64,000 bases of DNA from NCBI RefSeq assembly GCF_900111495.1, contig NZ_FOIU01000001.1, positions 1,240,001 through 1,304,000 of the forward strand, in the 5' to 3' direction. This DNA is from Chryseobacterium wanjuense. Its GTDB lineage: Bacteria > Bacteroidota > Bacteroidia > Flavobacteriales > Weeksellaceae. The notes beneath the pieces are model-generated. The model ran no database searches. It was given only the letters and a program-made list of their open reading frames with translations, and was not told the DNA's origin. Numbering within the stretch: position 1 is the stretch's first letter; every line of letters begins with the position of its first letter. Positions 1 to 64,000 of this stretch are shown in pieces. A program made the position numbers and the translations under genes.

Positions 1-1532
1 AATTGGCCAACTTCGATACTCAATCAAACGTTGAGGAAGTAGGTACAGTTTTAACCATCGGTGATGGTATTGCTCGTGTATACGGGTTAGAAAACGTACA
101 ATACGGAGAGTTGGTGAAATTTTCTAGTGATGTAGAAGGTATTGTACTAAACCTTGAAGAAGACAACGTAGGTGTTGCTCTACTTGGTGAAAGTAAATTA
201 GTAAAAGAAGGTGATACAGTAAGAAGAACAAACAGAATCTCTTCTATCAAAGTAGGAGAAGGCATGTTGGGAAGAGTAGTAGATACTCTTGGTAACCCTA
301 TCGATGGTAAAGGTCCTATTACTGGGGATTTATACGAAATGCCATTGGAAAGAAAGGCTCCTGGAGTTATCTTCAGACAGCCGGTAACTGAGCCTTTACA
401 GACAGGTATCGTTGCAATCGACTCTATGATCCCTGTAGGAAGAGGGCAGAGAGAGCTTATCATCGGTGACAGACAGACAGGTAAAACTACTGTTGCGATC
501 GATACGATCATCAACCAAAAAGAATTCTATGATGCAGGGAAGCCTGTATATTGTATATATGTTGCTATCGGACAAAAAGCGTCTACTGTAGCACAAATCG
601 TGAAAACGCTTTCTGATAAAGGAGCTTTAGCTTATACGGTAATCGTTGCGGCTAACGCATCAGATCCGGTTCCAATGCAGGTATATTCTGCAATGGCAGG
701 TGCTTCTATCGGTGAGTTCTTCAGAGACACTGGTAGACCAGCTTTGATCGTTTATGATGATTTATCAAAACAAGCGGTAGCTTACCGTGAGCTTTCTCTA
801 CTATTGAGAAGACCACCGGGACGTGAGGCTTATCCTGGAGACGTTTTCTATCTTCACTCAAGATTGTTGGAAAGAGCAGCAAAAGTAATCGCTGATGACA
901 AAATTGCAAGCCAAATGAATGATTTACCTGAGTCTTTAAGACCAATCGTGAAAGGTGGTGGTTCATTAACGGCACTTCCAATCATCGAAACTCAGGCGGG
1001 TGACGTTTCTGCGTATATCCCAACGAACGTAATCTCTATTACAGACGGACAGATCTTCTTGGAGTCTGATCTATTCAACTCAGGGGTACGTCCTGCGATC
1101 AACGTGGGTATCTCTGTATCGAGAGTAGGAGGTAACGCTCAGATCAAATCAATGAAAAAAGTTTCTGGTACGCTTAAATTAGACCAGGCTCAATATAAAG
1201 AATTAGAAGCGTTTGCTAAATTCGGTTCAGACCTTGATGCTTCTACTTTAGCAGTTATCTCTAAAGGGGAAAGAAACGTTGAGATCCTTAAGCAGCCGGT
1301 AAACTCTCCACTTCCTGTAGATAGCCAAGTTGCTATGATCTACGCTGGAACTGAGAACTTACTAAGAAACGTTCCTATCAGAAAAGTAAAAGAATTCCAA
1401 ATCGAATATATCGAGTTCCTAAGATCTAAGCATCCTGATACAATGGCTGCTATCAAAGCTGGGAAAATCGATGATTCAATCACAGGTGTTCTTAAGCAGG
1501 CTGCTAATGATTTAGCTTCTAAATATAACTAA
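1..1532 (+). CDS. atpA: F1F0 ATP synthase subunit alpha (5' end outside the window)
   Basis: This is the nucleotide-binding, non-catalytic alpha subunit of the F1 head of ATP synthase, on the cytoplasmic face of the inner membrane. The reading frame is open to the left edge. The TTG at position 3 is best read as an internal leucine codon, because family members carry about 15-20 more residues before the [13 protein letters not shown] segment, so the true start lies upstream. The 509 visible residues show the N-terminal beta-barrel, a Walker A motif GDRQTGKT near visible residue 155, the VYDDLSKQA segment, and the ordinary C-terminal helical bundle. It is followed after about 85 bases by atpG, the usual order. 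The spacer holds an imperfect inverted repeat. No anomaly was seen in the visible part. Confidence 0.98.
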
Positions 1533-1534
1533 AA

Positions 1535-1613
1535 ATTAGTTGATGGTTTTTGGTTGATAGTTGACAGAATTTTCTAAAACTAGCAACCAACAACCGACAA
1601 CCAACAACTAACC
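1535..1613. repeat. Imperfect inverted repeat, GGTTG-word type, between atpA and atpG
   Basis: The left arm (about 1537-1564) and right arm (about 1583-1611) are near-complementary over roughly 28 bases and would form one long imperfect hairpin. Each arm is built of degenerate GTTGNTGGTTG words. A second member lies at 54735-54821 between menB and menA. The hairpin lies inside a probable operon, so it could act as an RNA structure in the message; that is inference. Confidence 0.7.
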
Positions 1614-1617
1614 AAAT

Positions 1618-2481
1618 ATGGCAAACTTAAAAGAAATACGAGGCAGAATTACTTCAATTTCATCTACGATGCAAATTACACGTGCTATGAAAATGGTTTC
1701 GGCAGCGAAACTTAAAAAAGCACAGGATGCAATCGTAATGTTAAGACCTTATTCTGAGAAATTACAGGAGCTTATCCAGAATGTAAATTCCAGCTCGGAT
1801 CCTGATCAAATTTCTGTTTACGCTCAAAAAAGAGAGGTAAAGAGAGTGCTTTTTATCGCTATTACTTCAAACAGAGGTCTTGCGGGAGCTTTCAATTCAT
1901 CTATCGTTAAAGAGCTTAATGCACAGTTTCAGAATAAATCTCAATACGAGGTTGAAGTTCTTTCTATTGGTAAAAAAGCTTTCGATGCTGTAAGAAAAAC
2001 TCGTACGGTATATTCTAATGAAAGCGCGGTTTATGATAATCTGAACTTCGATACAGTGGCTAATGTTTCTGAAGCGGTAATGACAAGCTTTAGAGAAGGG
2101 AAATTTGATGAAGTTTATTTAATTTATAATAAATTCGTTAATGCTGCTACTCAGGAAGTGACAACGGAACAATTGCTTCCGATTTCTATGCCTGAAACTA
2201 CAGAACCTCAGATAGAGACAGATTATATTTTTGAACCAAACAGAACAGAAATCTTAGATAATTTGATTCCTAAGTCTATCAAAACTCAGGTTTTCAAAGC
2301 TGTCCTGGATTCTGTAGCATCTGAGCACGGAGCGAGAATGACTGCTATGCACAAGGCAACAGACAACGCTCAGGCTTTGAAGAATGATTTGGTAATCTTC
2401 TACAACAAAGCAAGACAGGCTGCCATTACAAACGAAATCCTAGAAATCGTTTCCGGAGCTGAAGCTTTGAAAAATTCGTAA
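1618..2481 (+). CDS. atpG: F1F0 ATP synthase subunit gamma
   Basis: Gamma is the rotating central stalk of F1 that couples proton flow through F0 to catalysis. The 287-residue length is normal for the family. It begins MANLKEIRGRI, with the conserved N-terminal helix (STMQITRAMKMVSAAKLKKAQ) and ends with the paired C-terminal helix including SEHGARMTAMHKATDNA and the RQAAITNEILEIVSGAEAL segment, both diagnostic. It lies downstream of atpA in the same direction and is followed by a hairpin terminator, so it appears to be the last gene of the ATP synthase operon visible here. The beta and epsilon subunit genes are not in the window; in many Bacteroidota they are located elsewhere. Confidence 0.98.
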   Translation: MANLKEIRGRITSISSTMQITRAMKMVSAAKLKKAQDAIVMLRPYSEKLQELIQNVNSSSDPDQISVYAQKREVKRVLFIAITSNRGLAGAFNSSIVKELNAQFQNKSQYEVEVLSIGKKAFDAVRKTRTVYSNESAVYDNLNFDTVANVSEAVMTSFREGKFDEVYLIYNKFVNAATQEVTTEQLLPISMPETTEPQIETDYIFEPNRTEILDNLIPKSIKTQVFKAVLDSVASEHGARMTAMHKATDNAQALKNDLVIFYNKARQAAITNEILEIVSGAEALKNS

Positions 2482-2502
2482 GAATTATTTTAACATACAA
2501 AC

Positions 2503-2530
2503 AAAAGCATCGATTTATCGGTGCTTTTTT
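2503..2530 (+). terminator. Rho-independent terminator after atpG
   Basis: Stem AGCATCGAT pairs with ATCGGTGCT (one G-U pair), extended by A/T pairs and followed by a run of T. Confidence 0.85.
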
Positions 2531-2540
2531 GTTTTATTTG

Positions 2541-2674
2541 GCTGGAGGCTTGATGTTGGGAGTCAGAAGTTCCTATTCGTCTGTTGATTTTTAGATTAAA
2601 TTAAAATTAATTTTAAATATAAATTCCCGCTGCAGTACCTCCATCTTCCATCTTCCAGCCTCCATTCTTAAGGA
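2541..2674. repeat. Spacer with inverted GGCTGGAGG / CCTCCAT words
   Basis: GGCTGGAGGCTTGATG near 2540 is matched on the opposite strand by the tandem CATCTTCCATCTTCCAGCC words near 2642-2662. A related fragment (CATCCCGCATCCCTCTTCCAG) lies near 6441. It looks like a degenerate member of the spacer repeats common in this genome; no gene is seen. Confidence 0.4.
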
Positions 2675-2713
2675 AATATCTTTTTCATCAATTCAGGTTA
2701 TTTTTATTTTATA

Positions 2714-2721
2714 TATCTTTG
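2714..2721 (+). promoter_or_regulatory. Bacteroidota -7 element TATCTTTG for the CBS-domain gene
   Basis: Matches TAnnTTTG exactly and lies 26 bases before the ATG at 2748. A clear -33 TTTG partner was not resolved. Confidence 0.55.
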
Positions 2722-2747
2722 TATCAATAAATTTATATAATCTCTAA

Positions 2748-4106
2748 ATGGACTCGGACATAGTCAGGCTCTTGTTGGCCTTATTACTTGTTTTACTTAA
2801 TGGCTTTTTCGTAGCCGCAGAATTTTCAATAGTTAAGGTTCGTTACTCACAGATCCAGTTAAAAGCTGCAGAAGGAAATTCTATGGCAAAACAGGCGGAG
2901 CACATTATCAAGCATCTTGATGAGTATTTATCGGCAACACAGTTGGGGATTACTTTGGCTTCCCTTGCATTAGGTTGGGTCGGAGAAAGTGCATTGCATC
3001 ACGTTATTGAAAATATTTTCAATTATTTAGGTTTCAGTATGAGCGAAGCGACTGTCACTTCAGTCTCAGTAATCATAAGTTTTGTATTAATTACCGTTAT
3101 GCATATTGTTTTTGGTGAGCTTATTCCAAAATCAATCGCGATCAGAAAATCAGAAGCTACCACGATGGCTACTGCAATTCCACTGAGGGTTTTCTATACT
3201 GTTTTTAAACCATTCATTTGGTTAATGAATCTGATGTCGAATACTTTCCTGAGATTGGTAAAAATACACCCTGCTTCTGAGCACGAGATTCACTCTACGG
3301 AAGAATTACAGCTTTTGGTGAAACAAAGTGCAGACAGTGGGGAAATTGAAGAAGAAAACTATGAGATCATTAAAAATGCCTTTGATTTTACAGATCATTC
3401 GGCAAAACAGATCATGGTTCCCCGTCAGAATATTACATCAATTGATTTTGAAGAAGATCTCAACGAAATTATCAATAAAATTATGGACAGCGGATATTCC
3501 CGTATTCCTGTGTATGTAGATTCTATTGATAATGTGATTGGTGTTCTTTATACAAAAGAAATCATAAGAGAATTTGTAAAAAGAAAAGGAGAACTGAATC
3601 ACGAAGATCTGAAAGAGCTGATGCGTGATGCCTTTTTCGTGGTGGGAAGTAAGAAAATCTCAGATTTGTTGAAAATTTTCCAACAGAAAAAGCAGCATTT
3701 GGCCATTGTAATCGACGAATTCGGAGGTACGGAAGGTATCATTACCCTTGAAGATATTTTAGAGGAATTGGTAGGTGAAATCCAGGATGAGGAAGATGAT
3801 GAAGATAAGATCGTAGATAAAATCGGCGACAATACCTATTGGGTGCAGGCAACACAGCCTTTGGACGAAATCAACGAATTTTTACCTAAAAAGCTGCCTC
3901 TTCCCGAAGAAAGCGAATACAATACATTAGCCGGATTTATCCTTCATGCATTAGAAGATATCCCGGAAGAAAACCAGGAATTTGACCTTGAAAATTATCA
4001 TTTCAAAATTTTGAAAATGAATAATAAGAGTGTAGAACTCGTGGAATTGGTTTACGAAGAACCAAATATCGTAAATGATCTTGCAGAAAGAATAGGAGAA
4101 GTTTAA
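2748..4106 (+). CDS. CNNM/HlyC-CorC family membrane protein with CBS domains
   Basis: Members are inner-membrane proteins linked to divalent cation (Mg/Co) transport; the older name is hemolysin C family. The 452-residue chain has an N-terminal DUF21 membrane domain (about residues 1-190, four hydrophobic segments, with VAAEFSIVKVR after the first), then a CBS pair (about 215-340, containing MVPRQNITSID and DEFGGTEGIITLEDILEELVGEI), and a C-terminal CorC/HlyC domain (about 360-440). The family also includes the gliding protein GldE, but nothing here singles that out. clpS begins four bases after the stop, so the two are probably co-transcribed from the TATCTTTG promoter upstream. Confidence 0.93.
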   Translation: MDSDIVRLLLALLLVLLNGFFVAAEFSIVKVRYSQIQLKAAEGNSMAKQAEHIIKHLDEYLSATQLGITLASLALGWVGESALHHVIENIFNYLGFSMSEATVTSVSVIISFVLITVMHIVFGELIPKSIAIRKSEATTMATAIPLRVFYTVFKPFIWLMNLMSNTFLRLVKIHPASEHEIHSTEELQLLVKQSADSGEIEEENYEIIKNAFDFTDHSAKQIMVPRQNITSIDFEEDLNEIINKIMDSGYSRIPVYVDSIDNVIGVLYTKEIIREFVKRKGELNHEDLKELMRDAFFVVGSKKISDLLKIFQQKKQHLAIVIDEFGGTEGIITLEDILEELVGEIQDEEDDEDKIVDKIGDNTYWVQATQPLDEINEFLPKKLPLPEESEYNTLAGFILHALEDIPEENQEFDLENYHFKILKMNNKSVELVELVYEEPNIVNDLAERIGEV

Positions 4107-4110
4107 TACA

Positions 4111-4416
4111 ATGAATTTTTATAACAGTATAAAAGATTATGAAGATCCAAAACGCCAGTACGAAGAAGAAGTTCTGGTTTTGGATGATACTGATGAAATC
4201 TATAAGTTGGTTTTGCATAATGACGATGTTCATACCTTCGACTACGTCATTGACTGTCTGATCGAGATTTGCAAACACACATTGGAGCAGGCCGAACAGT
4301 GCACGATTCTCGTCCATTTTAAAGGCAAATGCACGGTAAAAACAGGATCAATGGATGTGTTGAAACCCATGCATGAAAAACTGCTTTCAAGAGAATTAAC
4401 AAGCGAAATAGTATAA
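4111..4416 (+). CDS. clpS: ATP-dependent Clp protease adaptor ClpS
   Basis: ClpS delivers N-degron substrates to the ClpAP/ClpCP protease in the cytoplasm. The 101-residue protein has the typical core: YKLVLHNDDVHTFDYVI (residues about 30-46, including the substrate-contact HNDD segment), a following helix with a conserved cysteine-rich CKHTLEQAEQC stretch, and the VHFKGKCTVKTG strand. The N-terminal tail of about 28 residues is acidic and variable, as in the family. It follows the CBS-domain gene with a four-base gap and is closed by a strong hairpin terminator, so the pair is one transcript. Confidence 0.93.
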   Translation: MNFYNSIKDYEDPKRQYEEEVLVLDDTDEIYKLVLHNDDVHTFDYVIDCLIEICKHTLEQAEQCTILVHFKGKCTVKTGSMDVLKPMHEKLLSRELTSEIV

Positions 4417-4418
4417 TG

Positions 4419-4447
4419 AAAAGCTCCGACATTTGTTGGAGCTTTTT
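4419..4447 (+). terminator. Rho-independent terminator after clpS
   Basis: AAAAGCTCC and GGAGCTTTT form the stem; extra inner pairs (ACA/TGT) and a T run follow. Confidence 0.85.
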
Positions 4448-4533
4448 ATTTTTAAATGTTTTAAGTTTTTTTTAATAAAAGTTAATATTTCAGGAATATT
4501 TATTAAATTGCTTTATTAACTCAAAACATTTAT

Positions 4534-6384
4534 ATGAAAATTAAAATTAATTCGTTAATTCTTGGCTGTGTATTGTCATGTTCGGCATTGATGGGTCAGG
4601 AATCATCTTTAGAAGCACCCGCAAGAAGGTGGATTACAGAAAACTCCAGAAGCTTAGGAGTACAAAATTTCAGTCAGCTTAAATTAAATTACGTAAGAAA
4701 AGGAAACACAGGGGAAACGCTGCGTTTTCAGCAGATGATTAAAAACGTACCGGTTTTTCAGTCTGAAATTGTTGTTCATTTTAACAAAGAAGGAAAAATT
4801 ACCTACACTTCTACAGAAAGTTTAAGGAAAAATGTACAGGATATCAATACGGTTCCTACTTTTCAGGCTTCGGAAGCCATTAAAAAAGCCCATACAGCAT
4901 CTCATTCAAAAGGAGATATTACGTATGAAGAAAGTAAATTATATGTGTATGTTACAGAACAGGGCGATACCAAATTGGTTCATCGTGTCTTAACCAATTC
5001 TTACGAAAATCCGGGAAGCTGGGAAACGATTGTCGATGCACAAACGGGCGATATCATCAGTGTTAAAGACATTTCCTTACATCATAAAGATAAAGATTCT
5101 GAAAAGGAAAAAAAGAATAAAAAGAAAAAGGAAGCTAAAAAGAATGTTTTGGTAACCGGATCTGCATATATTTTTGATCCCGATCCACTTTCCAAAATGC
5201 ATGTAGCCTACGGCGGCCAGTATGTAGATGGAAGCGATGCGACTAATGCAAGTTTAGATGGAGCAAGAACTTTAGTGACCATTCCAGAATTGGAATTAAC
5301 GGCAGGAGTGTATAAACTAAAAGGTACATATGTCGAGATCAAAGAGCTTGAAGCCCCAAATAAAGGACTATTTACCCAGGCAAGCAATCAATTCTTATTT
5401 AACAGAAATAATGACGGATTTGAGGCTGCTAATGCTTACTGGCATCTTGATAACAATCTTCGTTATATCAATCTTACTTTAGGAATTCCTTGCGTTCCCA
5501 GTGTGAATGGCGGAATTCTGGCATTTGACCCTCACGGAGAAAATGGCGCAGATAACTCCCACTATGATCCGAATATTCAGGTTTTGGTTTTCGGTGAAGG
5601 CGGAGTGGATGATGCAGAAGATGCAGATGTTGTATTGCACGAATTAGGACACGGCGTTCATGATTGGATTACCGGTGGAAATGGCTCACAGGTACAAGGC
5701 TTAGGAGAAGGTTCAGGAGATTACTGGGCACAATCTTACAGCAGAAGCTTAAACCAGTGGCAATCTACAGATGCTGCTTATCATTGGATGTTCAGTTGGG
5801 ACGGTCACAACCCGTTCTGGGCGGGAAGAGTAACAAATTATGCCGCAGCTTATCCTTCAGGATTAACGGGAGCCATTCACACAGACGGACAGATTTGGGC
5901 ATCTGCATTAATGAGAATTTACAACAAAATCGGAAAAGAAAAAACCGACAGAGTATTTCTTGAAGGATTAAGCATGACGGGCTCAAGCACCAACCAGCAA
6001 AACGCAGCAATTGCCGTAAGACAGGCTGCCATCGATATGTTGGGAACTTTCGGGTTTACGTGTAGCGATATTACGGATATTACAACAGAATTTACGGCTA
6101 CAGGCTATGTATTACCGGCTTATAACTGTCAGTTGAGTGTAGATGATGTTTCTAAAAAAGAAATAATTGCCATCTATCCGAATCCGGTTTCTGATGTGCT
6201 AAATATTTCCATGAAAATAAGCAAAGAAGAAAAAGTAGAAATCTTCAATATGGAAGGAAGAAGAGTATTGGAAACAACGATTGGTAACGGAAGAAATGCA
6301 ATTAATGTTTCTCATCTGCAGGTCGGAGATTATATTGTAAAAATAAAAGGCTTAGAATTATCAACGAAATTCATTAAAAAATAA
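4534..6384 (+). CDS. Secreted zinc metallopeptidase (FTP propeptide, gluzincin-like) with T9SS tail
   Basis: Predicted exported protease. A signal peptide covers residues 1 to about 21 (ends LMGQ). A propeptide-like region (about 30-170) resembles the FTP/PepSY inhibitor segments of thermolysin- and fungalysin-type zymogens. A very lysine/aspartate-rich linker (about residues 182-206) precedes the catalytic part. The zinc site is HELGH (H369, E370, H373), with E392 in LGEGSGDYW as the probable third ligand, the spacing used by M36/M4-type gluzincins. The last 75 residues (IYPNPVSDVLNIS ... FIKK) are a T9SS type A sorting domain, so export is by the Sec system and then T9SS. The 616 residues are collinear with no break. 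The exact MEROPS family (M36 or relative) is uncertain. Confidence 0.85.
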   Translation: MKIKINSLILGCVLSCSALMGQESSLEAPARRWITENSRSLGVQNFSQLKLNYVRKGNTGETLRFQQMIKNVPVFQSEIVVHFNKEGKITYTSTESLRKNVQDINTVPTFQASEAIKKAHTASHSKGDITYEESKLYVYVTEQGDTKLVHRVLTNSYENPGSWETIVDAQTGDIISVKDISLHHKDKDSEKEKKNKKKKEAKKNVLVTGSAYIFDPDPLSKMHVAYGGQYVDGSDATNASLDGARTLVTIPELELTAGVYKLKGTYVEIKELEAPNKGLFTQASNQFLFNRNNDGFEAANAYWHLDNNLRYINLTLGIPCVPSVNGGILAFDPHGENGADNSHYDPNIQVLVFGEGGVDDAEDADVVLHELGHGVHDWITGGNGSQVQGLGEGSGDYWAQSYSRSLNQWQSTDAAYHWMFSWDGHNPFWAGRVTNYAAAYPSGLTGAIHTDGQIWASALMRIYNKIGKEKTDRVFLEGLSMTGSSTNQQNAAIAVRQAAIDMLGTFGFTCSDITDITTEFTATGYVLPAYNCQLSVDDVSKKEIIAIYPNPVSDVLNISMKISKEEKVEIFNMEGRRVLETTIGNGRNAINVSHLQVGDYIVKIKGLELSTKFIKK

Positions 6385-6389
6385 AAATA

Positions 6390-6419
6390 AAATCCGGTGT
6401 CAAAAGCATCGGATTTTTT
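6390..6419 (+). terminator. Rho-independent terminator after the metallopeptidase
   Basis: AAATCCGGTG pairs with CATCGGATTT (one G-U), then T run. Confidence 0.85.
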
Positions 6420-6477
6420 ATTTCAATGAAATACGTTCATCATCCCGCATCCCTCTTCCAGCTTTTAAATAAAATAG

Positions 6478-6485
6478 TATATTTG
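6478..6485 (+). promoter_or_regulatory. -7 element TATATTTG for udk
   Basis: Exact TAnnTTTG match, 27 bases before the udk ATG. Confidence 0.6.
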
Positions 6486-6512
6486 TAAAAACTATAAAGA
6501 AACAAAAAAAGA

Positions 6513-7127
6513 ATGCTTGTAATAGGAATTGCAGGAGGTACAGGATCCGGCAAAACTACGGTTGTTGACAAGATACTTCAGCAGCTTGATATTGAAGGAA
6601 TGAATATCCTTTCACAGGATAATTATTATCATGATAATCATAATCTTACATTGACGGAGAGAGAAGCCCTGAACTACGATCATCCCAAATCCATCGATTT
6701 TGATTTATTGATACAGCACGTAAAAGCTTTAAAGAATCATGAGCCTATCGAGCAGCCGATTTATAGCTTTGTGACCCATTCCAGAACCGGAGATCATGTA
6801 ACTGTAGAACCTAAAAATGTATTGGTGGTAGAAGGAATTCTCGTTCTTACCAACAAAGAATTGTTAAAGGAGTTTGATTTAAAAGTGTTTGTACATGCAG
6901 ATTCAGACGAAAGACTCATCAGGAGGATCCGAAGAGATACTCAGGAAAGGGGAAGAGATCTGGGGGAAGTATTGCACCGTTATCAGACGACTTTAAAGCC
7001 AATGCATCAGGAATTTATTGAGCCTTCAAAAAATGAAGCGGATCTTATTATCCCGAATATGAGGCAGAATTCCGTAGCGATTGATTTTTTAACTACCGTT
7101 ATTAAAAACTCGTTGAGAAAACATTAA
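6513..7127 (+). CDS. udk: Uridine kinase
   Basis: Phosphorylates uridine and cytidine to UMP/CMP in pyrimidine salvage. The 204-residue cytoplasmic protein begins with the P-loop GGTGSGKT (residues 9-16). It then has the LSQDNYYHD substrate segment, the DHPKSIDFDLL stretch, and the lid region with ERLIRRIRRDTQERGRDL, all characteristic of the PRK/uridine kinase family. Length is normal. The DivIC-like gene starts two bases after the stop, so they are translationally close and share the TATATTTG promoter. Confidence 0.96.
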   Translation: MLVIGIAGGTGSGKTTVVDKILQQLDIEGMNILSQDNYYHDNHNLTLTEREALNYDHPKSIDFDLLIQHVKALKNHEPIEQPIYSFVTHSRTGDHVTVEPKNVLVVEGILVLTNKELLKEFDLKVFVHADSDERLIRRIRRDTQERGRDLGEVLHRYQTTLKPMHQEFIEPSKNEADLIIPNMRQNSVAIDFLTTVIKNSLRKH

Positions 7128-7129
7128 AA

Positions 7130-7486
7130 ATGAAAGAAAATAAACTTATTAAAGACATTCAGCCAAAGTCTGAGACCTTCAAACTTATTCAGAAATATCT
7201 GTTGAATAAATATACCATTACCATCTGTATGTTTCTGGTTTGGATGATTTTCTTTGATAAAACTTCGTTTTTGGTAATTAATGAACTGAATGGTGAAATC
7301 AACAAATACGAAGACCAACTTCAATATTATAAAACAGAATACGAAAAAAACGACGCGTTTTATAAAAAATTGATGAATAATAAATCTGAAAAAGAAAAAT
7401 ATGCAAGAGAAAACTATTTCATGAAAAAACCGAATGAAGAGATTTTTATTCTGGTCGTAGATAGTACAAACGTTGCGAAAAAATAA
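7130..7486 (+). CDS. Septum formation initiator family protein (DivIC/FtsB-like)
   Basis: A small bitopic division protein. The 118 residues show a cytoplasmic N-terminus, one membrane segment (about residues 29-48) and a coiled coil (about 50-92, with heptad-like charged residues). The family hallmark follows: YARENYFMKKPNEEIFI, equivalent to the conserved ARExYxMxKxxE block. In the divisome such proteins pair with FtsL and FtsQ in the periplasm. It sits two bases after udk, an arrangement I recall from other flavobacteria. Confidence 0.85.
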   Translation: MKENKLIKDIQPKSETFKLIQKYLLNKYTITICMFLVWMIFFDKTSFLVINELNGEINKYEDQLQYYKTEYEKNDAFYKKLMNNKSEKEKYARENYFMKKPNEEIFILVVDSTNVAKK

Positions 7487-7496
7487 TTAAAAAAGT

Positions 7497-7583
7497 GAAT
7501 TGTCAATTGTGAGTTTTGCTTCGCAAGTGAATTGTTAAAAATTGACAAGCAAAGCAGATTGACCATTCATCATTCACCAATAA
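7497..7583. repeat. Inverted repeat, TCAATT/TTCAC-word type
   Basis: GTGAATTGTCAATTG near 7496 is mirrored by complementary TTGAC...ATTCAC words near 7560-7578, with an inner pair around TTGCTTCGCAAG. The same words recur at 18713-18922. Non-coding. Confidence 0.55.
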
Positions 7584-7593
7584 TCTATACTCA

Positions 7594-8745
7594 ATGTCAA
7601 ATACAGCCTGGGAAAATTTAGTAAAAAAACAACTTAAAACAGAAGATATTGATTCGGTTCTCACCAGAGAAAATTTAGAAGGAATAGATGTAAAACCTTT
7701 CTATGACGCGGTGAAAAGACCATTGGTAAATCTGCCGAAAATCGAAGAAAGTACCCATTTGGTAGCAAGATATCATGAAAGCCTGGAAGAGGATGTATTC
7801 GCGTTTATTCTGGATCATAATGTTGAAAATCTTGAGCAGAAAACTATTTTTATAGATAATGTTGACTTGGCAGGACACATCAGTCCGAAAGAAGAAGATC
7901 AATATTTTTCGCTAATTGATGTTTTTGATGAAAAAGAAGCCATGATTAATGATCAGTTGGTTAAAGAATTACTGGCAAAAGAGTTCAGAAGAAACATTTG
8001 TATAGATATTTCACTTCATCAGAATGCGGGAGCTGCGATCTATCAGCAATTGGGAATTGCATTGGCAAAAACGAAAGAACTGGTAGAAGTTTATGGCTCT
8101 GAAATTTTAAATAAATTGATTTTCAGAATTGCTGTCGGAGGAAATTATTTCTTTGAAATGGCGAAACTGAGAGCTTTTAAAATGGTTTTCAACCAACTTT
8201 CCAAAGAATATAATTTAGACGAAATTCCATATATTTTTGCGGAAACTTCGTTAAGAAATAAGGCTATTTCTGATAGTGAAAATAACCTGATCCGCTCAAC
8301 TCTGGAGCTTGCTTCTGCGATGATTGGTGGTGCTGATGCCGTTTTCAGTAATAATTATCTGGTTGACAGAAGTACGGAAAATTCAGAAGAAATCTCTTTC
8401 AAGCAACAGATCGTTTTGGCGTACGAAAGTATCATTAATGTCTTTGAAGATGCTTCAAACGGCAGCTATTATGTGGAAGATATCACCCAGCAGATTGCTG
8501 AAAAATCATGGAATTTATTCATTGAAATTGAAGAAGCGGGAGGATATCTCGAACTGTTAAAACAGGGAATCGTCCAAAAGAAAATCTACGATCACGCAAT
8601 TGAAGAGCAAAAATGGGTGGAAGAAGGTAAAATTAAGCTGATCGGAGTGAATTTATATCCAAAATTAGACGTTAAAAAGTCTGCGGAGGAATTATATAAT
8701 GAAAAAGAAATAAAAACTGTTCGTTGGGCTGAAATGTTTGAATAA
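7594..8745 (+). CDS. mutA: Methylmalonyl-CoA mutase small (beta) subunit
   Basis: This is the small subunit of adenosylcobalamin-dependent methylmalonyl-CoA mutase, which interconverts methylmalonyl-CoA and succinyl-CoA. In this enzyme the small subunit is structural and the large subunit is catalytic. The 383 residues cover the TIM-barrel part only: an N-terminal AWENLVKKQL start, the RIAVGGNYFFEMAKLRAF helix (about 190-207), and the segment RSTLELASAMIGGAD (about 232-246). There is no C-terminal cobalamin-binding DxHxxG domain, which fits a small subunit. The chain is short for the family (many are 450 or more). No large subunit gene follows; a DinB gene overlaps the stop instead. The call is firm for the family, less so for function. 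Confidence 0.85.
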   Translation: MSNTAWENLVKKQLKTEDIDSVLTRENLEGIDVKPFYDAVKRPLVNLPKIEESTHLVARYHESLEEDVFAFILDHNVENLEQKTIFIDNVDLAGHISPKEEDQYFSLIDVFDEKEAMINDQLVKELLAKEFRRNICIDISLHQNAGAAIYQQLGIALAKTKELVEVYGSEILNKLIFRIAVGGNYFFEMAKLRAFKMVFNQLSKEYNLDEIPYIFAETSLRNKAISDSENNLIRSTLELASAMIGGADAVFSNNYLVDRSTENSEEISFKQQIVLAYESIINVFEDASNGSYYVEDITQQIAEKSWNLFIEIEEAGGYLELLKQGIVQKKIYDHAIEEQKWVEEGKIKLIGVNLYPKLDVKKSAEELYNEKEIKTVRWAEMFE

Positions 8746-9185
8746 TGAAAGAAAAGCTGGTTGATTTATTCGAATACACCTACCATTTCAACAAAGAAAT
8801 GATAAAAATTATTTCTGAAAATCTTGAAAAGGTTGATGAAAAAACGATGAGTTTAATCAATCATACGTTAAATGCCCAGCAAATCTGGAATGCAAGGATT
8901 TTGGGTGAAAAGACTTTTGAGGTTTGGCAAATCAATCCTTTTGAAAGCCTGGAAGGTATTAATGATCAGAACTTTAAAACAAGTGTTCAGATTGTTGGAA
9001 ATTCCGATCTAGACCAGAGAATCAACTATCAAAATTCAAGAGGAACCAAGTTTGAGAACAGCATTTTTGAGATGCTTTTTCATGCGGTGAATCATTCAAC
9101 CTATCACAGAGGGCAGATCAATTCATTACTGAAGCAAAACGGAATTGAGCCGATTTTGACGGATTATATTTTTTATAAAAGGTAA
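8745..9185 (+). CDS. DinB family protein
   Basis: DinB/YfiT-like four-helix-bundle proteins are putative metal-dependent enzymes, some of them thiol transferases; the substrate here is unknown. In 146 residues three histidines sit at the usual metal positions: one in the SLINHTLNAQQIWN helix (about residue 40) and two in HAVNHSTYHRGQINSLL (about 112-128). The start codon overlaps the preceding stop (TAATG), indicating translational coupling to mutA, though no functional link is known. Confidence 0.82.
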   Translation: MKEKLVDLFEYTYHFNKEMIKIISENLEKVDEKTMSLINHTLNAQQIWNARILGEKTFEVWQINPFESLEGINDQNFKTSVQIVGNSDLDQRINYQNSRGTKFENSIFEMLFHAVNHSTYHRGQINSLLKQNGIEPILTDYIFYKR

Positions 9186-9203
9186 ATTTCTAATAAATAA
9201 TGT

Positions 9204-9300
9204 GATGCTTCGACGAAGCTCAGCATGACAACTCTAATACTAGCCGTTTTTTTAACAGTATATTTGTAGCGATGTCATGCTGAGCCCCGTCGAAGCATCC
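9204..9300. repeat. Facing pair of dispersed TGTCATGCTGAG elements
   Basis: A minus-strand copy (9204-9243, ending CTCTAATACTAG) faces a plus-strand copy (9267-9300, GCGATGTCATGCTGAG...CGAAGCATCC). The arms complement each other over about 30 bases. The right copy lies between the TATATTTG promoter at 9259 and the downstream gene and contains the ATG of its longest frame. Confidence 0.8.
9259..9266 (+). promoter_or_regulatory. -7 element TATATTTG for the methyltransferase gene
   Basis: Exact TAnnTTTG match, but separated from the homologous coding sequence by a repeat element (9267-9300). Confidence 0.5.
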
Positions 9301-10470
9301 CACACAAGAAAAAAATCTGTGGGACATAAAACAATATTAAACAAAGAAATTCAAAAATACATCAATGCAAATCTAAACACAGACTTGCATTCTTTGCTGT
9401 TAAAAAAATCTCCATTTCCTGAGGTTTCCATGCAGGAAATCGTTCAGCAGATCAAAGGAAAACAAGTTGCGCAGAAAAAATTTCCATTTTTATTAAAAGA
9501 TGAAATTATTTTCCCGCCACAATTGAACTTAGAACAATCTTCATCTGAGAAAACAGCGCTTTATAAATCCGGAATTGTAAAAGGAAAGAAATTCATTGAT
9601 CTCACCAGCGGTTTCGGAATAGATGCCTATTATTTATCTCAAAATTTTGAAGAAATTACGCTTGTCGAGCAAAACCTGGAACTGTTGGAAATTGTCGAGC
9701 ATAACTGGAATATTTTAGGCAAAAAAGCAACATTCATCAATCAAAAACTGGAAGATTTTTTAGAAGAAAATCAGGAAAAATTTGATGTGGTTTATCTCGA
9801 TCCGGCGCGAAGAGACGATCATAAAAACAAAGTTTTTCTTTTGGAAGACTTGTCGCCCAATATTATTGAAATTCAGGAAAAATTGTTGTCAATTTCCAAT
9901 GAAGTGGTGATAAAATTGTCTCCTTTAATCGATTTAAAATACCTCATTTCCGTCTTACCGAACGTTTTCAGGATTGATATTATCGCCTTAAAAAACGATG
10001 TAAAAGAAGTTGTTGTCTTTCTTTCCAATGAAAATTCAGGAGAAATTATCTGCAATTGTCTGAATCTTGAAAGTGGTGAATCAATATTTACATTTACATT
10101 CGGAGAAGAAGAAAAAGCAGTGGCTGCATATTCTGAACCTGAAAAATTTATATATATTCCCAATCATTCCATTTTGAAAGCGGGAGTTTTTAATTTAATT
10201 TCAGAAAAATTTTCATTAAAAAAGCTTCATCCGAATACCCATCTTTACACCTCGGAAGAAAAACTTGATGATTTTCCGGGTAGAATTTTAGAGATGGAAG
10301 TTATTGATGCTAAACATATTAAAAATAAAAGTCAGTTTAATATTATTTCAAAAAATTATCCTTTAAAACCTGAAGAAATCAAAAAGAAATACAGCCTGAA
10401 AGATGGCGGAGAAAGCTACCTTATTTTTACACAATCCAAAAAAGGAAAAATAATATTAAAATCAGTATAA
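9277..10470 (+). CDS. Class I SAM-dependent methyltransferase, THUMP-like C-terminal domain
   Basis: Probable nucleic-acid or RNA methyltransferase; substrate unknown. The Rossmann core begins near residue 105 with FIDLTSGFGIDAYYLS (SAM-binding motif I with an acidic motif II in ITLVEQN). Motif IV is DVVYLDPARRD near residue 172, a DPxR type seen in proteins annotated as THUMP-like-domain methyltransferases. The C-terminal half matches that domain loosely. The start is doubtful. The ATG at 9277 lies inside a dispersed repeat, and residues 1 to about 20 (SPVEASHTRKK...) are repeat-derived; homology seems to begin at LNKEIQKYIN (about residue 21). A GTG at 9319 is an alternative start. Cytoplasmic. 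Confidence 0.8.
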   Translation: MLSPVEASHTRKKSVGHKTILNKEIQKYINANLNTDLHSLLLKKSPFPEVSMQEIVQQIKGKQVAQKKFPFLLKDEIIFPPQLNLEQSSSEKTALYKSGIVKGKKFIDLTSGFGIDAYYLSQNFEEITLVEQNLELLEIVEHNWNILGKKATFINQKLEDFLEENQEKFDVVYLDPARRDDHKNKVFLLEDLSPNIIEIQEKLLSISNEVVIKLSPLIDLKYLISVLPNVFRIDIIALKNDVKEVVVFLSNENSGEIICNCLNLESGESIFTFTFGEEEKAVAAYSEPEKFIYIPNHSILKAGVFNLISEKFSLKKLHPNTHLYTSEEKLDDFPGRILEMEVIDAKHIKNKSQFNIISKNYPLKPEEIKKKYSLKDGGESYLIFTQSKKGKIILKSV

Positions 10471-10605
10471 AAATGTTGCCGAAAAAAATAGGAATCCTTA
10501 ATTTTGGGCAATCAAAAAATTGAGCATGAAATCGCTTGCCGGTAAATAATTATAATTGGCTGAAATAATGCGATTCATATGACCTTTAAAAAATAAATCT
10601 TACAT

Positions 10606-10890
10606 ATGAAAAAATTAGTTATATGTTTAGCCCTTGCGACTGTTGCTGTAAGCTGCAAAAAAATTCAGGCTGGCGGAAATAAGAATGTTATAAAGCTTGA
10701 AGAAGGAGCAGACAGATATTCTGAAGATGTACAAGGTGGTGGTGAAGCTCACGGGCATGGTCACGAAACTGCTGCAGAACACACAGAAAAAGCAACTGCT
10801 GAAAAACATGAGGCTGAAGCTCCAAAAACGGACAGTGCAACTGCAACTGCAAAACCTGCTGAAGCTCAGACTCCTAAAGCTGAACACTAA
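10606..10890 (+). CDS. Small lipoprotein rich in Ala, Glu, Lys and His
   Basis: No recognised family. Residues 1-17 form a lipoprotein signal with lipobox VAVSC (Cys17). The remaining 77 residues are low-complexity: a GGGEAHGHGHET histidine patch around residue 45-56 followed by Ala/Glu/Lys/Thr-rich repeats to the end, predicted disordered. It would be anchored in the periplasmic or outer-membrane leaflet. The histidine patch could bind metal, which is inference only. It is flanked by a clear terminator downstream and appears monocistronic. Confidence 0.75.
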   Translation: MKKLVICLALATVAVSCKKIQAGGNKNVIKLEEGADRYSEDVQGGGEAHGHGHETAAEHTEKATAEKHEAEAPKTDSATATAKPAEAQTPKAEH

Positions 10891-10911
10891 TTATCAGTAC
10901 ACCATATAAAG

Positions 10912-10942
10912 AATGTCCCGCAGAAATGTGGGACATTTTTTT
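10912..10942 (+). terminator. Rho-independent terminator after the small lipoprotein
   Basis: AATGTCCC pairs with GGGACATT around a 10-base loop, followed by T7. Confidence 0.85.
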
Positions 10943-11072
10943 GGAGCTTTATCCCGCTTTCCGCACTCGCTATTTTTTTTGTTTCGCTGCGGTCTCGTCG
11001 AAGACGAGACCGCAGCGAAACAAAAAAAATGAGCTCAAACAAATGCTGCAATCGGGGCTAAGGTGGCAGTCG
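10943..11072. repeat. Long hairpin element, copy 1 (28-bp perfect stem)
   Basis: Conserved left end with ATCCCGCTTTCCGCACTCGC, then a perfect 28-base stem (10972-10999 with 11003-11030, loop GAA), then a right end TGAGCTCAAACAAATGCTGC followed by AATCGGGGCTAAGG and GCAGTC. Copy 2 at 25836-25962 has the same ends but a different, equally perfect stem. Open frames here (for example 10926-11135) are artefacts. Confidence 0.92.
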
Positions 11073-11120
11073 TTACTTTCAAGAGTCAAAGCCTTGACAA
11101 ACCTTACGATTTCAACACTC

Positions 11121-11273
11121 TGTTTGTCATCCTGAAAGGATCTCAACTATAGTATTAGAAAGAAACTTTGGTCATTGTGAACGTAGTTCAGGGAGGGACA
11201 AAGAAATCTCATTGTCTTATTTAGTTAAATGATTAATGTTTCGACTGTTGAGATCCTTACAGGATGACAAACT
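11121..11273. repeat. Facing pair of TGTCATCCTGAAAGGATCTCAA elements
   Basis: TTTGTCATCCTGAAAGG (11124-11140) runs into ATCTCAAC and TAGTATTAG; the complementary copy is at 11246-11273. A diverged member with GTCATTGTGAACG lies between them at about 11171-11212. The remainder of the spacer to 11448 shows no gene. Confidence 0.8.
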
Positions 11274-11448
11274 TTGCGGAAATTAGGATAAAAATACAAA
11301 ATAGCTAAAGCAAAATCAAATCAAAGGACGTGATGATTACATCTACAACGAGCTTAAAATCAAGATAATCATAACCTGAGGAAATTTATATGTTTTTGTT
11401 TGTTACTGCATCGCATTTTTTTTACTTTTAGCAAAACAAAATTTTACA

Positions 11449-12828
11449 ATGCAAGAGACATTAAATTACATTAACGAAAACAAACAACGTTTCGTGGATG
11501 AATTATTTGAGTTATTGAGAATTCCTTCTATTTCAGCTGATCCTGCGTACAAAAATGATGTGTTGAAATGTGCAGATGTTGTCGCAGAACACCTTAAAAA
11601 TGCAGGAGCCGATCATGTTGAAGTTTGCCAGACAAAAGGATATCCTATTGTTTTCGGGGAGAAAATTTTAGATAAAAATTTACCTACAGTTTTGGTATAC
11701 GGTCACTACGATGTACAGCCGGCTGATCCTTTGGAATTATGGACAAAACCACCATTCGAACCTTATATCGAGAAAACCGAACTTCACCCTGAAGGAGCTA
11801 TTTTTGCAAGAGGTTCTGCAGATGACAAAGGTCAGTTTTTCATGCATCTGAAAGCTTTTGAAGCAATGATGAAAACAAATGCTCTTCCTTGTAATGTGAA
11901 ATTTATTTTGGAAGGAGAAGAAGAAGTAGGGTCAGTAAGCTTAGGTGATTTCGTTAATGAAAATAAAGAAAAATTATCTTGCGACTGTATTTTAATTTCT
12001 GATACTCATATCTATAGCAACGAACAACCGACTGTTACGACAGGTTTAAGAGGATTAAGCTATGTAGAGGTTGAAGTTGAAGGACCAAACAGAGATTTAC
12101 ACTCAGGTCTTTATGGAGGTGCCGTTCCAAACCCGATTCATGTGCTTTCAAGAATGATCGCAAAATTAATCGATGAAGACGGACACATCACAATCGACGG
12201 GTTCTATGATAACGTAGAAACGGTTTCTGATGCCGATAGAGCCGACATGAATAAATTAAAGGATAACCCTGAAGAATTCAAAAAATCCATCGGATTGAGC
12301 GGAGTAGAAGGTGAAAAAGGCTATACAACCCTTGAAAGAACGTCTATCCGTCCGACATTAGACTGCAACGGAATTTGGGGCGGTTACACAGGAGAAGGTG
12401 CCAAAACAGTGATTCCTTCAAAGGCTTTTGCTAAAATTTCAATGCGTTTGGTTCCTTATCAGACTCCGGAAGAAATTACAGAAAAATTTACAGCATATTT
12501 TAAGAAAATTGCTCCTGCGAATGTAAAAGTGAAAGTAACCCCACATCATGGAGGTATGCCTTACGTTTTGCCTACAGATACTAAAGAGTTTTTAGCAGCA
12601 AAACAGGCTATGGAATCTGCCTTTGGAAAAGAAGTTCTTCCTTACAGAGGTGGTGGAAGTATTCCCATTACAGCAATGTTTGAACAGGTTTTAGGTGCTA
12701 AATCTGTATTAATGGGATTCGGATTGGATTCGGATGCGATTCATTCTCCTAACGAGCATTATGGCTTATTTAATTTCTATAAGGGAATTGAAAGTATTCC
12801 TTTATTCTTTGAAAATTACGCTAAATAA
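11449..12828 (+). CDS. M20 family dipeptidase
   Basis: Zinc-dependent exopeptidase of the carnosinase/CNDP-like M20 branch, predicted cytoplasmic, hydrolysing dipeptides. The 459 residues include the metal ligands and catalytic motifs in order: YGHYDVQP (about residues 85-92), GSADDKGQ with the bridging Asp (about 123-130), EGEEEVGS with the catalytic Glu pair (about 155-162), a ligand Asp in ISDTHIYS (about 183-190), and the C-terminal IHSPNEHYG (about 433). The dimerisation lid is inserted between, with DLHSGLYGGAVPNP. Length and order are normal. It stands alone, with its own terminator. The substrate cannot be deduced. Confidence 0.93.
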   Translation: MQETLNYINENKQRFVDELFELLRIPSISADPAYKNDVLKCADVVAEHLKNAGADHVEVCQTKGYPIVFGEKILDKNLPTVLVYGHYDVQPADPLELWTKPPFEPYIEKTELHPEGAIFARGSADDKGQFFMHLKAFEAMMKTNALPCNVKFILEGEEEVGSVSLGDFVNENKEKLSCDCILISDTHIYSNEQPTVTTGLRGLSYVEVEVEGPNRDLHSGLYGGAVPNPIHVLSRMIAKLIDEDGHITIDGFYDNVETVSDADRADMNKLKDNPEEFKKSIGLSGVEGEKGYTTLERTSIRPTLDCNGIWGGYTGEGAKTVIPSKAFAKISMRLVPYQTPEEITEKFTAYFKKIAPANVKVKVTPHHGGMPYVLPTDTKEFLAAKQAMESAFGKEVLPYRGGGSIPITAMFEQVLGAKSVLMGFGLDSDAIHSPNEHYGLFNFYKGIESIPLFFENYAK

Positions 12829-12848
12829 TTTTTTTATAAAAAAAAATT

Positions 12849-12881
12849 AATCCCTAAGGTGTTTCTTAGGGATTTTTTTTT
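12849..12881 (+). terminator. Rho-independent terminator after the M20 dipeptidase
   Basis: AATCCCTAAG / CTTAGGGATT perfect 10-bp stem, 6-base loop, T9. Confidence 0.93.
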
Positions 12882-12908
12882 ATATTTACCTCAAAATAAA
12901 TAATTATC

Positions 12909-13811
12909 ATGAAAAAACTTTTACTCTCTCTAGGGTTGTTTACCTTCCTTATAGGTAACGCTCAAATGAACTATAGCTTCGAATCTTCACAAGGATATAC
13001 TCTTGGAAACATTTCTGGACAAAACAGTTGGGGTGCTACGGCTGCTGCAAATATTGCGGTAGTTTCTGCTGAACAGGCAAATCCTGGTACACAATCTTTA
13101 AAAATTACAGGAAATAACGGCACTAATCACGCTGTAGCAGGGCCTATTAGTCCTACAACAACGGTAAATGGGCCAATAGTTACGGTTCTTTTTAATGCAT
13201 ACTTTACACCTTCAGTTCCTGCAGGAGATGAGTGTGACTTCTTTTTTTCACCGCAATCACCTTCTCAGAGTACTATCAATGCAAGAATGAGATTTGACTT
13301 TCAAAATAATATTCTTGTTGTTGACATGGATCCAACTACTCTTCAACTTGGATATATAGATACAGGCGCAAACTTTACAAGAAGTGCCTGGAATACTTAT
13401 AAAATACAATTAGATTTTGCTAATAATGAAGCAAAATATTATCAAAACGGTACACTAATCTATACCGGAGAAGTTGTAGGAGGAACAATGGTAGGTAATT
13501 TAGCAATTACGAATGATAACTACAACAGCTCTGCATATTTTGATGGAATTCAGGTAATAAGCGGAGTTCTTGGAACTTCAGATGTGAAAAAACTATCGTA
13601 TAAAATGTATCCTAACCCAACTTCTGACTTTGCAATCATCGAAACACCGGACAAAATAAACTCTATTGAAGTTTATGATTTCTCAGGTAAAAAACTAGAT
13701 GCGCCTTTTGTTAATAATAAGGTAGATCTTAGAGGATTGGCTGCAGGGGTTTATATTTTGAACATTAATACTCCTAAAGGTAAAGTAACCGATAGAATCG
13801 TTAAAAAATAA
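12909..13811 (+). CDS. T9SS-exported protein, lectin/laminin-G-like beta sandwich (tentative)
   Basis: Secreted or surface protein of unknown function, 300 residues. A signal peptide covers residues 1 to about 18 (FLIGNAQ). The central region (about 20-220) is beta-rich, with YSFESSQGYTLGNISGQNSW near its start and an AYFDGIQ strand near its end, reminiscent of concanavalin/LamG-type folds; this is only fold-level resemblance. The C-terminal domain (MYPNPTSDFAIIET ... RIVKK, about residues 230-300) is a T9SS type A sorting domain. It is the first of three adjacent genes with related tails, each with its own terminator. Confidence 0.8.
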   Translation: MKKLLLSLGLFTFLIGNAQMNYSFESSQGYTLGNISGQNSWGATAAANIAVVSAEQANPGTQSLKITGNNGTNHAVAGPISPTTTVNGPIVTVLFNAYFTPSVPAGDECDFFFSPQSPSQSTINARMRFDFQNNILVVDMDPTTLQLGYIDTGANFTRSAWNTYKIQLDFANNEAKYYQNGTLIYTGEVVGGTMVGNLAITNDNYNSSAYFDGIQVISGVLGTSDVKKLSYKMYPNPTSDFAIIETPDKINSIEVYDFSGKKLDAPFVNNKVDLRGLAAGVYILNINTPKGKVTDRIVKK

Positions 13812-13831
13812 GAATTAAAATAATATTATAT

Positions 13832-13860
13832 AAAACCGCTTTATTTAAAGCGGTTTTTTT
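13832..13860 (+). terminator. Rho-independent terminator
   Basis: AAACCGCTTTA / TAAAGCGGTTT stem followed by T7. Confidence 0.9.
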
Positions 13861-14008
13861 ATTTTCTATTCAAAAAAAAGAAGATGTAAAAAAGTAATGT
13901 ATAATTGTTTATTGTTGTAAATTTTCAACAAATATCACTTTTTAATGAAATAATATTTTGTTTTATTCTTAAATACTATTACATTTGATAATTGCACAAA
14001 ATACTATT

Positions 14009-14806
14009 ATGAAAACATTTTTACTAATCGGAGCATTCGTGGGTATCAACTCACAGATGAATGCACAAACTACTATTTTTAACGAAACTTTTGAAACCAA
14101 TTCTCCAACTGTCAATGATTGGTCATTTCTTGATAACGACGGCGATTCCCAAAACTGGACTATAGACGATGAACCTGCAAATACGGATCCGTGGGGATAT
14201 ACGGGTAGGATTTATGTTTCCCTTTCTGCAGGAACAACACCTGACAATGTGTTGATTTCTCCCGTCATAAACCTTCCGGCAGGAGCTACAACACTGTCCT
14301 ATCAGGTCGGCGGTTTTTTTCCTTCGCTGCCTGAGGAGCATTATGCAGTGTATGTTTTACCATCAAATGCTGTGTTTACGGGTAGCGAAGCTCCTGTTTT
14401 TGAGGAGACACTTACTGCAGCTGAAGCAAGTATGGCAGCCACAAGAACTGCAGATATTTCTGCGATAGCAGGGCAGGATGTGAAAATATATTTCAGACAT
14501 TATGGAACTAATAACCAGCTTGCTATTATTTTAGACAATGTTAAAATTACACAGAATGTTTTGGCAACTTCGGAGGTTTCCCATGCTGAAAAAATAGGAC
14601 TATATCCCAATCCTGTGTCAGATTTTATCAATTTAAAAACTCAGTCTAAAATCATATATTCGGAAGTTTATGATATGTCAGGAAGAAAAATAAATATTGA
14701 ATTAAATGATAATAAACTAGATGTAAGAAACCTGCAATCCGGAAACTATATCATTAAGATTGGAACGAAAGAAGGAATTACTTCCCAAAAGTTTATCAAA
14801 AAATAA
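14009..14806 (+). CDS. T9SS-exported choice-of-anchor J-like protein
   Basis: Secreted protein, 265 residues from the chosen ATG. The frame extends upstream to a TTG at 13985, but the signal peptide MKTFLLIGAFVGINSQMNAQ begins at 14009. The mature part starts with FNETFETNSPTVNDWSFLDNDGDSQNW, the pattern of the choice-of-anchor J (MAM-like) domain. It is followed by a jelly-roll with VKIYFRHYGTNNQLAIILDNVKI near its end. The tail LYPNPVSDFINLKT ... SQKFIKK (last about 70 residues) is T9SS type A and ends in the same TKEGITSQKFIKK string as the next gene, suggesting duplication of the tail or whole gene. Function unknown. Confidence 0.85.
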   Translation: MKTFLLIGAFVGINSQMNAQTTIFNETFETNSPTVNDWSFLDNDGDSQNWTIDDEPANTDPWGYTGRIYVSLSAGTTPDNVLISPVINLPAGATTLSYQVGGFFPSLPEEHYAVYVLPSNAVFTGSEAPVFEETLTAAEASMAATRTADISAIAGQDVKIYFRHYGTNNQLAIILDNVKITQNVLATSEVSHAEKIGLYPNPVSDFINLKTQSKIIYSEVYDMSGRKINIELNDNKLDVRNLQSGNYIIKIGTKEGITSQKFIKK

Positions 14807-14840
14807 ATAAATAAATAAATAAATTAAAAGATATATAGAC

Positions 14841-14867
14841 AAAACGCTTCGATTTCGAAGCGTTTTT
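14841..14867 (+). terminator. Rho-independent terminator
   Basis: AAACGCTTCGA / TCGAAGCGTTT perfect 11-bp stem, TT loop, T5. Confidence 0.9.
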
Positions 14868-15023
14868 CTTTTCATAAAATTTTTAAAATAGAGAAAATTT
14901 TTAAAAGATTTTCTTCATAATTATCAATTTTGCGCTCAATTCACATCTTTTGGAATTAGAAATTTGTTTTTATTTTTTGATGAAATAAATTTACTGCCAA
15001 TAATTATTTTAATAAAAAAACTT

Positions 15024-15938
15024 ATGAAAAAAATTTTATTTCTTACCGCTTTGTTGGGTATTTTACAGTTAAAAGCACAGACTGTTGTTTTTTCACAGAC
15101 ATCTTCAGGTACTACAGGGATAATTTCTGATGCCATTGCCAATGGCAGTTTTGTTGCATCTGCAGATGATTTTACCCTTACAAATCAGACGACAGTTACA
15201 AAAGTGAAAGTGGAAGGATTTCAAAATGCAGGTACTCTAGCAGCTATTGAAGCCACGGGATTAATGATGTACATTTATGCTGATAATGCAGGAAAACCTG
15301 CAGGAATTCCTAACAACCCTGCGGTGGCTCCAATTGCACAGATTGATATTGCCAAAGGGGCACCGGGTTATAGTTTAGTAAAGTCAGGAACATATAATTT
15401 TACTTTTTCTGTTGATGTGACAGCTGCTTTATCAAGTCCTTTGGTTTTGCAGCCAGGGACAGTGTATTGGTTGGTATTCATCGCTAAAACCAATTTATCA
15501 GATTTTACTTCTTCTGCCTCTACAAGATTCAACTGGTTTGCAGGACAGGCGAATGGAAATATGGCTAAATTGGTGGATCCAGGTAATGCCTTTGGAGTTG
15601 GTGCTACCTCATGGAGCACTATATCAACCTTAACCAACCAGCCTGCCTATAATGGTTTAGCATTTTCTATCGAAGGTAATAATGCGGTGTTGGGAACAAC
15701 CGAAGTATTTAGCAATATAAAAGAAATTGCTGTTTCACCAAACCCAACTTCAGACTATTTGTTTATAAAGGCTAAATCTAAAGTGAATAAAATTGAAGTT
15801 TTTGATTTTGCCGGAAGAAAAATGAATGTGAGCAGCAATGAAGAGAGAGTAGATGTAAGAGGCCTTCAGACCGGAAATTATATTATTAAAGTTGAAACGA
15901 AAGAAGGAATTACTTCTCAAAAATTTATCAAGAAATAA
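15024..15938 (+). CDS. T9SS-exported protein of unknown function
   Basis: Secreted protein, 304 residues. The frame opens at 14964, but the signal peptide MKKILFLTALLGILQLKAQ starts at 15024, which I take as the start. The body (about residues 20-230) is beta-rich, with a choice-of-anchor-like pattern (SFVASADDFTLTNQTTVTKVKVEGF and LQPGTVYWLVFIAKTN). I do not assign a domain. The C-terminus (VSPNPTSDYLFIKA ... SQKFIKK) is a T9SS type A sorting domain, nearly identical in its last 13 residues to the preceding gene. It is probably a surface or secreted adhesin or enzyme accessory; function unknown. Confidence 0.8.
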   Translation: MKKILFLTALLGILQLKAQTVVFSQTSSGTTGIISDAIANGSFVASADDFTLTNQTTVTKVKVEGFQNAGTLAAIEATGLMMYIYADNAGKPAGIPNNPAVAPIAQIDIAKGAPGYSLVKSGTYNFTFSVDVTAALSSPLVLQPGTVYWLVFIAKTNLSDFTSSASTRFNWFAGQANGNMAKLVDPGNAFGVGATSWSTISTLTNQPAYNGLAFSIEGNNAVLGTTEVFSNIKEIAVSPNPTSDYLFIKAKSKVNKIEVFDFAGRKMNVSSNEERVDVRGLQTGNYIIKVETKEGITSQKFIKK

Positions 15939-15962
15939 TTAATGATAAATGTTAGTATTAAT

Positions 15963-15987
15963 AAAACGCTCTAATTGGGGCGTTTTT
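15963..15987 (+). terminator. Rho-independent terminator
   Basis: AAACGCTC / GGGGCGTTT (one G-U pair) followed by T5. Confidence 0.75.
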
Positions 15988-16018
15988 GTTATTTTTAAGA
16001 ACTTAAATCCATGATATC

Positions 16019-16723
16019 ATGATAGAAAATAAAGTTGCTTATATAACGGGCGGAACCAAAGGTATAGGTTTGGGAATTGCCAAAATTTTACTTGAAAATG
16101 GAGTTTCGGTTGCATTTTCGGGGCGAAAAAGAGATGATGTGGAAAAAGCTGAACAAGATTTAAAGCAATATTCCGCAAATGTTTTAGGAATTGTTTCCGA
16201 TGTCCGAAGTCTGGAAAGTGAAGAGGAGGCCGTAAAATATATTAAAGAAAAATTCGGAAGATTGGATTTTGTTATTGCCAATGCAGGAGTGGGAATTTTT
16301 AAGCCCGTAGATCAGCTGACAGCCGATGACTGGAATGATATGATCGAAACGAATTTAACGGGAGTTTTCTATACATTAAAAGCGTCAGTCGAAGAATTAA
16401 AAAAGACAGAAGGCTATTATATCACCATCTCAAGTCTGGCAGGAGCCAATTTCTTTGAAAACGGAGCCGGCTACAATGCTTCAAAGTTTGGAGTGGTGGG
16501 CTTTACGCAGGCTGCAATGATTGATTTAAGAAAATATAATATCAAATCAACGGTAATCATGCCGGGTTCGGTGGCGACAAATTTCAACGGAAATATTCCT
16601 TCAGAAAAAGATGCATGGAAGATCCAGCCCGAAGATATGGGAAATCTGGTTTTGGATATTTTAAAAATGAATCCAAGGGTTTTGCCTAGTAAGATCGAAT
16701 TTAGGGCAACAAAACCAGCATGA
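16019..16723 (+). CDS. SDR family NAD(P)-dependent oxidoreductase
   Basis: Classical short-chain dehydrogenase, 234 residues, cytoplasmic. The dinucleotide site TGGTKGIGLGIA is at residues about 11-22. NAGVG is at about 90, and the catalytic set is Ser in TISSLAG (about 139), Tyr and Lys in YNASK (about 152-156). The VMPGSVATNF turn follows. The core is complete, and length is normal for 3-ketoacyl-reductase-like SDRs, but substrate cannot be predicted. It lies between a T9SS gene and etfB with no obvious operon partner. Confidence 0.9.
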   Translation: MIENKVAYITGGTKGIGLGIAKILLENGVSVAFSGRKRDDVEKAEQDLKQYSANVLGIVSDVRSLESEEEAVKYIKEKFGRLDFVIANAGVGIFKPVDQLTADDWNDMIETNLTGVFYTLKASVEELKKTEGYYITISSLAGANFFENGAGYNASKFGVVGFTQAAMIDLRKYNIKSTVIMPGSVATNFNGNIPSEKDAWKIQPEDMGNLVLDILKMNPRVLPSKIEFRATKPA

Positions 16724-16873
16724 TAAAGAGGTTTAATGCATTGAATAGTAAATTAATAAGTACTATGCATGCATAATATATTTTTTATTTATATTAGCAA
16801 AATTAATTAAAAACAAAATCTCGTATAAAAATCCCTAAGTTTTATACATAAGAGAAACAATAAAATAGTACAC

Positions 16874-17620
16874 ATGAAAATATTAGTTTGTATAAGTAGT
16901 GTTCCGGATACTACTTCCAAAATTAACTTTACGGCAGACAAATCTGCTTTCGACAAAAACGGAATTCAATGGGTAATCAACCCGTTAGATGAGTTTGCGT
17001 TAACAAAAGCAGTTAAACTTCAGGAATCTCAAGGTGCTACGGTTACGGTAATCAACGTTGGTGATGCTACTACAGAGCCTGTAATCAGAAAAGCTTTGGC
17101 AATCGGTGCAAATGATGCGGTAAGAGTAAATCTTGATCCAAAAGATAGCTACTCTACGGCAAAAGAAATCGCAGCAGTTGCTCAAAATGGTGGTTACGAC
17201 CTGATCCTTTGCGGTAAAGAATCTATCGATTATAATGGTGGTTCTGTTCCGGGAATGGTGGCTCAGTTACTGGGTAAGCCTTTCGTAAACGCGTCTGTAG
17301 GTTTAGATGTAAACGGAAGCGAAGCTACTGCAGTAAGAGAAATTGAAGGAGGTAAAGAAACTATTTCTGTAAAATTACCTGCTGTCATTGCTGGTCAGAA
17401 AGGATTAGTAGACGAAAAAGATTTGATCATTCCAAACATGAGAGGAATTATGTCTGCAAGAACAAAGCCTTTGCAGGTGGTAGAACCTACTTCTTCTGAA
17501 GTAAAAGTTCAGGGAGTTTCTTATGACAGTGTTCCGCCAAGAGCTGCTGTGAAATTGGTTTCTCCTGATAATTTGGATGAATTGGTAAGATTACTTCACG
17601 AAGAAGCGAAAGTAATTTAA
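16874..17620 (+). CDS. etfB: Electron transfer flavoprotein subunit beta
   Basis: ETF is a soluble FAD/AMP heterodimer that collects electrons from acyl-CoA dehydrogenases and passes them to the quinone pool. Beta has 248 residues with the usual start MKILVCISSVPDTTSKI, NPLDEFALTKAVKLQE (about 38-53), the AMP/adenine-site pattern ICGKESIDYNGGSVPGMVAQLLGKP (about 114-138) and the ETISVKLPAVI segment. etfA follows after a 135-base spacer containing degenerate repeat words, so the two are likely one operon. Confidence 0.96.
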   Translation: MKILVCISSVPDTTSKINFTADKSAFDKNGIQWVINPLDEFALTKAVKLQESQGATVTVINVGDATTEPVIRKALAIGANDAVRVNLDPKDSYSTAKEIAAVAQNGGYDLILCGKESIDYNGGSVPGMVAQLLGKPFVNASVGLDVNGSEATAVREIEGGKETISVKLPAVIAGQKGLVDEKDLIIPNMRGIMSARTKPLQVVEPTSSEVKVQGVSYDSVPPRAAVKLVSPDNLDELVRLLHEEAKVI

Positions 17621-17627
17621 TAAGAAC

Positions 17628-17750
17628 CAAGTAAAAAGTAAAAAGATTCAGGATAGAATTGATGTTTTCAAAATTTGAAAGTATTCAATTTCATTAAATA
17701 TACAATACAATTGGCAACCTTGAATCTTGAACGTTAAACCTTAAACAAAT
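17628..17750. repeat. Spacer between etfB and etfA with degenerate CTTGAATCTTGAA words
   Basis: Contains AAGTAAAAAGTAAAAAG words on the left and CCTTGAATCTTGAACG...AAACCTTAAAC on the right. It resembles the word-type spacer repeats seen elsewhere in the window. No gene. Confidence 0.35.
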
Positions 17751-17755
17751 TTAAA

Positions 17756-18703
17756 ATGGCAGTATTCGTATACGCAGAAAATATAAACGGAGTTTACAAG
17801 AAAGCGGCTTTTGAAGCAGTGGCTTATGCTAAAGCAATTGCAGATCAGGCTGGTGAAACAGTAACGGCAATTTCTGTAAACCCAACAGATTCTTCAGATT
17901 TATTATACAAATATGGAGCATCAAACGTTATCAATATTAAAGACGAAGGTCTTAAAAGTTTCTCAGCTAAAGCTTATGCTCAGGCTGTAAGTGAAGTGGC
18001 AAACGGAAATATCATCGTTTTCCCCCACACAACAGATGCTTCTTCCATCGCTCCGATGTTGGCGGTGATGAACGGACATTCGTTAATTACCAATGCATTA
18101 GCAGCTCCGGAAAGCCTTTCTCCGTTCCAGGTGAAAAGAAAAGCATTCTCAGGAAAAGGTTTTATGCATGCAAAAGCTGAAGGTGCAGGAGTAATCATTA
18201 CGGTTTCTCAAAATGCTTTTGGTGTTAAAGAAAATCCGGTATCTGGTTCAGAAGAAGTGAAAAATTTATCTGTTGCCAATGAAGATACTAAAGTGATCTC
18301 TCACGAGCAAAGTTCAGGAAAATTAGATCTTAAAGAAGCTGAAATCGTAGTTTCTGCAGGGAGAGGAATGAAAGGTCCTGAAAACTGGGGAATGATCGAA
18401 GAATTAGCCAACGTTTTAGGCGCTGCTACAGCTTGTTCTAAGCCTGTTTCCGATATCGGATGGAGACCTCACACAGAACACGTAGGACAGACTGGTAAAG
18501 CGATTTCGCCAAACCTATATATTGCAGTGGGTATTTCAGGAGCAATTCAGCACCTGGCTGGAGTAAACTCTTCTAAAACAATCGTAGTAATCAACAATGA
18601 TGCTGAAGCTCCGTTCTTCAAATCAGCTGATTATGGTGTTGTAGGAGATGCTTTCCAGATTATTCCTGCTTTAACGGAGAAAATTAAAGCGATCAAAGGA
18701 TAA
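17756..18703 (+). CDS. etfA: Electron transfer flavoprotein subunit alpha
   Basis: The FAD-binding partner of EtfB, 315 residues. The C-terminal FAD domain is clear: GRGMKGPENWGMIEELANVLGAA (about residues 200-222), SKPVSDIGWRPHTEHVGQTGKAISPNLYIAVGISGAIQH (about 227-265, the signature block) and VVINNDAEAPFFKSADYGVVGD near the end. The N-terminal domain is of normal length. It works with etfB directly upstream and with the thiolase at 24570 in the wider sense of fatty-acid or amino-acid degradation; that link is inference. Confidence 0.96.
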   Translation: MAVFVYAENINGVYKKAAFEAVAYAKAIADQAGETVTAISVNPTDSSDLLYKYGASNVINIKDEGLKSFSAKAYAQAVSEVANGNIIVFPHTTDASSIAPMLAVMNGHSLITNALAAPESLSPFQVKRKAFSGKGFMHAKAEGAGVIITVSQNAFGVKENPVSGSEEVKNLSVANEDTKVISHEQSSGKLDLKEAEIVVSAGRGMKGPENWGMIEELANVLGAATACSKPVSDIGWRPHTEHVGQTGKAISPNLYIAVGISGAIQHLAGVNSSKTIVVINNDAEAPFFKSADYGVVGDAFQIIPALTEKIKAIKG

Positions 18704-18712
18704 GAAAGGTTA

Positions 18713-18922
18713 ATTGGGAATGGTCAATTCACTTCGTTTGTCAATTTTAATATGACGAACCTGGCTGAATGAAACGCTTTTGCAAATGAAAAAAAGAATA
18801 GTATTGGAAAAGATTTTAGTGTCTTTTGTTAAAATTAATACTATTTAAATTAAAAAATTCACTTGCAAAGCAAAATTGACTTATAAAATAAAATTCACAA
18901 TTCACCAATCATTACAATTCAC
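18713..18922. repeat. Inverted TCAATT/TTCAC-word repeats downstream of etfA
   Basis: GGTCAATTCACTTCGTTTG near 18728 is opposed by TTCACTTGCAAAGCAAAATT near 18857 and by CACAATTCACC words to 18922. It shares its words with 7497-7583. The spacer has no gene. Confidence 0.5.
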
Positions 18923-18926
18923 ATAT

Positions 18927-18948
18927 AAAAGCCCCTTTCCGGGCTTTT
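18927..18948 (+). terminator. Rho-independent terminator
   Basis: AAAAGCCC / GGGCTTTT with CTTTCC loop, then T-rich. Confidence 0.85.
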
Positions 18949-18989
18949 ATTTTTGTCTAAAAAAGTGAAAACACAATTAAAAATTAATC

Positions 18990-18997
18990 TATATTTG
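18990..18997 (+). promoter_or_regulatory. -7 element TATATTTG for the bifunctional nuclease gene
   Basis: Exact TAnnTTTG match only 5 bases before the ATG at 19003. It implies a very short or nearly leaderless 5' end. Confidence 0.5.
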
Positions 18998-19002
18998 TAG
19001 TT

Positions 19003-19602
19003 ATGGATTATAAACAGTTAATTATTCGCGGAATATCGTACAGCCAGACACAATCCGGGGCGTACGCATTGTTATTGGAACATGAAGAGACACATATTAA
19101 ATTACCTGTTGTTATAGGAAATTTCGAGGCTCAATCCATTTCTTTAGGTCTGGAGAAAGACATCCATCCGCCGCGACCTCTTACCCACGATTTATTTACA
19201 AAATTTATAGTTTCTGCCAATTATGAGCTGGTTTCTGTTATCATTTACCAGATTGTAGACGGAGTTTTCTTCTCTAATATCAACTTTAAAAATAAAAGTA
19301 ATGATGAAGAACTCATTCTTGATGCCAGAACATCGGATGCAGTGGCAATGGCAGTGAGATTTGATGCTCCTATCTTCACGACTCAGCAGGTCCTGAACGA
19401 AGCCGGAATTCTCCTGGAACTGGAAGATGTTTCCAAGGAAGAACAGCCGTTTTCAGAGACCGTTCCTGCAGAAGATAACCTGAAATCGCTTTCTATGGAA
19501 GAACTTCAAAAATTGCTGGAAGATGCTGTAAAAGAAGAAGACTATGATACTGCTCTGGAGATTCAGGAAGAAATCAAAAGGAGAAAAAAGAATATTGATT
19601 AA
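19003..19602 (+). CDS. Bifunctional nuclease family protein (DUF151) with UVR motif
   Basis: Homologous to the plant BBD/bifunctional nuclease fold and to TM0160-type proteins. Nuclease activity is inferred for the family, not shown here. Of 199 residues, the first about 135 form the DUF151 domain (LPVVIGNFEAQSISLGLE, then RPLTHDLF, and LDARTSDAVAMAVRFDAPIF). After an acidic linker, the last about 37 residues (SMEELQKLLEDAVKEEDYDTALEIQEEIKRRKK) match the UvrB/UvrC UVR helical hairpin. A nucleoside transporter starts 21 bases downstream, so salvage of nucleolysis products is a possible theme, as inference. Confidence 0.9.
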   Translation: MDYKQLIIRGISYSQTQSGAYALLLEHEETHIKLPVVIGNFEAQSISLGLEKDIHPPRPLTHDLFTKFIVSANYELVSVIIYQIVDGVFFSNINFKNKSNDEELILDARTSDAVAMAVRFDAPIFTTQQVLNEAGILLELEDVSKEEQPFSETVPAEDNLKSLSMEELQKLLEDAVKEEDYDTALEIQEEIKRRKKNID

Positions 19603-19623
19603 AAGAGATATCTTATACTAATT

Positions 19624-21006
19624 ATGAATTTAAAACTACGACTTACCATCCTGAGTTTTCTTCAGTTCTTCGTTTGGGGAGCCTGGCTGATTACGATGGC
19701 TAATTTTTGGTTCGGTACGAAACACTGGGACGGGGCACAGTTTGGAGCCGTTTTCGGAACGATGGGGATTGCCTCCATTTTTATGCCGACCCTTACCGGA
19801 ATTATCGCCGACCGCTGGGTAAATGCAGAACGGATTTTCTCTGTTTTACAGATTTTATATGGGATCGTATTGTTCTTTTTACCACATACTTCGAGTCCCG
19901 GCTCTTTTTATTATGTCATGCTTGTGGCCATGTGCTTTTATATGCCGACGATTGCGTTGGCCAACTCTATTTCCTATACTGTTTTAAAAAATAGCAATCT
20001 TGATGTCGTTAAAGATTTTCCTCCCATTCGTGTATGGGGAACCATCGGTTTCATTGTAGCGATGTGGGTGACCAATCTTACAGGAAATAAAGCGACGGAA
20101 GGACAGTTTTATATCGGAGGAATTGCAGCCGTTGTTCTGGGGATTTATGCATTGACTTTACCGAAATGCCCACCACAGAGATTGATAGATAAAAATGCAC
20201 CTTTGGTTGAGCAGTTGGGTCTGAATGCATTCAAGCTGTTTGGTAATTACAAAATGGCTTTATTCTTCGGGTTTTCAATGCTTTTGGGTGCTGCGTTGCA
20301 GTTGACGAATGCCTATGGAGATGTTTTCCTGAGCGAGTTTTCTCATTTTCCCAAATATGCAGAGTCTTTTGTAGTTCAGAGATCAACGATTGTAATGTCG
20401 ATATCGCAGGTTTCCGAGACATTATTTATCTTGGCAATTCCTTTCTTTTTAAAACGATACGGAATTAAAAAAGTGATGCTGATTTCAATGTTTGCATGGG
20501 TTTTAAGATTCGGATTCTTTGCTTATGGCAGCCCGGAAGGTTATGGAGTATCATTAATTATTTTATCTTGTATTGTCTACGGAATGGCTTTCGATTTCTT
20601 CAATATTTCAGGATCGCTTTTCGTGGAAACTACGACGGATAAAAAGATCCGTTCTTCTGCACAAGGGCTGTTCATGATGATGACGAATGGTTTTGGAGCC
20701 TATTTCGGAAGTAATATTGCAGGTTGGGCTATTGATAAATTCTTTACTCACAAATTTACAAATGCTGCGCAATTATCAGCTTATCTGGATACGACACCCA
20801 ACAATCCTACCTTTCTTGAGATTCTAAAAAATACATTCAATTCTGCGATAAATGCAGATGGAACTTTGTCATCAGCAGTATTGTTGAGAGACTGGCCAAA
20901 TATCTGGATCGCTTTTGCGGCGTATGCCTTAATTCTTGCCGTTCTTTTTGCCATTTTGTTTAAACATAAGCATGATCCAAAAGAATTAGCAGACATAAAA
21001 CATTAA
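19624..21006 (+). CDS. Nucleoside permease, MFS NupG family
   Basis: Inner-membrane proton-coupled nucleoside transporter. The 460 residues give about 12 hydrophobic segments. The start NLKLRLTILSFLQFFVWGAWLITM is typical of the NupG/XapB type, as are FGAVFGTMGIASIFMPTLTGIIADRW (about 40-65) and VKDFPPIRVWGTIGFI (about 128-143). A cytoplasmic loop of about 30 residues separates the halves (KNAPLVEQLGLNAF). It lies just behind the DUF151 nuclease gene with the same orientation and is closed by a terminator. Confidence 0.88.
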   Translation: MNLKLRLTILSFLQFFVWGAWLITMANFWFGTKHWDGAQFGAVFGTMGIASIFMPTLTGIIADRWVNAERIFSVLQILYGIVLFFLPHTSSPGSFYYVMLVAMCFYMPTIALANSISYTVLKNSNLDVVKDFPPIRVWGTIGFIVAMWVTNLTGNKATEGQFYIGGIAAVVLGIYALTLPKCPPQRLIDKNAPLVEQLGLNAFKLFGNYKMALFFGFSMLLGAALQLTNAYGDVFLSEFSHFPKYAESFVVQRSTIVMSISQVSETLFILAIPFFLKRYGIKKVMLISMFAWVLRFGFFAYGSPEGYGVSLIILSCIVYGMAFDFFNISGSLFVETTTDKKIRSSAQGLFMMMTNGFGAYFGSNIAGWAIDKFFTHKFTNAAQLSAYLDTTPNNPTFLEILKNTFNSAINADGTLSSAVLLRDWPNIWIAFAAYALILAVLFAILFKHKHDPKELADIKH

Positions 21007-21032
21007 AATTATATCATTGATATTTAAAATAT

Positions 21033-21068
21033 TAAATTGCATTTTGAAAAAAAATGCAATTTTTTTGT
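21033..21068 (+). terminator. Rho-independent terminator
   Basis: AAATTGCATTTT / AAAATGCAATTT stem followed by T run. Confidence 0.85.
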
Positions 21069-21120
21069 TTTTCAGGCAACCATTTGAAAAATATCCCGTC
21101 TTATACATAGAAACTAGAAC

Positions 21121-21675
21121 ATGAGGAACTTAGAAGAGAATTTTAAGCTGGCAAAAAAACAGGATCGGAGAGGGCAGAAAGCGCTTTACGACATGTTCTC
21201 CGCGAGGATGCTTGCCATCGCAAATTCTTATACAAACAACCTTCATGATGCGGAAGATATTCTGATGAATGCCTTTATGAAATGTTTCTCAAGAATTGAT
21301 GAATGCAGAGAATGGAAAAGTTTCCCTTTCTGGCTCAGGAAGATTGTTGTGAACGACGCGATAAGTTTTATCCGGAAGAATAAAAATCTTCTCTATGTAG
21401 ACGTCGAAATTGCGGACGATTATTCTGAAGATGATTTTGGGGAAAATCTTGAGGAAATAAACATCGAAGAAATTTTTTCTAAAATACCGGACGGATATAG
21501 AGTGATTTTTAATCTGTATGTATTTGAAGAGAAAAAACATCAGGAGATTGCAGAAATCCTCAATATTTCGGAGGGGACAAGCAAAAGTCAGCTTAGTAAA
21601 GCTAAAAAATGGATCGCTGATTATTTAAAAACAAAAGAAAATGAAAAAAGAAATACTGAATCAATTAAAATCTGA
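21121..21675 (+). CDS. ECF-type RNA polymerase sigma factor
   Basis: Alternative sigma factor, 184 residues. Region 2 is at about 20-90 (MFSARMLAIANSYTNNLHDAEDILMNAFMKCF with the DAEDI pattern, then FPFWLRKIVVNDAISFIRKN). Region 4 is at about 118-170 (IPDGYRVIFNLYVFEEKKHQEIAEILNISEGTSKSQLSKAKKWI, a clear HTH). The linker is strongly acidic (DDYSEDDFGENLEEIN). The next gene starts inside its last 35 bases, indicating translational coupling with a membrane protein that is probably its anti-sigma or regulator. Confidence 0.92.
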   Translation: MRNLEENFKLAKKQDRRGQKALYDMFSARMLAIANSYTNNLHDAEDILMNAFMKCFSRIDECREWKSFPFWLRKIVVNDAISFIRKNKNLLYVDVEIADDYSEDDFGENLEEINIEEIFSKIPDGYRVIFNLYVFEEKKHQEIAEILNISEGTSKSQLSKAKKWIADYLKTKENEKRNTESIKI

Positions 21676-22363
21676 CTACGATAAGCGCGAAATAAAGCCT
21701 TCCGCTGATCTGTGGGATAGAATCGAACAGGGAATGGATAAAGCACCTGTTTTGAGCCCTAAAAAGTCATTTGAATGGATAAAATATGCTGCTGTGATAC
21801 TTCTTTTGGTTTCTTTTGGAGTAGTTTTTTATTTTAATTCAAATTCAACAGAAAAAAACAGAAATACATTCGCTGAAAAGCATCAATTGGAGAAAAATAT
21901 TGAAAAGGAAAATCTAGATATTGAAATCATTAATTCAACGATAAATAAAACTGAAAATAATATTGCTGTTTCTCATGAAATTAATAAACAACAAACCCAA
22001 CCTGAGAATACAATAAAAATTGTTCATGAAAATAGTCTTCCGGAGACAAATCATTATCAGTCATTATCAAAAGAGGAAAATCAAATAATTAATAAGGATA
22101 ATTTTAATACAAATCCGGTTGCTCAGGAGAAAATTATTACTCAAAATATCGAAAGGCCTTTTGTTGCCGAAAGGAAAAAGACAAATTATATAAAAGCTGA
22201 CGAATTGCTTTTGGGAAGGGAATTTGATAAAACCCGTGAAGAAAGCCAGGATCATCACAAAACTTTCGGAGTGGTAGATATGGGAAAAATTAAAATCAAA
22301 AGCCCAAATTCATTTAAAATACTAGGAATGACCGTCTTTTCCGATTCTTTGGAGTCTAAATAA
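21641..22363 (+). CDS. Single-pass membrane protein, probable anti-sigma partner
   Basis: No named family. The 240 residues begin with an amphipathic cytoplasmic segment (about 1-45, with ADLWDRIEQGMDK, the kind of N-terminus seen in proteins coupled to flavobacterial ECF sigma genes). One membrane segment follows (about 47-66, IKYAAVILLLVSFGVVFYF), then an Asn/Glu/Lys-rich periplasmic region to the end. The start overlaps the sigma gene by 35 bases. The anti-sigma role is inferred from position and topology only; no zinc-binding HxxxCxxC motif is present. A barrel-like protein gene follows after 80 bases. Confidence 0.7.
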   Translation: MKKEILNQLKSDYDKREIKPSADLWDRIEQGMDKAPVLSPKKSFEWIKYAAVILLLVSFGVVFYFNSNSTEKNRNTFAEKHQLEKNIEKENLDIEIINSTINKTENNIAVSHEINKQQTQPENTIKIVHENSLPETNHYQSLSKEENQIINKDNFNTNPVAQEKIITQNIERPFVAERKKTNYIKADELLLGREFDKTREESQDHHKTFGVVDMGKIKIKSPNSFKILGMTVFSDSLESK

Positions 22364-22443
22364 ATCATTAAACTTTTACATAAAAAATACTGTTCCGAAA
22401 ACGAACAGAGGTAAAATATTGTCTAATAATAAAATTTAAAAAT

Positions 22444-23523
22444 ATGAAAAAGAAAATTGCTCTAATGACTGCTGTAATGGCTTTTTCTTACACTTTTGCA
22501 CAGGAAAATCCGCATTTGAAATCGTATTCTGAAAAGATCGACAGCATTGTAGTTTCCGAAAAATCTAAAATGAATGCCGAATTGGACGATGTGGACAGAA
22601 ATTTTAAAGATAAAAAAATCACAGCAGAAGAAAAACAAAAGCAGAGAGCCGATATCGCTTCCAGATATGAAGAAATGATCAACGAGAAAGTGGATGCCCA
22701 ACAATCTGAACTTGAAAATGCCACAAAATCAATGGTGAGAAGTGCTGTCTTAGGGAAAAAAGATTCTCTGTATCACGGTAAAAATCAATTGGAGCTGGGA
22801 CTTGGCGGGGTGAAAATGAAGATCAATAAAGATAAGACTCCTAAAGATTATCTGCGTACTTGGGAGCTTGCGGTAAGCCTTACGGGCGCGAATCTCACTG
22901 AAAAAAATGAATTCTTCAAATTTTACAACAAAGAATCGGATGTAAGAAGTACGATCATCAATTCCTCGCAATTTGTGTTGAGGTATGAAAACCAGCTAGG
23001 AGGCTTCACGAGTCCGGTATTTTACCGTATTGGTTTGGGAGTGAGATCCGACAGATATGTTCCAAAATATGGCAAAGCTTTCATGCAGCAGGACAAAACT
23101 TTATTTGTGGACGAATTTACCAGAGGAAATTTAAAAAGGACCTACCTGGGCAATGCCTATATCTTTGTTCCTGTAGATTTGAAGTTTGTTTTAAACCCAA
23201 AATATGTGGTACATGAAGGGGTGAAATATTTAGATAACAAAAAGAGTCAGTTGAACATCGTCGCAGGTATTTATGGAGGGGTGAGAACACAAAGTGTAAT
23301 ATATAACAAATATTCTACTGAAGACTCTAAAAGAATTGTAGAAAAGGAAAGAGTAATGCAAGGTGTAAATAATTTTGTTTTTGGAGGAAAATTTGGAATC
23401 GGATATGGTGGAATCAATTTATTTATTCAAAAAGATTTTACTCCGTTATTCAATAATGATGCTCAGCTGAAGAAGAAATACGGGCTTCAGATTGGTATCG
23501 AAATAGCCAATGTTAATTTTTAA
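22444..23523 (+). CDS. Predicted outer-membrane beta-barrel protein with N-terminal coiled coil
   Basis: Family not recognised. A signal peptide covers residues 1-19 (SYTFAQ). It is followed by a charged helical region (about 20-100, long runs of Glu/Lys with heptad character), then by alternating hydrophobic strands (LELGLGGVKMKI, TWELAVSLTGANLTE, QFVLRYENQLGG, SPVFYRIGLGVR, IVAGIYGGVR, FGGKFGIGYGGINLFIQKDFTPLF). The chain ends in an aromatic residue (IANVNF), as barrel proteins often do. It follows the sigma/anti-sigma-like pair in the same direction and may be its target; that is inference. Confidence 0.65.
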   Translation: MKKKIALMTAVMAFSYTFAQENPHLKSYSEKIDSIVVSEKSKMNAELDDVDRNFKDKKITAEEKQKQRADIASRYEEMINEKVDAQQSELENATKSMVRSAVLGKKDSLYHGKNQLELGLGGVKMKINKDKTPKDYLRTWELAVSLTGANLTEKNEFFKFYNKESDVRSTIINSSQFVLRYENQLGGFTSPVFYRIGLGVRSDRYVPKYGKAFMQQDKTLFVDEFTRGNLKRTYLGNAYIFVPVDLKFVLNPKYVVHEGVKYLDNKKSQLNIVAGIYGGVRTQSVIYNKYSTEDSKRIVEKERVMQGVNNFVFGGKFGIGYGGINLFIQKDFTPLFNNDAQLKKKYGLQIGIEIANVNF

Positions 23524-23618
23524 TTTGATAATGTTACTGGATTTATTTTACGAAATATTTAAATTTATTCTTAGAATTTTACTATTTATAATTAATTGAT
23601 ATAAAATATCTATTTTTA

Positions 23619-23648
23619 AAACACACTTATTTTAAGTGTGTTTTTTTT
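23619..23648 (+). terminator. Rho-independent terminator after the barrel-like gene
   Basis: AAACACACTTA / TAAGTGTGTTT stem, T8. Confidence 0.9.
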
Positions 23649-23671
23649 CGTATTTTGGCACTTTAAGAAAT

Positions 23672-24055
23672 ATGAAAAATATTCAGTTATTAGGATTGAT
23701 ATTGGTGGTTGTAGGAAGTTTCCTGCCGCTGGTTCATGTTCCTGTCATAGGCAACTGGAGCTATTGGAAACTCGATCATTATTTAGCGATCGCATGTTGG
23801 GTTTTGTCTGCCGGCGCACTGTTCGCAATTGTGAACAACAGTGGAAAAATGGCAAGAATTTTTGCGATTCTGCTAATCCTTTTATTCCTTTTCACCTTAT
23901 TTGCCGTGAAGGTTCAGGCTTTGCAGTATTTCAGTTTTATGCCTTTTAAATCATGGCAGGAAAAACTGGCAGGCATTGTAAAACTGAGATGGGGCTGGAT
24001 CGTAGAATTTTTAGGTGCTTTTATCATAATTTTTGCGAAAAATAATAATAAATAA
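23672..24055 (+). CDS. Small integral membrane protein, unknown
   Basis: 127 residues from the ATG at 23672. The longer frame from 23636 lies in the preceding terminator and adds residues without a membrane-protein pattern. Four hydrophobic segments are visible (about 4-22, 33-52, 60-80, 105-122). There is no recognised domain or catalytic motif. The next gene (24067) begins 11 bases after its stop, so the two are probably co-transcribed. Confidence 0.65.
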   Translation: MKNIQLLGLILVVVGSFLPLVHVPVIGNWSYWKLDHYLAIACWVLSAGALFAIVNNSGKMARIFAILLILLFLFTLFAVKVQALQYFSFMPFKSWQEKLAGIVKLRWGWIVEFLGAFIIIFAKNNNK

Positions 24056-24066
24056 CAGACACAGAT

Positions 24067-24522
24067 ATGAACTTTTTGAAGATATTTTCAGCAGCAGTAT
24101 TGGTTTTAGGAGCTTCTCAGATGAATGCCCAGAAAAAAGGAACAGCTACTCCGAAAAAAGAAGTCCCTCAACAAAAAAAACAGGTGGACAACCCTACAAA
24201 GTGCAGTAATATTAAAGAAGGAACATTTTTGCGAACCAACTATCCAAAAAATCTTTGGTATATGACGGTGAAAGATAATGTTCAGACAGAATATTACAAT
24301 GGCGGAAAAGATTATGTCAAATCAAGCATGGTTTTCCTTGACGATTGCAATTATAAGCTTATTGTTCTTGAAAAAACGGAAAAAAACAATCCTATTAAAG
24401 TTGATGATGTCTTTACAAATAAAGTTGTTGCAACTCAAGATAATTACATTAAAATAGAATCTAAAATTGCAGGAGATAAGTATGATCTGATTTTAATAAA
24501 ACTAAAGGAAAATATAAAATAA
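24067..24522 (+). CDS. Secreted protein, unknown function
   Basis: 151 residues. A signal peptide covers about 1-21 (VLVLGASQMNAQ). Then a Lys/Pro/Gln-rich linker (about 22-45) leads to a small beta-rich domain with two cysteines (in NPTKCSNIKEGTF and FLDDCNYKLIVLE) that could form a disulfide. Patterns such as NLWYMTVKDNVQTEYYNGG and IESKIAGDKYDLILIKLKENIK suggest a small lipocalin-like or beta-sandwich fold, but I do not assign one. Probably periplasmic. Confidence 0.7.
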   Translation: MNFLKIFSAAVLVLGASQMNAQKKGTATPKKEVPQQKKQVDNPTKCSNIKEGTFLRTNYPKNLWYMTVKDNVQTEYYNGGKDYVKSSMVFLDDCNYKLIVLEKTEKNNPIKVDDVFTNKVVATQDNYIKIESKIAGDKYDLILIKLKENIK

Positions 24523-24569
24523 AAAATTGAAAGGCTTTTATTAGCTAAATTTAAAAATAGAAATATAAC

Positions 24570-25748
24570 ATGAAAGAAGTATTCATCGTTTCCGCAGTAA
24601 GAACTCCGATGGGAAGTTTTATGGGAAGTTTATCAACGGTTCCTGCCACAAAGTTGGGATCTGTTGCAGTAAAAGGAGCATTAGATAAAATCGGTCTGGA
24701 TCCTAAACAGGTTCAGGAAATCTACATGGGAAACGTTTTACAGGCGGGAGAAGGTCAGGCGCCGGCTCGTCAGGTTGCTTTAGGAGCTGGTCTTTCAAAC
24801 GAAACACCTTCTACTACGGTAAATAAAGTTTGTGCTTCGGGAATGAAGGCTGTTACGATGGCTGCACAGGCAATCAAAGCTGGTGATGCAGACGTTATCG
24901 TTGCCGGAGGTATGGAAAACATGTCTTCAGTTCCTCACTATTATAATGCAAGAAACGCTACCAAATTAGGTGACGTAAAAATGCTTGACGGAATGGTTTT
25001 AGACGGTCTTACAGACGTTTACAACAAAGTTCATATGGGAGTTTGCGCAGAAAAATGTGCAACAGACTACAGCATTTCAAGAGAAGATCAGGACAATTTT
25101 GCGATCGAATCTTACAAAAGATCAGCAAAAGCTTGGAGCGAAGGAAAATTCGCAGAAGAGGTGGTTCCGGTATCAATTCCTCAAAGAAAAGGAGATCCTG
25201 TCGTTTTCGCTGAAGACGAAGAATATAAAGCGGTAAATTTTGATAGAATTCCTACACTTCCTACAGTTTTCAAAAAAGAAGAAGGAACGGTAACGGCTGC
25301 AAATGCGTCAACTCTTAATGACGGAGCTTCCGCGTTGATCCTTGTTTCTAAAGAGAAAATGGAAGAATTAGGTCTTAAACCATTGGCAAGAATCGTTTCT
25401 TATGCTGATGCTGCTCAGGCTCCGGAAGATTTCACGACTGCACCTTCAAAAGCGTTGCCAATTGCTCTTAAAAAAGCAGGTTTATCGCTTACAGACATCG
25501 ATTTCTTCGAATTCAACGAAGCGTTTTCTGTGGTAGGTTTAGCCAATAACAAAATCTTAGGATTAGACGCTTCTAAAGTGAACGTAAATGGTGGAGCAGT
25601 GGCGATCGGTCACCCACTTGGAAGCTCAGGTTCCAGAATTATCGTTACTTTGATCAACGTTTTAAAACAAAATAACGGAAAATATGGTGCTGCAGCGATC
25701 TGTAACGGTGGTGGCGGTGCTTCTGCTATTGTTATTGAAAATATGTAA
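24570..25748 (+). CDS. Acetyl-CoA C-acetyltransferase (thiolase)
   Basis: Condenses or cleaves acetyl/acyl-CoA; the sequence fits acetoacetyl-CoA thiolase (AtoB/PhaA type) best. The 392 residues show the nucleophilic cysteine in NKVCASGMKAV (about residue 88), GGMENMSSVPHY, the NASTLNDGASALIL segment (about 244-257), NEAFSVV, the catalytic His in GHPLGSSGSRI (about 348), and the second cysteine in CNGGGGASA near the end. Such an enzyme could feed HMG-CoA and the mevalonate pathway, of which a kinase is at 30435, or work in degradation with EtfAB. The choice cannot be made from sequence. Confidence 0.94.
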   Translation: MKEVFIVSAVRTPMGSFMGSLSTVPATKLGSVAVKGALDKIGLDPKQVQEIYMGNVLQAGEGQAPARQVALGAGLSNETPSTTVNKVCASGMKAVTMAAQAIKAGDADVIVAGGMENMSSVPHYYNARNATKLGDVKMLDGMVLDGLTDVYNKVHMGVCAEKCATDYSISREDQDNFAIESYKRSAKAWSEGKFAEEVVPVSIPQRKGDPVVFAEDEEYKAVNFDRIPTLPTVFKKEEGTVTAANASTLNDGASALILVSKEKMEELGLKPLARIVSYADAAQAPEDFTTAPSKALPIALKKAGLSLTDIDFFEFNEAFSVVGLANNKILGLDASKVNVNGGAVAIGHPLGSSGSRIIVTLINVLKQNNGKYGAAAICNGGGGASAIVIENM

Positions 25749-25771
25749 TCATTATTTTAAAATAATATTCA

Positions 25772-25805
25772 AAATCTGGAAGTTAAGGCTTTCGGATTTT
25801 TTGTT
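25772..25805 (+). terminator. Rho-independent terminator after the thiolase
   Basis: AAATCTGGAAG / CTTTCGGATTT stem with G-U pairs, then T6. Confidence 0.7.
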
Positions 25806-25835
25806 TTTAATGAAATCTGGTTTAATTTTTTTTTT

Positions 25836-25962
25836 GAAGCTTAATCCCGCTTTCCGCACTCGCTATTTTTTTGTTTAGGGGCGGCCTCGTCAAAGACGAG
25901 GCCGCCCCTAAACAAAAAAATGAGCTCAAACAAATGCTGCAATCGGGGCTAGGGTCGCAGTC
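25836..25962. repeat. Long hairpin element, copy 2 (27-bp perfect stem)
   Basis: The ends are the same as copy 1 at 10943 (ATCCCGCTTTCCGCACTCGC left; TGAGCTCAAACAAATGCTGC then AATCGGGGCTAGGG right). The stem 25865-25891 pairs perfectly with 25895-25921, loop AAA. Four stem positions and one T/A run length differ from copy 1, every change being matched on the other arm. Confidence 0.92.
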
Positions 25963-26029
25963 CCTGAAAGCAATCTCTTGAAATAAAACATATCTGGTAA
26001 GGATCTTGATACAACAAAATGTACAGCAA

Positions 26030-26077
26030 TTAGTATTAGCGATGTCATGTTGAGTGCGAAGTAGTCGAAACATCTGT
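26030..26077 (+). repeat. Dispersed TAGTATTAGCGATGTCAT element
   Basis: TTAGTATTAGCGATGTCATG followed by TTGAGTGCGAAG and TCGAAACATCTG; a diverged member of the family seen at 9267, 37551, 41832 and elsewhere. Confidence 0.8.
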
Positions 26078-26249
26078 TAATACATTTCAGACATTACGTA
26101 ACTTTATTCCCAAAACACCTTAAGACCATCAGAACGCTTTAATGAAAATATAAAAATAGATTCTTACTTCGTCAGAAAGACAAACAGGATACAAATAATC
26201 ATACACAAAGCCTTAGCGAACGAAAAATCAACAATATCATTTTCAAAAA

Positions 26250-26280
26250 AAACTTTGCGTCCTTTGCGTTAAAAAAGATT
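26250..26280 (+). repeat. Dispersed CTTTGCG-CTTTGCGTTAAAA element
   Basis: AACTTTGCGTCCTTTGCGTT followed by A-rich DNA; relatives at 36461 (reverse), 36597, 37727 and 53717-53780. The spacer 26081-26249 shows nothing else. Confidence 0.6.
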
Positions 26281-26349
26281 TTCAAATTAACCAAATAATA
26301 AAATTTCGCCGAAAGAAAATAAAAACCACCGAATATTCAATGGTTTTTT

Positions 26350-26357
26350 TATTTTTG
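26350..26357 (+). promoter_or_regulatory. -7 element TATTTTTG for the UMF1 transporter
   Basis: Exact TAnnTTTG match 21 bases before the ATG at 26379; it directly follows a TGGTTTTT hairpin end. Confidence 0.5.
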
Positions 26358-26378
26358 TGCTACTAATATTTATTTGAA

Positions 26379-27869
26379 ATGTCTGAAATTGAGAATCAAC
26401 AACCTCAAAATATAAAGAATAATCCAAAGATTATGAAAGCTTGGGCAGTGTACGACTGGGCAAACTCCGTTTATTCTTTGGTAATTACTTCTACTATTTT
26501 CCCGATTTATTATTCCATTCTTACCACAGCTTACGAAAAGAAAGAATATGTGGCGGAAACAAAATCATGGATCGATGTTCCTGTGAGGCACCTGATTAAG
26601 ATTTTCGGAAAAGAATATCAACCCGATGCAGTTTATGGTTATTCACTCACGATATCGTTCTTTATTGTGGTTTTGCTGTCTCCGTTTTTATCTTCTTTGG
26701 CAGATACGATTGGAAACAAAAAATCTTTCCTGCAGTTCTTCTGTTATTTGGGAGCGACTTCATGTATGGGGTTGGCGATGTTTACGGGGATGCACAACGT
26801 CTTTTTAGGCCTTCTTTTCAGCATTACGGCGAGTGTCGGCTTCTGGGGAAGTTTGGTATTTTATAACTCGTTTTTACCCGATATTGCAACGCGGGATAAG
26901 CAGGATGCATTGTCTGCGAGAGGTTATGTCTACGGATATATCGGTTCTGTAGTGTTGGTGATCATTTGTTTGGTATTAATCCAGGTTGTAGGGAAAGGAA
27001 ATCCGGAAAAGCAATTGCTGTTTACAAGAATCAGTTTTCTGTTGACAGGAGCTTGGTGGTTCGGATTTTCACAATATACTTTCAAGCATTTGCCTCAATT
27101 TGGTGATGTGAAAGAAAAATTACCGAAAGATTTAGTATTATTAAATTATAAAAACATCTTCAAAAAACACGAAGAGCAAGGTGGTTTCTTTGAGGTTTTA
27201 AAAGATAATTTAAGCTTCTATAAAGACATTGCAAAGGAAAGTTTCCACGAGCTGTTTAAAGTAGGAAATGAATTGTTTAAAGATAAAAACTTAAAATTTT
27301 TCCTTTCAAGTTTCTTCTTTTACAGTGTCGGGATGCAGACGATTTTCCTGATGGCGACCTTGTTTGGAAAAAGTGAAATCAATCTGGCTCAGGATAAACT
27401 GATTGCAACACTTCTGGTAATTCAGATTGAAGCCATTATCGGAGCGGTGATTTTCTCAAGATTATCTAGGAAAATCGGTAACAAAAACGTGATTTCCATT
27501 GCCGTTGTTTTATGGATCGTTGCGTGTATTTGGGCCTATTTCTTAAACAAGGAAAACCCTACCGTAGAATATCAGTTTTATGGTGTAGCAGCGGTTGTGG
27601 GGCTTGTAATGGGTGGTCTTCAGGCGATGTCAAGATCTACTTACTCAAAGCTTCTGCCGGAAGATTCTATGGAAAATACTACATTTTTCAGTTTCTACGA
27701 TGTTTTGGAGAAGATTGCCATTATCATCGGAACCTTTATTTTTGCCACTCTTATTGAGCAGTTCAACAATATGCGTTTTGCGGCACTTTCCATGACGCTT
27801 TTTTTCGGAGCAGGATTAATTCTTATACGATTTGTGAAAATTAGCATACAAAAAGAAAAAAAAGACTAA
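26379..27869 (+). CDS. MFS transporter, UMF1/Atg22-like family
   Basis: Inner-membrane permease. The family is related to yeast Atg22 (amino-acid efflux from the vacuole); bacterial substrates are not established. The 496 residues start with a 20-residue polar tail, then MKAWAVYDWANSVYSLVITSTIFPIYY. The YDWANS motif is the family hallmark. About 12 membrane segments are visible, with a large charged central loop (about 230-305, rich in Lys/Glu/Phe) between the halves. The GLQAMSRSTYSKLLPEDSMENTTFFSFYDVLEKIAI segment (about 410-445) is also characteristic. Monocistronic with promoter and terminator. Confidence 0.9.
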   Translation: MSEIENQQPQNIKNNPKIMKAWAVYDWANSVYSLVITSTIFPIYYSILTTAYEKKEYVAETKSWIDVPVRHLIKIFGKEYQPDAVYGYSLTISFFIVVLLSPFLSSLADTIGNKKSFLQFFCYLGATSCMGLAMFTGMHNVFLGLLFSITASVGFWGSLVFYNSFLPDIATRDKQDALSARGYVYGYIGSVVLVIICLVLIQVVGKGNPEKQLLFTRISFLLTGAWWFGFSQYTFKHLPQFGDVKEKLPKDLVLLNYKNIFKKHEEQGGFFEVLKDNLSFYKDIAKESFHELFKVGNELFKDKNLKFFLSSFFFYSVGMQTIFLMATLFGKSEINLAQDKLIATLLVIQIEAIIGAVIFSRLSRKIGNKNVISIAVVLWIVACIWAYFLNKENPTVEYQFYGVAAVVGLVMGGLQAMSRSTYSKLLPEDSMENTTFFSFYDVLEKIAIIIGTFIFATLIEQFNNMRFAALSMTLFFGAGLILIRFVKISIQKEKKD

Positions 27870-27875
27870 TAAAAT

Positions 27876-27906
27876 TAAAAGCGCTGTTTTAAAGCGCTTT
27901 TTTTAT
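27876..27906 (+). terminator. Rho-independent terminator
   Basis: AAAGCGCT / AGCGCTTT stem, then T run. Confidence 0.88.
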
Positions 27907-28064
27907 TTTCATCATTTATTGAATTAAACATAATATTACATAGTTCTAGTAGTTTTTTTACTTTTTATTTAATACTAAGTTTTAAATTGTGTGAAAATTA
28001 TATCAAGTTCTCACTAAGTTTAGATTTTTTTTGTTTATTTGCAAACTGTAATAAAATAGTAGCA

Positions 28065-30236
28065 ATGATAAAAAAACTTCTAATTCTTTCCATTTTGCAA
28101 TGTGGGATATTCGGTTTTGCCCAAAACATGAGACCCATTGCCCAAAAGGTTTCAGAATTCCATACCCAGAAGAAAAATTTTGAAAAGTATGATGTATTTG
28201 AAGTCAACAAAACATCTGAAAAATTAGCTGAATACAAAAGAGCAGCAACAGACATCACAGTCATTAATGTTGATTCGAAACAGCTTAAAAAAATTGTACA
28301 CGACAAACCGGAATTTCTTGAAATTTCTTTCCCTTTCGATGGTAAGGAAATTACTCTTGAACTTTATAAAAATCAGATCTTTACGAATGATTTTAAGGTA
28401 ACAACCAATAAAGGTGAAATCGTAAATTATACGCCCGGAGCTTATTATCAGGGAATTGTGAAAGGTGACAACCAATCTGTTGTAGCCTTCAGTTTCTTTA
28501 ATGATGATATCGTTGGGGTAGCTTCAACATTGGAATTAGGGAATATTATTGTAGGAAAAGTTAAGAATTCTACAGATTTCGTAAGTTATTCCGACTCAAA
28601 ACTGACAGGGATTAATCCTTTCGTATGTGGAGTGGATGAACTGGCGGAAAACCAAAAACAAAAAATTTCTTTTGATCCTAATACTCAAAAAAATGCAGGT
28701 AAAGTAGCGACACAGAATTGTGTAAGAATTTACTACGAAATTTGCTATACACCTTATCTCAATAATGGTTCGGATACAACAGTTACAACCAACTGGCTGA
28801 CTGCCATTCACAATAATATCTCAACACTTTACATGAATGATGATATTAGAATTGCTTTAAATGAAGTATATATCTGGACAACCCAGGATCCTTATACAGG
28901 AACTCCAAATGCGAATTTAGCAAGTTTTAGAACAAACAGACAGACTTTTAACGGAGATTTGGCGCACTTAGTAAACCAACCTTCCACAACGAGTGTTGCT
29001 TACATAAATTCACTTTGTACAACAAGCAGACATGCTTATTCTGGAGCTTCTCAGACATATAATAACGTTCCAGTTTATTCATGGACGATCGAAGCAATGA
29101 CGCACGAAATGGGGCACAGTTTAGGTTCTCCGCATACCCACGCTTGTGCATGGAATGGAAATTCTACCGCAATCGACGGTTGTGGGACTCAGGCTGGTTA
29201 TCCGGAAGGAACGTGTCCGATAGGTCCAATTCCTTCTTCTACAGTAAAAGGAACGATCATGAGTTACTGCCATTTACTTTCAGGAGTTGGAATTAGTTTT
29301 GCCAATGGTTTTGGTCCTCAACCAGCCGCTTTGATCAGAAATACAGTTGATTCTAAAGCTTGTCTGGGAACAAACTGTACAACGGCTTGTTCTACCACGA
29401 TTAGCGGATTGTCTGTTTCCAATATCACACAAAGTTCTGCAAGTGCTTCATTTACGGACGCAACTTCAACTTCATGGAAGTATAAACTGACAAAATTTGA
29501 CGGAACTTCGGTTACAACAGGAAATACAACGACCCAATCATTTAATTTCTCCAATCTGCAGCCAGCAACCTATTATCTTTTATCTGTAGGAACGGACTGT
29601 TCAGCGGGATATCAGAGAACACAGCTGTTCCTTACCGATGCAGACTGGTGCAGCGGAACATTATTTACCGATACAGGGGGTACAACTGAAAATTATGGTG
29701 ATAACCAAACTATCGTGAAAACGTTCTACCCAAGTTCAGGAGCCCTGACAATGAATTTCACGGAATTTGCGATGGAGCAGGATTACGATTTCATGTATAT
29801 CTACAATGGTCCGTCTACAAGCTCTCCGATGTTTGCTAATGGAAATGCTTTAACGGGAAGTACTTTACCGGGATCATTCACTTCTACACACCCTTCAGGA
29901 GCGATTACAGTGAGATTTGTTTCCGATCCGGCAGTAAATGAAAGCGGTTGGAAAGCAAATTTCTCTTGTGCAGTATTAGCTGTTGAAGATGTAAATACAA
30001 AAGATAATTCGGTAAGCATCTATCCGAACCCGGCAAGAAATCTTATCACAATTTCGTCAAAAGAGGCGTTAAAATCGTTTAAAATCTATGACGAGGCCGG
30101 AAGGTTAATCAAATCGGAATCGTCTTTAAAAGGGACTAAATTTGAGGTTAATATTTCTTCCATGCAGACTGGAAATTATGTGGTAACGGTAGAGACAGAA
30201 AAACAGAAAGTTACAAAGAAATTAATTAAACAATAA
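28065..30236 (+). CDS. Secreted reprolysin-like zinc metalloprotease with CUB domain and T9SS tail
   Basis: Exported protease of the metzincin type. The frame opens at 27987, but the signal peptide MIKKLLILSILQCGIFGFAQ begins at 28065 (723 residues). A prodomain covers about 25-215. The catalytic domain has HEMGHSLGSPH (H347, E348, H351, H357), the HExxHxxGxxH metzincin zinc motif, with a methionine turn IMSYCH downstream. Next comes a fibronectin-III-like segment (about 445-510), then a CUB-like domain (about 520-630, from CSGTLFTDTGG to WKANFSC). The last part (IYPNPARNLITISS ... KLIKQ) is T9SS type A. All parts are intact. Likely a nutrient-acquiring extracellular protease; substrate unknown. 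Confidence 0.92.
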   Translation: MIKKLLILSILQCGIFGFAQNMRPIAQKVSEFHTQKKNFEKYDVFEVNKTSEKLAEYKRAATDITVINVDSKQLKKIVHDKPEFLEISFPFDGKEITLELYKNQIFTNDFKVTTNKGEIVNYTPGAYYQGIVKGDNQSVVAFSFFNDDIVGVASTLELGNIIVGKVKNSTDFVSYSDSKLTGINPFVCGVDELAENQKQKISFDPNTQKNAGKVATQNCVRIYYEICYTPYLNNGSDTTVTTNWLTAIHNNISTLYMNDDIRIALNEVYIWTTQDPYTGTPNANLASFRTNRQTFNGDLAHLVNQPSTTSVAYINSLCTTSRHAYSGASQTYNNVPVYSWTIEAMTHEMGHSLGSPHTHACAWNGNSTAIDGCGTQAGYPEGTCPIGPIPSSTVKGTIMSYCHLLSGVGISFANGFGPQPAALIRNTVDSKACLGTNCTTACSTTISGLSVSNITQSSASASFTDATSTSWKYKLTKFDGTSVTTGNTTTQSFNFSNLQPATYYLLSVGTDCSAGYQRTQLFLTDADWCSGTLFTDTGGTTENYGDNQTIVKTFYPSSGALTMNFTEFAMEQDYDFMYIYNGPSTSSPMFANGNALTGSTLPGSFTSTHPSGAITVRFVSDPAVNESGWKANFSCAVLAVEDVNTKDNSVSIYPNPARNLITISSKEALKSFKIYDEAGRLIKSESSLKGTKFEVNISSMQTGNYVVTVETEKQKVTKKLIKQ

Positions 30237-30252
30237 TTTATTGATATTTTAT

Positions 30253-30283
30253 AAAAAAAGCCTGATTATTCAGGCTTTTTTTG
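30253..30283 (+). terminator. Rho-independent terminator after the reprolysin-like gene
   Basis: AAAAGCCTGA / TCAGGCTTTT perfect stem with TTAT loop, T7. Confidence 0.92.
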
Positions 30284-30400
30284 TTATCTTTAATACTAGA
30301 AACACGAATTTTAAGATTTATTTAAAAATCTAAGCGAGGTTCGCTGTTAAAATATGTTAGAATTCGGCGCGAATTTTGCTTATATTCAGCGGAATAATTT

Positions 30401-30408
30401 TAAATTTG
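30401..30408 (+). promoter_or_regulatory. -7 element TAAATTTG for the mevalonate kinase gene
   Basis: Exact TAnnTTTG match 26 bases before ATG 30435. Two small hairpins (GCGA-GGT-TCGC near 30333 and AATTCG-GCG-CGAATT near 30361) lie upstream. Confidence 0.6.
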
Positions 30409-30434
30409 CAAAAAAAATTTATTTTAATTAAAAA

Positions 30435-31361
30435 ATGACAAACCCTTTATTTTACGCAAAAATCATTTTGTTTGGAGAATACGGCATGATCGAGGATTCT
30501 CAAGGGCTTGTAGTTCCCTACAGCTTCTATAAAGGAGCTTTAAAATTTTCAGATCTTGATTCTGAATTCGAAAAAAAATCAAACCAGCATCTTCACAAAT
30601 ATGCAGATTTCCTTTCGGTACTTGACCTGTCTGATGATTTTAAACTTGATATAGAAAGTTTTAAAAATGATATTAGAAACGGACTTTTCTTTGATTCCAA
30701 TATTCCGCAGGGATATGGTGTGGGAAGTTCGGGAGCTCTTGTAGCTGCTATTTTTGAAAAATATTCTGTGAATAAGCTTAATCCTGAAAATATTTCCAAA
30801 GATAATCTGAAGCATTTAAAAGCTGTTTTCGGAGAAATGGAAAGCTATTTTCACGGTAAAAGCTCAGGAATGGATCCTTTGATCTGTTACATGAATCTGC
30901 CGATTCTTATCGAAAACAGAGAGAATTTAGACAAAGTGGCAATTCCCGAAGGTGAGGAAGGCAAAGGCGCTATTTTCCTGATCGATTCAGGAATTACAGG
31001 CGAAACCGGACCGATGATTCAGATTTTTTTCGAAAAAATGAAAACCGAAGGTTTCCGTAAAACATTGAAAGAAGAATTTATCCGCTACAACAACGCTTGT
31101 ATCGATTCTTTCCTAAAGAAAGATATGAACCCATTCTTCAGAAATCTGAAAAAACTTTCACATTGGGCTTATGAACATTTCCGCCCGATGATCCCGGAAA
31201 GTATTTTTAATATCTGGAAAAAAGGTCTGGATTCTAATGCGTATTACCTGAAACTGTGCGGAAGCGGCGGTGGCGGCTATATTTTAGGTTTCACTAAAGA
31301 CTACGAAAAAGCTGAAAAAATGCTTGACGGCTTCCATAAAGAAGTGATTTACAGATTCTAA
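30435..31361 (+). CDS. Mevalonate kinase-like GHMP kinase
   Basis: ATP-dependent phosphorylation of mevalonate in isoprenoid precursor synthesis, in the cytoplasm. The 308 residues carry the N-terminal KIILFGEYGMIEDSQG (family pattern KxILxGEHxV), the GHMP ATP loop PQGYGVGSSGALVAAI (about residues 93-108), the catalytic segment HGKSSGMDPLICYMN (about 145-159, with the catalytic Asp), and the C-terminal KLCGSGGGGYILGF glycine loop (about 274-287). Length is close to MvaK1. The neighbouring UbiA prenyltransferase 10 bases downstream supports an isoprenoid role. Another GHMP kinase of the pathway is possible but less likely. Confidence 0.85.
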   Translation: MTNPLFYAKIILFGEYGMIEDSQGLVVPYSFYKGALKFSDLDSEFEKKSNQHLHKYADFLSVLDLSDDFKLDIESFKNDIRNGLFFDSNIPQGYGVGSSGALVAAIFEKYSVNKLNPENISKDNLKHLKAVFGEMESYFHGKSSGMDPLICYMNLPILIENRENLDKVAIPEGEEGKGAIFLIDSGITGETGPMIQIFFEKMKTEGFRKTLKEEFIRYNNACIDSFLKKDMNPFFRNLKKLSHWAYEHFRPMIPESIFNIWKKGLDSNAYYLKLCGSGGGGYILGFTKDYEKAEKMLDGFHKEVIYRF

Positions 31362-31371
31362 ATACGTTGGA

Positions 31372-32301
31372 ATGAATTCTGAAAAAGAACCTTTCCAGCA
31401 GAAAAATTATATTCAAAAATCTTTTTTTTACAGATTTTCACAATTTGTGGGCTTTCTTTTGGGAGCTCGCTTTTTTGTTGCTATTTTGCTCACTTTTGCG
31501 TTGTATGTATCAACGTTTTTCCTTTTTAATCAAGATGAAACATTCAGAAAATTTGTCTTTGATTTCAAAGTTCACGGCATTATTTTTTGTACGGTTCTTA
31601 CGATTTTAGCGGGCGGAATTATCAATCAGTTTTATGATTTTGAGAAAGATCATATCGTAAAACCCTTTAGAACAAGGATCCAGAGCTTTATTAAACAAAA
31701 ATATTTTCTGTATGCATATCTGTTTTTAAGCATACTTTCTTTGGGAGTTGCCTGGACAATTTCGCACAGGGTTTTTGTATTCTTCGTTGTCTATCAGTTT
31801 TTTATGTGGTTTTACAGTCATAAACTGAGTCGGATTTTAATCTTAAATAATCTCACATTCGTAAGCCTTACTTTATACCCGTTTTTTGGGATGATGGTGT
31901 ATTATGAAACTTTTTCCAAGAAGGTTTTATTAATGGCAATCTTTCTGTTTTTAATTCTTTTATGTATTGATATTGTGAAAGATACATTAACGAAAAGCGT
32001 AGATAAGGCTTTCGGCTATATTACCATTCCGAATTATTTTAAAAATAAAAATACCAAAATTATTATCGTTTCTTTATTAATGATTACGATGGGTGTTTCC
32101 ATGAAACTTATCCTCAGAACAGGGATTTCGGGGTTTATGGCGTATTATTTTGCGGGAGGGTTATTTGTCTTTATCTTATGCATCTATCTTCTTCTGAATG
32201 ACTCGAGAAGAAGTAAATTCATAACCCTCAATATTCTAAGATTTTGGGTGTTCGTCGGCATCATCGCCATGCTTTTAAATGGACTGGAAGGTAAATTATA
32301 G
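31372..32301 (+). CDS. UbiA family prenyltransferase (geranylgeranylglycerol-phosphate geranylgeranyltransferase-like)
   Basis: Integral membrane aromatic/lipid prenyltransferase, 309 residues. About eight hydrophobic segments are visible. The first Asp-rich motif is the variant NQFYDFEKD (about residue 84-92), where the family usually has NDxxDxxxD. The second motif is DIVKDTLTKSVDKAFG (about 200-215). In flavobacteria proteins like this are annotated as geranylgeranylglycerol-phosphate geranylgeranyltransferases and are found by mevalonate genes; the real product is not known to me. It is co-directional with and 10 bases after the mevalonate kinase, and closes that two-gene unit. Confidence 0.8.
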   Translation: MNSEKEPFQQKNYIQKSFFYRFSQFVGFLLGARFFVAILLTFALYVSTFFLFNQDETFRKFVFDFKVHGIIFCTVLTILAGGIINQFYDFEKDHIVKPFRTRIQSFIKQKYFLYAYLFLSILSLGVAWTISHRVFVFFVVYQFFMWFYSHKLSRILILNNLTFVSLTLYPFFGMMVYYETFSKKVLLMAIFLFLILLCIDIVKDTLTKSVDKAFGYITIPNYFKNKNTKIIIVSLLMITMGVSMKLILRTGISGFMAYYFAGGLFVFILCIYLLLNDSRRSKFITLNILRFWVFVGIIAMLLNGLEGKL

Positions 32302-32332
32302 AAAATTTTCTCGAAAAAACCTTACATTTTCT

Positions 32333-32340
32333 TATCTTCG
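32333..32340 (+). promoter_or_regulatory. Near-consensus -7 element TATCTTCG before the proline dehydrogenase gene
   Basis: One mismatch to TAnnTTTG; 26 bases before ATG 32367. Confidence 0.4.
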
Positions 32341-32366
32341 CAAAACCTTAAATTTATATAAAAGTA

Positions 32367-33536
32367 ATGCCCATTTTTAACGATACTAAAGTTGCATTTG
32401 CAGATAAATCCGATGCACAGTTAAAGAAAGCGTACTGGATGTTCAAACTGATTGAACAGCCGGCTCTTACAAGTCTTGGAACTTCTGTTCTTAATTTCAC
32501 GATTCATAATAATTTTCCTTTCGTTACCGGAATTGTAAAGAACACTTTGTTTGAACAGTTTTGCGGTGGTGAAACGCGTGAAGAAAGTATGAAAGTCGTG
32601 AAACAGCTTTTCAAAAGAGGAGTTGGAAGTATTTTCGACTATTCCATTGAAGGAAAGGAAGATGAAGCCACGTTTGATGCTGTGTGCCAAGAGATTAAAG
32701 ATATCGTTAGATTTTCTGTGGGAAATCCTGCGATTCCTTTTATTGTTTTCAAACCGACTGCTTTTGGTAGAATTGACCTGTACGAAGCTGTTGGGAAAAA
32801 TGCAGAACTTACTTCGAGCCAGAAGGAAGAATGGGAAAGAGTGGTAAAAAGGTTTGATGAAGTGTGTAAACTTTGCCATGAAAATGACAAAAAAGTAATG
32901 GTAGATGCAGAAGAAACGTGGATGCAGGACGCTGCAGACCATCTTTGCGAAGAGATGATGGAGAAGTACAACCAGGAAAAGCCGATTGTTTGGAATACCA
33001 TCCAGATGTACAGAACAGGCCGATTGGAATATATGGAAGAACATCTTCAGAGAGCGAGGGAAAAAGGCTATTTCATTGGTTATAAGATCGTTCGTGGAGC
33101 TTATATGGAAAAAGAACGAGCGAGAGCCACAGAAAAAGGCTATGCCGATCCGATCCAGCCGACCAAAGATGCATCTGATAAAAACTATAATGCAGGAATT
33201 GATTTTGTGATGAATCATCTGGATAAAGTTTCAGCGTTTTTTGGGACGCACAACGAAATTTCTTCAGAATTGGTGATGGATAAAATGAAGGCTGCAGGAC
33301 TGCAGAATGACAATCCTCATGTATATTTCGGGCAGCTTTACGGAATGAGTGACAATATCACTTTCTATTTGTCTGATAAAGGCTATAACGTAGCAAAATA
33401 CCTTCCGTACGGACCTGTAAAAGATGTGGTTCCGTATCTTACCAGAAGAGCACAGGAAAATACGTCTGTGGCAGGACAAACAGGAAGAGAACTTGGCCTG
33501 ATTAAAAAAGAACTGGAAAGAAGAAAAAACAGATAA
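32367..33536 (+). CDS. Proline dehydrogenase
   Basis: FAD-dependent oxidation of proline to pyrroline-5-carboxylate, electrons going to quinone. The 389-residue single-domain enzyme has the PRODH barrel: FVTGIVKNTLFEQFCGGE near the N-terminus, VMVDAEETWMQDAADHL (about residues 178-194), IVWNTIQMYRTGRLEYMEEHLQRA, the KIVRGAYMEKERARA flavin/substrate segment (about 241-255), and the C-terminal QLYGMSDNITFYL and YLPYGPVKDVVPYLTRRAQENTS with the substrate-binding Arg pair. No fused P5C dehydrogenase domain is present, so that step must be encoded elsewhere. Confidence 0.94.
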   Translation: MPIFNDTKVAFADKSDAQLKKAYWMFKLIEQPALTSLGTSVLNFTIHNNFPFVTGIVKNTLFEQFCGGETREESMKVVKQLFKRGVGSIFDYSIEGKEDEATFDAVCQEIKDIVRFSVGNPAIPFIVFKPTAFGRIDLYEAVGKNAELTSSQKEEWERVVKRFDEVCKLCHENDKKVMVDAEETWMQDAADHLCEEMMEKYNQEKPIVWNTIQMYRTGRLEYMEEHLQRAREKGYFIGYKIVRGAYMEKERARATEKGYADPIQPTKDASDKNYNAGIDFVMNHLDKVSAFFGTHNEISSELVMDKMKAAGLQNDNPHVYFGQLYGMSDNITFYLSDKGYNVAKYLPYGPVKDVVPYLTRRAQENTSVAGQTGRELGLIKKELERRKNR

Positions 33537-33561
33537 ATAATTTTCATTATTAATAATATTG

Positions 33562-33595
33562 AAGCCTTGCATAATAGTGTGAGGCTTTTTTTATT
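33562..33595 (+). terminator. Rho-independent terminator after the proline dehydrogenase gene
   Basis: AAGCCTTGCA / TGTGAGGCTT 10-bp stem with two G-U pairs, T7. Confidence 0.85.
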
Positions 33596-33679
33596 GTTAA
33601 ATTGATAAAAATTATAATAACGATTAATTTTATTGATAAATTTTTAAAAGAAGAAATGTTTTATTATTGATTTTATTCA

Positions 33680-33687
33680 TATATTTG
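33680..33687 (+). promoter_or_regulatory. -7 element TATATTTG of a candidate small RNA
   Basis: Exact TAnnTTTG match in a gene-free stretch; a strong plus-strand terminator lies about 200 bases downstream. Confidence 0.5.
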
Positions 33688-33692
33688 ATATA

Positions 33693-33914
33693 CATTGAAA
33701 AACTAAAATACATGAAACGCGACTTACTGCTTTGCTAATATTCTGTAGCAATTTTGCAAAATCATTTAAAAAAAATTCGTACTTATTTCTATTGAAAAAA
33801 TATTTATAAGCAAAGAGTAAATTAAGTTGTAACGATAAAAACTGTAAAGCAATAGCTTTAGTTTTCTTCTTCAAATATTTTTAACCTGATCATTTTCTGT
33901 GATCAGGTTTTTTA
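33693..33914 (+). ncRNA. Candidate small RNA between the proline dehydrogenase gene and the XRE regulator
   Basis: The interval is bounded by a TATATTTG promoter at 33680 and a strong hairpin with a plus-strand T run at its end (33883-33914). Between them are small hairpins (TTGCTA/TAGCAA near 33731-33752; TAAAGC-AATA-GCTTTA near 33845-33860) and an eight-codon frame, ATGAAACGCGACTTACTGC then TTTGCTAA, at 33712-33738. No long frame fits on the plus strand, and the minus-strand 65-codon frame lacks protein character. No known RNA family is recognised. The proposal rests on promoter and terminator only. Confidence 0.4.
33883..33914 (+). terminator. Strong hairpin terminator (plus-strand T run)
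   Basis: AACCTGATCA / TGATCAGGTT perfect 10-bp stem, 7-base loop, then TTTTTT on the plus strand. On the minus strand it lies beyond the XRE gene's stop and could serve it weakly. Confidence 0.85.
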
Positions 33915-34460
33915 TGGCTCAAAACTTTCGAATTTTCCGTTTTCGTAGAAGAGCACAATACGTTTTATCTTACTTGTTTGATTTCCAATGACTTGATTGA
34001 TTATTTGATCATTAGATTTTTCTAATCGCTGAGAATCGATTATTTTTTCTTGGGCTGTACTTTGATGTGGTATAAACGATTCTCGGGGACTTATTTTCGC
34101 GGGCTCAACTTTAGTTTCTTCAGCTCCGAAATCTTCATCATCGTTCATCATCGTAAAAAGATCGGGAAGTGAAGTTGGCTTCAATTTTTCCTCCTCAGAA
34201 ATTTCGGCAATTTCATCAATGGGTTTTACCGTTTCCGGTAATTCTGATTTTAGCATTTCGCCGTCACCATTTACCAGCCAATCCCAGAGAATTTCAGGGA
34301 AGCGGGATTTTATTTTAATGATAAATTCAAGTGAAGGTTTGTTTCTTCCGGAGGTAATGTGGGAGATAGAAGATCGCTGCACATCAATTTCATCTGCAAA
34401 TTCTGACGGCGTCAATTTTGAATACTCAATTACCTTGGAAATTCTTTCATTTAAACTCAT
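33912..34460 (-). CDS. XRE-family helix-turn-helix transcriptional regulator
   Basis: Cytoplasmic DNA-binding protein, 182 residues. The HTH domain is at residues about 5-62 (ISKVIEYSKLTPSEFADEIDVQRSSISHITSGRNKPSLEFIIKIKSRFPEI). An acidic, low-complexity linker (about 70-150) follows, then a conserved-looking short tail KIKRIVLFYENGKFESFEP. That tail pattern, together with the HTH, recurs in flavobacterial regulators I have seen; its role is unknown. It is one of only four minus-strand genes. Its upstream region holds four copies of a TTTACAAnTGTAAA-type palindrome overlapping TAnnTTTG promoters, suggesting autoregulation. Confidence 0.88.
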   Translation of the reverse strand: MSLNERISKVIEYSKLTPSEFADEIDVQRSSISHITSGRNKPSLEFIIKIKSRFPEILWDWLVNGDGEMLKSELPETVKPIDEIAEISEEEKLKPTSLPDLFTMMNDDEDFGAEETKVEPAKISPRESFIPHQSTAQEKIIDSQRLEKSNDQIINQVIGNQTSKIKRIVLFYENGKFESFEP

Positions 34461-34479
34461 ATTATAAGCTTTTTATCAA

Positions 34480-34561
34480 TTTACAAATGTAAAAATAAAG
34501 TTTACAAATGCAAAATACAAAAGTAAACAATTGTAAAATATTTTAAGATACAATTGTAAAC
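34480..34561. promoter_or_regulatory. Operator array of TTTACAAnTGTAAA-type palindromes
   Basis: Four related sites: 34480-34493 (TTTACAAATGTAAA), 34501-34514 (TTTACAAATGCAAA), 34525-34537 (AAACAATTGTAAA), 34549-34561 (TACAATTGTAAAC). Two of them overlap minus-strand -7 elements (TACATTTG at 34484-34491 and TACTTTTG at 34518-34525) serving the XRE gene. Binding by that regulator is inference. Confidence 0.6.
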
Positions 34562-35283
34562 TATATATTTAATTGATTAACAGTTATTTATATAGATAAA
34601 CTATTATATTCAAAATATTTATGCAATTTTTATTCAACAATTTTTCCGCAATATTCGTTTTTCCTGTTTTGACTTAAAGTAAAAGATGAAGTAAACGCTG
34701 TATATATTAATTTCAATTCTAGCATTACTGCTAAACCTCTTGTCAATGGTGCTTCTAGCCGTTTTTAAGCCCTAAATTTCGATAGAAAAGAGTAGAAGAG
34801 TATAAATAGCTGATTATGTATAATAATGGCTATAAATTCATGCGTAAAAGATATTTTAATTTCAGTAAACAGCCATTATAAAGTTGTTTTAACATTTAAT
34901 TATGAACTGTCTTTTTTCATTATATCTGGATAAATTTCTTTTTAGCTACAATCTTAAATCTCACCAAAAATCAACTAAAAATTGAAGTTTAAAGTTCTAA
35001 ATTATCAACAATTTACAATTGTATATTATAATTCATTTTCAATTTTCCACAGTTGTACATGTTTAAGAGAATTACACCCAAATGTTGAAAAACAAGGATT
35101 TATTCACTTAAAGTAAAGTTCAATCTTATATTTAGATATAAATTTTAAATAACTGAATTTAAGTTAGTTAAAATATTTATATTAAATTATATGTAATCCA
35201 CAATTTTATCCACAGTCATCTTGTCAATTTACATCGTTTAATTTAATTACAAATGTTAATTTTATTTTTTCCTCAAAAATGGT
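34562..35283. other. AT-rich gene-free region with DnaA-box-like sites
   Basis: About 720 bases without a credible gene on either strand. DnaA-box-like 9-mers occur at 34925-34933 (reverse, TCTGGATAA), 35002-35010 (TTATCAACA), 35043-35051 (TTTTCCACA), 35194-35202 (TAATCCACA) and a perfect TTATCCACA at 35206-35214. An origin is possible but gene orientation does not switch here. No other structure was recognised. Confidence 0.35.
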
Positions 35284-35291
35284 TAAATTTG
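35284..35291 (+). promoter_or_regulatory. -7 element TAAATTTG for the M14 peptidase
   Basis: Exact TAnnTTTG match 21 bases before ATG 35313. It argues against the longer frame starting at 35253. Confidence 0.6.
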
Positions 35292-35312
35292 ACTCTTGTA
35301 AACTATTACACA

Positions 35313-36422
35313 ATGAATTTTCAACAGATTTATCAGCCCAATCCTGATTTCCCAAATCGTTATATTTCCCCTGAAAAATTATTTTCTTACCTACAGACCA
35401 ATCTCAGCGATTATATTCAGGAGATCGGAAAGTCGTATTTAGAAAAACCTATTTATAAACTTAGTGTCGGAACCGGAAACATCAATGTCCTAGCCTGGTC
35501 GCAAATGCACGGAAACGAATCCAATGCAACGCACGCAATGCTCGATTTATTAATGACCTTGGATAAAGCTCCTGAACTAAAAGAAGAATTGTTTAGTAAA
35601 ATCACCCTCGATTTTATTTTTATGTTAAATCCAGACGGTTCTGAAAGATGGACAAGATTAAATGCCATAGACATCGATCTAAACCGCGATTTTCATAATG
35701 AAAACAGTAAGGAAATCAAATTCCTGAAAAGTATGGCAGCTTCTAAAAAATACGACTATGCTTTAAATCTTCATGAGCAAAGGACGATTTTTACAACAGA
35801 CGGAGTTCACCCAGCGACACTTTCTTTTTTGGCGCCGTCCGAAAATGTGGAACGTACTGTTACGGATAACAGAAAGAAATGTATGGCAGTCATTGCCAAT
35901 GTTTATCATCATCTGAAAGAAATGATTCCCAATCAGATCGGAAGATATTCTGATGAATTTTACCCGACTTCCACAGGTGATAATTTCATCAAAGCAGGGA
36001 TGCCGACGATTTTATTTGAAGGCGGACATTTTGTTGACGATTATACAAGAAAAGGAACGAGAAAATATTATACGATTGCGCTGTATTATGCTTTAAAAGC
36101 GATCAGTGAATTAAACTCCGGAATTGATGGGTGGGAAACTTACCTGGATATTCCCGAAAACCGGGAAACGCATTACGACATCGTTTACAGGAACGTAAAA
36201 CTGAATACGGATCATGAGTGCATTTTGGATGTAGCCGTTCAGTACAGGGAAATTAAGGAGGAAGGAAAAGATGAGATCTCGTTTGTTCCCTTTGTAATGG
36301 AAGTGGGAGAAGTAAAACAGCGAAAAGGCTGGCTGGAAATCGACTGTACCGGAAAGAAGTTTGTTTCGGCCAATAAATATCCAAAACTCGACGCAGAAGT
36401 AAATTTTACAATAGAAGACTAA
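35313..36422 (+). CDS. M14 family zinc carboxypeptidase
   Basis: Metallocarboxypeptidase-like protein, 369 residues from the ATG placed just after a TAAATTTG promoter; the frame itself extends to 35253. Zinc ligands are in QMHGNES (H66, E69) and NLHEQ (H154). Between them is the substrate-binding region LNPDGSERWTRLNAIDIDLNRDF (about 105-127), with the NxD...NRD pattern of M14. A glutamate in the FEGGHFVDDYTRKG segment (about 236-249) may be the catalytic base. No signal peptide is seen, so it is probably cytoplasmic. The C-terminal 110 residues form a separate beta-rich domain. Substrate unknown. Confidence 0.87.
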   Translation: MNFQQIYQPNPDFPNRYISPEKLFSYLQTNLSDYIQEIGKSYLEKPIYKLSVGTGNINVLAWSQMHGNESNATHAMLDLLMTLDKAPELKEELFSKITLDFIFMLNPDGSERWTRLNAIDIDLNRDFHNENSKEIKFLKSMAASKKYDYALNLHEQRTIFTTDGVHPATLSFLAPSENVERTVTDNRKKCMAVIANVYHHLKEMIPNQIGRYSDEFYPTSTGDNFIKAGMPTILFEGGHFVDDYTRKGTRKYYTIALYYALKAISELNSGIDGWETYLDIPENRETHYDIVYRNVKLNTDHECILDVAVQYREIKEEGKDEISFVPFVMEVGEVKQRKGWLEIDCTGKKFVSANKYPKLDAEVNFTIED

Positions 36423-36451
36423 AAAAGCGGAACAATTTTGTTCCGCTTTTG
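36423..36451 (+). terminator. Rho-independent terminator after the M14 gene
   Basis: AAAAGCGGAACAA / TTGTTCCGCTTTT stem, T-rich tail. Confidence 0.9.
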
Positions 36452-36460
36452 TTTTATTTA

Positions 36461-36620
36461 TTTTTAACGCAAAGGTCAAGTTTTTGCGTACAATTTTAAG
36501 TGAGCTAAGATCAATCAACAAGTTGATTTCATTAAGCGAGCGCTTCATCAGACAAATTTATTTGTCCAGTCTTTGCTCACTAAGTAAAGTTGAGTTCAAT
36601 AAAATCTTTGCGTTTGAAAA
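36461..36620. repeat. TTTGCGTT elements between convergent genes
   Basis: A reverse copy (TTAACGCAAAGG, TTTTTGCG; 36461-36490) and a forward copy (AAAATCTTTGCGTTTGAAAA; about 36602-36621) of the CTTTGCG family flank a short stretch with TGAGCTAAGATCAATC. No gene. Confidence 0.5.
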
Positions 36621-36629
36621 ACTGCAATT

Positions 36630-37139
36630 TTAGTTCACAACTTTAATTCCATTCGCTACAAATCTGATCTCTTCTTTCGGAGTTGTAATCGCATCGATTT
36701 CAGCTTGAGGCTTTTTCGCGTCTTCAGCGTAGTGTTTCTGCTCATCCACAGAAGTTACTTTTCTTTCTGCAGTACCATCTAAAACCACCGTTTTACCTTT
36801 CAAAGCAGTAGGAACGAAGAATGCATAATCTTTCATTTTCACGAAAAACTGAGAATTATCTTCAGTCTGGATTGTTAACCAGCACCCTTTTTTCTCACAA
36901 ACGTCTGTAACTTTTCCTTTTACGGCAACGTTTTCTACTTTTTTATTCTCTTTTTTAAGCTTTTTACTTAATTTATCAACAGAGATTGCTTTAGATTCTA
37001 CCTTTGTAGCTACTCCGCCTCCGTAAGTATCGCCTACCAACGCATTTCCTGCTGGAGGACCAAATTTTTTAGCCTCTTGTGCAAAAGCAAATGTTGAAAC
37101 ACTCACGGCAGCTGCAAATAATATCGCTTTGAATTTCAT
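36630..37139 (-). CDS. DUF4920 domain-containing exported protein
   Basis: Function unknown. The start is taken at 37139 (MKFKAILFAAAVSVSTFAFAQ, a clean signal peptide) rather than 37157, which would add MKKILK in front. The mature protein is about 149 residues. Its core has an OB-fold-like pattern: VAVKGKVTDVCEKKGCWLTIQTEDNSQFFVKMKDYAFFVP (about 85-125), with the CxKxGCW cysteine pair, then TVVLDGTAERKVTS. This CEKKGCW block is the hallmark of DUF4920; the cysteines may bind metal or form a disulfide. Periplasmic. Minus strand, converging on the M14 gene. Confidence 0.85.
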   Translation of the reverse strand: MKFKAILFAAAVSVSTFAFAQEAKKFGPPAGNALVGDTYGGGVATKVESKAISVDKLSKKLKKENKKVENVAVKGKVTDVCEKKGCWLTIQTEDNSQFFVKMKDYAFFVPTALKGKTVVLDGTAERKVTSVDEQKHYAEDAKKPQAEIDAITTPKEEIRFVANGIKVVN

Positions 37140-37272
37140 TTTTAATATTTTTTTCAAAAATACTAATAAAATTTGAATCAGAAAGCTTCAAAAACTTGAT
37201 AAAAAACAGATGGAATTGTACTGTTTGTGTTTAAATTGATTTTAAATAGAAACTTGTTTAATATTTTTTATT

Positions 37273-37391
37273 GAGAGCTATTTCCCGCTATCCACTCTTA
37301 CTCCTCACGCCACCGCTCCCCAACACCAAACCCTCCAACTCCCCAACATCGTTGCGGGGTAACCGTTCCTATCGGGGCTAGGGTCGCAGTC
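37273..37391. repeat. Element with the same ends as the long hairpin element but a different core (copy 3)
   Basis: Left end AGAGCTATTTCCCGCTATCC, right end CTATCGGGGCTAGGGTCGCA. The core (about 37300-37360) is a C-rich strand with only a short CCCCAAC/GTTGCGGGG hairpin in place of the long perfect stem. It is followed immediately by the nested palindrome at 37393. Confidence 0.8.
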
Positions 37392-37392
37392 A

Positions 37393-37709
37393 TTTTTTCA
37401 CAATTCGTCATAGTGAGCAAAGCGAAGCAATCTCAAATAAGTTTGTCCTTCTGAAAGGATCTAAACATAGTATTAGAAAACAGTACGGAAAAATTCGTGC
37501 TTAGATCCTTTCAGGATGACAGTGGAAAATTATTATGTATAAGTAAACAATTAGTATTAGCGACCTGTCATCCTGAGCGCGAAGCAGTCGAAGGACTCTG
37601 CATTTCACATTAAAAAAATTAGTTTATATTAAAAAGTCCTTCGATTCTGATTGGATGACAAACTTTGAGATTGCTTCGCTTTGCTCACTATGACGAATCG
37701 TGAAAAAAA
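37393..37709. repeat. Nested palindrome of three dispersed-repeat pairs
   Basis: Outer arms 37393-37437 and 37664-37709 (GTCATAGTGAGCAAAGCGAAG type) enclose a pair at 37441-37476/37500-37521 (GTCCTTCTGAAAGGATCTAA) and a pair at 37551-37600/37631-37663 (TGTCATCCTGAGCGCGAAG). All three pairs are inverted. Non-coding. Confidence 0.88.
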
Positions 37710-37726
37710 TAAAAATCATTAATTAC

Positions 37727-37760
37727 AAAAAAGCCTTGCGAACCTTGCGTTAAAAGAAAT
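37727..37760 (+). repeat. Dispersed CCTTGCGAACCTTGCGTTAAAA element
   Basis: Member of the CTTTGCG family (others at 26250, 36461, 36602, 53717). Lies just outside the nested palindrome. Confidence 0.6.
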
Positions 37761-37827
37761 ATTCAATACATTTTATTTCAACTTAGCTTAATTTCAAACA
37801 AAATCAAAAAACAATCTGATATTTATT

Positions 37828-37835
37828 TATATTTG
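37828..37835 (+). promoter_or_regulatory. -7 element TATATTTG for the APC permease
   Basis: Exact TAnnTTTG match 16 bases before ATG 37852. Confidence 0.6.
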
Positions 37836-37851
37836 ACGCCTATACTCAACT

Positions 37852-39267
37852 ATGCAAAAAAAACTAAAACTTTGGGACGCCATTATGCTGGTAATGGGTT
37901 CTATGATCGGAAGCGGAATCTTCATCGTAAGCGCTGATATGATGCGAAATCTCGGCTCAGGATTCTGGCTGATAATCGTTTGGGTGATTACGGGAATCAT
38001 GACGGTGGCTGCAGCGATCAGCTATGGAGAGCTTTCGGCGATTTTCCCAAAAGCTGGCGGACAGTACACTTATCTAAAAGAAATTTTTGGAAAACGAATG
38101 GGATTTCTTTACGGTTGGGGATTGTTTACGGTCATTCAGACAGGGACAATTGCTGCGGTTGCCATGGCTTTCGGGAAATTTACCGCTTATCTGGTTCCGG
38201 CTCTTAATGATGCGGCTCCGATTTTTCAAAGTGGTGAGTTTAAAATTACGTGGATCCAAATTTTAGCCATAGGGACTATAATTTTATTGACCTATTTTAA
38301 TACAAGAGGGGTAGAAAGCGGTAAAATTTTACAAAATATTTTTACAGGATCGAAAATTATCGCTTTGGTGGGCTTAATTGCTGCCGGATTTATTTTAGTT
38401 GATATTTCTCATTTGGCGGAAAATTTTAGCTTAGGATACGATTCTTTTAATAATCTTAAAAAAGACGCACTTGGTAATTTCCTGAAAGAAGGCTGGGAAC
38501 CGATCGGTGGAATGACCTTATTGGGCGGAATTGCAGCAGCAATGGTAGGTTCCGTATTCAGTTCTGTGGCATGGGAAAGTGTGACTTTCGTTTCGGGTGA
38601 AATAGAAAACCCCAAAAAAAATGTGGTAAAATCAATGATTTACGGAACAACAGCCGTGATGATTTTATATATTGCTGTTAATTATGTATATCTTAATGCT
38701 TTAGACAGAGATTCAATCGCTTTTGCAGAAAACGACAGGGTAGCGGTTGCGGCGTCTCATTTTATTTTCGGAAGTGCGGGAACGGCGATTATTGCTGTTT
38801 TGGTAATGGTTTCGACTTTCGGCTGCAACAACGGACTGATCTTAGCTGGCGCAAGAGTTTTTCAAACCATGGCCAAAGACGGAATGTTTTTCAAGCAGGC
38901 AGAAAAGAACAACCAAAATGATGTTCCTGCCAATGCACTTTGGATGCAGGGAATTTGGGCTTCTATCCTTTGTTTAAGCGGTCAATATGGGAATCTTTTG
39001 GATATGATTTCTTTCGTAATTGTATTATTTTATATGATTACGGTTTTTGGGGTAATTTACTTAAGATTCAAACAGCCGAATTTGGAAAGACCCTATAAGA
39101 CGTGGTTATATCCGCTTACGCCGGTTATTTATTTATTGATCGGGACAGGTTTCTGTATTTTATTATTAATTTACAAACAGCAATACACCTGGCCGGGATT
39201 CCTGATGGTTCTCCTCGGACTTCCCGTCTATTATTTTATTAATCGAAATAAGAAGATTCAAGAATAA
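37852..39267 (+). CDS. Amino acid permease, APC superfamily
   Basis: Inner-membrane amino-acid transporter or exchanger, 471 residues, about 12 membrane segments. It starts KLKLWDAIMLVMGSMIGSGIFIVSADMMRNLG, with the APC GSxIGSGIF unwound-helix motif at residues about 15-23. It has GGQYTYLKEIFGKRMGFLYGWG (about 67-88), SVFSSVAWESVTFVSGEIENPKKNV (about 234-258, the conserved intracellular helix 6 region) and GCNNGLILAGARVFQTMAKDGMFF (about 324-347). This is closest to the LAT/YjeH-type APC branch; the substrate is not deducible. It has its own promoter and terminator and is unrelated to the T6SS-like pair that follows. Confidence 0.92.
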   Translation: MQKKLKLWDAIMLVMGSMIGSGIFIVSADMMRNLGSGFWLIIVWVITGIMTVAAAISYGELSAIFPKAGGQYTYLKEIFGKRMGFLYGWGLFTVIQTGTIAAVAMAFGKFTAYLVPALNDAAPIFQSGEFKITWIQILAIGTIILLTYFNTRGVESGKILQNIFTGSKIIALVGLIAAGFILVDISHLAENFSLGYDSFNNLKKDALGNFLKEGWEPIGGMTLLGGIAAAMVGSVFSSVAWESVTFVSGEIENPKKNVVKSMIYGTTAVMILYIAVNYVYLNALDRDSIAFAENDRVAVAASHFIFGSAGTAIIAVLVMVSTFGCNNGLILAGARVFQTMAKDGMFFKQAEKNNQNDVPANALWMQGIWASILCLSGQYGNLLDMISFVIVLFYMITVFGVIYLRFKQPNLERPYKTWLYPLTPVIYLLIGTGFCILLLIYKQQYTWPGFLMVLLGLPVYYFINRNKKIQE

Positions 39268-39273
39268 ATTTCA

Positions 39274-39306
39274 AAAGCTGTCTGACTGGTTCGGGCAGCT
39301 TTTTTA
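39274..39306 (+). terminator. Rho-independent terminator after the permease
   Basis: AAAGCTGTC / GGCAGCTTT stem with one G-U, T6. Confidence 0.75.
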
Positions 39307-39431
39307 TTGCTCATTATAATTTCCATCAATTTTAAAATCTTATAATATTCTATTTCGTGAAAAATGTTTAATTTGGTATTTCTTTTCAAGTAAACGAGAA
39401 TTATGAAGTAAAAAATTAAGAAGTTGAAATC

Positions 39432-39872
39432 ATGGACACACCAAATTACAGAATGCCTTTTGTACCGTCGACCTTAATGACGGAGGGAGGAAGTATTGAT
39501 ACCTGCGACATGGGAGAAAGTATTGCCCACAATATCATGTTGCTGATCACTACCAAAAAAGGCGAAAACAGATATGATGAAAATTACGGAAACGACGTTT
39601 GGAATCTGGAATTCGATAATGGAGTCACAAGTGCCGTCTGGGAAACTGTTTTCATAAAAAGCTTAAAAAGACAGATACAGGAATACGAACCCCGGATCGT
39701 TCAGCCGCAGATTGATGCGCATATTCAGTTTGTAGAGCACAGCTACGATACAAAAGAACACACCGAAATCAAAAAGAAAGTAAAGATCGCCATCAATGCA
39801 AAAATGGAAGCAACCGGAGAGCGTTTCAGCTTTTCCACAGAATTGTTTCTGAGCCCGATGTCAATTGATTAA
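39432..39872 (+). CDS. GPW/gp25 family protein, T6SS TssE-like
   Basis: Baseplate wedge protein of contractile injection systems (T4 gp25 / TssE). The 146 residues have the family core: SIAHNIMLLITTKKGENRYDENYGNDVWNLEFD (about 29-61), equivalent to the gp25 signature IxxxIxxLLxTxxGERxxxPxYG, followed by a helix with KSLKRQIQEYEPRI and the C-terminal beta strands. It is cytoplasmic. The next gene is a TssF-like protein 23 bases on. No sheath, spike, ClpV or membrane-complex genes are nearby, so the machine's other parts must be elsewhere or absent. Confidence 0.85.
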   Translation: MDTPNYRMPFVPSTLMTEGGSIDTCDMGESIAHNIMLLITTKKGENRYDENYGNDVWNLEFDNGVTSAVWETVFIKSLKRQIQEYEPRIVQPQIDAHIQFVEHSYDTKEHTEIKKKVKIAINAKMEATGERFSFSTELFLSPMSID

Positions 39873-39895
39873 ATATTGAAACTGTAACCAGAATT

Positions 39896-41779
39896 ATGAA
39901 CTTAGACCAAAATATTTATTCCAAAGAATCCGTAAAAGCGAGAATGCTTCAGAACGCGACCAAAGTTTGGGGATTGAAAAGTCCGCAGTCTCTGGATCCT
40001 TTCGTGAAATTACTGATTGATGCTTTCAGTACTGAAATATTTAAAGCCAATAACGAAATACAAACGGTAAACGCCAGAATTTTAGAAAAACTGGCGAAAT
40101 TATTGACGCCGTCCATTTATACACACCCGATTCCTGCTCACGCGATTGCTTTTACGCAGCCTTATGAATCTTCTGAGGTTTTGCTGGAACACACCGAGTT
40201 TTTCTTCAGAAAACAGATGACTTCCACAGTAAAATCGGAGTCTGATAAGCAGATTAATATTCCTTTTACTCCGGTAGGAAATATTAGAATTAATAGAGCG
40301 CAAACCTCCATTATGTTTGTCGGAAATACCTGCTACAGCGTGGATGACAGGTTAAATAAAATTCCGATTGCAAGATTTCAGGGGAAACCGGAAGATTACA
40401 GAAAAGTAACAATTGGTATTAATGTTTCAAAGTATGATAATGAAAATTTTCCTAAATATATAAGCATTTACTGTTCAAATCCTGCTTTTGAGCATCTGGA
40501 TTTTGTCTATAAATTATTACCGTACATCACCGTTTCCAGCAGCGGAAATCCTTTATTTGTAAAAGAGGGGCTTACTTACCTTAAAAATAACCAAACCGAC
40601 GGATATGAGCAGATGTTTCGTGAACAGTCGATTCAAAATAAGTTGATTGAAGATGTTAAAAGCATTTATCATCATAAATTTATAGAGATTTCGGGACTTT
40701 CAGACTCGTTATTTTCCGAACCGGGAAAACTTCCTGAGAATTTGGATTTTGTTGATTATAAAGACGAAATCACCAAACATATCGACGGAAAACGTTATTT
40801 GTGGCTTACTTTCGAATTTCCGCCACAGTTTTCGGCAGAAATTCTTGATAATTTTTCTTTTGTACTCAATGCATTTCCTATTTACAACCGCGGTTGGAAA
40901 AAAACAGAATACAGTTTGGATATTATGGGGAATAATATTCCGTTGGTTACCGATGAAGGTGAACATTTTTTATATGTTGATGAAGTTCAGGACGGCGACG
41001 GAAGAAGATATACAGAAATCCCTTTCACTCCGAGTGATGATCTCAGAAAAGGCTTATACACCGTAAGAAAGGGCGGAATGGAGCGTTTCACCAACAGGAA
41101 TGCCGTCGATATGATAGCCAATGTCCTGGAACTGACAAGAGATGAAATTGCAGCTTTTTCTTTATTAAACAGAGATAATGTGAAGGGCGTTTTAAGTGAA
41201 ATGTCCGACAAGATGAAATCGATGGTGCAGAAAGTGAACAATGCAAAAAGAAGCATCAAACAGGAACTGAACTACGTCATTATGGAACCTGTAGATAAAA
41301 CAGATCATACCTACGCTTCGTTTTGGGTGACTCATTCTACGCTGGCCAATCACATGCGTCCGGGAACTGAGCTTTCAAACCAGTTAAAATCTCAAACCCT
41401 GATCCTTCTTACAGAAACCATCGGCGGCGCGGAAGAACAGAAAGGAACAGACAGCATCCAGGCGTACAAATATGCTTTGACGACGAGAGATAAGATCATT
41501 TCCCTGGAAGACGTGAAAAACTATTGCAGAATGGTGCTGAAAGATGAGGTAAAAGACGTAAGGGTAAAACGGGGTACAATGATCAGCAATAAGCCGAAAG
41601 AAGGATTTATCCGAACGGTTGAGGTAGAAATTGTTCCGCAAAATTACTCTTTTTATGGAAGAGCATATTGGGAAAATATGGCGAATATTCTACGAAACCA
41701 GATCATTTCAAAAGCGATTGACGGGATTGAATATCTTGTGAAAATCACAAATGAAGATACCGACTTTTATGAAAATTAA
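39896..41779 (+). CDS. T6SS baseplate TssF-like protein (Bacteroidota type iii)
   Basis: Large baseplate wedge protein, 627 residues. The N-terminal segment ATKVWGLKSPQSLDPFVKLLIDAFSTEIFKANNEI then ILEKLAKLLTPSIYTHPIPAHAIAFTQP (about residues 21-90) is the recognisable TssF/VasA start, with a large all-beta middle. A C-terminal part (about 500-620) has LEDVKNYCRMVLKDEVKDVRVKRG, consistent with the GpJ/TssF end. No signal or membrane segment is present. It is paired with the TssE-like gene and closed by a terminator, followed directly by repeat islands. Alternative: a component of an extracellular contractile system; TssF fits better. Confidence 0.75.
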   Translation: MNLDQNIYSKESVKARMLQNATKVWGLKSPQSLDPFVKLLIDAFSTEIFKANNEIQTVNARILEKLAKLLTPSIYTHPIPAHAIAFTQPYESSEVLLEHTEFFFRKQMTSTVKSESDKQINIPFTPVGNIRINRAQTSIMFVGNTCYSVDDRLNKIPIARFQGKPEDYRKVTIGINVSKYDNENFPKYISIYCSNPAFEHLDFVYKLLPYITVSSSGNPLFVKEGLTYLKNNQTDGYEQMFREQSIQNKLIEDVKSIYHHKFIEISGLSDSLFSEPGKLPENLDFVDYKDEITKHIDGKRYLWLTFEFPPQFSAEILDNFSFVLNAFPIYNRGWKKTEYSLDIMGNNIPLVTDEGEHFLYVDEVQDGDGRRYTEIPFTPSDDLRKGLYTVRKGGMERFTNRNAVDMIANVLELTRDEIAAFSLLNRDNVKGVLSEMSDKMKSMVQKVNNAKRSIKQELNYVIMEPVDKTDHTYASFWVTHSTLANHMRPGTELSNQLKSQTLILLTETIGGAEEQKGTDSIQAYKYALTTRDKIISLEDVKNYCRMVLKDEVKDVRVKRGTMISNKPKEGFIRTVEVEIVPQNYSFYGRAYWENMANILRNQIISKAIDGIEYLVKITNEDTDFYEN

Positions 41780-41788
41780 ATAATAAGG

Positions 41789-41816
41789 AACCGATGAAGT
41801 TTTCGTCGGTTTTTTA
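41789..41816 (+). terminator. Rho-independent terminator after the TssF-like gene
   Basis: AACCGATGA / TCGTCGGTT stem with one G-U, T6. Confidence 0.75.
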
Positions 41817-41831
41817 TTTGGATTATATTAA

Positions 41832-42060
41832 AAAACCCTTCGACTGCTTCGCGCTCAGGATGACATCGCTAATACAAACTGTTTACTTATACACAATAAT
41901 TTGCCAGTGTCACCCTGAGCGCGAAGCAGTCGAAGGGTTTTTGAGTTGCATTGTTGAGATCCTTTCAGGATGACAGAACTCTAATACTAGATGTTACATT
42001 CTCTACAGAAGATTTTGCACCGTTATCCTGAGCGCAAAGCAGTCGAAGGATCTCAAACGC
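41832..42060. repeat. Island of four dispersed TGTCATCCTGAG elements
   Basis: Alternating reverse (41832-41875), forward (41905-41943), reverse (41951-41990) and forward (42019-42060) copies. The first two pair over CCCTTCGACTGCTTCGCGCT and its complement GCGCGAAGCAGTCGAAGGG. No gene in the 430-base spacer. Confidence 0.88.
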
Positions 42061-42167
42061 TGATAATCTTATAAAATTTAAAACCGAACTCAAAACCCCC
42101 AAAACTTTATCCTTTTGAGGTTAATTAATCTAACATTTTTTAACACAAAAAATTCCATAAAATTCCG

Positions 42168-42175
42168 TAATTTTG
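42168..42175 (+). promoter_or_regulatory. -7 element TAATTTTG for uvrA
   Basis: Exact TAnnTTTG match 35 bases before ATG 42211. It lies inside the longer frame that begins at 42115 and so argues for the downstream start. Confidence 0.6.
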
Positions 42176-42210
42176 CACATCGTGATTTTCAGGTAAAGTC
42201 ACACCAAATT

Positions 42211-45042
42211 ATGAGTAAATCAACAGAATATATAGAAGTTTACGGTGCACGTGAGCATAATCTTAAAAACATTAACGTAAAAATTCCGCGCAACGAATTG
42301 GTCGTTATTACAGGGCTTTCGGGAAGCGGAAAATCGTCATTGGCTTTTGATACTATTTTTGCCGAAGGGCAGCGCCGTTATATCGAAACGTTTTCTGCGT
42401 ATGCAAGACAGTTTTTGGGAGGCCTGGAACGTCCTGATGTCGATAAAATCGAAGGATTGTCACCCGTAATTGCCATCGAGCAGAAAACCACCAACAAAAA
42501 CCCGCGTTCTACCGTAGGAACCGTGACAGAACTGTACGATTTCCTTCGTCTTTTGTTCGCAAGGGTTTCAGATGCGTATTCTCAGACAACGGGGAAGAAG
42601 CTGGTAAGCTACACCGAAGATCAAATCCTTGATACGATTAAGGAAAATTATAAAGGCGAGAAAATCATGTTGATGGCGCCGGTTGTACGTTCCAGAAAAG
42701 GGCATTATCACGAGCTTTTTGTGCAGATGGCGAAGAAAGGATACGGACAGGCGAGAATTGACGGTGAATTGCAGGATATTGAATATGATTTAAAGCTCGA
42801 CCGTTACAAAACCCACGACATCGACATCGTTATCGACCGTTGGATTATCGGGGAAACAGCTTCAGAAAGCAGAATGGAAAAATCGCTCAGGACAGCGATG
42901 GAAATGGGAGAAGGACTTATCGGAATTCAAAAGCTGGGAAGCACGGATATCGAATATTTTTCTAAAAATCTGATGGATGCTGAAACAGGTCATTCATTGG
43001 CGTTGCCGGAGCCGAATACTTTTTCGTTCAACTCACCGAAAGGAAGCTGTCCGAACTGTAAAGGTCTGGGAACGATTAAAAAAATCAACACCGATTATTT
43101 TGTAGAAAACCCGAAATTATCCATTAACCAGGGTGGTTTGCTGCCTTTGGAAGATATTAAATCAAACAAATGGATTTTATCTCAGATTAAAAATATTCTC
43201 GAAATTTTCGGATTAGGATTTACAACACCTCTTCAGGATATCCCGGAAGAAGCGTTGGATTATATCTACAACGGCTGTCACAAAGAATTTAATAAAGACT
43301 TAAAATACGCAGGAATTACCAAAAAAATTAAAATCAGTTTTGATGGTCTGATTCCTTTCATGGAGGAAATTATTGAAGAAAGGGAATCCTACGAAGCTAT
43401 TTTGCTGGAAAGACATTTCACGACAGAAGAAACCTGCCCGGAATGCGGTGGAACCCGACTTCAGCCTTCAAGTTTAAGCTTTAAAATTGACGGAAAAAAT
43501 ATTGCTGAGGTGAACGGATTGAGCTTATCAGACTTGAAAGAATGGTTGGCCGACGTTAAAGATAAATTCTCAGAAAAAAATGCCATTATCGCTCATGAAA
43601 TTTTAAAGGAAATTGAAACGAGACTGCAGTTTCTGCTGGATGTCGGTTTAGATTATTTAAGTTTGAGCAGAAGTTCGAAAACGCTTTCAGGAGGGGAATC
43701 TCAGAGAATTCGTCTGGCAACACAGATCGGTTCACAGTTGGTAAACGTTCTTTATATCTTGGATGAGCCAAGTATCGGACTTCACCAAAGGGACAACGAA
43801 AGATTAATTGCTTCCTTAAAAAATCTTCGCGATATCGGAAACTCTGTGTTGGTGGTAGAGCACGACAAAGATATGATTCTGGAAGCCGATGAGGTCTTGG
43901 ATATCGGTCCGAGAGCCGGAAAATTCGGGGGAGAAATTCTTTGGCAGGGAAAACCTAAAGATTTGCTGAAAGCGGATACGATTACCGCTCAATATATTAA
44001 CGGAAAAAGAAAAATTGCCATTCCGGAAAAGAGAAGAGAAGGAAATGGTAAAAATATACTGTTAAAAGGCGCTACAGGAAACAACCTTAAAAATGTAACG
44101 CTTGATATTCCTTTGGGAAAATTGGTTGTGGTTTCAGGGATTTCGGGAAGCGGAAAATCTTCTTTGATTAACGGAACTTTGTATCCGATTCTGAACAAAC
44201 ACTTCTACAGAGCCGTTCAGGAACCTTTACCTTACAAAAAAATAGAAGGACTTGATAATATTGATAAAATTGTAGACGTAGACCAAACGCCAATCGGAAG
44301 AACGCCTCGTTCGAATCCTGCGACTTATACAGGAATGTTTACAGATATCAGAAATCTTTTTGCCGAATTGCCGGAAAGTAAGATTCGTGGCTACAAACCG
44401 GGAAGATTCTCTTTCAACGTAAAGGGCGGAAGATGCGAAACCTGTCAGGGAGGCGGTTTGAAGGTTATTGAAATGAATTTCTTGCCGGATGTTTACGTTC
44501 ACTGTGAAACCTGCAACGGAAAGCGTTTCAACAGAGAAACTCTGGAGGTTCGTTATAAAGGAAAATCGATTTCCGATGTGTTGGATATGACGATCGATGA
44601 AGCGGTAGAGTTTTTCCAGCCGATTCCTAAAATTTTTGCCAGAGTAAAGACTTTACAGGATGTTGGTTTGGGATATATCACATTGGGACAACAGTCGACA
44701 ACGCTTTCGGGTGGAGAAGCTCAGCGTATTAAATTAGCAACAGAATTAGCAAAAAGACAAACCGGAAATACCTTATACATTCTCGATGAACCGACAACCG
44801 GACTTCACTTTGAAGACGTGAAAATCCTGATGGATGCCATCAATAAACTGGTCGAACTGGGAAATTCATTCATCATTATCGAACATAATATGGATGTGAT
44901 AAAACTGGCCGATCACATCATCGACGTCGGTCCCGAAGGAGGAAAACACGGAGGACAGATCATAGCGCAGGGAACTCCTGAGGAAATTGTGAAGTCTAAG
45001 AAGAGCTTGACGGGGAAGTTTTTGAAGAGGGAATTGGAGTAA
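42211..45042 (+). CDS. uvrA: Excinuclease ABC subunit A
   Basis: DNA-damage recognition ATPase of nucleotide excision repair. The frame opens at 42115, but the family start is [21 protein letters not shown] at 42211, giving 943 residues, the usual length. Two ABC ATPase modules are visible. Walker [10 protein letters not shown] is near residue 35 and GISGSGKSS near residue 645. Signatures [16 protein letters not shown] (about 490) and [16 protein letters not shown] (about 832) follow. Zinc-finger cysteines appear in CPNCKGLG (about 280), CPECGGTRL (about 409) and CETCQGGG...CETCNGKRF (about 743-770). All complete; monocistronic or with the small gene 12 bases downstream. Confidence 0.98.
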
Positions 45043-45053
45043 ATTTTTAATAT

Positions 45054-45653
45054 ATGAACACATTAGCACAAAAAGATGGAAGAAATTCAAAATATTTTGA
45101 AATTCAGGAAGATGGAGTTTTTGTAAAAAACAATTTTGCAAAAGAAATAAATGAGTATAAAGTTTATTTTCAAGATATTCAGTATGATGAAACTGTATTT
45201 AGAAAAAAGAAAGATCCTGTATTAATTGGAATAGTTATTTCTATGATATTTAATTCGATATTGTTTACAATCGTTATTAACGAAAGTTATGAGCTTTCTT
45301 ATTCATTAGGAATGATCGTTTTTGTCATTGCACTGATTCCTTCCTTAATTGTAACTGCTTTATGTAATAATGAGTTCAAAAGGGAAAATTCTAAAAGTCT
45401 TACAGCTTCTAAACCACTTGTTTTTTCTTATGCGAAAAAAGAGATGAAAGAAGTTGATGATTTTATTTCAAATATAAAGGAAAGTAAAAAGCAATTTTTT
45501 TTAAAAGCTTATTATAAAGTTGATAATTTAATTCCGGTTCATGTACAAATCAGTAGAATTCATTGGCTTTATGAAAGTAATTATATCAATGAAAGTGATG
45601 CGAAATTTATTATTGATGAATTAGAAAGCAAAAGAATTATCGAAGGTTTATAA
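45054..45653 (+). CDS. Membrane protein of unknown function
   Basis: 199 residues. The N-terminal cytoplasmic part (about 1-58) contains ILxDGVFVKNNFAKEINEYKVYFQDIQYDET-like strands reminiscent of a PH-like fold; this is weak. Two membrane segments follow (about 62-80, LIGIVISMIFNSILFTIVI, and 90-110, LGMIVFVIALIPSLIVTAL). A charged C-terminal half includes VHVQISRIHWLYESNYINESDAKFIIDELE, similar in spacing to a short SHOCT-like helical end. No catalytic motif. It starts 12 bases after uvrA and ends at a clear terminator. Confidence 0.65.
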   Translation: MNTLAQKDGRNSKYFEIQEDGVFVKNNFAKEINEYKVYFQDIQYDETVFRKKKDPVLIGIVISMIFNSILFTIVINESYELSYSLGMIVFVIALIPSLIVTALCNNEFKRENSKSLTASKPLVFSYAKKEMKEVDDFISNIKESKKQFFLKAYYKVDNLIPVHVQISRIHWLYESNYINESDAKFIIDELESKRIIEGL

Positions 45654-45665
45654 TTTAAAATACGC

Positions 45666-45694
45666 GGCTAAACTTAAATAGTTTAGCCTTTTTT
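45666..45694 (+). terminator. Rho-independent terminator
   Basis: GGCTAAACT / AGTTTAGCC perfect 9-bp stem, TAAAT loop, T6. Confidence 0.92.
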
Positions 45695-45825
45695 ATGCCC
45701 AATTTCCACTTCCAATGTTAAATTTTCAAAAATTTTAAAATTTTATCTATCTGAAAATCAATAGTTTGAATTCCAATGTTAACTCAATGTTAACTGTATG
45801 TAAAATTATTGTAAATTATTTTATA

Positions 45826-45833
45826 TATCTTTG
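45826..45833 (+). promoter_or_regulatory. -7 element TATCTTTG for the TonB-fold-like gene
   Basis: Exact TAnnTTTG match about 50 bases before ATG 45883. Confidence 0.55.
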
Positions 45834-45882
45834 GTAAAGAAATAGTAAATAAGTTTAATATAACATTTAAAACCAAAGAGTT

Positions 45883-46284
45883 ATGAAAAATAAAGTTCAA
45901 ATATTTATCGCTTCAATTTTCGTTTGTGGATGTATGGCTGTTGTGAATACTGCTAAAGCACAAACTTCAAATAATATGATTCAGGAAGTTCAGTTGAATA
46001 AAAATGATGCTTTCAATGAAATCAGAAATTTATTAATGGCTAACTTCGATTTCACCAATTCAGATTACAAACAAGGTGTTGTAAACTCGGAAGTGAAATT
46101 TGATATTGCAGAAAACGGAAAGATCGTAAACGTTCATTCTAAAGGCGACTGCAAAAATGTAAGTAAAGAAATTGAAAAAGTATTAAGCAGCCTTCAATAC
46201 AGAGTAGACAGCAAAAAAATCAACCAGAATATGATTGCTTCTACCTATGTAATGCCCGTAAGAGTGGATATCAACAACAGATAA
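45883..46284 (+). CDS. Exported small protein with TonB-C-like fold pattern
   Basis: 133 residues. A signal peptide covers 1 to about 27 (VNTAKAQ). The mature part has the strand-helix-strand pattern of TonB C-terminal domains: GVVNSEVKFDIAENGKIVNVHSKGDCKNVSKEIEKVLSSLQYRV (about 65-108), then STYVMPVRVDINN. Bacteroidota have many small periplasmic or secreted proteins with this pattern that are not energy transducers; there is no membrane anchor or proline-rich linker here. Function unknown. It has its own TATCTTTG promoter and a terminator at 46307-46339. Confidence 0.7.
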   Translation: MKNKVQIFIASIFVCGCMAVVNTAKAQTSNNMIQEVQLNKNDAFNEIRNLLMANFDFTNSDYKQGVVNSEVKFDIAENGKIVNVHSKGDCKNVSKEIEKVLSSLQYRVDSKKINQNMIASTYVMPVRVDINNR

Positions 46285-46306
46285 TATTCATAAAATCTTT
46301 TATATC

Positions 46307-46339
46307 AAAACCATGCAGATTTCTGTGTGGTTTTTTATT
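46307..46339 (+). terminator. Rho-independent terminator
   Basis: AAACCATGCAG / CTGTGTGGTTT stem with two G-U pairs, T6. Confidence 0.75.
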
Positions 46340-46383
46340 AAAAGTGTAAATCGTGAAAAAATTAAATGTAAAATTGTAATAAT

Positions 46384-46398
46384 TGATAATGATTTTCG
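46384..46398 (+). promoter_or_regulatory. Fur-box-like sequence before the GG-leader peptide gene
   Basis: TGATAATGATTTTCG matches the 7-1-7 Fur consensus TGATAATnATTATCA at 12 of 14 defined positions. It lies about 32 bases before ATG 46430. Iron control is a hypothesis. Confidence 0.35.
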
Positions 46399-46429
46399 TT
46401 TTAAATTTAATCAGCAAAATTAAAACGAT

Positions 46430-46564
46430 ATGAAAAACTTAAAAAAACTTAACAAAGAGGAACTGAAGGCAGTAAACGGAGGTGCTCCGAAAAAATACTG
46501 CGTGTATTGCGAATGGATGAATGCTGTCGTATGCAGCGAAATTCCAATTTCTCAATGTCCTTAA
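46430..46564 (+). CDS. GG-leader, four-cysteine bacteriocin-like peptide
   Basis: A 44-codon gene. The leader MKNLKKLNKEELKAVNGG (residues 1-18) ends in a double glycine and has the LKKLxKEELKxVxGG pattern of peptides processed by C39-type peptidase/ABC exporters; I recall near-identical leaders on Chryseobacterium proteins named bacteriocin-like. The predicted mature part is 26 residues (19-44), with cysteines at 24, 27, 36 and 43 (CVYC then two single Cys), so it may be disulfide-linked or modified. A terminator follows within 10 bases. No modification enzyme, exporter or immunity gene is adjacent. Activity is not known. Confidence 0.8.
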   Translation: MKNLKKLNKEELKAVNGGAPKKYCVYCEWMNAVVCSEIPISQCP

Positions 46565-46571
46565 AAAAGTA

Positions 46572-46598
46572 AAGCCGCTTCAGTGAGCGGCTTTTTTT
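46572..46598. terminator. Bidirectional hairpin terminator
   Basis: AAGCCGCT / AGCGGCTT stem followed by T7, between the GG-leader gene and the convergent lipoprotein gene. Confidence 0.88.
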
Positions 46599-46605
46599 AT
46601 TTCTT

Positions 46606-47133
46606 TTAATTACTTTCTTTCGAATATTTAATAAAACTTTCAAGAGTAGATTTGAGGTTTGAATCTTTATTATAAATTACATTTTCAATCTTCCATCCGT
46701 CTTTATTAATTAAAGTTATTTTAACATGCTGTGTTAATTTGGGATCATTTTCATAATAAAACTCTGTAAATACTTCCGCGGTACTACCGTTTACGTTTAT
46801 TTTTTTTATTTTGAATTCCGTAGCTGTATCTTGCAGGTTTGTCATCAGATAAGAAACCAACATTCGGGGCATATCTGTAGGATGATCACTCTTCTTTATT
46901 TTTTCGGTATCGGCAATTGTTATTTTTGTGCATTCATTAAGCAGTTTCTCCAATTCAGTTGAAAACAAATCTTTTGGAGGAGTGTATCGGTCATTGGATC
47001 TATCCAAAGTATACAATGCATTTACTTTTTTTGTGATTTCTGCTTTTGCTTCCTGATCTTTAGGGCGGTTTTGGTTTTTTATACAACCCGTAAAAAGTAA
47101 AAATACACTTAGCAGGAGAAATAAATTTTTCAT
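46606..47133 (-). CDS. Lipoprotein, DUF3828-like (tentative)
   Basis: 175 residues. The lipoprotein signal ends LLFTGC (Cys17). The mature region is one small alpha/beta domain with NECTKITIADTEKIKKSDHPTDMPRMLV and a C-terminal sheet (VNGSTAEVFTEFYYENDPKLTQHVKITLINKDGWKIENVIYN) of the NTF2-like kind found in DUF3828 proteins. The assignment is by pattern only. Minus strand, converging on the GG-leader gene with a shared terminator; 127 bases separate its start from the DUF421 gene on the other strand. An immunity role for the peptide is possible but unsupported. Confidence 0.7.
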   Translation of the reverse strand: MKNLFLLLSVFLLFTGCIKNQNRPKDQEAKAEITKKVNALYTLDRSNDRYTPPKDLFSTELEKLLNECTKITIADTEKIKKSDHPTDMPRMLVSYLMTNLQDTATEFKIKKINVNGSTAEVFTEFYYENDPKLTQHVKITLINKDGWKIENVIYNKDSNLKSTLESFIKYSKESN

Positions 47134-47234
47134 AAAATGTGTTGTTTTAATGTTCAGGTGTAGATTGTCAAAACGTATGCCAGAACTTAATCTTTTCAGA
47201 CATAAATAATTATTCGTGCAAAATAAAAATTTAA

Positions 47235-47242
47235 TACATTTG
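47235..47242 (+). promoter_or_regulatory. -7 element TACATTTG for the DUF421 gene
   Basis: Exact TAnnTTTG match, 18 bases before GTG 47261. Confidence 0.6.
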
Positions 47243-47260
47243 ATAGTATAAAAAACTCTT

Positions 47261-47773
47261 GTGAATCCGATTCTTGATGTAGTGCTCCGCTCACTTTGCG
47301 TTTATCTTTTTATGGTGATTGCTATTCGTATTTTTGGTAAAAACCAGCTTTCCCAGCTCAATGCAGGGGATGTGGTTTTGTTGTTGCTGATTTCAAATGC
47401 GGTTCAGAACGCCATGGTTGGTCCCGATACATCGCTTCAAGGCGGTTTGATCGCGGCTTTGGTTCTTTTTATCGCCAATTTTATTGTTAAAAGATTTATG
47501 TTTTCCAATCGTAAATTCGAAACCCTTCTTGAAGATGACCCTGTTATTTTAGTGAGAGACGGAAAAGTGGATGAAATGGCTTTAGATAAAGTTAAAATCA
47601 GTAAAAACGAACTGGAAGAAGCCATCCGGGAACATGGGGTCGACAGTATCGAAAATGTAAAATTATCCATTCTTGAAGTAGATGGAAATATAAGCGTGAT
47701 TTCTGAAGACGAAAATAATAAGCAAACGCATTATTCCAGAATTAAAAGAAAGTACAAACGAAAATATCATTAA
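47261..47773 (+). CDS. DUF421 (YetF-type) membrane protein
   Basis: Function unknown. The start codon is GTG, supported by a TACATTTG element 18 bases upstream and by the N-terminal pattern MNPILDVVLRSLCVYLFMVIAIRIFGKNQLSQLNAGDVVLLLLISNAVQNAM, the membrane region of the YetF/YcaP group. There are two or three hydrophobic segments (about 7-22, 37-50, 61-78). The cytoplasmic DUF421 domain follows, with DPVILVRDGKVDEMALDKVKISKNELEEAIREHG (about 97-130). The chain is 170 residues, near the short form of the family. An acetyltransferase gene begins 6 bases later, a likely operon. Confidence 0.88.
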   Translation: MNPILDVVLRSLCVYLFMVIAIRIFGKNQLSQLNAGDVVLLLLISNAVQNAMVGPDTSLQGGLIAALVLFIANFIVKRFMFSNRKFETLLEDDPVILVRDGKVDEMALDKVKISKNELEEAIREHGVDSIENVKLSILEVDGNISVISEDENNKQTHYSRIKRKYKRKYH

Positions 47774-47779
47774 AATACA

Positions 47780-48274
47780 ATGAATTACGAACTTAGAGAA
47801 ATGCTTCCCGGTGATGAAACCAGGGTTTTAGAAATTTACAGACAGGGTGTAGATGGCGGAATGGCTACTTTCGAAACAACAATTCCCACCGCCGAAGCCT
47901 GGAATATGGAATATTTCAACGACTGCCGCTGGATTCTGGAAAACGAAAACAATGAGGTCGTTGGCTGGTGCGCACTGAAACCCGTAAGCAAAAGAGAATG
48001 CTATAAAGGAGTGGCAGAAGTGAGCATTTATTTTGATAATAATTATCAGGGTAAGGGTTTGGGTTCGGTTTTACTTAAAAAGATGATTTTGGATAGCGAA
48101 AACCACGGATTCTGGACTTTACAGGCAAATATATTCATGGAAAACGAAGTATCGCTGAAATTTCATCAGAAAAACGGTTTCAGAACGGTAGGAATTCGGA
48201 AAAAATTAGCCAAACTCAACGGACAGTGGAAAGATATTATTTTACTTGAAAAAAGAAGCGAAATGATTTCCTGA
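47780..48274 (+). CDS. GNAT family N-acetyltransferase, phosphinothricin-acetyltransferase-like
   Basis: Acetyl-CoA-dependent acetyltransferase, 164 residues. It begins ELREMLPGDETRVLEIYRQGVDGGMATFETTIPT, a pattern of the PAT/MnaT group (GVxxGxATFET). The acetyl-CoA loop region reads VSIYFDNNYQGKGLGSVLLKKMI (about 76-98, QGKGLG being the Q/RxxGxG/A motif). The ending FHQKNGFRTVGIRKKLAKLNGQWKDIILLEKR is typical of this branch. Family members acetylate phosphinothricin, methionine sulfoximine or similar amino-acid analogues; the actual substrate is open. Cytoplasmic. Confidence 0.88.
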   Translation: MNYELREMLPGDETRVLEIYRQGVDGGMATFETTIPTAEAWNMEYFNDCRWILENENNEVVGWCALKPVSKRECYKGVAEVSIYFDNNYQGKGLGSVLLKKMILDSENHGFWTLQANIFMENEVSLKFHQKNGFRTVGIRKKLAKLNGQWKDIILLEKRSEMIS

Positions 48275-48382
48275 AATCAGAAAAAATAATAAAATTTCTT
48301 AAAAATTTCTAAGAGTTTAAGAATAAAGCATTATTGGCATTAGTATTGTAATTTTTTGTACTTAATTGAAATTTATTTGAGT

Positions 48383-48655
48383 ATGAAAATTCTAACTAAA
48401 GTAATAGGACTTTTCTTAATGGTCTTTTCCTTTGCTTATTCTCAGGCGGCACCTATTCAAAAACACCATCATCATGGTCCGAAACATCATTATCACAGAT
48501 CGCACAGACCCCACTACAGAGAGGTTTATAGCTATCACAGACCTGTAAAACATTATTACAAAAGACATTATTACAGACCTGTAAGACATCGATATTATGC
48601 TCACAGACCCTACCGTGTTTATCATAGCAGACCGGTAGTTATTGTAAATTTATAA
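48383..48655 (+). CDS. Small exported His/Tyr/Arg-rich protein
   Basis: 90 residues from ATG 48383 (a longer frame begins at 48356 without signal-peptide character). The signal peptide MKILTKVIGLFLMVFSFAYSQ is followed by a mature region dominated by His, Tyr, Arg and Pro (KHHHHGPKHHYHRSH near residues 27-41, then repeated HYYxRPxxHR motifs). No fold is recognised. The composition suggests metal or polyanion binding; that is inference. It is followed by a terminator and then another His-rich gene. Confidence 0.7.
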   Translation: MKILTKVIGLFLMVFSFAYSQAAPIQKHHHHGPKHHYHRSHRPHYREVYSYHRPVKHYYKRHYYRPVRHRYYAHRPYRVYHSRPVVIVNL

Positions 48656-48659
48656 AGTA

Positions 48660-48688
48660 AGGCACTGAGATTTTCAGTGCTTTTTTAT
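48660..48688 (+). terminator. Rho-independent terminator
   Basis: GCACTGA / TCAGTGC stem, T6. Confidence 0.85.
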
Positions 48689-48811
48689 TTTTAATTCAAT
48701 AACCTTAAACACAAACTTTTAAACCCAATGCCTCAAAAATTGTCAAACTCTCTAATTCATTTTGGCATTAACATTGATATTTTACACAATGAAATTTGAA
48801 AAAGAGAAAAA

Positions 48812-48997
48812 ATGAAAGGTTTGATGAAAATTGTCGGAGTCACGACGGTAATGTTGATGCTGACTTCATGTATTGTCCATGAGCATCACGGAAGAAGAGG
48901 ATTACCTCCGGGACATGCGAAAAGAGTGTATATCTATGAGAAAAGAGGACATGGCCACGGCCACGGACATCATAGAGGTCACGGACATCACAGATGA
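48812..48997 (+). CDS. Tiny His/Gly-rich lipoprotein
   Basis: 61 residues. The lipoprotein signal ends MLTSC (Cys20). The mature 42 residues are His/Gly/Arg-rich (VHEHHGRRGLPPGHAKR, later GHGHGHGHHRGHGHHR at the C-terminus). It is similar in style to the preceding exported His-rich protein but without clear homology. Likely periplasm-facing; metal binding is plausible but not shown. It has its own terminator at 49015-49042. Confidence 0.7.
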   Translation: MKGLMKIVGVTTVMLMLTSCIVHEHHGRRGLPPGHAKRVYIYEKRGHGHGHGHHRGHGHHR

Positions 48998-49014
48998 AAT
49001 TGAGAAAAAAAATA

Positions 49015-49042
49015 AAAAGCCCTGAAAAATACAGGGCTTTTG
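49015..49042. terminator. Rho-independent terminator
   Basis: AAAGCCCTG / CAGGGCTTT perfect stem, then TTTTGT. Confidence 0.88.
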
Positions 49043-49139
49043 TCTTATATTTTTTTAATGAAAATGACACCAATATTTTCAAAAATAAAAGCATCAAATT
49101 ATTATAAAAATCAAGAAAAAACATCCCAAGCGAAGCAAA

Positions 49140-49230
49140 ACAAGCCTTAGCCTAAAACCCGAAACCCAGAACTCCAAACCCAGAACCTAAAACTCCAAAC
49201 CTCGAATCCCGCATCCCGAACCTCGAATCC
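49140..49230. repeat. Direct word repeats of the CCCAGAACTCCAAA type
   Basis: Degenerate tandem words (AACCCGAAACCCAGAACTCC, CCCAGAACCTAAAACTCC, CCTCGAATCCCGCATCCCG) run up to the stop of the DUF4286 gene. Non-coding spacer material. Confidence 0.6.
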
Positions 49231-49233
49231 CCC

Positions 49234-49548
49234 TTACATCCTCGACCTCTTCGGATTTAAATACGTATTGAAGATCATCACGTCTTGTCCGAATTTCTTT
49301 TCAATCCGTTCGGCGATATTTAGCATTTCGCTTTTGATGAAATCTTCTCTCAGCTCATCATTATCAAAAATTAAAAGAAGGTTATAGTTTTTTCCTTCTT
49401 CAATATAATCGCTGTGAACTTCAGAAAGGATATATTTGTTGACATCCATTAAATTTTCAGTCATTAAAACCAATGTTTCGTCAATATAATTTTCCCATTC
49501 TTCAATATTATTTTTCGTGCAGTGGAAAGTTATACTTAATACGCTCAT
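49234..49548 (-). CDS. DUF4286 family protein
   Basis: Cytoplasmic protein of unknown function, 104 residues, ferredoxin-like alpha/beta pattern: MSVLSITFHCTKNNIEEWENYI, a helix with LVLMTENLMDVNKYILSEVHSDYIEEGKNYNLLLIF (about 26-62), and VMIFNTYLNPKRSRM at the C-terminus. The ending FxTYLNP is the characteristic one for DUF4286. Minus strand, divergent from gyrA with a 148-base gap that presumably carries both promoters. Confidence 0.85.
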   Translation of the reverse strand: MSVLSITFHCTKNNIEEWENYIDETLVLMTENLMDVNKYILSEVHSDYIEEGKNYNLLLIFDNDELREDFIKSEMLNIAERIEKKFGQDVMIFNTYLNPKRSRM

Positions 49549-49696
49549 ATTTTATGATTTTTTAAGATTTTGTGGATAAATTGTACCACAAAAATCGGCA
49601 AATTTTTCGTAAATTAGCCCGTTAATAAAATTTCGAAAAGAATAATTTTCAGACATACAGCTAAGGGTCTGACTATCATTATAATAAAATTTGTTT

Positions 49697-52285
49697 ATGC
49701 AAAAAGAAGGAGAAAGACTGATTCCTATCAACATTGTTGATGAAATGAAGTCATCTTATATCGATTATTCGATGTCGGTTATCGTTTCAAGGGCGTTACC
49801 TGATGTAAGAGATGGCTTGAAACCCGTTCATAGAAGAGTGCTTTATGGTATGTATGGATTAGGGGTTTTTTCTAATAGAAAATATTTAAAATCTGCGAGA
49901 ATTGTTGGAGACGTTTTAGGTAAGTACCACCCGCACGGAGACTCCTCTGTATATGATGCAATGGTGAGAATGGCTCAGGACTGGAGCTTGCGTTATCCAC
50001 AGGTCGACGGCCAGGGTAACTTTGGTTCTATGGACGGTGACCCGCCTGCAGCAATGCGTTACACCGAAGCAAGATTGAAAAAAATCTCTGATGAGGTGCT
50101 TTCAGACTTAGACAAAGAAACGGTAGATTTCCAGAATAACTTCGACGACAGCTTAACTGAACCAACGGTTTTACCTTCAAAAATTCCGAATCTTTTAGTA
50201 AACGGAACTTCCGGTATCGCGGTAGGGATGGCAACAAACATGGCTCCTCACAACCTGACGGAATCTGTAAATGCAATCTGTGCCTACATCGACAACAGAG
50301 AAATCACCATTGATGAATTAATGCATCACATCATCGCTCCGGATTTCCCTACAGGTGGGATTATCTACGGATATGATGGAGTAAGAGATGCTTTCCACAC
50401 AGGTAGAGGAAGGGTAGTTCTTAGAGCTAAAGTTGCTTTTGAGGAAATCGGAAACAGAAATGCAATTATCGTTACAGAAATTCCTTACCAGGTAAACAAA
50501 GCTGAAATGATCGCCAGAACAGCTGAGTTGGTAAAAGATGAAAAAATCACAGGAATTTACGAAATTAGAGATGAGTCAGACAGAAGAGGTCTTCGTATCG
50601 TTTATGAATTGAAAAATGATGCGATTCCTAATGTTGTTTTAAACTTATTATATAAATATACTTCGCTTCAGACATCTTTTAGTGTTAATAATATTGCTTT
50701 GGTACACGGTAGACCGGAACAGTTAAACTTAAAAGATATCATCCACCATTTCGTGGAGCACAGACATGAAGTTATTGTAAGAAGAACTCAGTTTGAGCTT
50801 AGAAAAGCGAAAGAAAGAGCTCACATCTTAGAAGGTTTCATGAAAGTGATCGGAACGCAGGATGCTTTAGATAAAGCGATTTCCATCATCCGTCACTCTG
50901 CAAATCCACAAGCGGCAAAAGAAGGATTAATCACAGAATTCGAACTTTCTGAAATTCAGGCTCAGGCGATTCTTGATCTGCGTCTTGCTCGTTTGACAGG
51001 AATGGAGCTTGATAAGATCCGTGATGAGTACGATACAATCATGAAAGAAATTGCCGACTTGGAAGATATCTTGGCTAACGAACCTAGAAGATTCCAGATC
51101 ATTAAGGATGAATTAATTGAAGTTAAAGAAAAATACGGCGACGAAAGAAGAACTGAAATCGATTATTCAGGTGGTGAAATGTCAATTGAAGACATCATTC
51201 CTAATGAATCTGTAGTTCTTACGATTTCTCACGCAGGATATATCAAGAGAACTTCACTTTCAGAATACAAAATCCAAAGTAGAGGTGGTGTAGGAAACAG
51301 AGCGGCAACGACAAGGGATGAAGACTTCCTAGAATATATCGTTTCTGCAACCAATCACCAATATATGTTGTTCTTCACGGAAAAAGGAAGATGTTACTGG
51401 TTAAGAGTATTCGAAATTCCTGAAGGTTCTAAAACGGCAAAAGGAAGAGCGGTACAAAACTTAATTAATATTGAACCGGACGATAAGATTAAAGCATATA
51501 TCAGAACCAACAACTTAAAAGATTCTGAATACGTAAATCAAATGAGCGTTGTGATGGTAACGAAAAACGGTACGATCAAGAAAACATCATTGGAAGCTTA
51601 TTCAAGACCGAGAGTGAATGGGGTAAATGCCATCGAAATCAGGGATAATGACCAATTATTAAGCGCTTATCTTACAAACGGAACTTCTCAGATCATGATT
51701 GCTACCAAAAATGGTAAATGTATCCGTTTCCCTGAGGAAAAAGTAAGAGAAGTGGGTAGAGGTTCTATCGGGGTTCGTGGTATCGCGATGGAAGATAATG
51801 ACGAGGTAATTGGTATGATTGTTGTGAACGATGTAGAAAACGAAACGGTTCTTGTGGTATCTGAAAAAGGATACGGTAAGAGGACTGCAGTAGAAGACTA
51901 CAGAATCACCAACAGAGGAGGAAAAGGAGTTATCACCCTTAATATTACCGAAAAAACAGGAAATCTGATTGCCATCCAAAACGTAACAGACGAAGACGGA
52001 TTGATGATTATCAACAAATCCGGTGTTGCGATCCGTATGAATATGGATGAGATGAGAGTGATGGGTAGAAATACACAAGGGGTAAGAATGATTAACCTTA
52101 AGAAAAATGACGAAATTGCAGCCATCGCAAAAGTAGAAATGGATAAAGATGTAGAAGATGATTCTGAAGAAAATGCAGAAGGAACAGAAACTGTAACTGA
52201 TAACCAGGAAAACAATACAGAAGCACCTCAAACGGAAAACGAAAACTCGACTGAGGAAACTGAGAACTCTGATTCGGAAGAATAA
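49697..52285 (+). CDS. gyrA: DNA gyrase subunit A
   Basis: Breaks and rejoins DNA in supercoiling; works with GyrB (not in the window). Start taken as ATG 49697 ([13 protein letters not shown]) rather than TTG 49691; 862 residues. The active-site tyrosine is Y122 in [10 protein letters not shown]. The quinolone-resistance region reads [12 protein letters not shown] with Ser83 and Asp87 (E. coli numbering coincides), the susceptible-type residues. A coiled coil occupies about 360-480. The C-terminal pinwheel has the GyrA-box position QSRGGVG (about 527-533), degenerate from QRRGGKG, and an NRGGKG later near residue 737. The tail of about 50 residues is very acidic. Confidence 0.97.
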
Positions 52286-52314
52286 TATTGTACAATTAAT
52301 ATAAAATAGTGATT

Positions 52315-53346
52315 ATGAAAAAGCTAATTTTAGGTATGGCTATCGTAGCATCGGCTTTTGCTTTCGGACAGAAAGGTGATGTGAACGCTCAGCTACAAGA
52401 AGCTAACAAAGCGGCAATGGACGCATATAATGCAAAAAACTATGCTGTGGCGGGTCCTAAGTTCATGGAAGTGTATAACTTACTGAAAACAAACGGGCAG
52501 GATAATAAAGTATATATGTATTATGCGGGTCTTAATTATGCTTTGGCAAATAATATCGATCAGGCCACTAAAATATATACAGATTTGATCAACTCAGGAT
52601 ACACCGGTGTTGAAACAAATTATACTGCTAAAGACAAAAAAACAGGTCAGGTTGCAAGCTATGACAAAGCAACTTGGGAATTGTTGAAAAAGTCGGGTGG
52701 AGATTATTCAGATTTTAAAACTGAACAGACGCCAAGTGTAGAATCGGATTTGTATGAAACATTGTCAACATTATTGTTAAATGCTAAGAAAAACGACGAA
52801 GCTTTAGCAATCATCGAAAAAGGATTGGCAAAATTCCCGAACAATGCCAAACTTAAAGAATATCAGGGAACTGCATTGTATGCCTCTGGAAACACAGACA
52901 AATTTATGCAGAATCTGAAAGAGCAGTTAGCTAAAAACCCTAATGATGCTACCAACTGGTACAATTTAGGAGTTCTTCAGTCTAAAAATCCTGCAACGGC
53001 AAACGAGGCAATGGCTTCTTTCCAGAAAGCGATTGAGCTGAAACCGGATTTCTCCAATGCTTATCAGAACTTAGTGTACACAGCAATCGGTGACGATGAA
53101 AAAGCAGTAAGCGAAATCAATACACTTAGAAAAACTAAGCCGGATGATGCTACAAAATTAATCGATGCCAGAAAAGAAAGATTCAACAAAGCTTTACCTT
53201 TGGCTGAAAAATGGTATCAGGCTGTACCGAATGACATCAATGCTGTTCAGATGTTAAAAGAAATCTACAGTATTACAAAAAATACAGCTAAGTTTAATGA
53301 AATGAAAGCTAAAGAAGCTGAACTTCAGGCAAAACAACCAAAATAA
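52315..53346 (+). CDS. Exported tetratricopeptide-repeat protein
   Basis: 343 residues from ATG 52315 (GTG 52309 is in frame but upstream of the signal). The signal peptide is MKKLILGMAIVASAFAFGQ. TPR-like helices cover the whole mature part: AMDAYNAKNYAVAGPKFMEVYNLLK (about 35-59), YETLSTLLLNAKKNDEALAIIEKGLAKFPNNAKLKEYQGTALYASG (about 145-190), ATNWYNLGVLQSKNP and AMASFQKAIELKPDFSNAYQNLVY (about 222-260). Periplasmic scaffold or chaperone of unknown partner. It starts 29 bases after gyrA, so it may be read through from it, and ends at a terminator. Confidence 0.85.
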   Translation: MKKLILGMAIVASAFAFGQKGDVNAQLQEANKAAMDAYNAKNYAVAGPKFMEVYNLLKTNGQDNKVYMYYAGLNYALANNIDQATKIYTDLINSGYTGVETNYTAKDKKTGQVASYDKATWELLKKSGGDYSDFKTEQTPSVESDLYETLSTLLLNAKKNDEALAIIEKGLAKFPNNAKLKEYQGTALYASGNTDKFMQNLKEQLAKNPNDATNWYNLGVLQSKNPATANEAMASFQKAIELKPDFSNAYQNLVYTAIGDDEKAVSEINTLRKTKPDDATKLIDARKERFNKALPLAEKWYQAVPNDINAVQMLKEIYSITKNTAKFNEMKAKEAELQAKQPK

Positions 53347-53369
53347 TTTCAAGCAATTGAATTACCTAT

Positions 53370-53400
53370 AAAACCGGAACAAATTTGTTTCGGTTTTTTT
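53370..53400 (+). terminator. Rho-independent terminator after the TPR gene
   Basis: AAACCGGAACAAA / TTTGTTTCGGTTT stem with one G-U, T7. Confidence 0.88.
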
Positions 53401-53438
53401 ATTCAATAGAAACGGGGCTTTAGCCTGTTTTTATCCAC

Positions 53439-53505
53439 AGCCTTGTCAAGGTTTAAAACCTTGACAAGGCTCATTATGTTTGCCATCCTGAAAGGATCTA
53501 AATGA
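53439..53505. repeat. 33-base perfect palindrome plus dispersed element
   Basis: 53439-53471 reads as an odd perfect palindrome (16-base arms AGCCTTGTCAAGGTTT around one A). It is preceded by a perfect DnaA-box string TTATCCACA (53431-53439) and followed by a GCCATCCTGAAAGGATCTAA element (53482-53501). Confidence 0.8.
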
Positions 53506-53716
53506 AGTTTTCAGTTTTATTTTACAAAATCCAATTCGGCCACGACATATTAAATATTCCTCAATCATCTGCGTAATCAGCAAGAAAAAAAACTTAATAG
53601 ATAGCTTTAATATTGAAGGTTACGAACGTAGTTCAAAAGCTTGTAAATAATTTATTTTATTGCAAGCCCCTCCGTCCCAATAACAAATCCAGCGTTTTCT
53701 TTGCTGAATGAAATAC

Positions 53717-53780
53717 CTTTGCGAACGAAAAATATTCTCAATAATTTTAAAAAAATCTTTGCAAACTTTGCGTTAAAATT
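53717..53780 (+). repeat. CTTTGCG family elements before menB
   Basis: ACCTTTGCGAACGAAAAAT (about 53715-53733) and AAATCTTTGCAAACTTTGCG (53753-53772). The rest of the 552-base spacer (53347-53898) holds the palindrome above and nothing else I recognise. Confidence 0.6.
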
Positions 53781-53872
53781 AATTTCATCCGAAATAATTT
53801 CAAACCAAAAACCCCCACAAACTTTCCAAGATTTATCATCAAAAATCGATGTTAAAATTCTCTGCAATTCCG

Positions 53873-53880
53873 TATCTTTG
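53873..53880 (+). promoter_or_regulatory. -7 element TATCTTTG for menB
   Basis: Exact TAnnTTTG match 18 bases before ATG 53899, inside the over-long frame from 53701. Confidence 0.65.
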
Positions 53881-53898
53881 AGAAAAATTTTTACAAAA

Positions 53899-54735
53899 AT
53901 GATTGAGTGGAAAACCGCCAAAGAATACGAAGATATTACATACAAAAAATGTAATGGTGTAGCGAGAATCGCTTTCAACAGACCGGAAATTCGCAACGCT
54001 TTCAGACCAAAAACTACTTCAGAATTATATGACGCTTTTTATGACGCTTACGAAGATTCTTCGATAGGTGTTGTATTGCTTTCAGGAGAAGGGCCAAGTC
54101 CAAAAGACGGAGGATGGGCTTTCTGCAGCGGGGGCGACCAAAAGGCGAGAGGGCATCAGGGATATGTAGGTGAAGATGGAAGACACCGTTTGAATATTCT
54201 GGAAGTTCAGCGTTTGATTCGTTTTATGCCGAAAGTAGTGATTGCAGTGGTTCCGGGATGGGCAGTTGGTGGAGGTCACTCTCTTCATGTGGTTTGTGAT
54301 TTGACGTTAGCGAGTGAAGAACACGCTATTTTCAAGCAGACTGATGCCGATGTTACCAGCTTCGACGGAGGGTATGGTTCGGCATATTTAGCAAAAATGG
54401 TCGGACAGAAAAAAGCCCGTGAAATTTTCTTTTTAGGTAGAAATTATTCAGCTCAGGAAGCTTTCGAAATGGGAATGGTAAACAAAGTTGTTCCTCATGC
54501 AGAATTGGAAGATACGGCTTACGAATGGGCTCAGGAAATTTTAGCAAAATCTCCGACATCCATCAGAATGCTGAAATTTGCGATGAACCTTACAGACGAC
54601 GGAATGGTTGGTCAGCAGGTTTTTGCGGGTGAAGCAACTCGTTTGGCCTATATGACGGAAGAAGCAAAAGAAGGAAGAAATGCATTCCTTGAAAAAAGAA
54701 AGCCGGACTTCGGAGAAAATCAATGGATATCGTAA
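53899..54735 (+). CDS. menB: 1,4-dihydroxy-2-naphthoyl-CoA synthase
   Basis: Crotonase-fold enzyme of menaquinone synthesis that closes the second ring of o-succinylbenzoyl-CoA. The start is set at ATG 53899 (MIEWKTAKEYEDITYKK), because the promoter TATCTTTG lies just upstream and the preceding 66 codons lack similarity; 278 residues. Key segments are NRPEIRNAFRPKT (about 27-39), WAFCSGGDQKARG (about 73-85), GWAVGGGHSLHVVCDLTLAS (about 119-138, oxyanion hole) and DADVTSFDGGYGSAYLA (about 149-165). The C-terminus with RKPDFGENQWIS is family-typical. menA follows after a word-repeat spacer. Confidence 0.97.
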   Translation: MIEWKTAKEYEDITYKKCNGVARIAFNRPEIRNAFRPKTTSELYDAFYDAYEDSSIGVVLLSGEGPSPKDGGWAFCSGGDQKARGHQGYVGEDGRHRLNILEVQRLIRFMPKVVIAVVPGWAVGGGHSLHVVCDLTLASEEHAIFKQTDADVTSFDGGYGSAYLAKMVGQKKAREIFFLGRNYSAQEAFEMGMVNKVVPHAELEDTAYEWAQEILAKSPTSIRMLKFAMNLTDDGMVGQQVFAGEATRLAYMTEEAKEGRNAFLEKRKPDFGENQWIS

Positions 54736-54821
54736 TTAGTTATTAGTTTCTGGTTGCTGGTTGATACAATGTACCGGCAACTATAAACTAGCAACCATCA
54801 ACTATAAACAATCAACTAAAA
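54735..54821. repeat. Imperfect inverted repeat, GGTTG-word type, between menB and menA
   Basis: AGTTATTAGTTTCTGGTTGC words at the left are opposed by CAACCATCAACTATAAACAA words at the right, pairing over about 27 bases. Second member of the family at 1535-1613. Confidence 0.7.
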
Positions 54822-54823
54822 TT

Positions 54824-55753
54824 ATGTCGGATTGGATAAAAGCCGCAAGGCTTAGAACATTACCGCTTTCATTGAGCGGAATTATTATGGGAGCTTTCAT
54901 CGCAAAATGGAGACTTTACGGAGAAGGTGGAACTTGGGACTGGAAAATCTTTGCTTTGGCACTTTTGGTGACTTTGCTATATCAGATCCTTTCAAATTAT
55001 GCAAATGATTACGGAGACGGAATAAAGGGAACAGACGCGAAAAGAGCAACAGAAGCAGAAGCGAGAGCGGTAGCATCAGGAAAAATTACGGCAAAACAAA
55101 TGAGAAATGCAGTAATTCTTTTCTCGATTTTATCTCTAGTCGCAACAGTTGCCTTGTTGTATGTTGCTTTCTTCCCGAAATATATGAATGAATTTTACAT
55201 TTTCATAGGATTGGGAGTGGCATGTATTTTAGCAGCAATCGGATATACAGTAGGTAAAAAACCTTACGGATACATGGGATTGGGAGATCTTTTTGTATTT
55301 ATTTTTTTCGGATTGGTTTCTGTTTGCGGAAGTTATTTCCTGTTTACAAAATCATTCAGCTGGGATATGTTATTGCCGGGAACAGCGATCGGAATGATGA
55401 GTATGGCTGTTTTGAATCTGAATAATATGAGAGACATTGAAAGCGACAGATTATCAGGGAAAAACAGTTTTGCGTTAAGAATCGGATTCAAAAATGCGAT
55501 GATTTATGAAATGGTTTTGTTGCAGCTTCCATTGATTTTAATTTTAATGTTTTTAGGAGTCAACGGGTTTTTCCAAACCCAGAATTATTACGTTTTTATT
55601 GTAATGATTTTATTGCTTCCATTAATGAAATTGAGAAGAAAAATCATGGCTGTAAAAGAGCCGAAAGAGCTTGATCCGTTCCTGAAACAGGTAGGAATCA
55701 TGACTTTCATGATAGCTGTTCTTACCGCTTTTGGACTTAATTTTTTTAACTAA
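54824..55753 (+). CDS. menA: 1,4-dihydroxy-2-naphthoate polyprenyltransferase
   Basis: Membrane UbiA-family enzyme that attaches the prenyl tail to DHNA in menaquinone synthesis. The start is taken at ATG 54824 (MSDWIKAARLRTLPLSLSGIIMGA), since the 21 codons upstream are spacer-repeat sequence. The 309 residues have eight to nine hydrophobic segments. First Asp motif: NYANDYGDGIKGTD (about 65-78). Second: LNLNNMRDIESDRLSGKNSFALRIG (about 197-221). Both are intact. It is adjacent to menB in the same direction, so a men operon is likely; menaquinone is the respiratory quinone of the group. Confidence 0.95.
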   Translation: MSDWIKAARLRTLPLSLSGIIMGAFIAKWRLYGEGGTWDWKIFALALLVTLLYQILSNYANDYGDGIKGTDAKRATEAEARAVASGKITAKQMRNAVILFSILSLVATVALLYVAFFPKYMNEFYIFIGLGVACILAAIGYTVGKKPYGYMGLGDLFVFIFFGLVSVCGSYFLFTKSFSWDMLLPGTAIGMMSMAVLNLNNMRDIESDRLSGKNSFALRIGFKNAMIYEMVLLQLPLILILMFLGVNGFFQTQNYYVFIVMILLLPLMKLRRKIMAVKEPKELDPFLKQVGIMTFMIAVLTAFGLNFFN

Positions 55754-55765
55754 AATATTTCTATC

Positions 55766-56212
55766 ATGAGTTCGAATGTTTACGTTGAAGCTCAAATGCT
55801 TATCAGAAAACCGATTGAAGATGTTTTTAATGCATTCATCAATCCTGAAGTGACGACTAATTTCTGGTTCACAAAATCTACAGGAAAATTAGAAGAAGGT
55901 AAAACCGTGACTTGGGAATGGGAAATGTACGGCGTAAAAACCGATGTTAAGGTTCTTCAGGTTGTTCAAAATCAGTTGATAAAAACAAAATGGGGCAATC
56001 CTTCAACGAATGTAGACTACGAATTCAAAGAAATAGAAAAAGGAACTTTAGTGATCATTAAAAGTTACGGATTTTCTCAAACCGGAGAAGATTTGTTAAA
56101 GATAATTAATGACAATACAGGAGGTTTTACAACAGTTTTAGACGGCTGCAAAGCCTATCTGGAACACGGAATTAATTTGAGATTAATTGAGGATAAATTT
56201 CCATCTAATTGA
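55766..56212 (+). CDS. SRPBCC/AHSA1 family protein
   Basis: START-like ligand-binding fold, function unknown; 148 residues, cytoplasmic. Pattern: VEAQMLIRKPIEDVFNAFINPEVTTNFWFTKSTGKLEEGKTVTWEWEMYG (about 5-54), the N-terminal beta-helix pair of AHSA1-type domains. The ending TGEDLLKIINDNTGGFTTVLDGCKAYLEHG is the long C-terminal helix. It starts 12 bases after menA and may be read with it, without evident metabolic link. Confidence 0.85.
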   Translation: MSSNVYVEAQMLIRKPIEDVFNAFINPEVTTNFWFTKSTGKLEEGKTVTWEWEMYGVKTDVKVLQVVQNQLIKTKWGNPSTNVDYEFKEIEKGTLVIIKSYGFSQTGEDLLKIINDNTGGFTTVLDGCKAYLEHGINLRLIEDKFPSN

Positions 56213-56305
56213 AACACGAATTACACAAATAGTTTCACAAATTTTCACTAATATTTTTAATCGTGTTATTAGTGAAAAAATTCGTGCCATTAGCATTTAA
56301 AAAAC
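56213..56305. repeat. ATTCGTGCCATTAG-type repeat, first copy
   Basis: GAAACACGAATTACACAAAT and TTAGTGAAAAAATTCGTGCC followed by ATTAGCATTTAAA form an imperfect inverted pair around TTTTCACTAAT. A second copy of the right half is at 56368-56402. Confidence 0.6.
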
Positions 56306-56310
56306 AACAG

Positions 56311-56350
56311 TTAGTATTAGCGTTGTCATGCTGAGCCTGTCGAAGCATTC
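56311..56350 (+). repeat. Dispersed TAGTATTAGCGTTGTCATGC element
   Basis: Same family as 9267 and 37551, here between two ATTCGTGCC repeats. Confidence 0.8.
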
Positions 56351-56367
56351 ATCAAATTTTCATTAAA

Positions 56368-56402
56368 AAATTAGTGAAAAAATTCGTGCCATTAGTGTTT
56401 AA
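56368..56402 (+). repeat. ATTCGTGCCATTAG-type repeat, second copy
   Basis: TTAGTGAAAAAATTCGTGCC then ATTAGTGTTTAAA, near-identical to the copy ending at about 56301; the two flank the TAGTATTAG element. Confidence 0.65.
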
Positions 56403-56438
56403 ATAAAGTAAATAAAAATTCAAAAAATAAAATTAAAA

Positions 56439-57125
56439 ATGAAAATACAATATCTGGGACAAAACTGTTTTTTGTTCACCTACAAAAACAAAAATATACT
56501 CAGCGACCCTTTCTACAACTACAAAAAGGCAGAGTCGGGATTTGATATTTCAGCTCAGAAAATCGATTATATTTTATTGACGCACGCTCACGGCGATCAT
56601 ATTGCTGATGTAGAAGAAGTATTGCAATATCATCCGGAAGCTACTATTATTGCGGTTCCTGAAATCTGCGGATATTTCAAAAATGCAAAAAATACAGATG
56701 ATGTAAACTTAGGAGGGTCGGCGAAAATCGAGGATCTTAAAATTTCCATGGTTCCGGCTCACCACACGAGTTCTTTTCCTGACGGAAGCTATGGAGGCGT
56801 TCCTGTAGGCTATATTTTCAGACTTCCTGAAGGCAAAAACCTTTATTTAGCGGGAGATACAGGCGTAATGGCTGATATGGAATTATTCCCAAGACTTTTC
56901 GGAAAGATCGATTTGTCGATTCTTCCGATCGGAAGCCACTACACAATGTGTCCTAGGAAAGCGGCTTTCGCAGCAGCAGAATTATTGAAAACTCCAAAAG
57001 TAATCGGATGTCATTTTGATACGTTCCCTGCGATTGAAATTAATCATGAAAGTGCATTGAAGCATTTTGCAGACAAAAATGTAGAGCTTGTTTTACCAAA
57101 ACTAGGTGAGGCGTTCGAATTTTAA
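56439..57125 (+). CDS. Metal-dependent hydrolase, UPF0173/metallo-beta-lactamase fold
   Basis: Zinc hydrolase of unknown substrate, 228 residues, cytoplasmic. Metal motif THAHGDHIAD (HxHxDH at about residues 49-54); further ligands are His in VPAHHTSS (about 110), Asp in LYLAGDTGVMAD (about 140) and His in VIGCHFDTFPAI (about 191). The first strands MKIQYLGQNCFLFTYKNKNILSDPF fit UPF0173. Complete and of usual length. Upstream spacer contains repeats; downstream lies the SRP RNA gene on the opposite strand, so the two converge. Confidence 0.9.
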   Translation: MKIQYLGQNCFLFTYKNKNILSDPFYNYKKAESGFDISAQKIDYILLTHAHGDHIADVEEVLQYHPEATIIAVPEICGYFKNAKNTDDVNLGGSAKIEDLKISMVPAHHTSSFPDGSYGGVPVGYIFRLPEGKNLYLAGDTGVMADMELFPRLFGKIDLSILPIGSHYTMCPRKAAFAAAELLKTPKVIGCHFDTFPAIEINHESALKHFADKNVELVLPKLGEAFEF

Positions 57126-57234
57126 ATAAAAAATTGAAAAGGTAATTTGAAAATCAGAATGGAAATGTTGAAAAGTTTAGAAACAAAAAAAGATAATTTT
57201 CAAATTACCTCTCTTCAACTTAAACCAATAAAAA

Positions 57235-57331
57235 ATGGCAAGCTACCTAAATCACACCGCTACGACCAATTACCTTTGCTGCGTTCCCACCCTGGAGGAT
57301 TCTCAGGAGCTGGTTGTTTAGGACTTGCCGG
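57235..57331 (-). ncRNA. ffs: Signal recognition particle RNA (bacterial small type)
   Basis: Read on the minus strand, the 5' end GGCAAG (57329-57324) pairs with CTTGCC (57242-57237), and CCTAAA with TTTAGG beneath it. The apical domain reads CAGG-GTG-GGAA-CGC-AGCAA-AGG, which lines up with the E. coli 4.5S core (CAGG-UCC-GGAA-GGA-AGCAG). It has a GGAA tetraloop and the symmetric loop that binds Ffh. About 95 bases, normal for small SRP RNA. A TATCTTTG promoter sits just upstream. The plus-strand frame across it (57147-57383) is spurious. Confidence 0.92.
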
Positions 57332-57333
57332 TG

Positions 57334-57341
57334 CAAAGATA
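57334..57341 (-). promoter_or_regulatory. -7 element TATCTTTG of the SRP RNA gene
   Basis: Exact TAnnTTTG on the minus strand, ending four or five bases before the RNA's paired 5' end. Confidence 0.8.
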
Positions 57342-57461
57342 GGAATATTTTATAAACTTGAAAACATTATTAAAGAAAAATAGTCGAAAAAATACCGCAA
57401 CAAAGCTAAACTGTTGAAATGTAAAGGAATAATTTTTCAACTTTTTTCTAAAAAATTAAAT

Positions 57462-58061
57462 ATGACGAAAAGTCCATCAACATTAGGAATTATACTTTTT
57501 ATCGCTACAATGATCGTTTTTTTTGTAGTGTATTATTTTTTCTCGGGAATCAATTATTTTGATATCTCTTTGAAAGCCAATGCTTTCGTATTGCCTGTTT
57601 TGTATGCAGGAACAGCGTTCTGGTCGGTGAAATCTTACTGGAACAATCATAGAGTGGTAAGTTTTAAGCAGGCTTTCAAAAGAGCTTTTGTACCGATGTT
57701 TGTCGGGGGAATTCTTTCGATTTTCAGCATTTACGCTTACCTGAATTTTGTGGATACGGATGCAAAAAAATTGCTGAATTACCAGTATGTCACAAGACAA
57801 AAAGCTGAATTAGACAAAGAATACACTTCTGCAAGAAAGATTTTAAAACATCAAAAAGATATCGACGAGCTGGATCAGAAATACAAGGAAAGACTTCAAA
57901 GTTTCACGCCCGAAGCGGTGAAAGGAAAAGATATGCTTACGGCAAGTCATTTTTCAGGATATTTTGCGGCAATTCTTATATTTTACGTAGTTTTGTCATT
58001 GTTTTTCGGAGCGTTTTTCAGAACGAAAACGATTTACCAAGAAACAGAAAATCAAGAATAA
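57462..58061 (+). CDS. DUF4199 domain-containing membrane protein
   Basis: Function unknown. The start is taken at ATG 57462 (MTKSPSTLGIILFIATMIVFFVVYYFFSG); the frame extends to 57414 without support. The 199 residues have four membrane segments (about 8-28, 40-58, 72-92 and 165-187), with a charged coiled-coil stretch between the third and fourth (about 108-150, RQKAELDKEYTSARKILKHQKDIDELDQKYKERLQ). This layout is that of DUF4199. It heads a tight run of six co-directional genes; the glycosyltransferase starts 15 bases after its stop. Confidence 0.85.
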   Translation: MTKSPSTLGIILFIATMIVFFVVYYFFSGINYFDISLKANAFVLPVLYAGTAFWSVKSYWNNHRVVSFKQAFKRAFVPMFVGGILSIFSIYAYLNFVDTDAKKLLNYQYVTRQKAELDKEYTSARKILKHQKDIDELDQKYKERLQSFTPEAVKGKDMLTASHFSGYFAAILIFYVVLSLFFGAFFRTKTIYQETENQE

Positions 58062-58076
58062 TTTTATTAAAATTAC

Positions 58077-59027
58077 ATGAATTTATCTATAGTTATTCCG
58101 TTATTAAACGAAGAAGCTTCATTGGAAGAGCTTTTTTCAAGGATTGATAATGTTTGTAAATCAAACAATTTATCATACGAAATCTGGTTTGTGGATGACG
58201 GAAGTACAGATTTATCCTGGAGCATTATTGAAAATCTGAAGGTTCAGCATCCTCAGATCCACGGAATAAAATTTTCCAAAAATTACGGGAAATCGCAGGC
58301 TCTTCACGCAGCTTTTGAAAGAACAAACGGAGACGTTATCATTACCATGGATGCTGATTTACAGGATTTTCCGGAAGAAATTCCTGAGCTTTACAATATG
58401 GTTATCAATGATAATTATGACATTGTTTCGGGCTGGAAAAAGAAGCGTTTTGATAATGTGATGACGAAAAATGTTCCGTCAAAATTGTTCAATGCGGCGG
58501 CGAGAAAAGTGTCGGGAGTTTATCTGCACGATTTCAATTGTGGACTGAAAGCATACAAAAAACAGGTTGTAAAAACAATCGATGTCTACGGAGATATGCA
58601 CAGATACATTCCGGTTTTGGCTGCCAATGCAGGTTTCAGAAAAATTACTGAAAAAGAGGTTCAGCATCAGGCGAGACCTTACGGAACTTCAAAATTTGGA
58701 ACGGAGCGATTCATCAGAGGTTTCCTGGATTTGGTAACACTTTGGTTTGTAAGCCGTTTCGGAGGCAGACCGATGCATTTCTTTGGAGCAGTGGGAACCT
58801 TAATGTTTATTTTTGGTTTTCTTTCTGCACTTTGGCTGGGAATTTCAAAATTAATTGATGTTTCCAGAGGAATTTATGGACATTTGATTACCAACAATCC
58901 TTGGTTTTTCATTGCTTTAACGATGATGATCATGGGAACTTTGCTTTTCATAGCCGGATTTTTAGGTGAAATGATCATCAGAACCAATAGAGAGCATAAA
59001 AACTACAATATCGACGAAGTGATTTAA
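58077..59027 (+). CDS. Glycosyltransferase family 2, GtrB/DPMS-like, membrane anchored
   Basis: Transfers a sugar from a nucleotide donor, probably to a polyprenyl phosphate or lipid, at the inner membrane. 316 residues. The GT-A domain has LSIVIPLLNEEASLEELFSRI at the start, VDDGSTDLSW (about 40-49), and the metal site MDADLQDFPEEIPEL (about 92-106, DxD). The DFNCGLKAYKKQV block (about 157-169) is typical of the DPM1/GtrB/ArnC branch. Two C-terminal membrane helices follow (about 233-257 and 272-298). It overlaps or abuts neighbours on both sides (gaps of 15 and 1 bases). Confidence 0.92.
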   Translation: MNLSIVIPLLNEEASLEELFSRIDNVCKSNNLSYEIWFVDDGSTDLSWSIIENLKVQHPQIHGIKFSKNYGKSQALHAAFERTNGDVIITMDADLQDFPEEIPELYNMVINDNYDIVSGWKKKRFDNVMTKNVPSKLFNAAARKVSGVYLHDFNCGLKAYKKQVVKTIDVYGDMHRYIPVLAANAGFRKITEKEVQHQARPYGTSKFGTERFIRGFLDLVTLWFVSRFGGRPMHFFGAVGTLMFIFGFLSALWLGISKLIDVSRGIYGHLITNNPWFFIALTMMIMGTLLFIAGFLGEMIIRTNREHKNYNIDEVI

Positions 59028-59028
59028 C

Positions 59029-59421
59029 ATGGAAGATAATTTACCCAAAATTTATTCTAAAAAAACGATTTTAGGTTTTTCTATTTTTCTTTCCACTCTT
59101 TTTGGAGGGGTGTTGCTTTATCAAAACTTAATTGATGCTAAAAAGAAAAAAGAAGCTTATATTGTTTTAGGAATTTCTATTTTGTTAACAATCATTACAA
59201 TAGCTATTGTAAATATTCCTGAAGAACCCAAAAGCTCACTTGCTTATTTGTGTGGTTTGGGAGGGGGAAGTTTATTATCCTATTATTTTGTACCAAAATA
59301 TTTTCCAAATGAAGAAGAATATCCAAAGAAGCCAATTTGGAAACCACTAATTATAGCTTTAATAATTGTTGTAATTTTTGTTACTTTAATTGTTTACGGA
59401 GCATCAATAGAAAATGGTTAA
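59029..59421 (+). CDS. Small membrane protein, unknown
   Basis: 130 residues, starting one base after the glycosyltransferase stop. Four hydrophobic segments are visible (about 14-30, 42-60, 66-84, 104-124) with short charged loops (DAKKKKEAY; PNEEEYPKKP). There is no recognised domain and no catalytic residues stand out. It is probably part of the DUF4199-glycosyltransferase operon. Confidence 0.65.
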   Translation: MEDNLPKIYSKKTILGFSIFLSTLFGGVLLYQNLIDAKKKKEAYIVLGISILLTIITIAIVNIPEEPKSSLAYLCGLGGGSLLSYYFVPKYFPNEEEYPKKPIWKPLIIALIIVVIFVTLIVYGASIENG

Positions 59422-59440
59422 AATGATGTAATAATTCAGA

Positions 59441-60169
59441 ATGAATACAAAAAGTTGTTTGAACTGCGGTCATTCAATATCCGATGAGTTTTGCCCTCAT
59501 TGCGGACAGAAAGCCGACACAGCAAGAATAACTCCCTATTCGCTTATAAAAAATGATATTCTCGGTTCAATTTGGCATGTGGAAGCCAAGTTTTTCCAAA
59601 CTTTAAAAGATATTATTATCAGACCCGGTAAAACGGCGATGGATTATATTTCAGGAAAAAGAATCAGGTACAACAATTTTATTTCGTTGTTGCTGATTCT
59701 TTTTGGTTTTAATGTGTTGGGGCTCCATTTTTATGAAAAATTTGCTCCTCAGGAAGATGTTGCAGAGTTTTCAGATTTAAGAGCTTTTTTTTCAAAATAT
59801 TCGAAAACGATCCTGTTTATCATCATTCCGGTGTTAGGAATCAACGCATATTTTCTTTTTAAAAGATTAAAATTAAATATTGCGGAACATTTTATCATTG
59901 CAACTGTTAGTCTTTTAGGAATTTTAATCATATTTTTGTTGGATGATATTGTAAGTTTGATAGGGCTATGGAAACCTGTATCAGGCATTTTCAATATTAT
60001 CGATAAAATTATATTCGGTCTTTTTATTCTCTTCCCGGCAATTACTTATTGGAATGCTTTTAAAAATTTGTACTCAAAATCAGGTCTACTGTGGAGAGTA
60101 TCGGTTCTTTATGTTTTGATGGGAATAGAAAGCTTTACTATAATTATCATTTTATATAAAATATTTTAA
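59441..60169 (+). CDS. DUF3667 domain-containing membrane protein with zinc ribbon
   Basis: 242 residues. The N-terminal zinc ribbon reads CLNCGHSISDEFCPHCGQK (residues 6-24, two CxxC pairs). It is followed by the DUF3667 core TPYSLIKNDILGSIWHVEAKFFQTLKDIIIRPGKTAMDYISGKRIRYNNFISLLLILFG (about 29-88), with the RPGKxxxxYxxGKRxxYxxP-like stretch, and then about four further membrane segments. Widespread in Bacteroidota; function unknown. Co-directional with the preceding genes, next gene 7 bases on. Confidence 0.88.
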   Translation: MNTKSCLNCGHSISDEFCPHCGQKADTARITPYSLIKNDILGSIWHVEAKFFQTLKDIIIRPGKTAMDYISGKRIRYNNFISLLLILFGFNVLGLHFYEKFAPQEDVAEFSDLRAFFSKYSKTILFIIIPVLGINAYFLFKRLKLNIAEHFIIATVSLLGILIIFLLDDIVSLIGLWKPVSGIFNIIDKIIFGLFILFPAITYWNAFKNLYSKSGLLWRVSVLYVLMGIESFTIIIILYKIF

Positions 60170-60176
60170 ATTAAAT

Positions 60177-60878
60177 ATGAAAAATATATTATACGCATTA
60201 ATGCTGGTGGCATTGGTTTCCTGCGGAAAAGTTTCTCCGAAAGGAAATATTGAAAGAAAAGACGTAGATGTGTCAGAATTTGTCAACCTTGATCTGGATG
60301 GGAAGTTCCGGGTATTTTATGGAAGGGGAACCAAAAATTTTGTTGAAATAGAAACGTATCCGAATGTTGCTGATAATCTGGATGTTGATGTGAAAGATAA
60401 AACATTATCCATCAAGGAAAAAAGAGGAACAAAAGGCGTTGACTTCTATAACATAACCATTTATTCAAAGTATAATCTTGAAAAAGTTGCCATTTCAGAT
60501 TCTGTGGAAATGAATATTTCGAGTGAAATTAAGACCGATAATTTTAGGCTTAATTTAAAAAATAACGCTACTTTTATGGGTTCGGTAAACACAAGGAGAG
60601 CGGAAGTTGAAATGCAGAACCGAAGCAGAGCCAATTTTTTGGGACAGACCAAAGATGCTGTGATAAAGATCTCTGACACAGCAAGTTTGATCGCTCCATA
60701 TTGGAAAATAGACAACCTGAAAATCGATTCTAAAAATGGAAATTATGCAGAAGTAAATGTAAAAGATTCATTAAAAGGTCATGTTCAGAATACCGCGAAA
60801 TTTATTTATTATAATGACCCGATTCGTGCATTTAAAATAGATAAAGATACACGAGTAGAAAATAAAAAACTGGATTAA
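60177..60878 (+). CDS. GIN domain (DUF2807) lipoprotein
   Basis: Putative auto-transporter-adhesin-like head domain, a right-handed beta solenoid anchored in a membrane. The lipoprotein signal ends LVSCGK (Cys16). The 233 residues are almost all short strands with a turn-per-coil pattern: VNLDLDGKFRVFYGRGTKNFVEIETYPNVADNLDVDVKDKTLSIKE (about 37-82), then LEKVAISDSVEMNISSEIKTDNFRLNLKNNATF, and AVIKISDTASLIAPYWKIDNLKIDSKNGN. Function unknown. The GyrB-like gene begins with TTG three bases after its stop. Confidence 0.85.
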   Translation: MKNILYALMLVALVSCGKVSPKGNIERKDVDVSEFVNLDLDGKFRVFYGRGTKNFVEIETYPNVADNLDVDVKDKTLSIKEKRGTKGVDFYNITIYSKYNLEKVAISDSVEMNISSEIKTDNFRLNLKNNATFMGSVNTRRAEVEMQNRSRANFLGQTKDAVIKISDTASLIAPYWKIDNLKIDSKNGNYAEVNVKDSLKGHVQNTAKFIYYNDPIRAFKIDKDTRVENKKLD

Positions 60879-60881
60879 GAG

Positions 60882-61490
60882 TTGGAAGAGAAAAAATATA
60901 CAGCGAGTAGCATTCAGACTTTGGAAGAAATGGAACATGTAAGGCTTCGTCCTCAAATGTATTTTGAAGATTGTTTTAAAGAAAACAATTTAAATTCTCT
61001 TGTATTCGGAGCCCTTTGCCACGCCATTGATGAATATTTTGACAATAATTGTAATGAAATCATTATTAATGCTGATGGAAATTCATTTAATGTAAAATAT
61101 AATGCAGGAATGTCTTTAGAAAAATCTTGGGATTTGACTAAGGCAGAATGTATTATGACAAAAATTGGAGCTTGTAGTAATGAGAAAAAACATTTGGAAG
61201 TCGGAGATGAATTTTGTAGAGTTGGAATGACTACAATAAATGGAGTTTCAGAAAAATGTGAATTAAAAACAATCTGGAACAAGCAAAAAGCTCATTTTAT
61301 TTTCGAAAAAGGAAAAACGGTTTTTAAAGAAATTTCCAAAACGGATATTTTCGAAGATGCAACAACAATCAGTTTTGAGATAGATAAAGAAATCTTTGGA
61401 AATTTTGTTTTTGAATTAAATGATCTTCAGCTGAAAATAAATTCATTAAAAGAAAAACTGCCAAATTTAAAAATTGAACTTTTAAATTAA
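60882..61490 (+). CDS. Stand-alone GyrB/ParE N-terminal-domain-like protein lacking ATPase residues
   Basis: 202 residues that align along the ATPase (GHKL) domain of GyrB. [20 protein letters not shown] (about 5-24) matches the GyrB start YxxSSIxVLxGLxxVRxRPGMY. [20 protein letters not shown] (about 41-60) matches [39 protein letters not shown] and [18 protein letters not shown] match the later ATP-lid and GVSVVNALSQKLEL regions. The catalytic Glu, Asn and Asp of GyrB (E42, N46, D73) are here Gly43, His47 and Tyr73, so ATP hydrolysis is unlikely. The transducer, toprim and C-terminal parts are absent. Start TTG 60882 is chosen by this homology; ATG 60930 is an alternative. Role unknown. Confidence 0.72.
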   Translation: [202 protein letters not shown]

Positions 61491-61497
61491 AACAACC

Positions 61498-61576
61498 TTC
61501 TGTCATTCAGAACGGAGCGAAAGCGAAGTGAAGAATCTAAAAAAAAATAGATTTCTCCTTTCGTCGAAATAACAGA
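61498..61576. repeat. Diverged facing pair of the GTCATTC...AGCGAAG element
   Basis: CTGTCATTCAGAACGGAGCG and AAGCGAAGTGAAGAATCTAA (61499-61541) are opposed by TAGATTTCTCCTTTCGTCG and AAATAACAG (61548-61574). Non-coding. Confidence 0.6.
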
Positions 61577-61648
61577 TTATTGAAATGATAAAGAAAAAAT
61601 TAAATTAAACTTAAAATTTACAAATCATAAAAAGACCAAAATACAAAT

Positions 61649-63364
61649 ATGACAACATTAGAAAAAGCAAAACTTTGGTTAAGCGATACATTTGATAAAG
61701 AAACGAGAGATGCTGTTCAACTTTTAATTGACAGCAATTCGCCTGATCTGGAAGACTCTTTTTACAGAGAGCTCGAATTCGGAACAGGAGGGATGAGAGG
61801 AATTATGGGTGTCGGAACCAATCGTTTAAATAAATATACATTAGGTCAAGCTACACAGGGACTTGCGAATTATATGTTAAAGCAATTTAAAGGAGAAGAA
61901 ATTAGTGTGGCGATTGCTTATGATGTAAGAAATAATTCAAGAGAATTCGGAAAATTGGTGGCAGATGTTTTGACGGCAAACGGAATTAAAGTATTGCTTT
62001 TCAAAAATCACAGACCGACTCCGGAATTGTCTTTCACGGTGCGTGACAAAAAATGTAACGGAGGAATTGTATTAACAGCTTCTCATAATCCGCCTGAATA
62101 TAACGGTTATAAAGTATATTGGAATGATGGCGCACAAATCGTTCCGCCACATGATGAAGCCATCATTAATGAAGTATATTCCGTGAAATTTGATGAGATT
62201 AAATTTAACGGAAACGATGATCTGATCGAATGGATTGGAGAGGAGCAGGATGAAGTGTATATCGACGCTTGTATCGAAAACTCTACGTATCAGGATGTTG
62301 GTAAGGGAAATTTAAATATTGTTTTCACATCCATCCACGGAACGACGTATACAACGGTTCCGAAAGCCTTAGAGAAAGCAGGTTTCAAGAAAATTGATCT
62401 GGTAAGGGAGCAGATGATTCCGAGTGGAAATTTCCCGACGGTGGATTCTCCCAATCCTGAAGAACCGGCAGCGTTGGAAATGGCGATGGATCTTGCAAAA
62501 ATCACAAATGCTGATATCGTGATCGGAACAGATCCGGATGGCGACAGACTGGGTATTGCCGTAAGAAATCTGGATGGAGAAATTCAGTTACTGAATGGAA
62601 ATCAGACCAATACGATTCTTACCTACTATATTTTAAATGAATGGAGAAAACAGGAAAGAATTACCGGAAAGGAATTCATCGGTTCTACGATCGTTACTTC
62701 TGATATTTTCTTCGATATTGCCCAGAGATTCGGTGTCGACTGCAAAGTAGGACTTACCGGATTCAAATGGATCGGAAAAATGATCCGTGATTTTGAAGGA
62801 AAAGAGAAATTCATTTGCGGTGGTGAAGAAAGTTTCGGATTCATGACGGGAGATTTTGTTCGTGATAAAGATTCTTGCGGAAGTATCGTTTTGGCTTGCG
62901 AAATTGCAGCCTGGTGTAAAGCCAACGGAAGAACGATGTATCAGTACCTGATCGAGATTTACCAGGAGCTGGGAATGTATTATGAAGGATTGGTAAACCT
63001 TGTCAGAAAAGGGAAAGACGGAGCAGAAGAAATTGAAAATATGATGAAAAACTTCCGCGAAAATCCTCCGAAAGAATTGGCGGGTTCACCAGTGGAAGAA
63101 GTGAAAGATTTTAAGGAACAGACCAATTTCATTGTTTCACAAAATGATAAAAAAGTAATGAATGACATTCCAAAATCGAATGTTTTGATCTACTATACTC
63201 AGGATGGAACGAAAGTTTGCGTAAGACCTTCAGGAACAGAACCCAAAATTAAATTTTACATCTCAGTAAAAGATTCCATTACTTCTGAAGCAGATTTCAG
63301 AGATAAACTGAACTCTTTGGATGAGAAAATTAATCAGGTAAAAAAAGATTTACAACTAACATAA
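61649..63364 (+). CDS. Phospho-sugar mutase (phosphoglucomutase/phosphomannomutase)
   Basis: Interconverts hexose 1- and 6-phosphates in sugar-nucleotide and glycogen metabolism; 571 residues, cytoplasmic. The alpha-D-phosphohexomutase motifs are complete: catalytic phosphoserine loop LTASHNPPEYNGYKVYW (about 141-157), metal loop GTDPDGDRLGIA (about 292-303), sugar loop GGEESFGFM (about 390-398) and phosphate loop RPSGTEPKIKFY (about 530-541). Length matches the Bacteroidota/Bacillus PgcA type rather than short PMMs. It starts after a repeat-bearing spacer and has no obvious operon partner. The exact substrate preference is undecided. Confidence 0.94.
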   Translation: MTTLEKAKLWLSDTFDKETRDAVQLLIDSNSPDLEDSFYRELEFGTGGMRGIMGVGTNRLNKYTLGQATQGLANYMLKQFKGEEISVAIAYDVRNNSREFGKLVADVLTANGIKVLLFKNHRPTPELSFTVRDKKCNGGIVLTASHNPPEYNGYKVYWNDGAQIVPPHDEAIINEVYSVKFDEIKFNGNDDLIEWIGEEQDEVYIDACIENSTYQDVGKGNLNIVFTSIHGTTYTTVPKALEKAGFKKIDLVREQMIPSGNFPTVDSPNPEEPAALEMAMDLAKITNADIVIGTDPDGDRLGIAVRNLDGEIQLLNGNQTNTILTYYILNEWRKQERITGKEFIGSTIVTSDIFFDIAQRFGVDCKVGLTGFKWIGKMIRDFEGKEKFICGGEESFGFMTGDFVRDKDSCGSIVLACEIAAWCKANGRTMYQYLIEIYQELGMYYEGLVNLVRKGKDGAEEIENMMKNFRENPPKELAGSPVEEVKDFKEQTNFIVSQNDKKVMNDIPKSNVLIYYTQDGTKVCVRPSGTEPKIKFYISVKDSITSEADFRDKLNSLDEKINQVKKDLQLT

Positions 63365-63459
63365 ATTAAATGCAGCAATGTATCAGTCTGGCAATATACC
63401 AATTATTGTTACCTGTTGCATTGTTATTGTTACATTAAAATAATTAAATAAAAAATAAA
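63365..63459. other. Spacer with TTGTTAC/GCATTG words
   Basis: GCAGCAATGTATCAGTCTGG on the left and TTGTTACCTGTTGCATTGTT on the right are weakly inverse; probably another degenerate word-type spacer. No gene. Confidence 0.3.
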
Positions 63460-64000
63460 GTGAAAGTTTCAAAATTAGCGGCGAACCTGATCGGTTCTGA
63501 AATTGTAAAAATTGGTAACGAAGTAAATGATTTAAAAGCAAAGGGAGCGGAAATTGCTAATCTTACGATTGGTGATTTGAATTCTAATATCTATCCGATT
63601 CCTGCAAAGTTGAAGGAAGAAATTCAGAAGGCTTATCAGAACAACCTGACAAATTATCCGCCTGCTAACGGACTTTTATCTTTAAGAAAAGAGGTTTCTA
63701 AAGACCTAAAAACCAGATGGAATCTTGATTATTCCCCGGAAGATATTTTAATCACGGCTGGTTCAAGACCTTTGATTTACGCGGTGTACAAAACGATCGT
63801 CGACGAAGGTGATAAAGTAGTTTATCCGATCCCGTCTTGGAACAACAACCATTATGCCTACCTTACTTCAGCTGATGCGGTAGAAGTGAAGACGACCCCT
63901 GAAAACAATTTCCTTCCGACTGCGGATGACTTAAGACCTCACTTGTCGGGAGCAGTTCTGGTAGCGCTTTGCTCGCCTTTGAACCCGACTGGGACGATGT
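63460..64000 (+). CDS. Pyridoxal-phosphate aminotransferase class I/II (3' end outside the window)
   Basis: Fold-type I aminotransferase, first about 180 residues visible. It begins with GTG at 63460 (read as VKVSKLAANLIGSEIVKI). The N-terminal segment ANLTIGDLNSNIYPIP (about 34-49), NYPPANGLLSLRKEV (about 66-80), ILITAGSRPLIYAVYKTIVDEGDKVVYPIPSWNNNHY (about 100-136) and CSPLNPTGTM (about 171-180) are the standard AAT-I landmarks, including the PLP-phosphate region and the Asn of NPTG. The catalytic lysine lies beyond the edge. It is probably an aspartate-type aminotransferase; substrate unproven. 95 bases after the phosphomutase. Confidence 0.9.
   Translation, partial: MKVSKLAANLIGSEIVKIGNEVNDLKAKGAEIANLTIGDLNSNIYPIPAKLKEEIQKAYQNNLTNYPPANGLLSLRKEVSKDLKTRWNLDYSPEDILITAGSRPLIYAVYKTIVDEGDKVVYPIPSWNNNHYAYLTSADAVEVKTTPENNFLPTADDLRPHLSGAVLVALCSPLNPTGTM

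Follow-up and report, generated by a model that had tools for sequence, protein, structure and literature searches.

Results

The window analysed here is the 64,000-nucleotide stretch at positions 1,240,001–1,304,000 of contig NZ_FOIU01000001.1 of Chryseobacterium wanjuense (GCF_900111495.1), and it contains two copies of a hairpin element and a third element of the same superfamily. Copy 1 lies at 10943–11072 on the plus strand, in the orientation of the conserved ends, and was matched by the R1 model with 154 bits (C1:1250943-1251072). Its perfect 28-bp stem consists of a left arm (10972–10999) and a right arm (11003–11030) separated by the loop GAA (11000–11002), all on the plus strand. The conserved right end, TGAGCTCAAACAAATGCTGCAATCGGGGCTA (11030–11060, plus strand), includes the 3′ side CGGG (11053–11056) of an outer helix, whose 5′ side CCCG is located at 10953–10956 on the plus strand and which shows two-sided changes among other copies. 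Copy 2 lies at 25836–25963 on the same strand (R1 match C1:1265836-1265963, 145 bits), with a perfect 27-bp stem (arms at 25865–25891 and 25895–25921), the loop AAA (25892–25894) and a conserved right end (25921–25951) that includes the outer helix 3′ side at 25944–25947. These positions agree with those of the initial annotation except that copy 2 ends at 25963 by the model match instead of 25962, and direct inspection bore out the perfect stems and their loops, the four stem pairs that differ between the copies and the length difference of one T matched by one A, as described there.

The window contains two occurrences of the left end, where shuffles give an expectation of 0.01, and the folding of copies 1 and 2 is far below that of shuffled sequences (z = −8.2 and −7.9). 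The third element, at 37274–37392 on the plus strand (R1, 37.8 bits), has the same outer ends as copies 1 and 2, and its core is C-rich and lacks a strong hairpin (fold z = −0.2). A Pfam scan of five genes adjoining the copies gave only ordinary genes or genes without a Pfam match.

An intrinsic terminator was rejected as the identity of the element because the T run, stem and A run follow each other in the wrong order on both strands. The possibility raised in the initial annotation of two independent terminators with flanks similar by chance fails for the same reason, and also because the ends are common to nine copies in the genome. At the copy 1 locus, both filled and empty sites directly follow the T run of a terminator. 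Strict insertion after terminators was rejected, since a terminator-like hairpin stands upstream of 64% of 147 copies and of 52% in shuffles, and no such insertion rule is claimed. A search of viral contigs with the 18-base left-end pattern, as a sign of phage carriage, gave no exact match.

The copies are members of a dispersed, mostly intergenic family of Chryseobacterium elements related to Flavo-1. In this family the ends are conserved, and the core is hypervariable and paired almost perfectly. Eleven such copies were recognised in this genome, and four other Chryseobacterium species have 33–37 copies each. A whole-genome search with the right-end pattern, which is blind to the stem, yielded nine copies, and the same pattern read backwards gave no match. 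All nine have a perfect stem, eight of them long and one of 9 bp. In the eight long-stem copies, two of 315 pair cells are unpaired (99.4% paired), compared with 35–55% paired in slid controls. Of the changes among these copies, 52 are two-sided, and none is one-sided with a standard pair retained.

In a larger set of 253 non-redundant copies, drawn from 299 rows, 205 different left arms and 199 perfect stems were found. When one off-centre copy is set aside, Watson-Crick pairs account for 5584 of the 5677 stem pairs, and the mismatches comprise 19 G.U, 31 A.C and 43 others, where suspected sequencing errors at the hairpin (C or G runs in L429, L433 and L349) were retained, and where many copies, including the four-species set, were found by a pair-aware model and are therefore biased toward paired copies. 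In the stem-blind set, the right end is present for 76 of 81 left-end matches, 60 of these 76 have perfect stems, and the pairs comprise 1712 Watson-Crick, 4 G.U, 5 A.C and 4 others. L148 and L164 carry poly-G after the left end. Judged by eye, the stem dialect seems to vary from genome to genome. The presence of the element at orthologous sites is patchy (6 of 30 and 4 of 30 genomes examined).

The outer helix is also well paired, with 1593 of 1644 cells Watson-Crick over 274 copies, some of which are counted twice. Its mismatches, at 103 loci and again with some copies counted twice, comprise 13 of A.C on the plus strand, which is equivalent to G.U on the minus strand, 4 of G.U and 15 others. 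The ends differ between orthologues at 234 of 10,309 sites (0.023), compared with 0.076 and 0.087 in the spacers. The ends are most likely constrained separately from the stem. The conservation of these recognition ends indicates that selection acts on the element, and it may act on the pairing as well.

The initial annotation knew of no named element with this behaviour; a named relative does exist, as the ends match those of Flavo-1 (Rfam RF01705), an RNA family described by Weinberg et al. 2010 (PMC2864571). Both have equal ends in equal order, UAGCCCCGAUUG...GCGGAAAGCGGGA on the minus strand, and occur in the same genomes, and in the alignment both have an outer helix as well as a central stem flanked by A/T. 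The alignment, with the Flavo-1 ends and outer helix, spans model positions 1–76 on the minus strand, which is the reading direction of Flavo-1. The model scored 32.5 bits for copy 1 and 32.7 bits for copy 2, both on the minus strand. The gathering score of 42 bits was not reached by these two copies, by L008 (31.4), L092 (30.8), L060 (28.9) or L019 (20.6), nor by the third window element (38.4, minus strand), and the classical Flavo-1 form in the same genome scored 71–78 bits. The central stem of the window copies is long, almost perfect and hypervariable, whereas classical Flavo-1 commonly retains an A.C mismatch (12 of the 13 copies shown) and an internal loop, for example TCC/TCC. At some orthologous loci, a classical Flavo-1 core is present in one genome and a long stem in another. 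Judged from sequence, the window copies are a long-stem sister form of Flavo-1.

Changes of the stem were followed in two pairs of sister species, which gave 59 comparisons, 50 of them position-comparable (the other 9 were left out), and 909 stem pairs. Of 143 four-species loci, 6 were dropped for want of a recognised pair of ends, as were 6 of 137 copies with no orthologue among those fetched. The stem rate counts exclude the outermost four pairs; in the trimmed stem count, at most 2 bases were taken off each end and the central loop was forced to 3 or 4. Among the 68 changed pairs, 36 were matched on both arms and 32 were unmatched. The initial annotation had described a stem that changes in pairs, which holds for the former, and had named unmatched substitutions at orthologous loci as evidence to the contrary; these do occur, in one species of a sister pair, as the latter show, yet this state looks short-lived because 199 of the 253 copies are perfect.

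Matched change affected 4.0% of the stem pairs, which is of the order of the change in the spacers (701/11,425, 0.061). Transversions made up 28 of the 36 matched changes and 331 of the 701 spacer changes (p = 0.0005), and most matched changes were of kinds without a possible G.U intermediate. Over 136 usable ortholog pairs, which are not independent and which remain after 36 of 172 were left out as not position-comparable, 247 of 2492 stem pairs differed, 176 of them in a matched manner, compared with 2001 of 26,234 spacer sites; where both stems were perfect, 120 of 1540 stem pairs differed. Three ortholog pairs with 100% identity represent one genome taken twice (G009 and C. cheonjiense).

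Control hairpins at the same loci showed 13 matched changes out of 108, compared with 36 of 68 in the element stems (p = 9e-9). This control set includes more distant pairs, consists mostly of shorter hairpins (67 of 71 at 8–12 bp) and was picked for perfect pairing in one species, a choice that biases it toward unmatched changes. When the controls are restricted to sister pairs, 0 of 6 changes were matched. Many of the differences between sister species consist of one matched pair, or of a flipped loop, on a locus-specific stem that is otherwise unchanged. Stems also vary at loci common to four species, without movement. The hairpins L361, L408 and L099 are chimeric, where the base block of each arm is that of a different orthologue.

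In the 59 sister comparisons, the loop was the same in 26, the exact reverse complement in 14, of equal length and otherwise different in 11 and of another length in 8. The exact reverse complements are 14 of 25 same-length changes, compared with 22.9% by redraw (p = 0.0004). The Flavo-1 orthologues L437 and L448 differ by an exactly inverted segment of 26 nt, which has 9 mismatches if read directly. One of 10 sister-pair control hairpins also has an inverted loop. Over the 253 copies, the orientations AAA and TTT are near balance (42 and 37), and GAA and TTC (63 and 35, p = 0.006) and GGA and TCC (19 and 5, p = 0.007) are skewed. This incomplete balance was counted against arm-to-arm copying.

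Discussion

The initial annotation preferred to explain the stems by copying from one arm to the other, with template switching as an example, and the comparison of orthologous loci supports this. The stem is most likely maintained by template switching during replication (quasipalindrome correction), with the ends constrained separately. With its arms of about 19–31 bp, the core is a DNA palindrome that would fold when it is replicated as single-stranded DNA, and the polymerase would at times jump between the arms of the folded palindrome. When the switch occurs inside the arms, a fresh mutation in one arm would be overwritten by the other arm and be either erased or doubled; when it occurs across the loop, the loop would be inverted as well. 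The arms would thus remain nearly identical while their sequence drifts. That template switching, rather than another process of arm conversion, is the agent we infer from these patterns, and the block differences at the base of the stem probably reflect sequence exchange with other copies or alleles.

The alternative that the hairpin is selected as a Flavo-1-like RNA of the minus strand and kept paired by ordinary compensatory substitution is improbable. It can draw on the relationship to a family described as RNA, on the constraint on the ends and on the paired variation of the outer helix with its 13 minus-strand G.U mismatches. In the stem, however, neither strand shows a preference for G.U, the matched changes are near the spacer rate and mostly transversional, and the loop is replaced by its reverse complement. 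A published transcriptome has Flavo-1 hits alike in sense and antisense of transcripts and many outside any transcript (PMC9723704).

The fit of a pair model also argues against selection alone. Fitted to a mismatch share of 0.0161 (the final 253-copy count gives 0.0164), the model predicts matched and unmatched fractions of 0.0002 and 0.0071 under selection alone and of 0.0498 and 0.0318 under copying alone at 122 times the site rate, where 0.0396 and 0.0352 are observed. Selection alone thus gives roughly 200-fold too few matched changes, in a model that omits the fixation of double mutants arising at low frequency. The transversion share of matched changes is 0.78, compared with 0.48 predicted by simple copying, because several changes probably arrive as blocks, which makes the matched changes non-independent. 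The model-dependent rates are about 10 times the single-site substitution rate for loop inversion and about 120 times for arm correction.

Slightly less probable still is that the arms are kept alike by recombination, which would replace the whole core with that of another, already perfect copy in the genome. The seemingly genome-specific dialects, the block differences at the stem base, the chimeric arms and the occurrence of classical and long-stem cores at orthologous loci of different genomes fit such replacement, but the single matched pairs and loop flips on locus-specific stems, and the 205 different left arms, do not. A dedicated mobile-element enzyme, such as a Y1/REP-type transposase acting on single-stranded hairpins and renewing the hairpin whenever the element moves, is very improbable, since for all the multiple copies with fixed ends, their patchy presence and three Y1 transposase matches in the genome, the stems change without movement and no copy lies within the fetched 1.5 kb or so on each side of these matches; the nearest copy is about 2.3 kb away from one match.

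REP elements (PMC2817692), and REPINs with RAYT transposases, are likewise short, mostly intergenic, palindromic and present in many copies. In the present elements, however, no RAYT stands beside the examined copies, and the ends are conserved instead of the core. Identification as REP/REPIN with RAYT was rejected, as none of the three Y1_Tnp matches is flanked by a copy within stretches of about 3 kb.

Template-switch mutation at quasipalindromes has been described in E. coli (PMC7202029), yeast (PMC8604942) and rRNA (PMC8794818). Its features are homogenised arms, an inverted spacer or loop and several bases altered at once; here the arms are homogenised with matched changes, with 32 of 68 sister changes unmatched, and 14 of 25 same-length loop changes are inversions. 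Unlike in those cases, the process appears here as the normal evolution of a dispersed family at dozens of orthologous loci. Loop inversions in rRNA were rare, with 69 loop-only cases and 6 with compensatory change (PMC8794818). For the perfect inverted repeats in mitochondrial genes of Nematomorpha, template switching has been suggested as what might make the arms evolve in concert (PMC6649704); those palindromes lie in coding sequence and form no family with fixed ends, whereas the Chryseobacterium elements do. The mechanism itself is already known; its regular action here, the flipping of loops and the connection with an RNA family defined by covariation appear to be new.

A conserved RNA structure is ordinarily proved by matched changes on two arms. 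In these elements such changes occur at close to the spacer rate, show no preference for G.U intermediates and come with flipped loops, which indicates that a covariation signal can come from mutation alone; this bears on the interpretation of covariation-defined families such as Flavo-1. It is possible, and we put it forward tentatively, that mutation by arm-to-arm copying, rather than selection on RNA, produced the paired variation in the long-stem relatives and some of the paired variation in Flavo-1 proper. A DNA element would then have been filed as an RNA because copying mimics covariation, and it would be a natural reporter of template switching, with dozens of loci in each genome. In any case, dozens of these elements in a genome record a mutation process that is otherwise studied mainly by reporters.

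Copies of the Element and Pairing of the Stems

The two copies of the long-stem hairpin lie where the initial annotation had placed them, at 10943–11072 and 25836–25962, with the second ending at 25963 by the model match. Two occurrences of the left end are present in the window, where 0.01 would be expected. In the 4.67-Mb genome, a right-end pattern blind to the stem found nine copies, and none when the pattern was reversed, which argues against chance similarity of the flanks, a possibility raised in that annotation. Eight of the nine have long perfect stems of very unlike sequence and one has a short stem, and a covariance model search added L018 and L019, two loci with the same ends, so that 11 copies are recognised in the genome. 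In the alignment of the eight long copies, 99.4% of 315 cells are paired and two-sided changes occur at 19 of 40 pairs, with zero one-sided changes that retain a standard pair.

The non-redundant set consists of 253 copies (299 before duplicate removal; one off-centre copy excluded), in which 5584 of the 5677 stem pairs are Watson–Crick, 19 are G·U, 31 are A·C and 43 are other; 199 stems are perfect, and 205 different left arms are present. A stem-blind scan for the left end, with one genome per species, gave at least 120 stretches. Among the 80 matches listed, 79 are from Chryseobacterium and one, lacking the right end, is from a gammaproteobacterial MAG; viral contigs gave no exact match to the left end. 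In the stem-blind set, the right end is present in 76 of the 81 left-end matches listed, and 60 of these 76 stems are perfect, with 4 G·U, 5 A·C and 4 other among 1725 pairs. Of the five matches that lack the right end, one is the MAG, two run into poly-G and two stop at a contig end; the last two kinds suggest that assemblies break at the hairpin. Contig ends, or runs of G or C, lie at the hairpin in L148, L164, L195, L205, L429 and L433. Copy numbers from draft genomes may be too low, since the hairpin seems to be a place where assemblies break and reads fail.

A short-stem form with the same ends, having 8–11 bp of T/C against A/G, is found at L009, L051, L052, L054, L056, L059, L063, L141, L168, L170, L210 and L373; orthologues of L009, L051 and L373 in other species share this form. 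The locus L125 holds twice (1116–1148 and 1528–1560) a perfect 15-bp palindrome, A[G/T]CCTTGTCAAGGTT...AACCTTGACAAGG[C/A]T, located in or close to a partial match to a Y1 transposase, and L023 holds a similar one; the palindrome of L125 may be a REP of a RAYT. The window also contains a Bacteroidales small SRP RNA (RF04183) at 57232–57337 on the minus strand, with 97 bits.

By mechanical gene calls around 147 copies, 7 fall within an open frame; in 102, the gene next to the left end is oriented towards the element. Among the best 30 of 60 genomes having the flanking gene, the element, in either form, is present in 6 at the locus of the first window copy and in 4 at that of the second.

Relation to Flavo-1

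The covariance model built from eight long-stem copies of the window's genome finds matches in 38 of the 59 genomes searched, among them 34 of 36 from the genus, and it also retrieves a sister form in the window's own genome. This sister form is Flavo-1 (Rfam RF01705), read on the strand opposite to the plus orientation of the element, and a set of its copies scores 60–71 bits against that family. The long-stem copies remain below the cut-off of 42 bits: five of those tested score 28.9–32.7 and L019 scores 20.6, and long-stem loci of two other genomes reach at most 36.7. The initial annotation gave no named element; a named relative is present in the same genome, and the element is a long-stem relative of Flavo-1 under the cut-off of that family. 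A third element in the window, at 37274–37392, scores 38.4 bits against Flavo-1 on the minus strand and has the same conserved ends, a C-rich core and no strong hairpin.

Flavo-1 originated from a comparative-genomics screen, in whose table its entry y/n/n is read here as RNA yes, cis-regulatory no and switch no (PMC2864571). In a later Flavobacterium psychrophilum transcriptome, Flavo-1 hits are described as equally sense and antisense of transcripts, with many outside transcripts (PMC9723704). No paper on its mechanism was found in the literature searched for Flavo-1.

At the orthologous loci L023/L042, L024/L120, L032/L085, L035/L083 and L037/L076, the window's genome has a classical Flavo-1 core (the form reaching the cut-off) and the other species a long-stem core, a difference that would reflect either exchange of the core or insertion more than once at one site.

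Changes at Orthologous Loci

Flank comparison gave 185 orthologous pairs among 162 copies. The window copies and their orthologues (L001/L102, with 81.9% flank identity, and L002/L097) have perfect stems of quite different sequence. The clearest set is that of four close species (genome G026, Chryseobacterium sp. ZHDP1, C. gambrini and C. mucoviscidosis). Together they have 137 copies; the 38 shared loci account for 131 of these, and 24 of the loci are common to all four. Between species, a stem may differ in one matched pair, in a matched insertion or in a loop turned into its reverse complement, and unmatched changes occur too; across the four species the loop reads AAAA, TTTT, TTTT, AAAA at one locus and GGA, TTT, AAA, TCC at another.

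Independent comparisons were obtained by grouping the four species by flank identity into two sister pairs, which gave 59 comparisons, 50 of them comparable, with 909 stem pairs. The paired change seen in the initial annotation holds for 36 of the 68 stem changes; the unmatched substitutions that it had named as contrary evidence make up the other 32 (9 G·U, 10 A·C, 13 other). Of the matched changes, 28 are transversional and 8 are transitional, against 331 and 370 in the spacers (p = 0.0005), where 701 of 11425 sites differ (0.061). The loops are the same in 26 comparisons, reverse complements in 14, otherwise different at equal length in 11 and of other length in 8; the 14 of 25 exceed the 22.9% that redrawing loops from the pool would give (p = 0.0004).

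All 136 usable pairs together, which are non-independent, have 247 differing stem pairs among 2492 (0.099), and 176 of these differences are matched; where both stems are perfect, 120 of 1540 differ (0.078), against 0.076 in the spacers. Site differences are 0.023 in the ends and 0.076 and 0.087 in the two spacers, so that the stem changes at close to the rate of the spacers and the ends are conserved. Such conservation of the ends at each locus, next to drifting spacers, makes a function of the element probable.

Mechanism of the Paired Variation

Selection on hairpin pairing could be proposed as the sole cause of the paired variation. If RNA pairing keeps the stem, G·U on the transcribed strand should be favoured; the 253-copy set shows no clear difference between G·U and A·C in the stem (p = 0.12). 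The outer helix also varies in pairs, and its mismatches among 103 loci are 13 A·C on the plus strand (G·U on the minus), 4 G·U and 15 other, which is compatible with an RNA role of the ends. A one-pair Markov model, for which the proportion of mismatched pairs was the only quantity fitted, gives 0.0002 matched and 0.0071 unmatched changes under selection alone, a version that omits double mutants fixed from low frequency, and 0.0498 and 0.0318 under copying alone, where 0.0396 and 0.0352 were observed.

Selection gives no account at all of loop inversion and chimeric arms. In the chimeras L361, L408 and L099, the base block of each arm equals that of a different orthologue, a pattern that recombination between alleles inside the hairpin, followed by resolution of the mismatch through copying, would be expected to give. 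In the classical Flavo-1 pair L437/L448 (94.8% flank identity), an exact 26-nt segment is inverted, asymmetric internal loop included, and shows 9 mismatches when read directly; other close classical pairs have few changes, none of them matched in L446/L447 or L450/L455. In the 253-copy set, the two orientations of the loop are in balance for AAA/TTT (42/37) and out of balance for GAA/TTC (63/35) and GGA/TCC (19/5). The control was a set of 71 other hairpins at these loci, in which 13 of 108 changes are matched, compared with 36 of 68 for the elements. The comparison is indicative, since these hairpins are mostly shorter, include some from more distantly related pairs and had been chosen for being perfect in one species; within the sister pairs alone, 10 hairpins show 0 of 6 changes matched and one inverted loop.

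Arm-to-arm copying in DNA best accounts for the paired variation of the long-stem element; it is an idea of the initial annotation, and the two-sided changes and loop inversion at orthologous loci fit it best. Template switching between inverted repeats is described as leaving homogenised arms and inverted spacers (PMC8604942, PMC8794818; PMC7202029 for E. coli quasipalindromes), and the element shares with it arm homogenisation and loop inversion. Template switching itself is already known; what is new, within the literature searched, is its regular action, as copying, in a dispersed element of bacteria, together with the consequence for a family defined by covariation.
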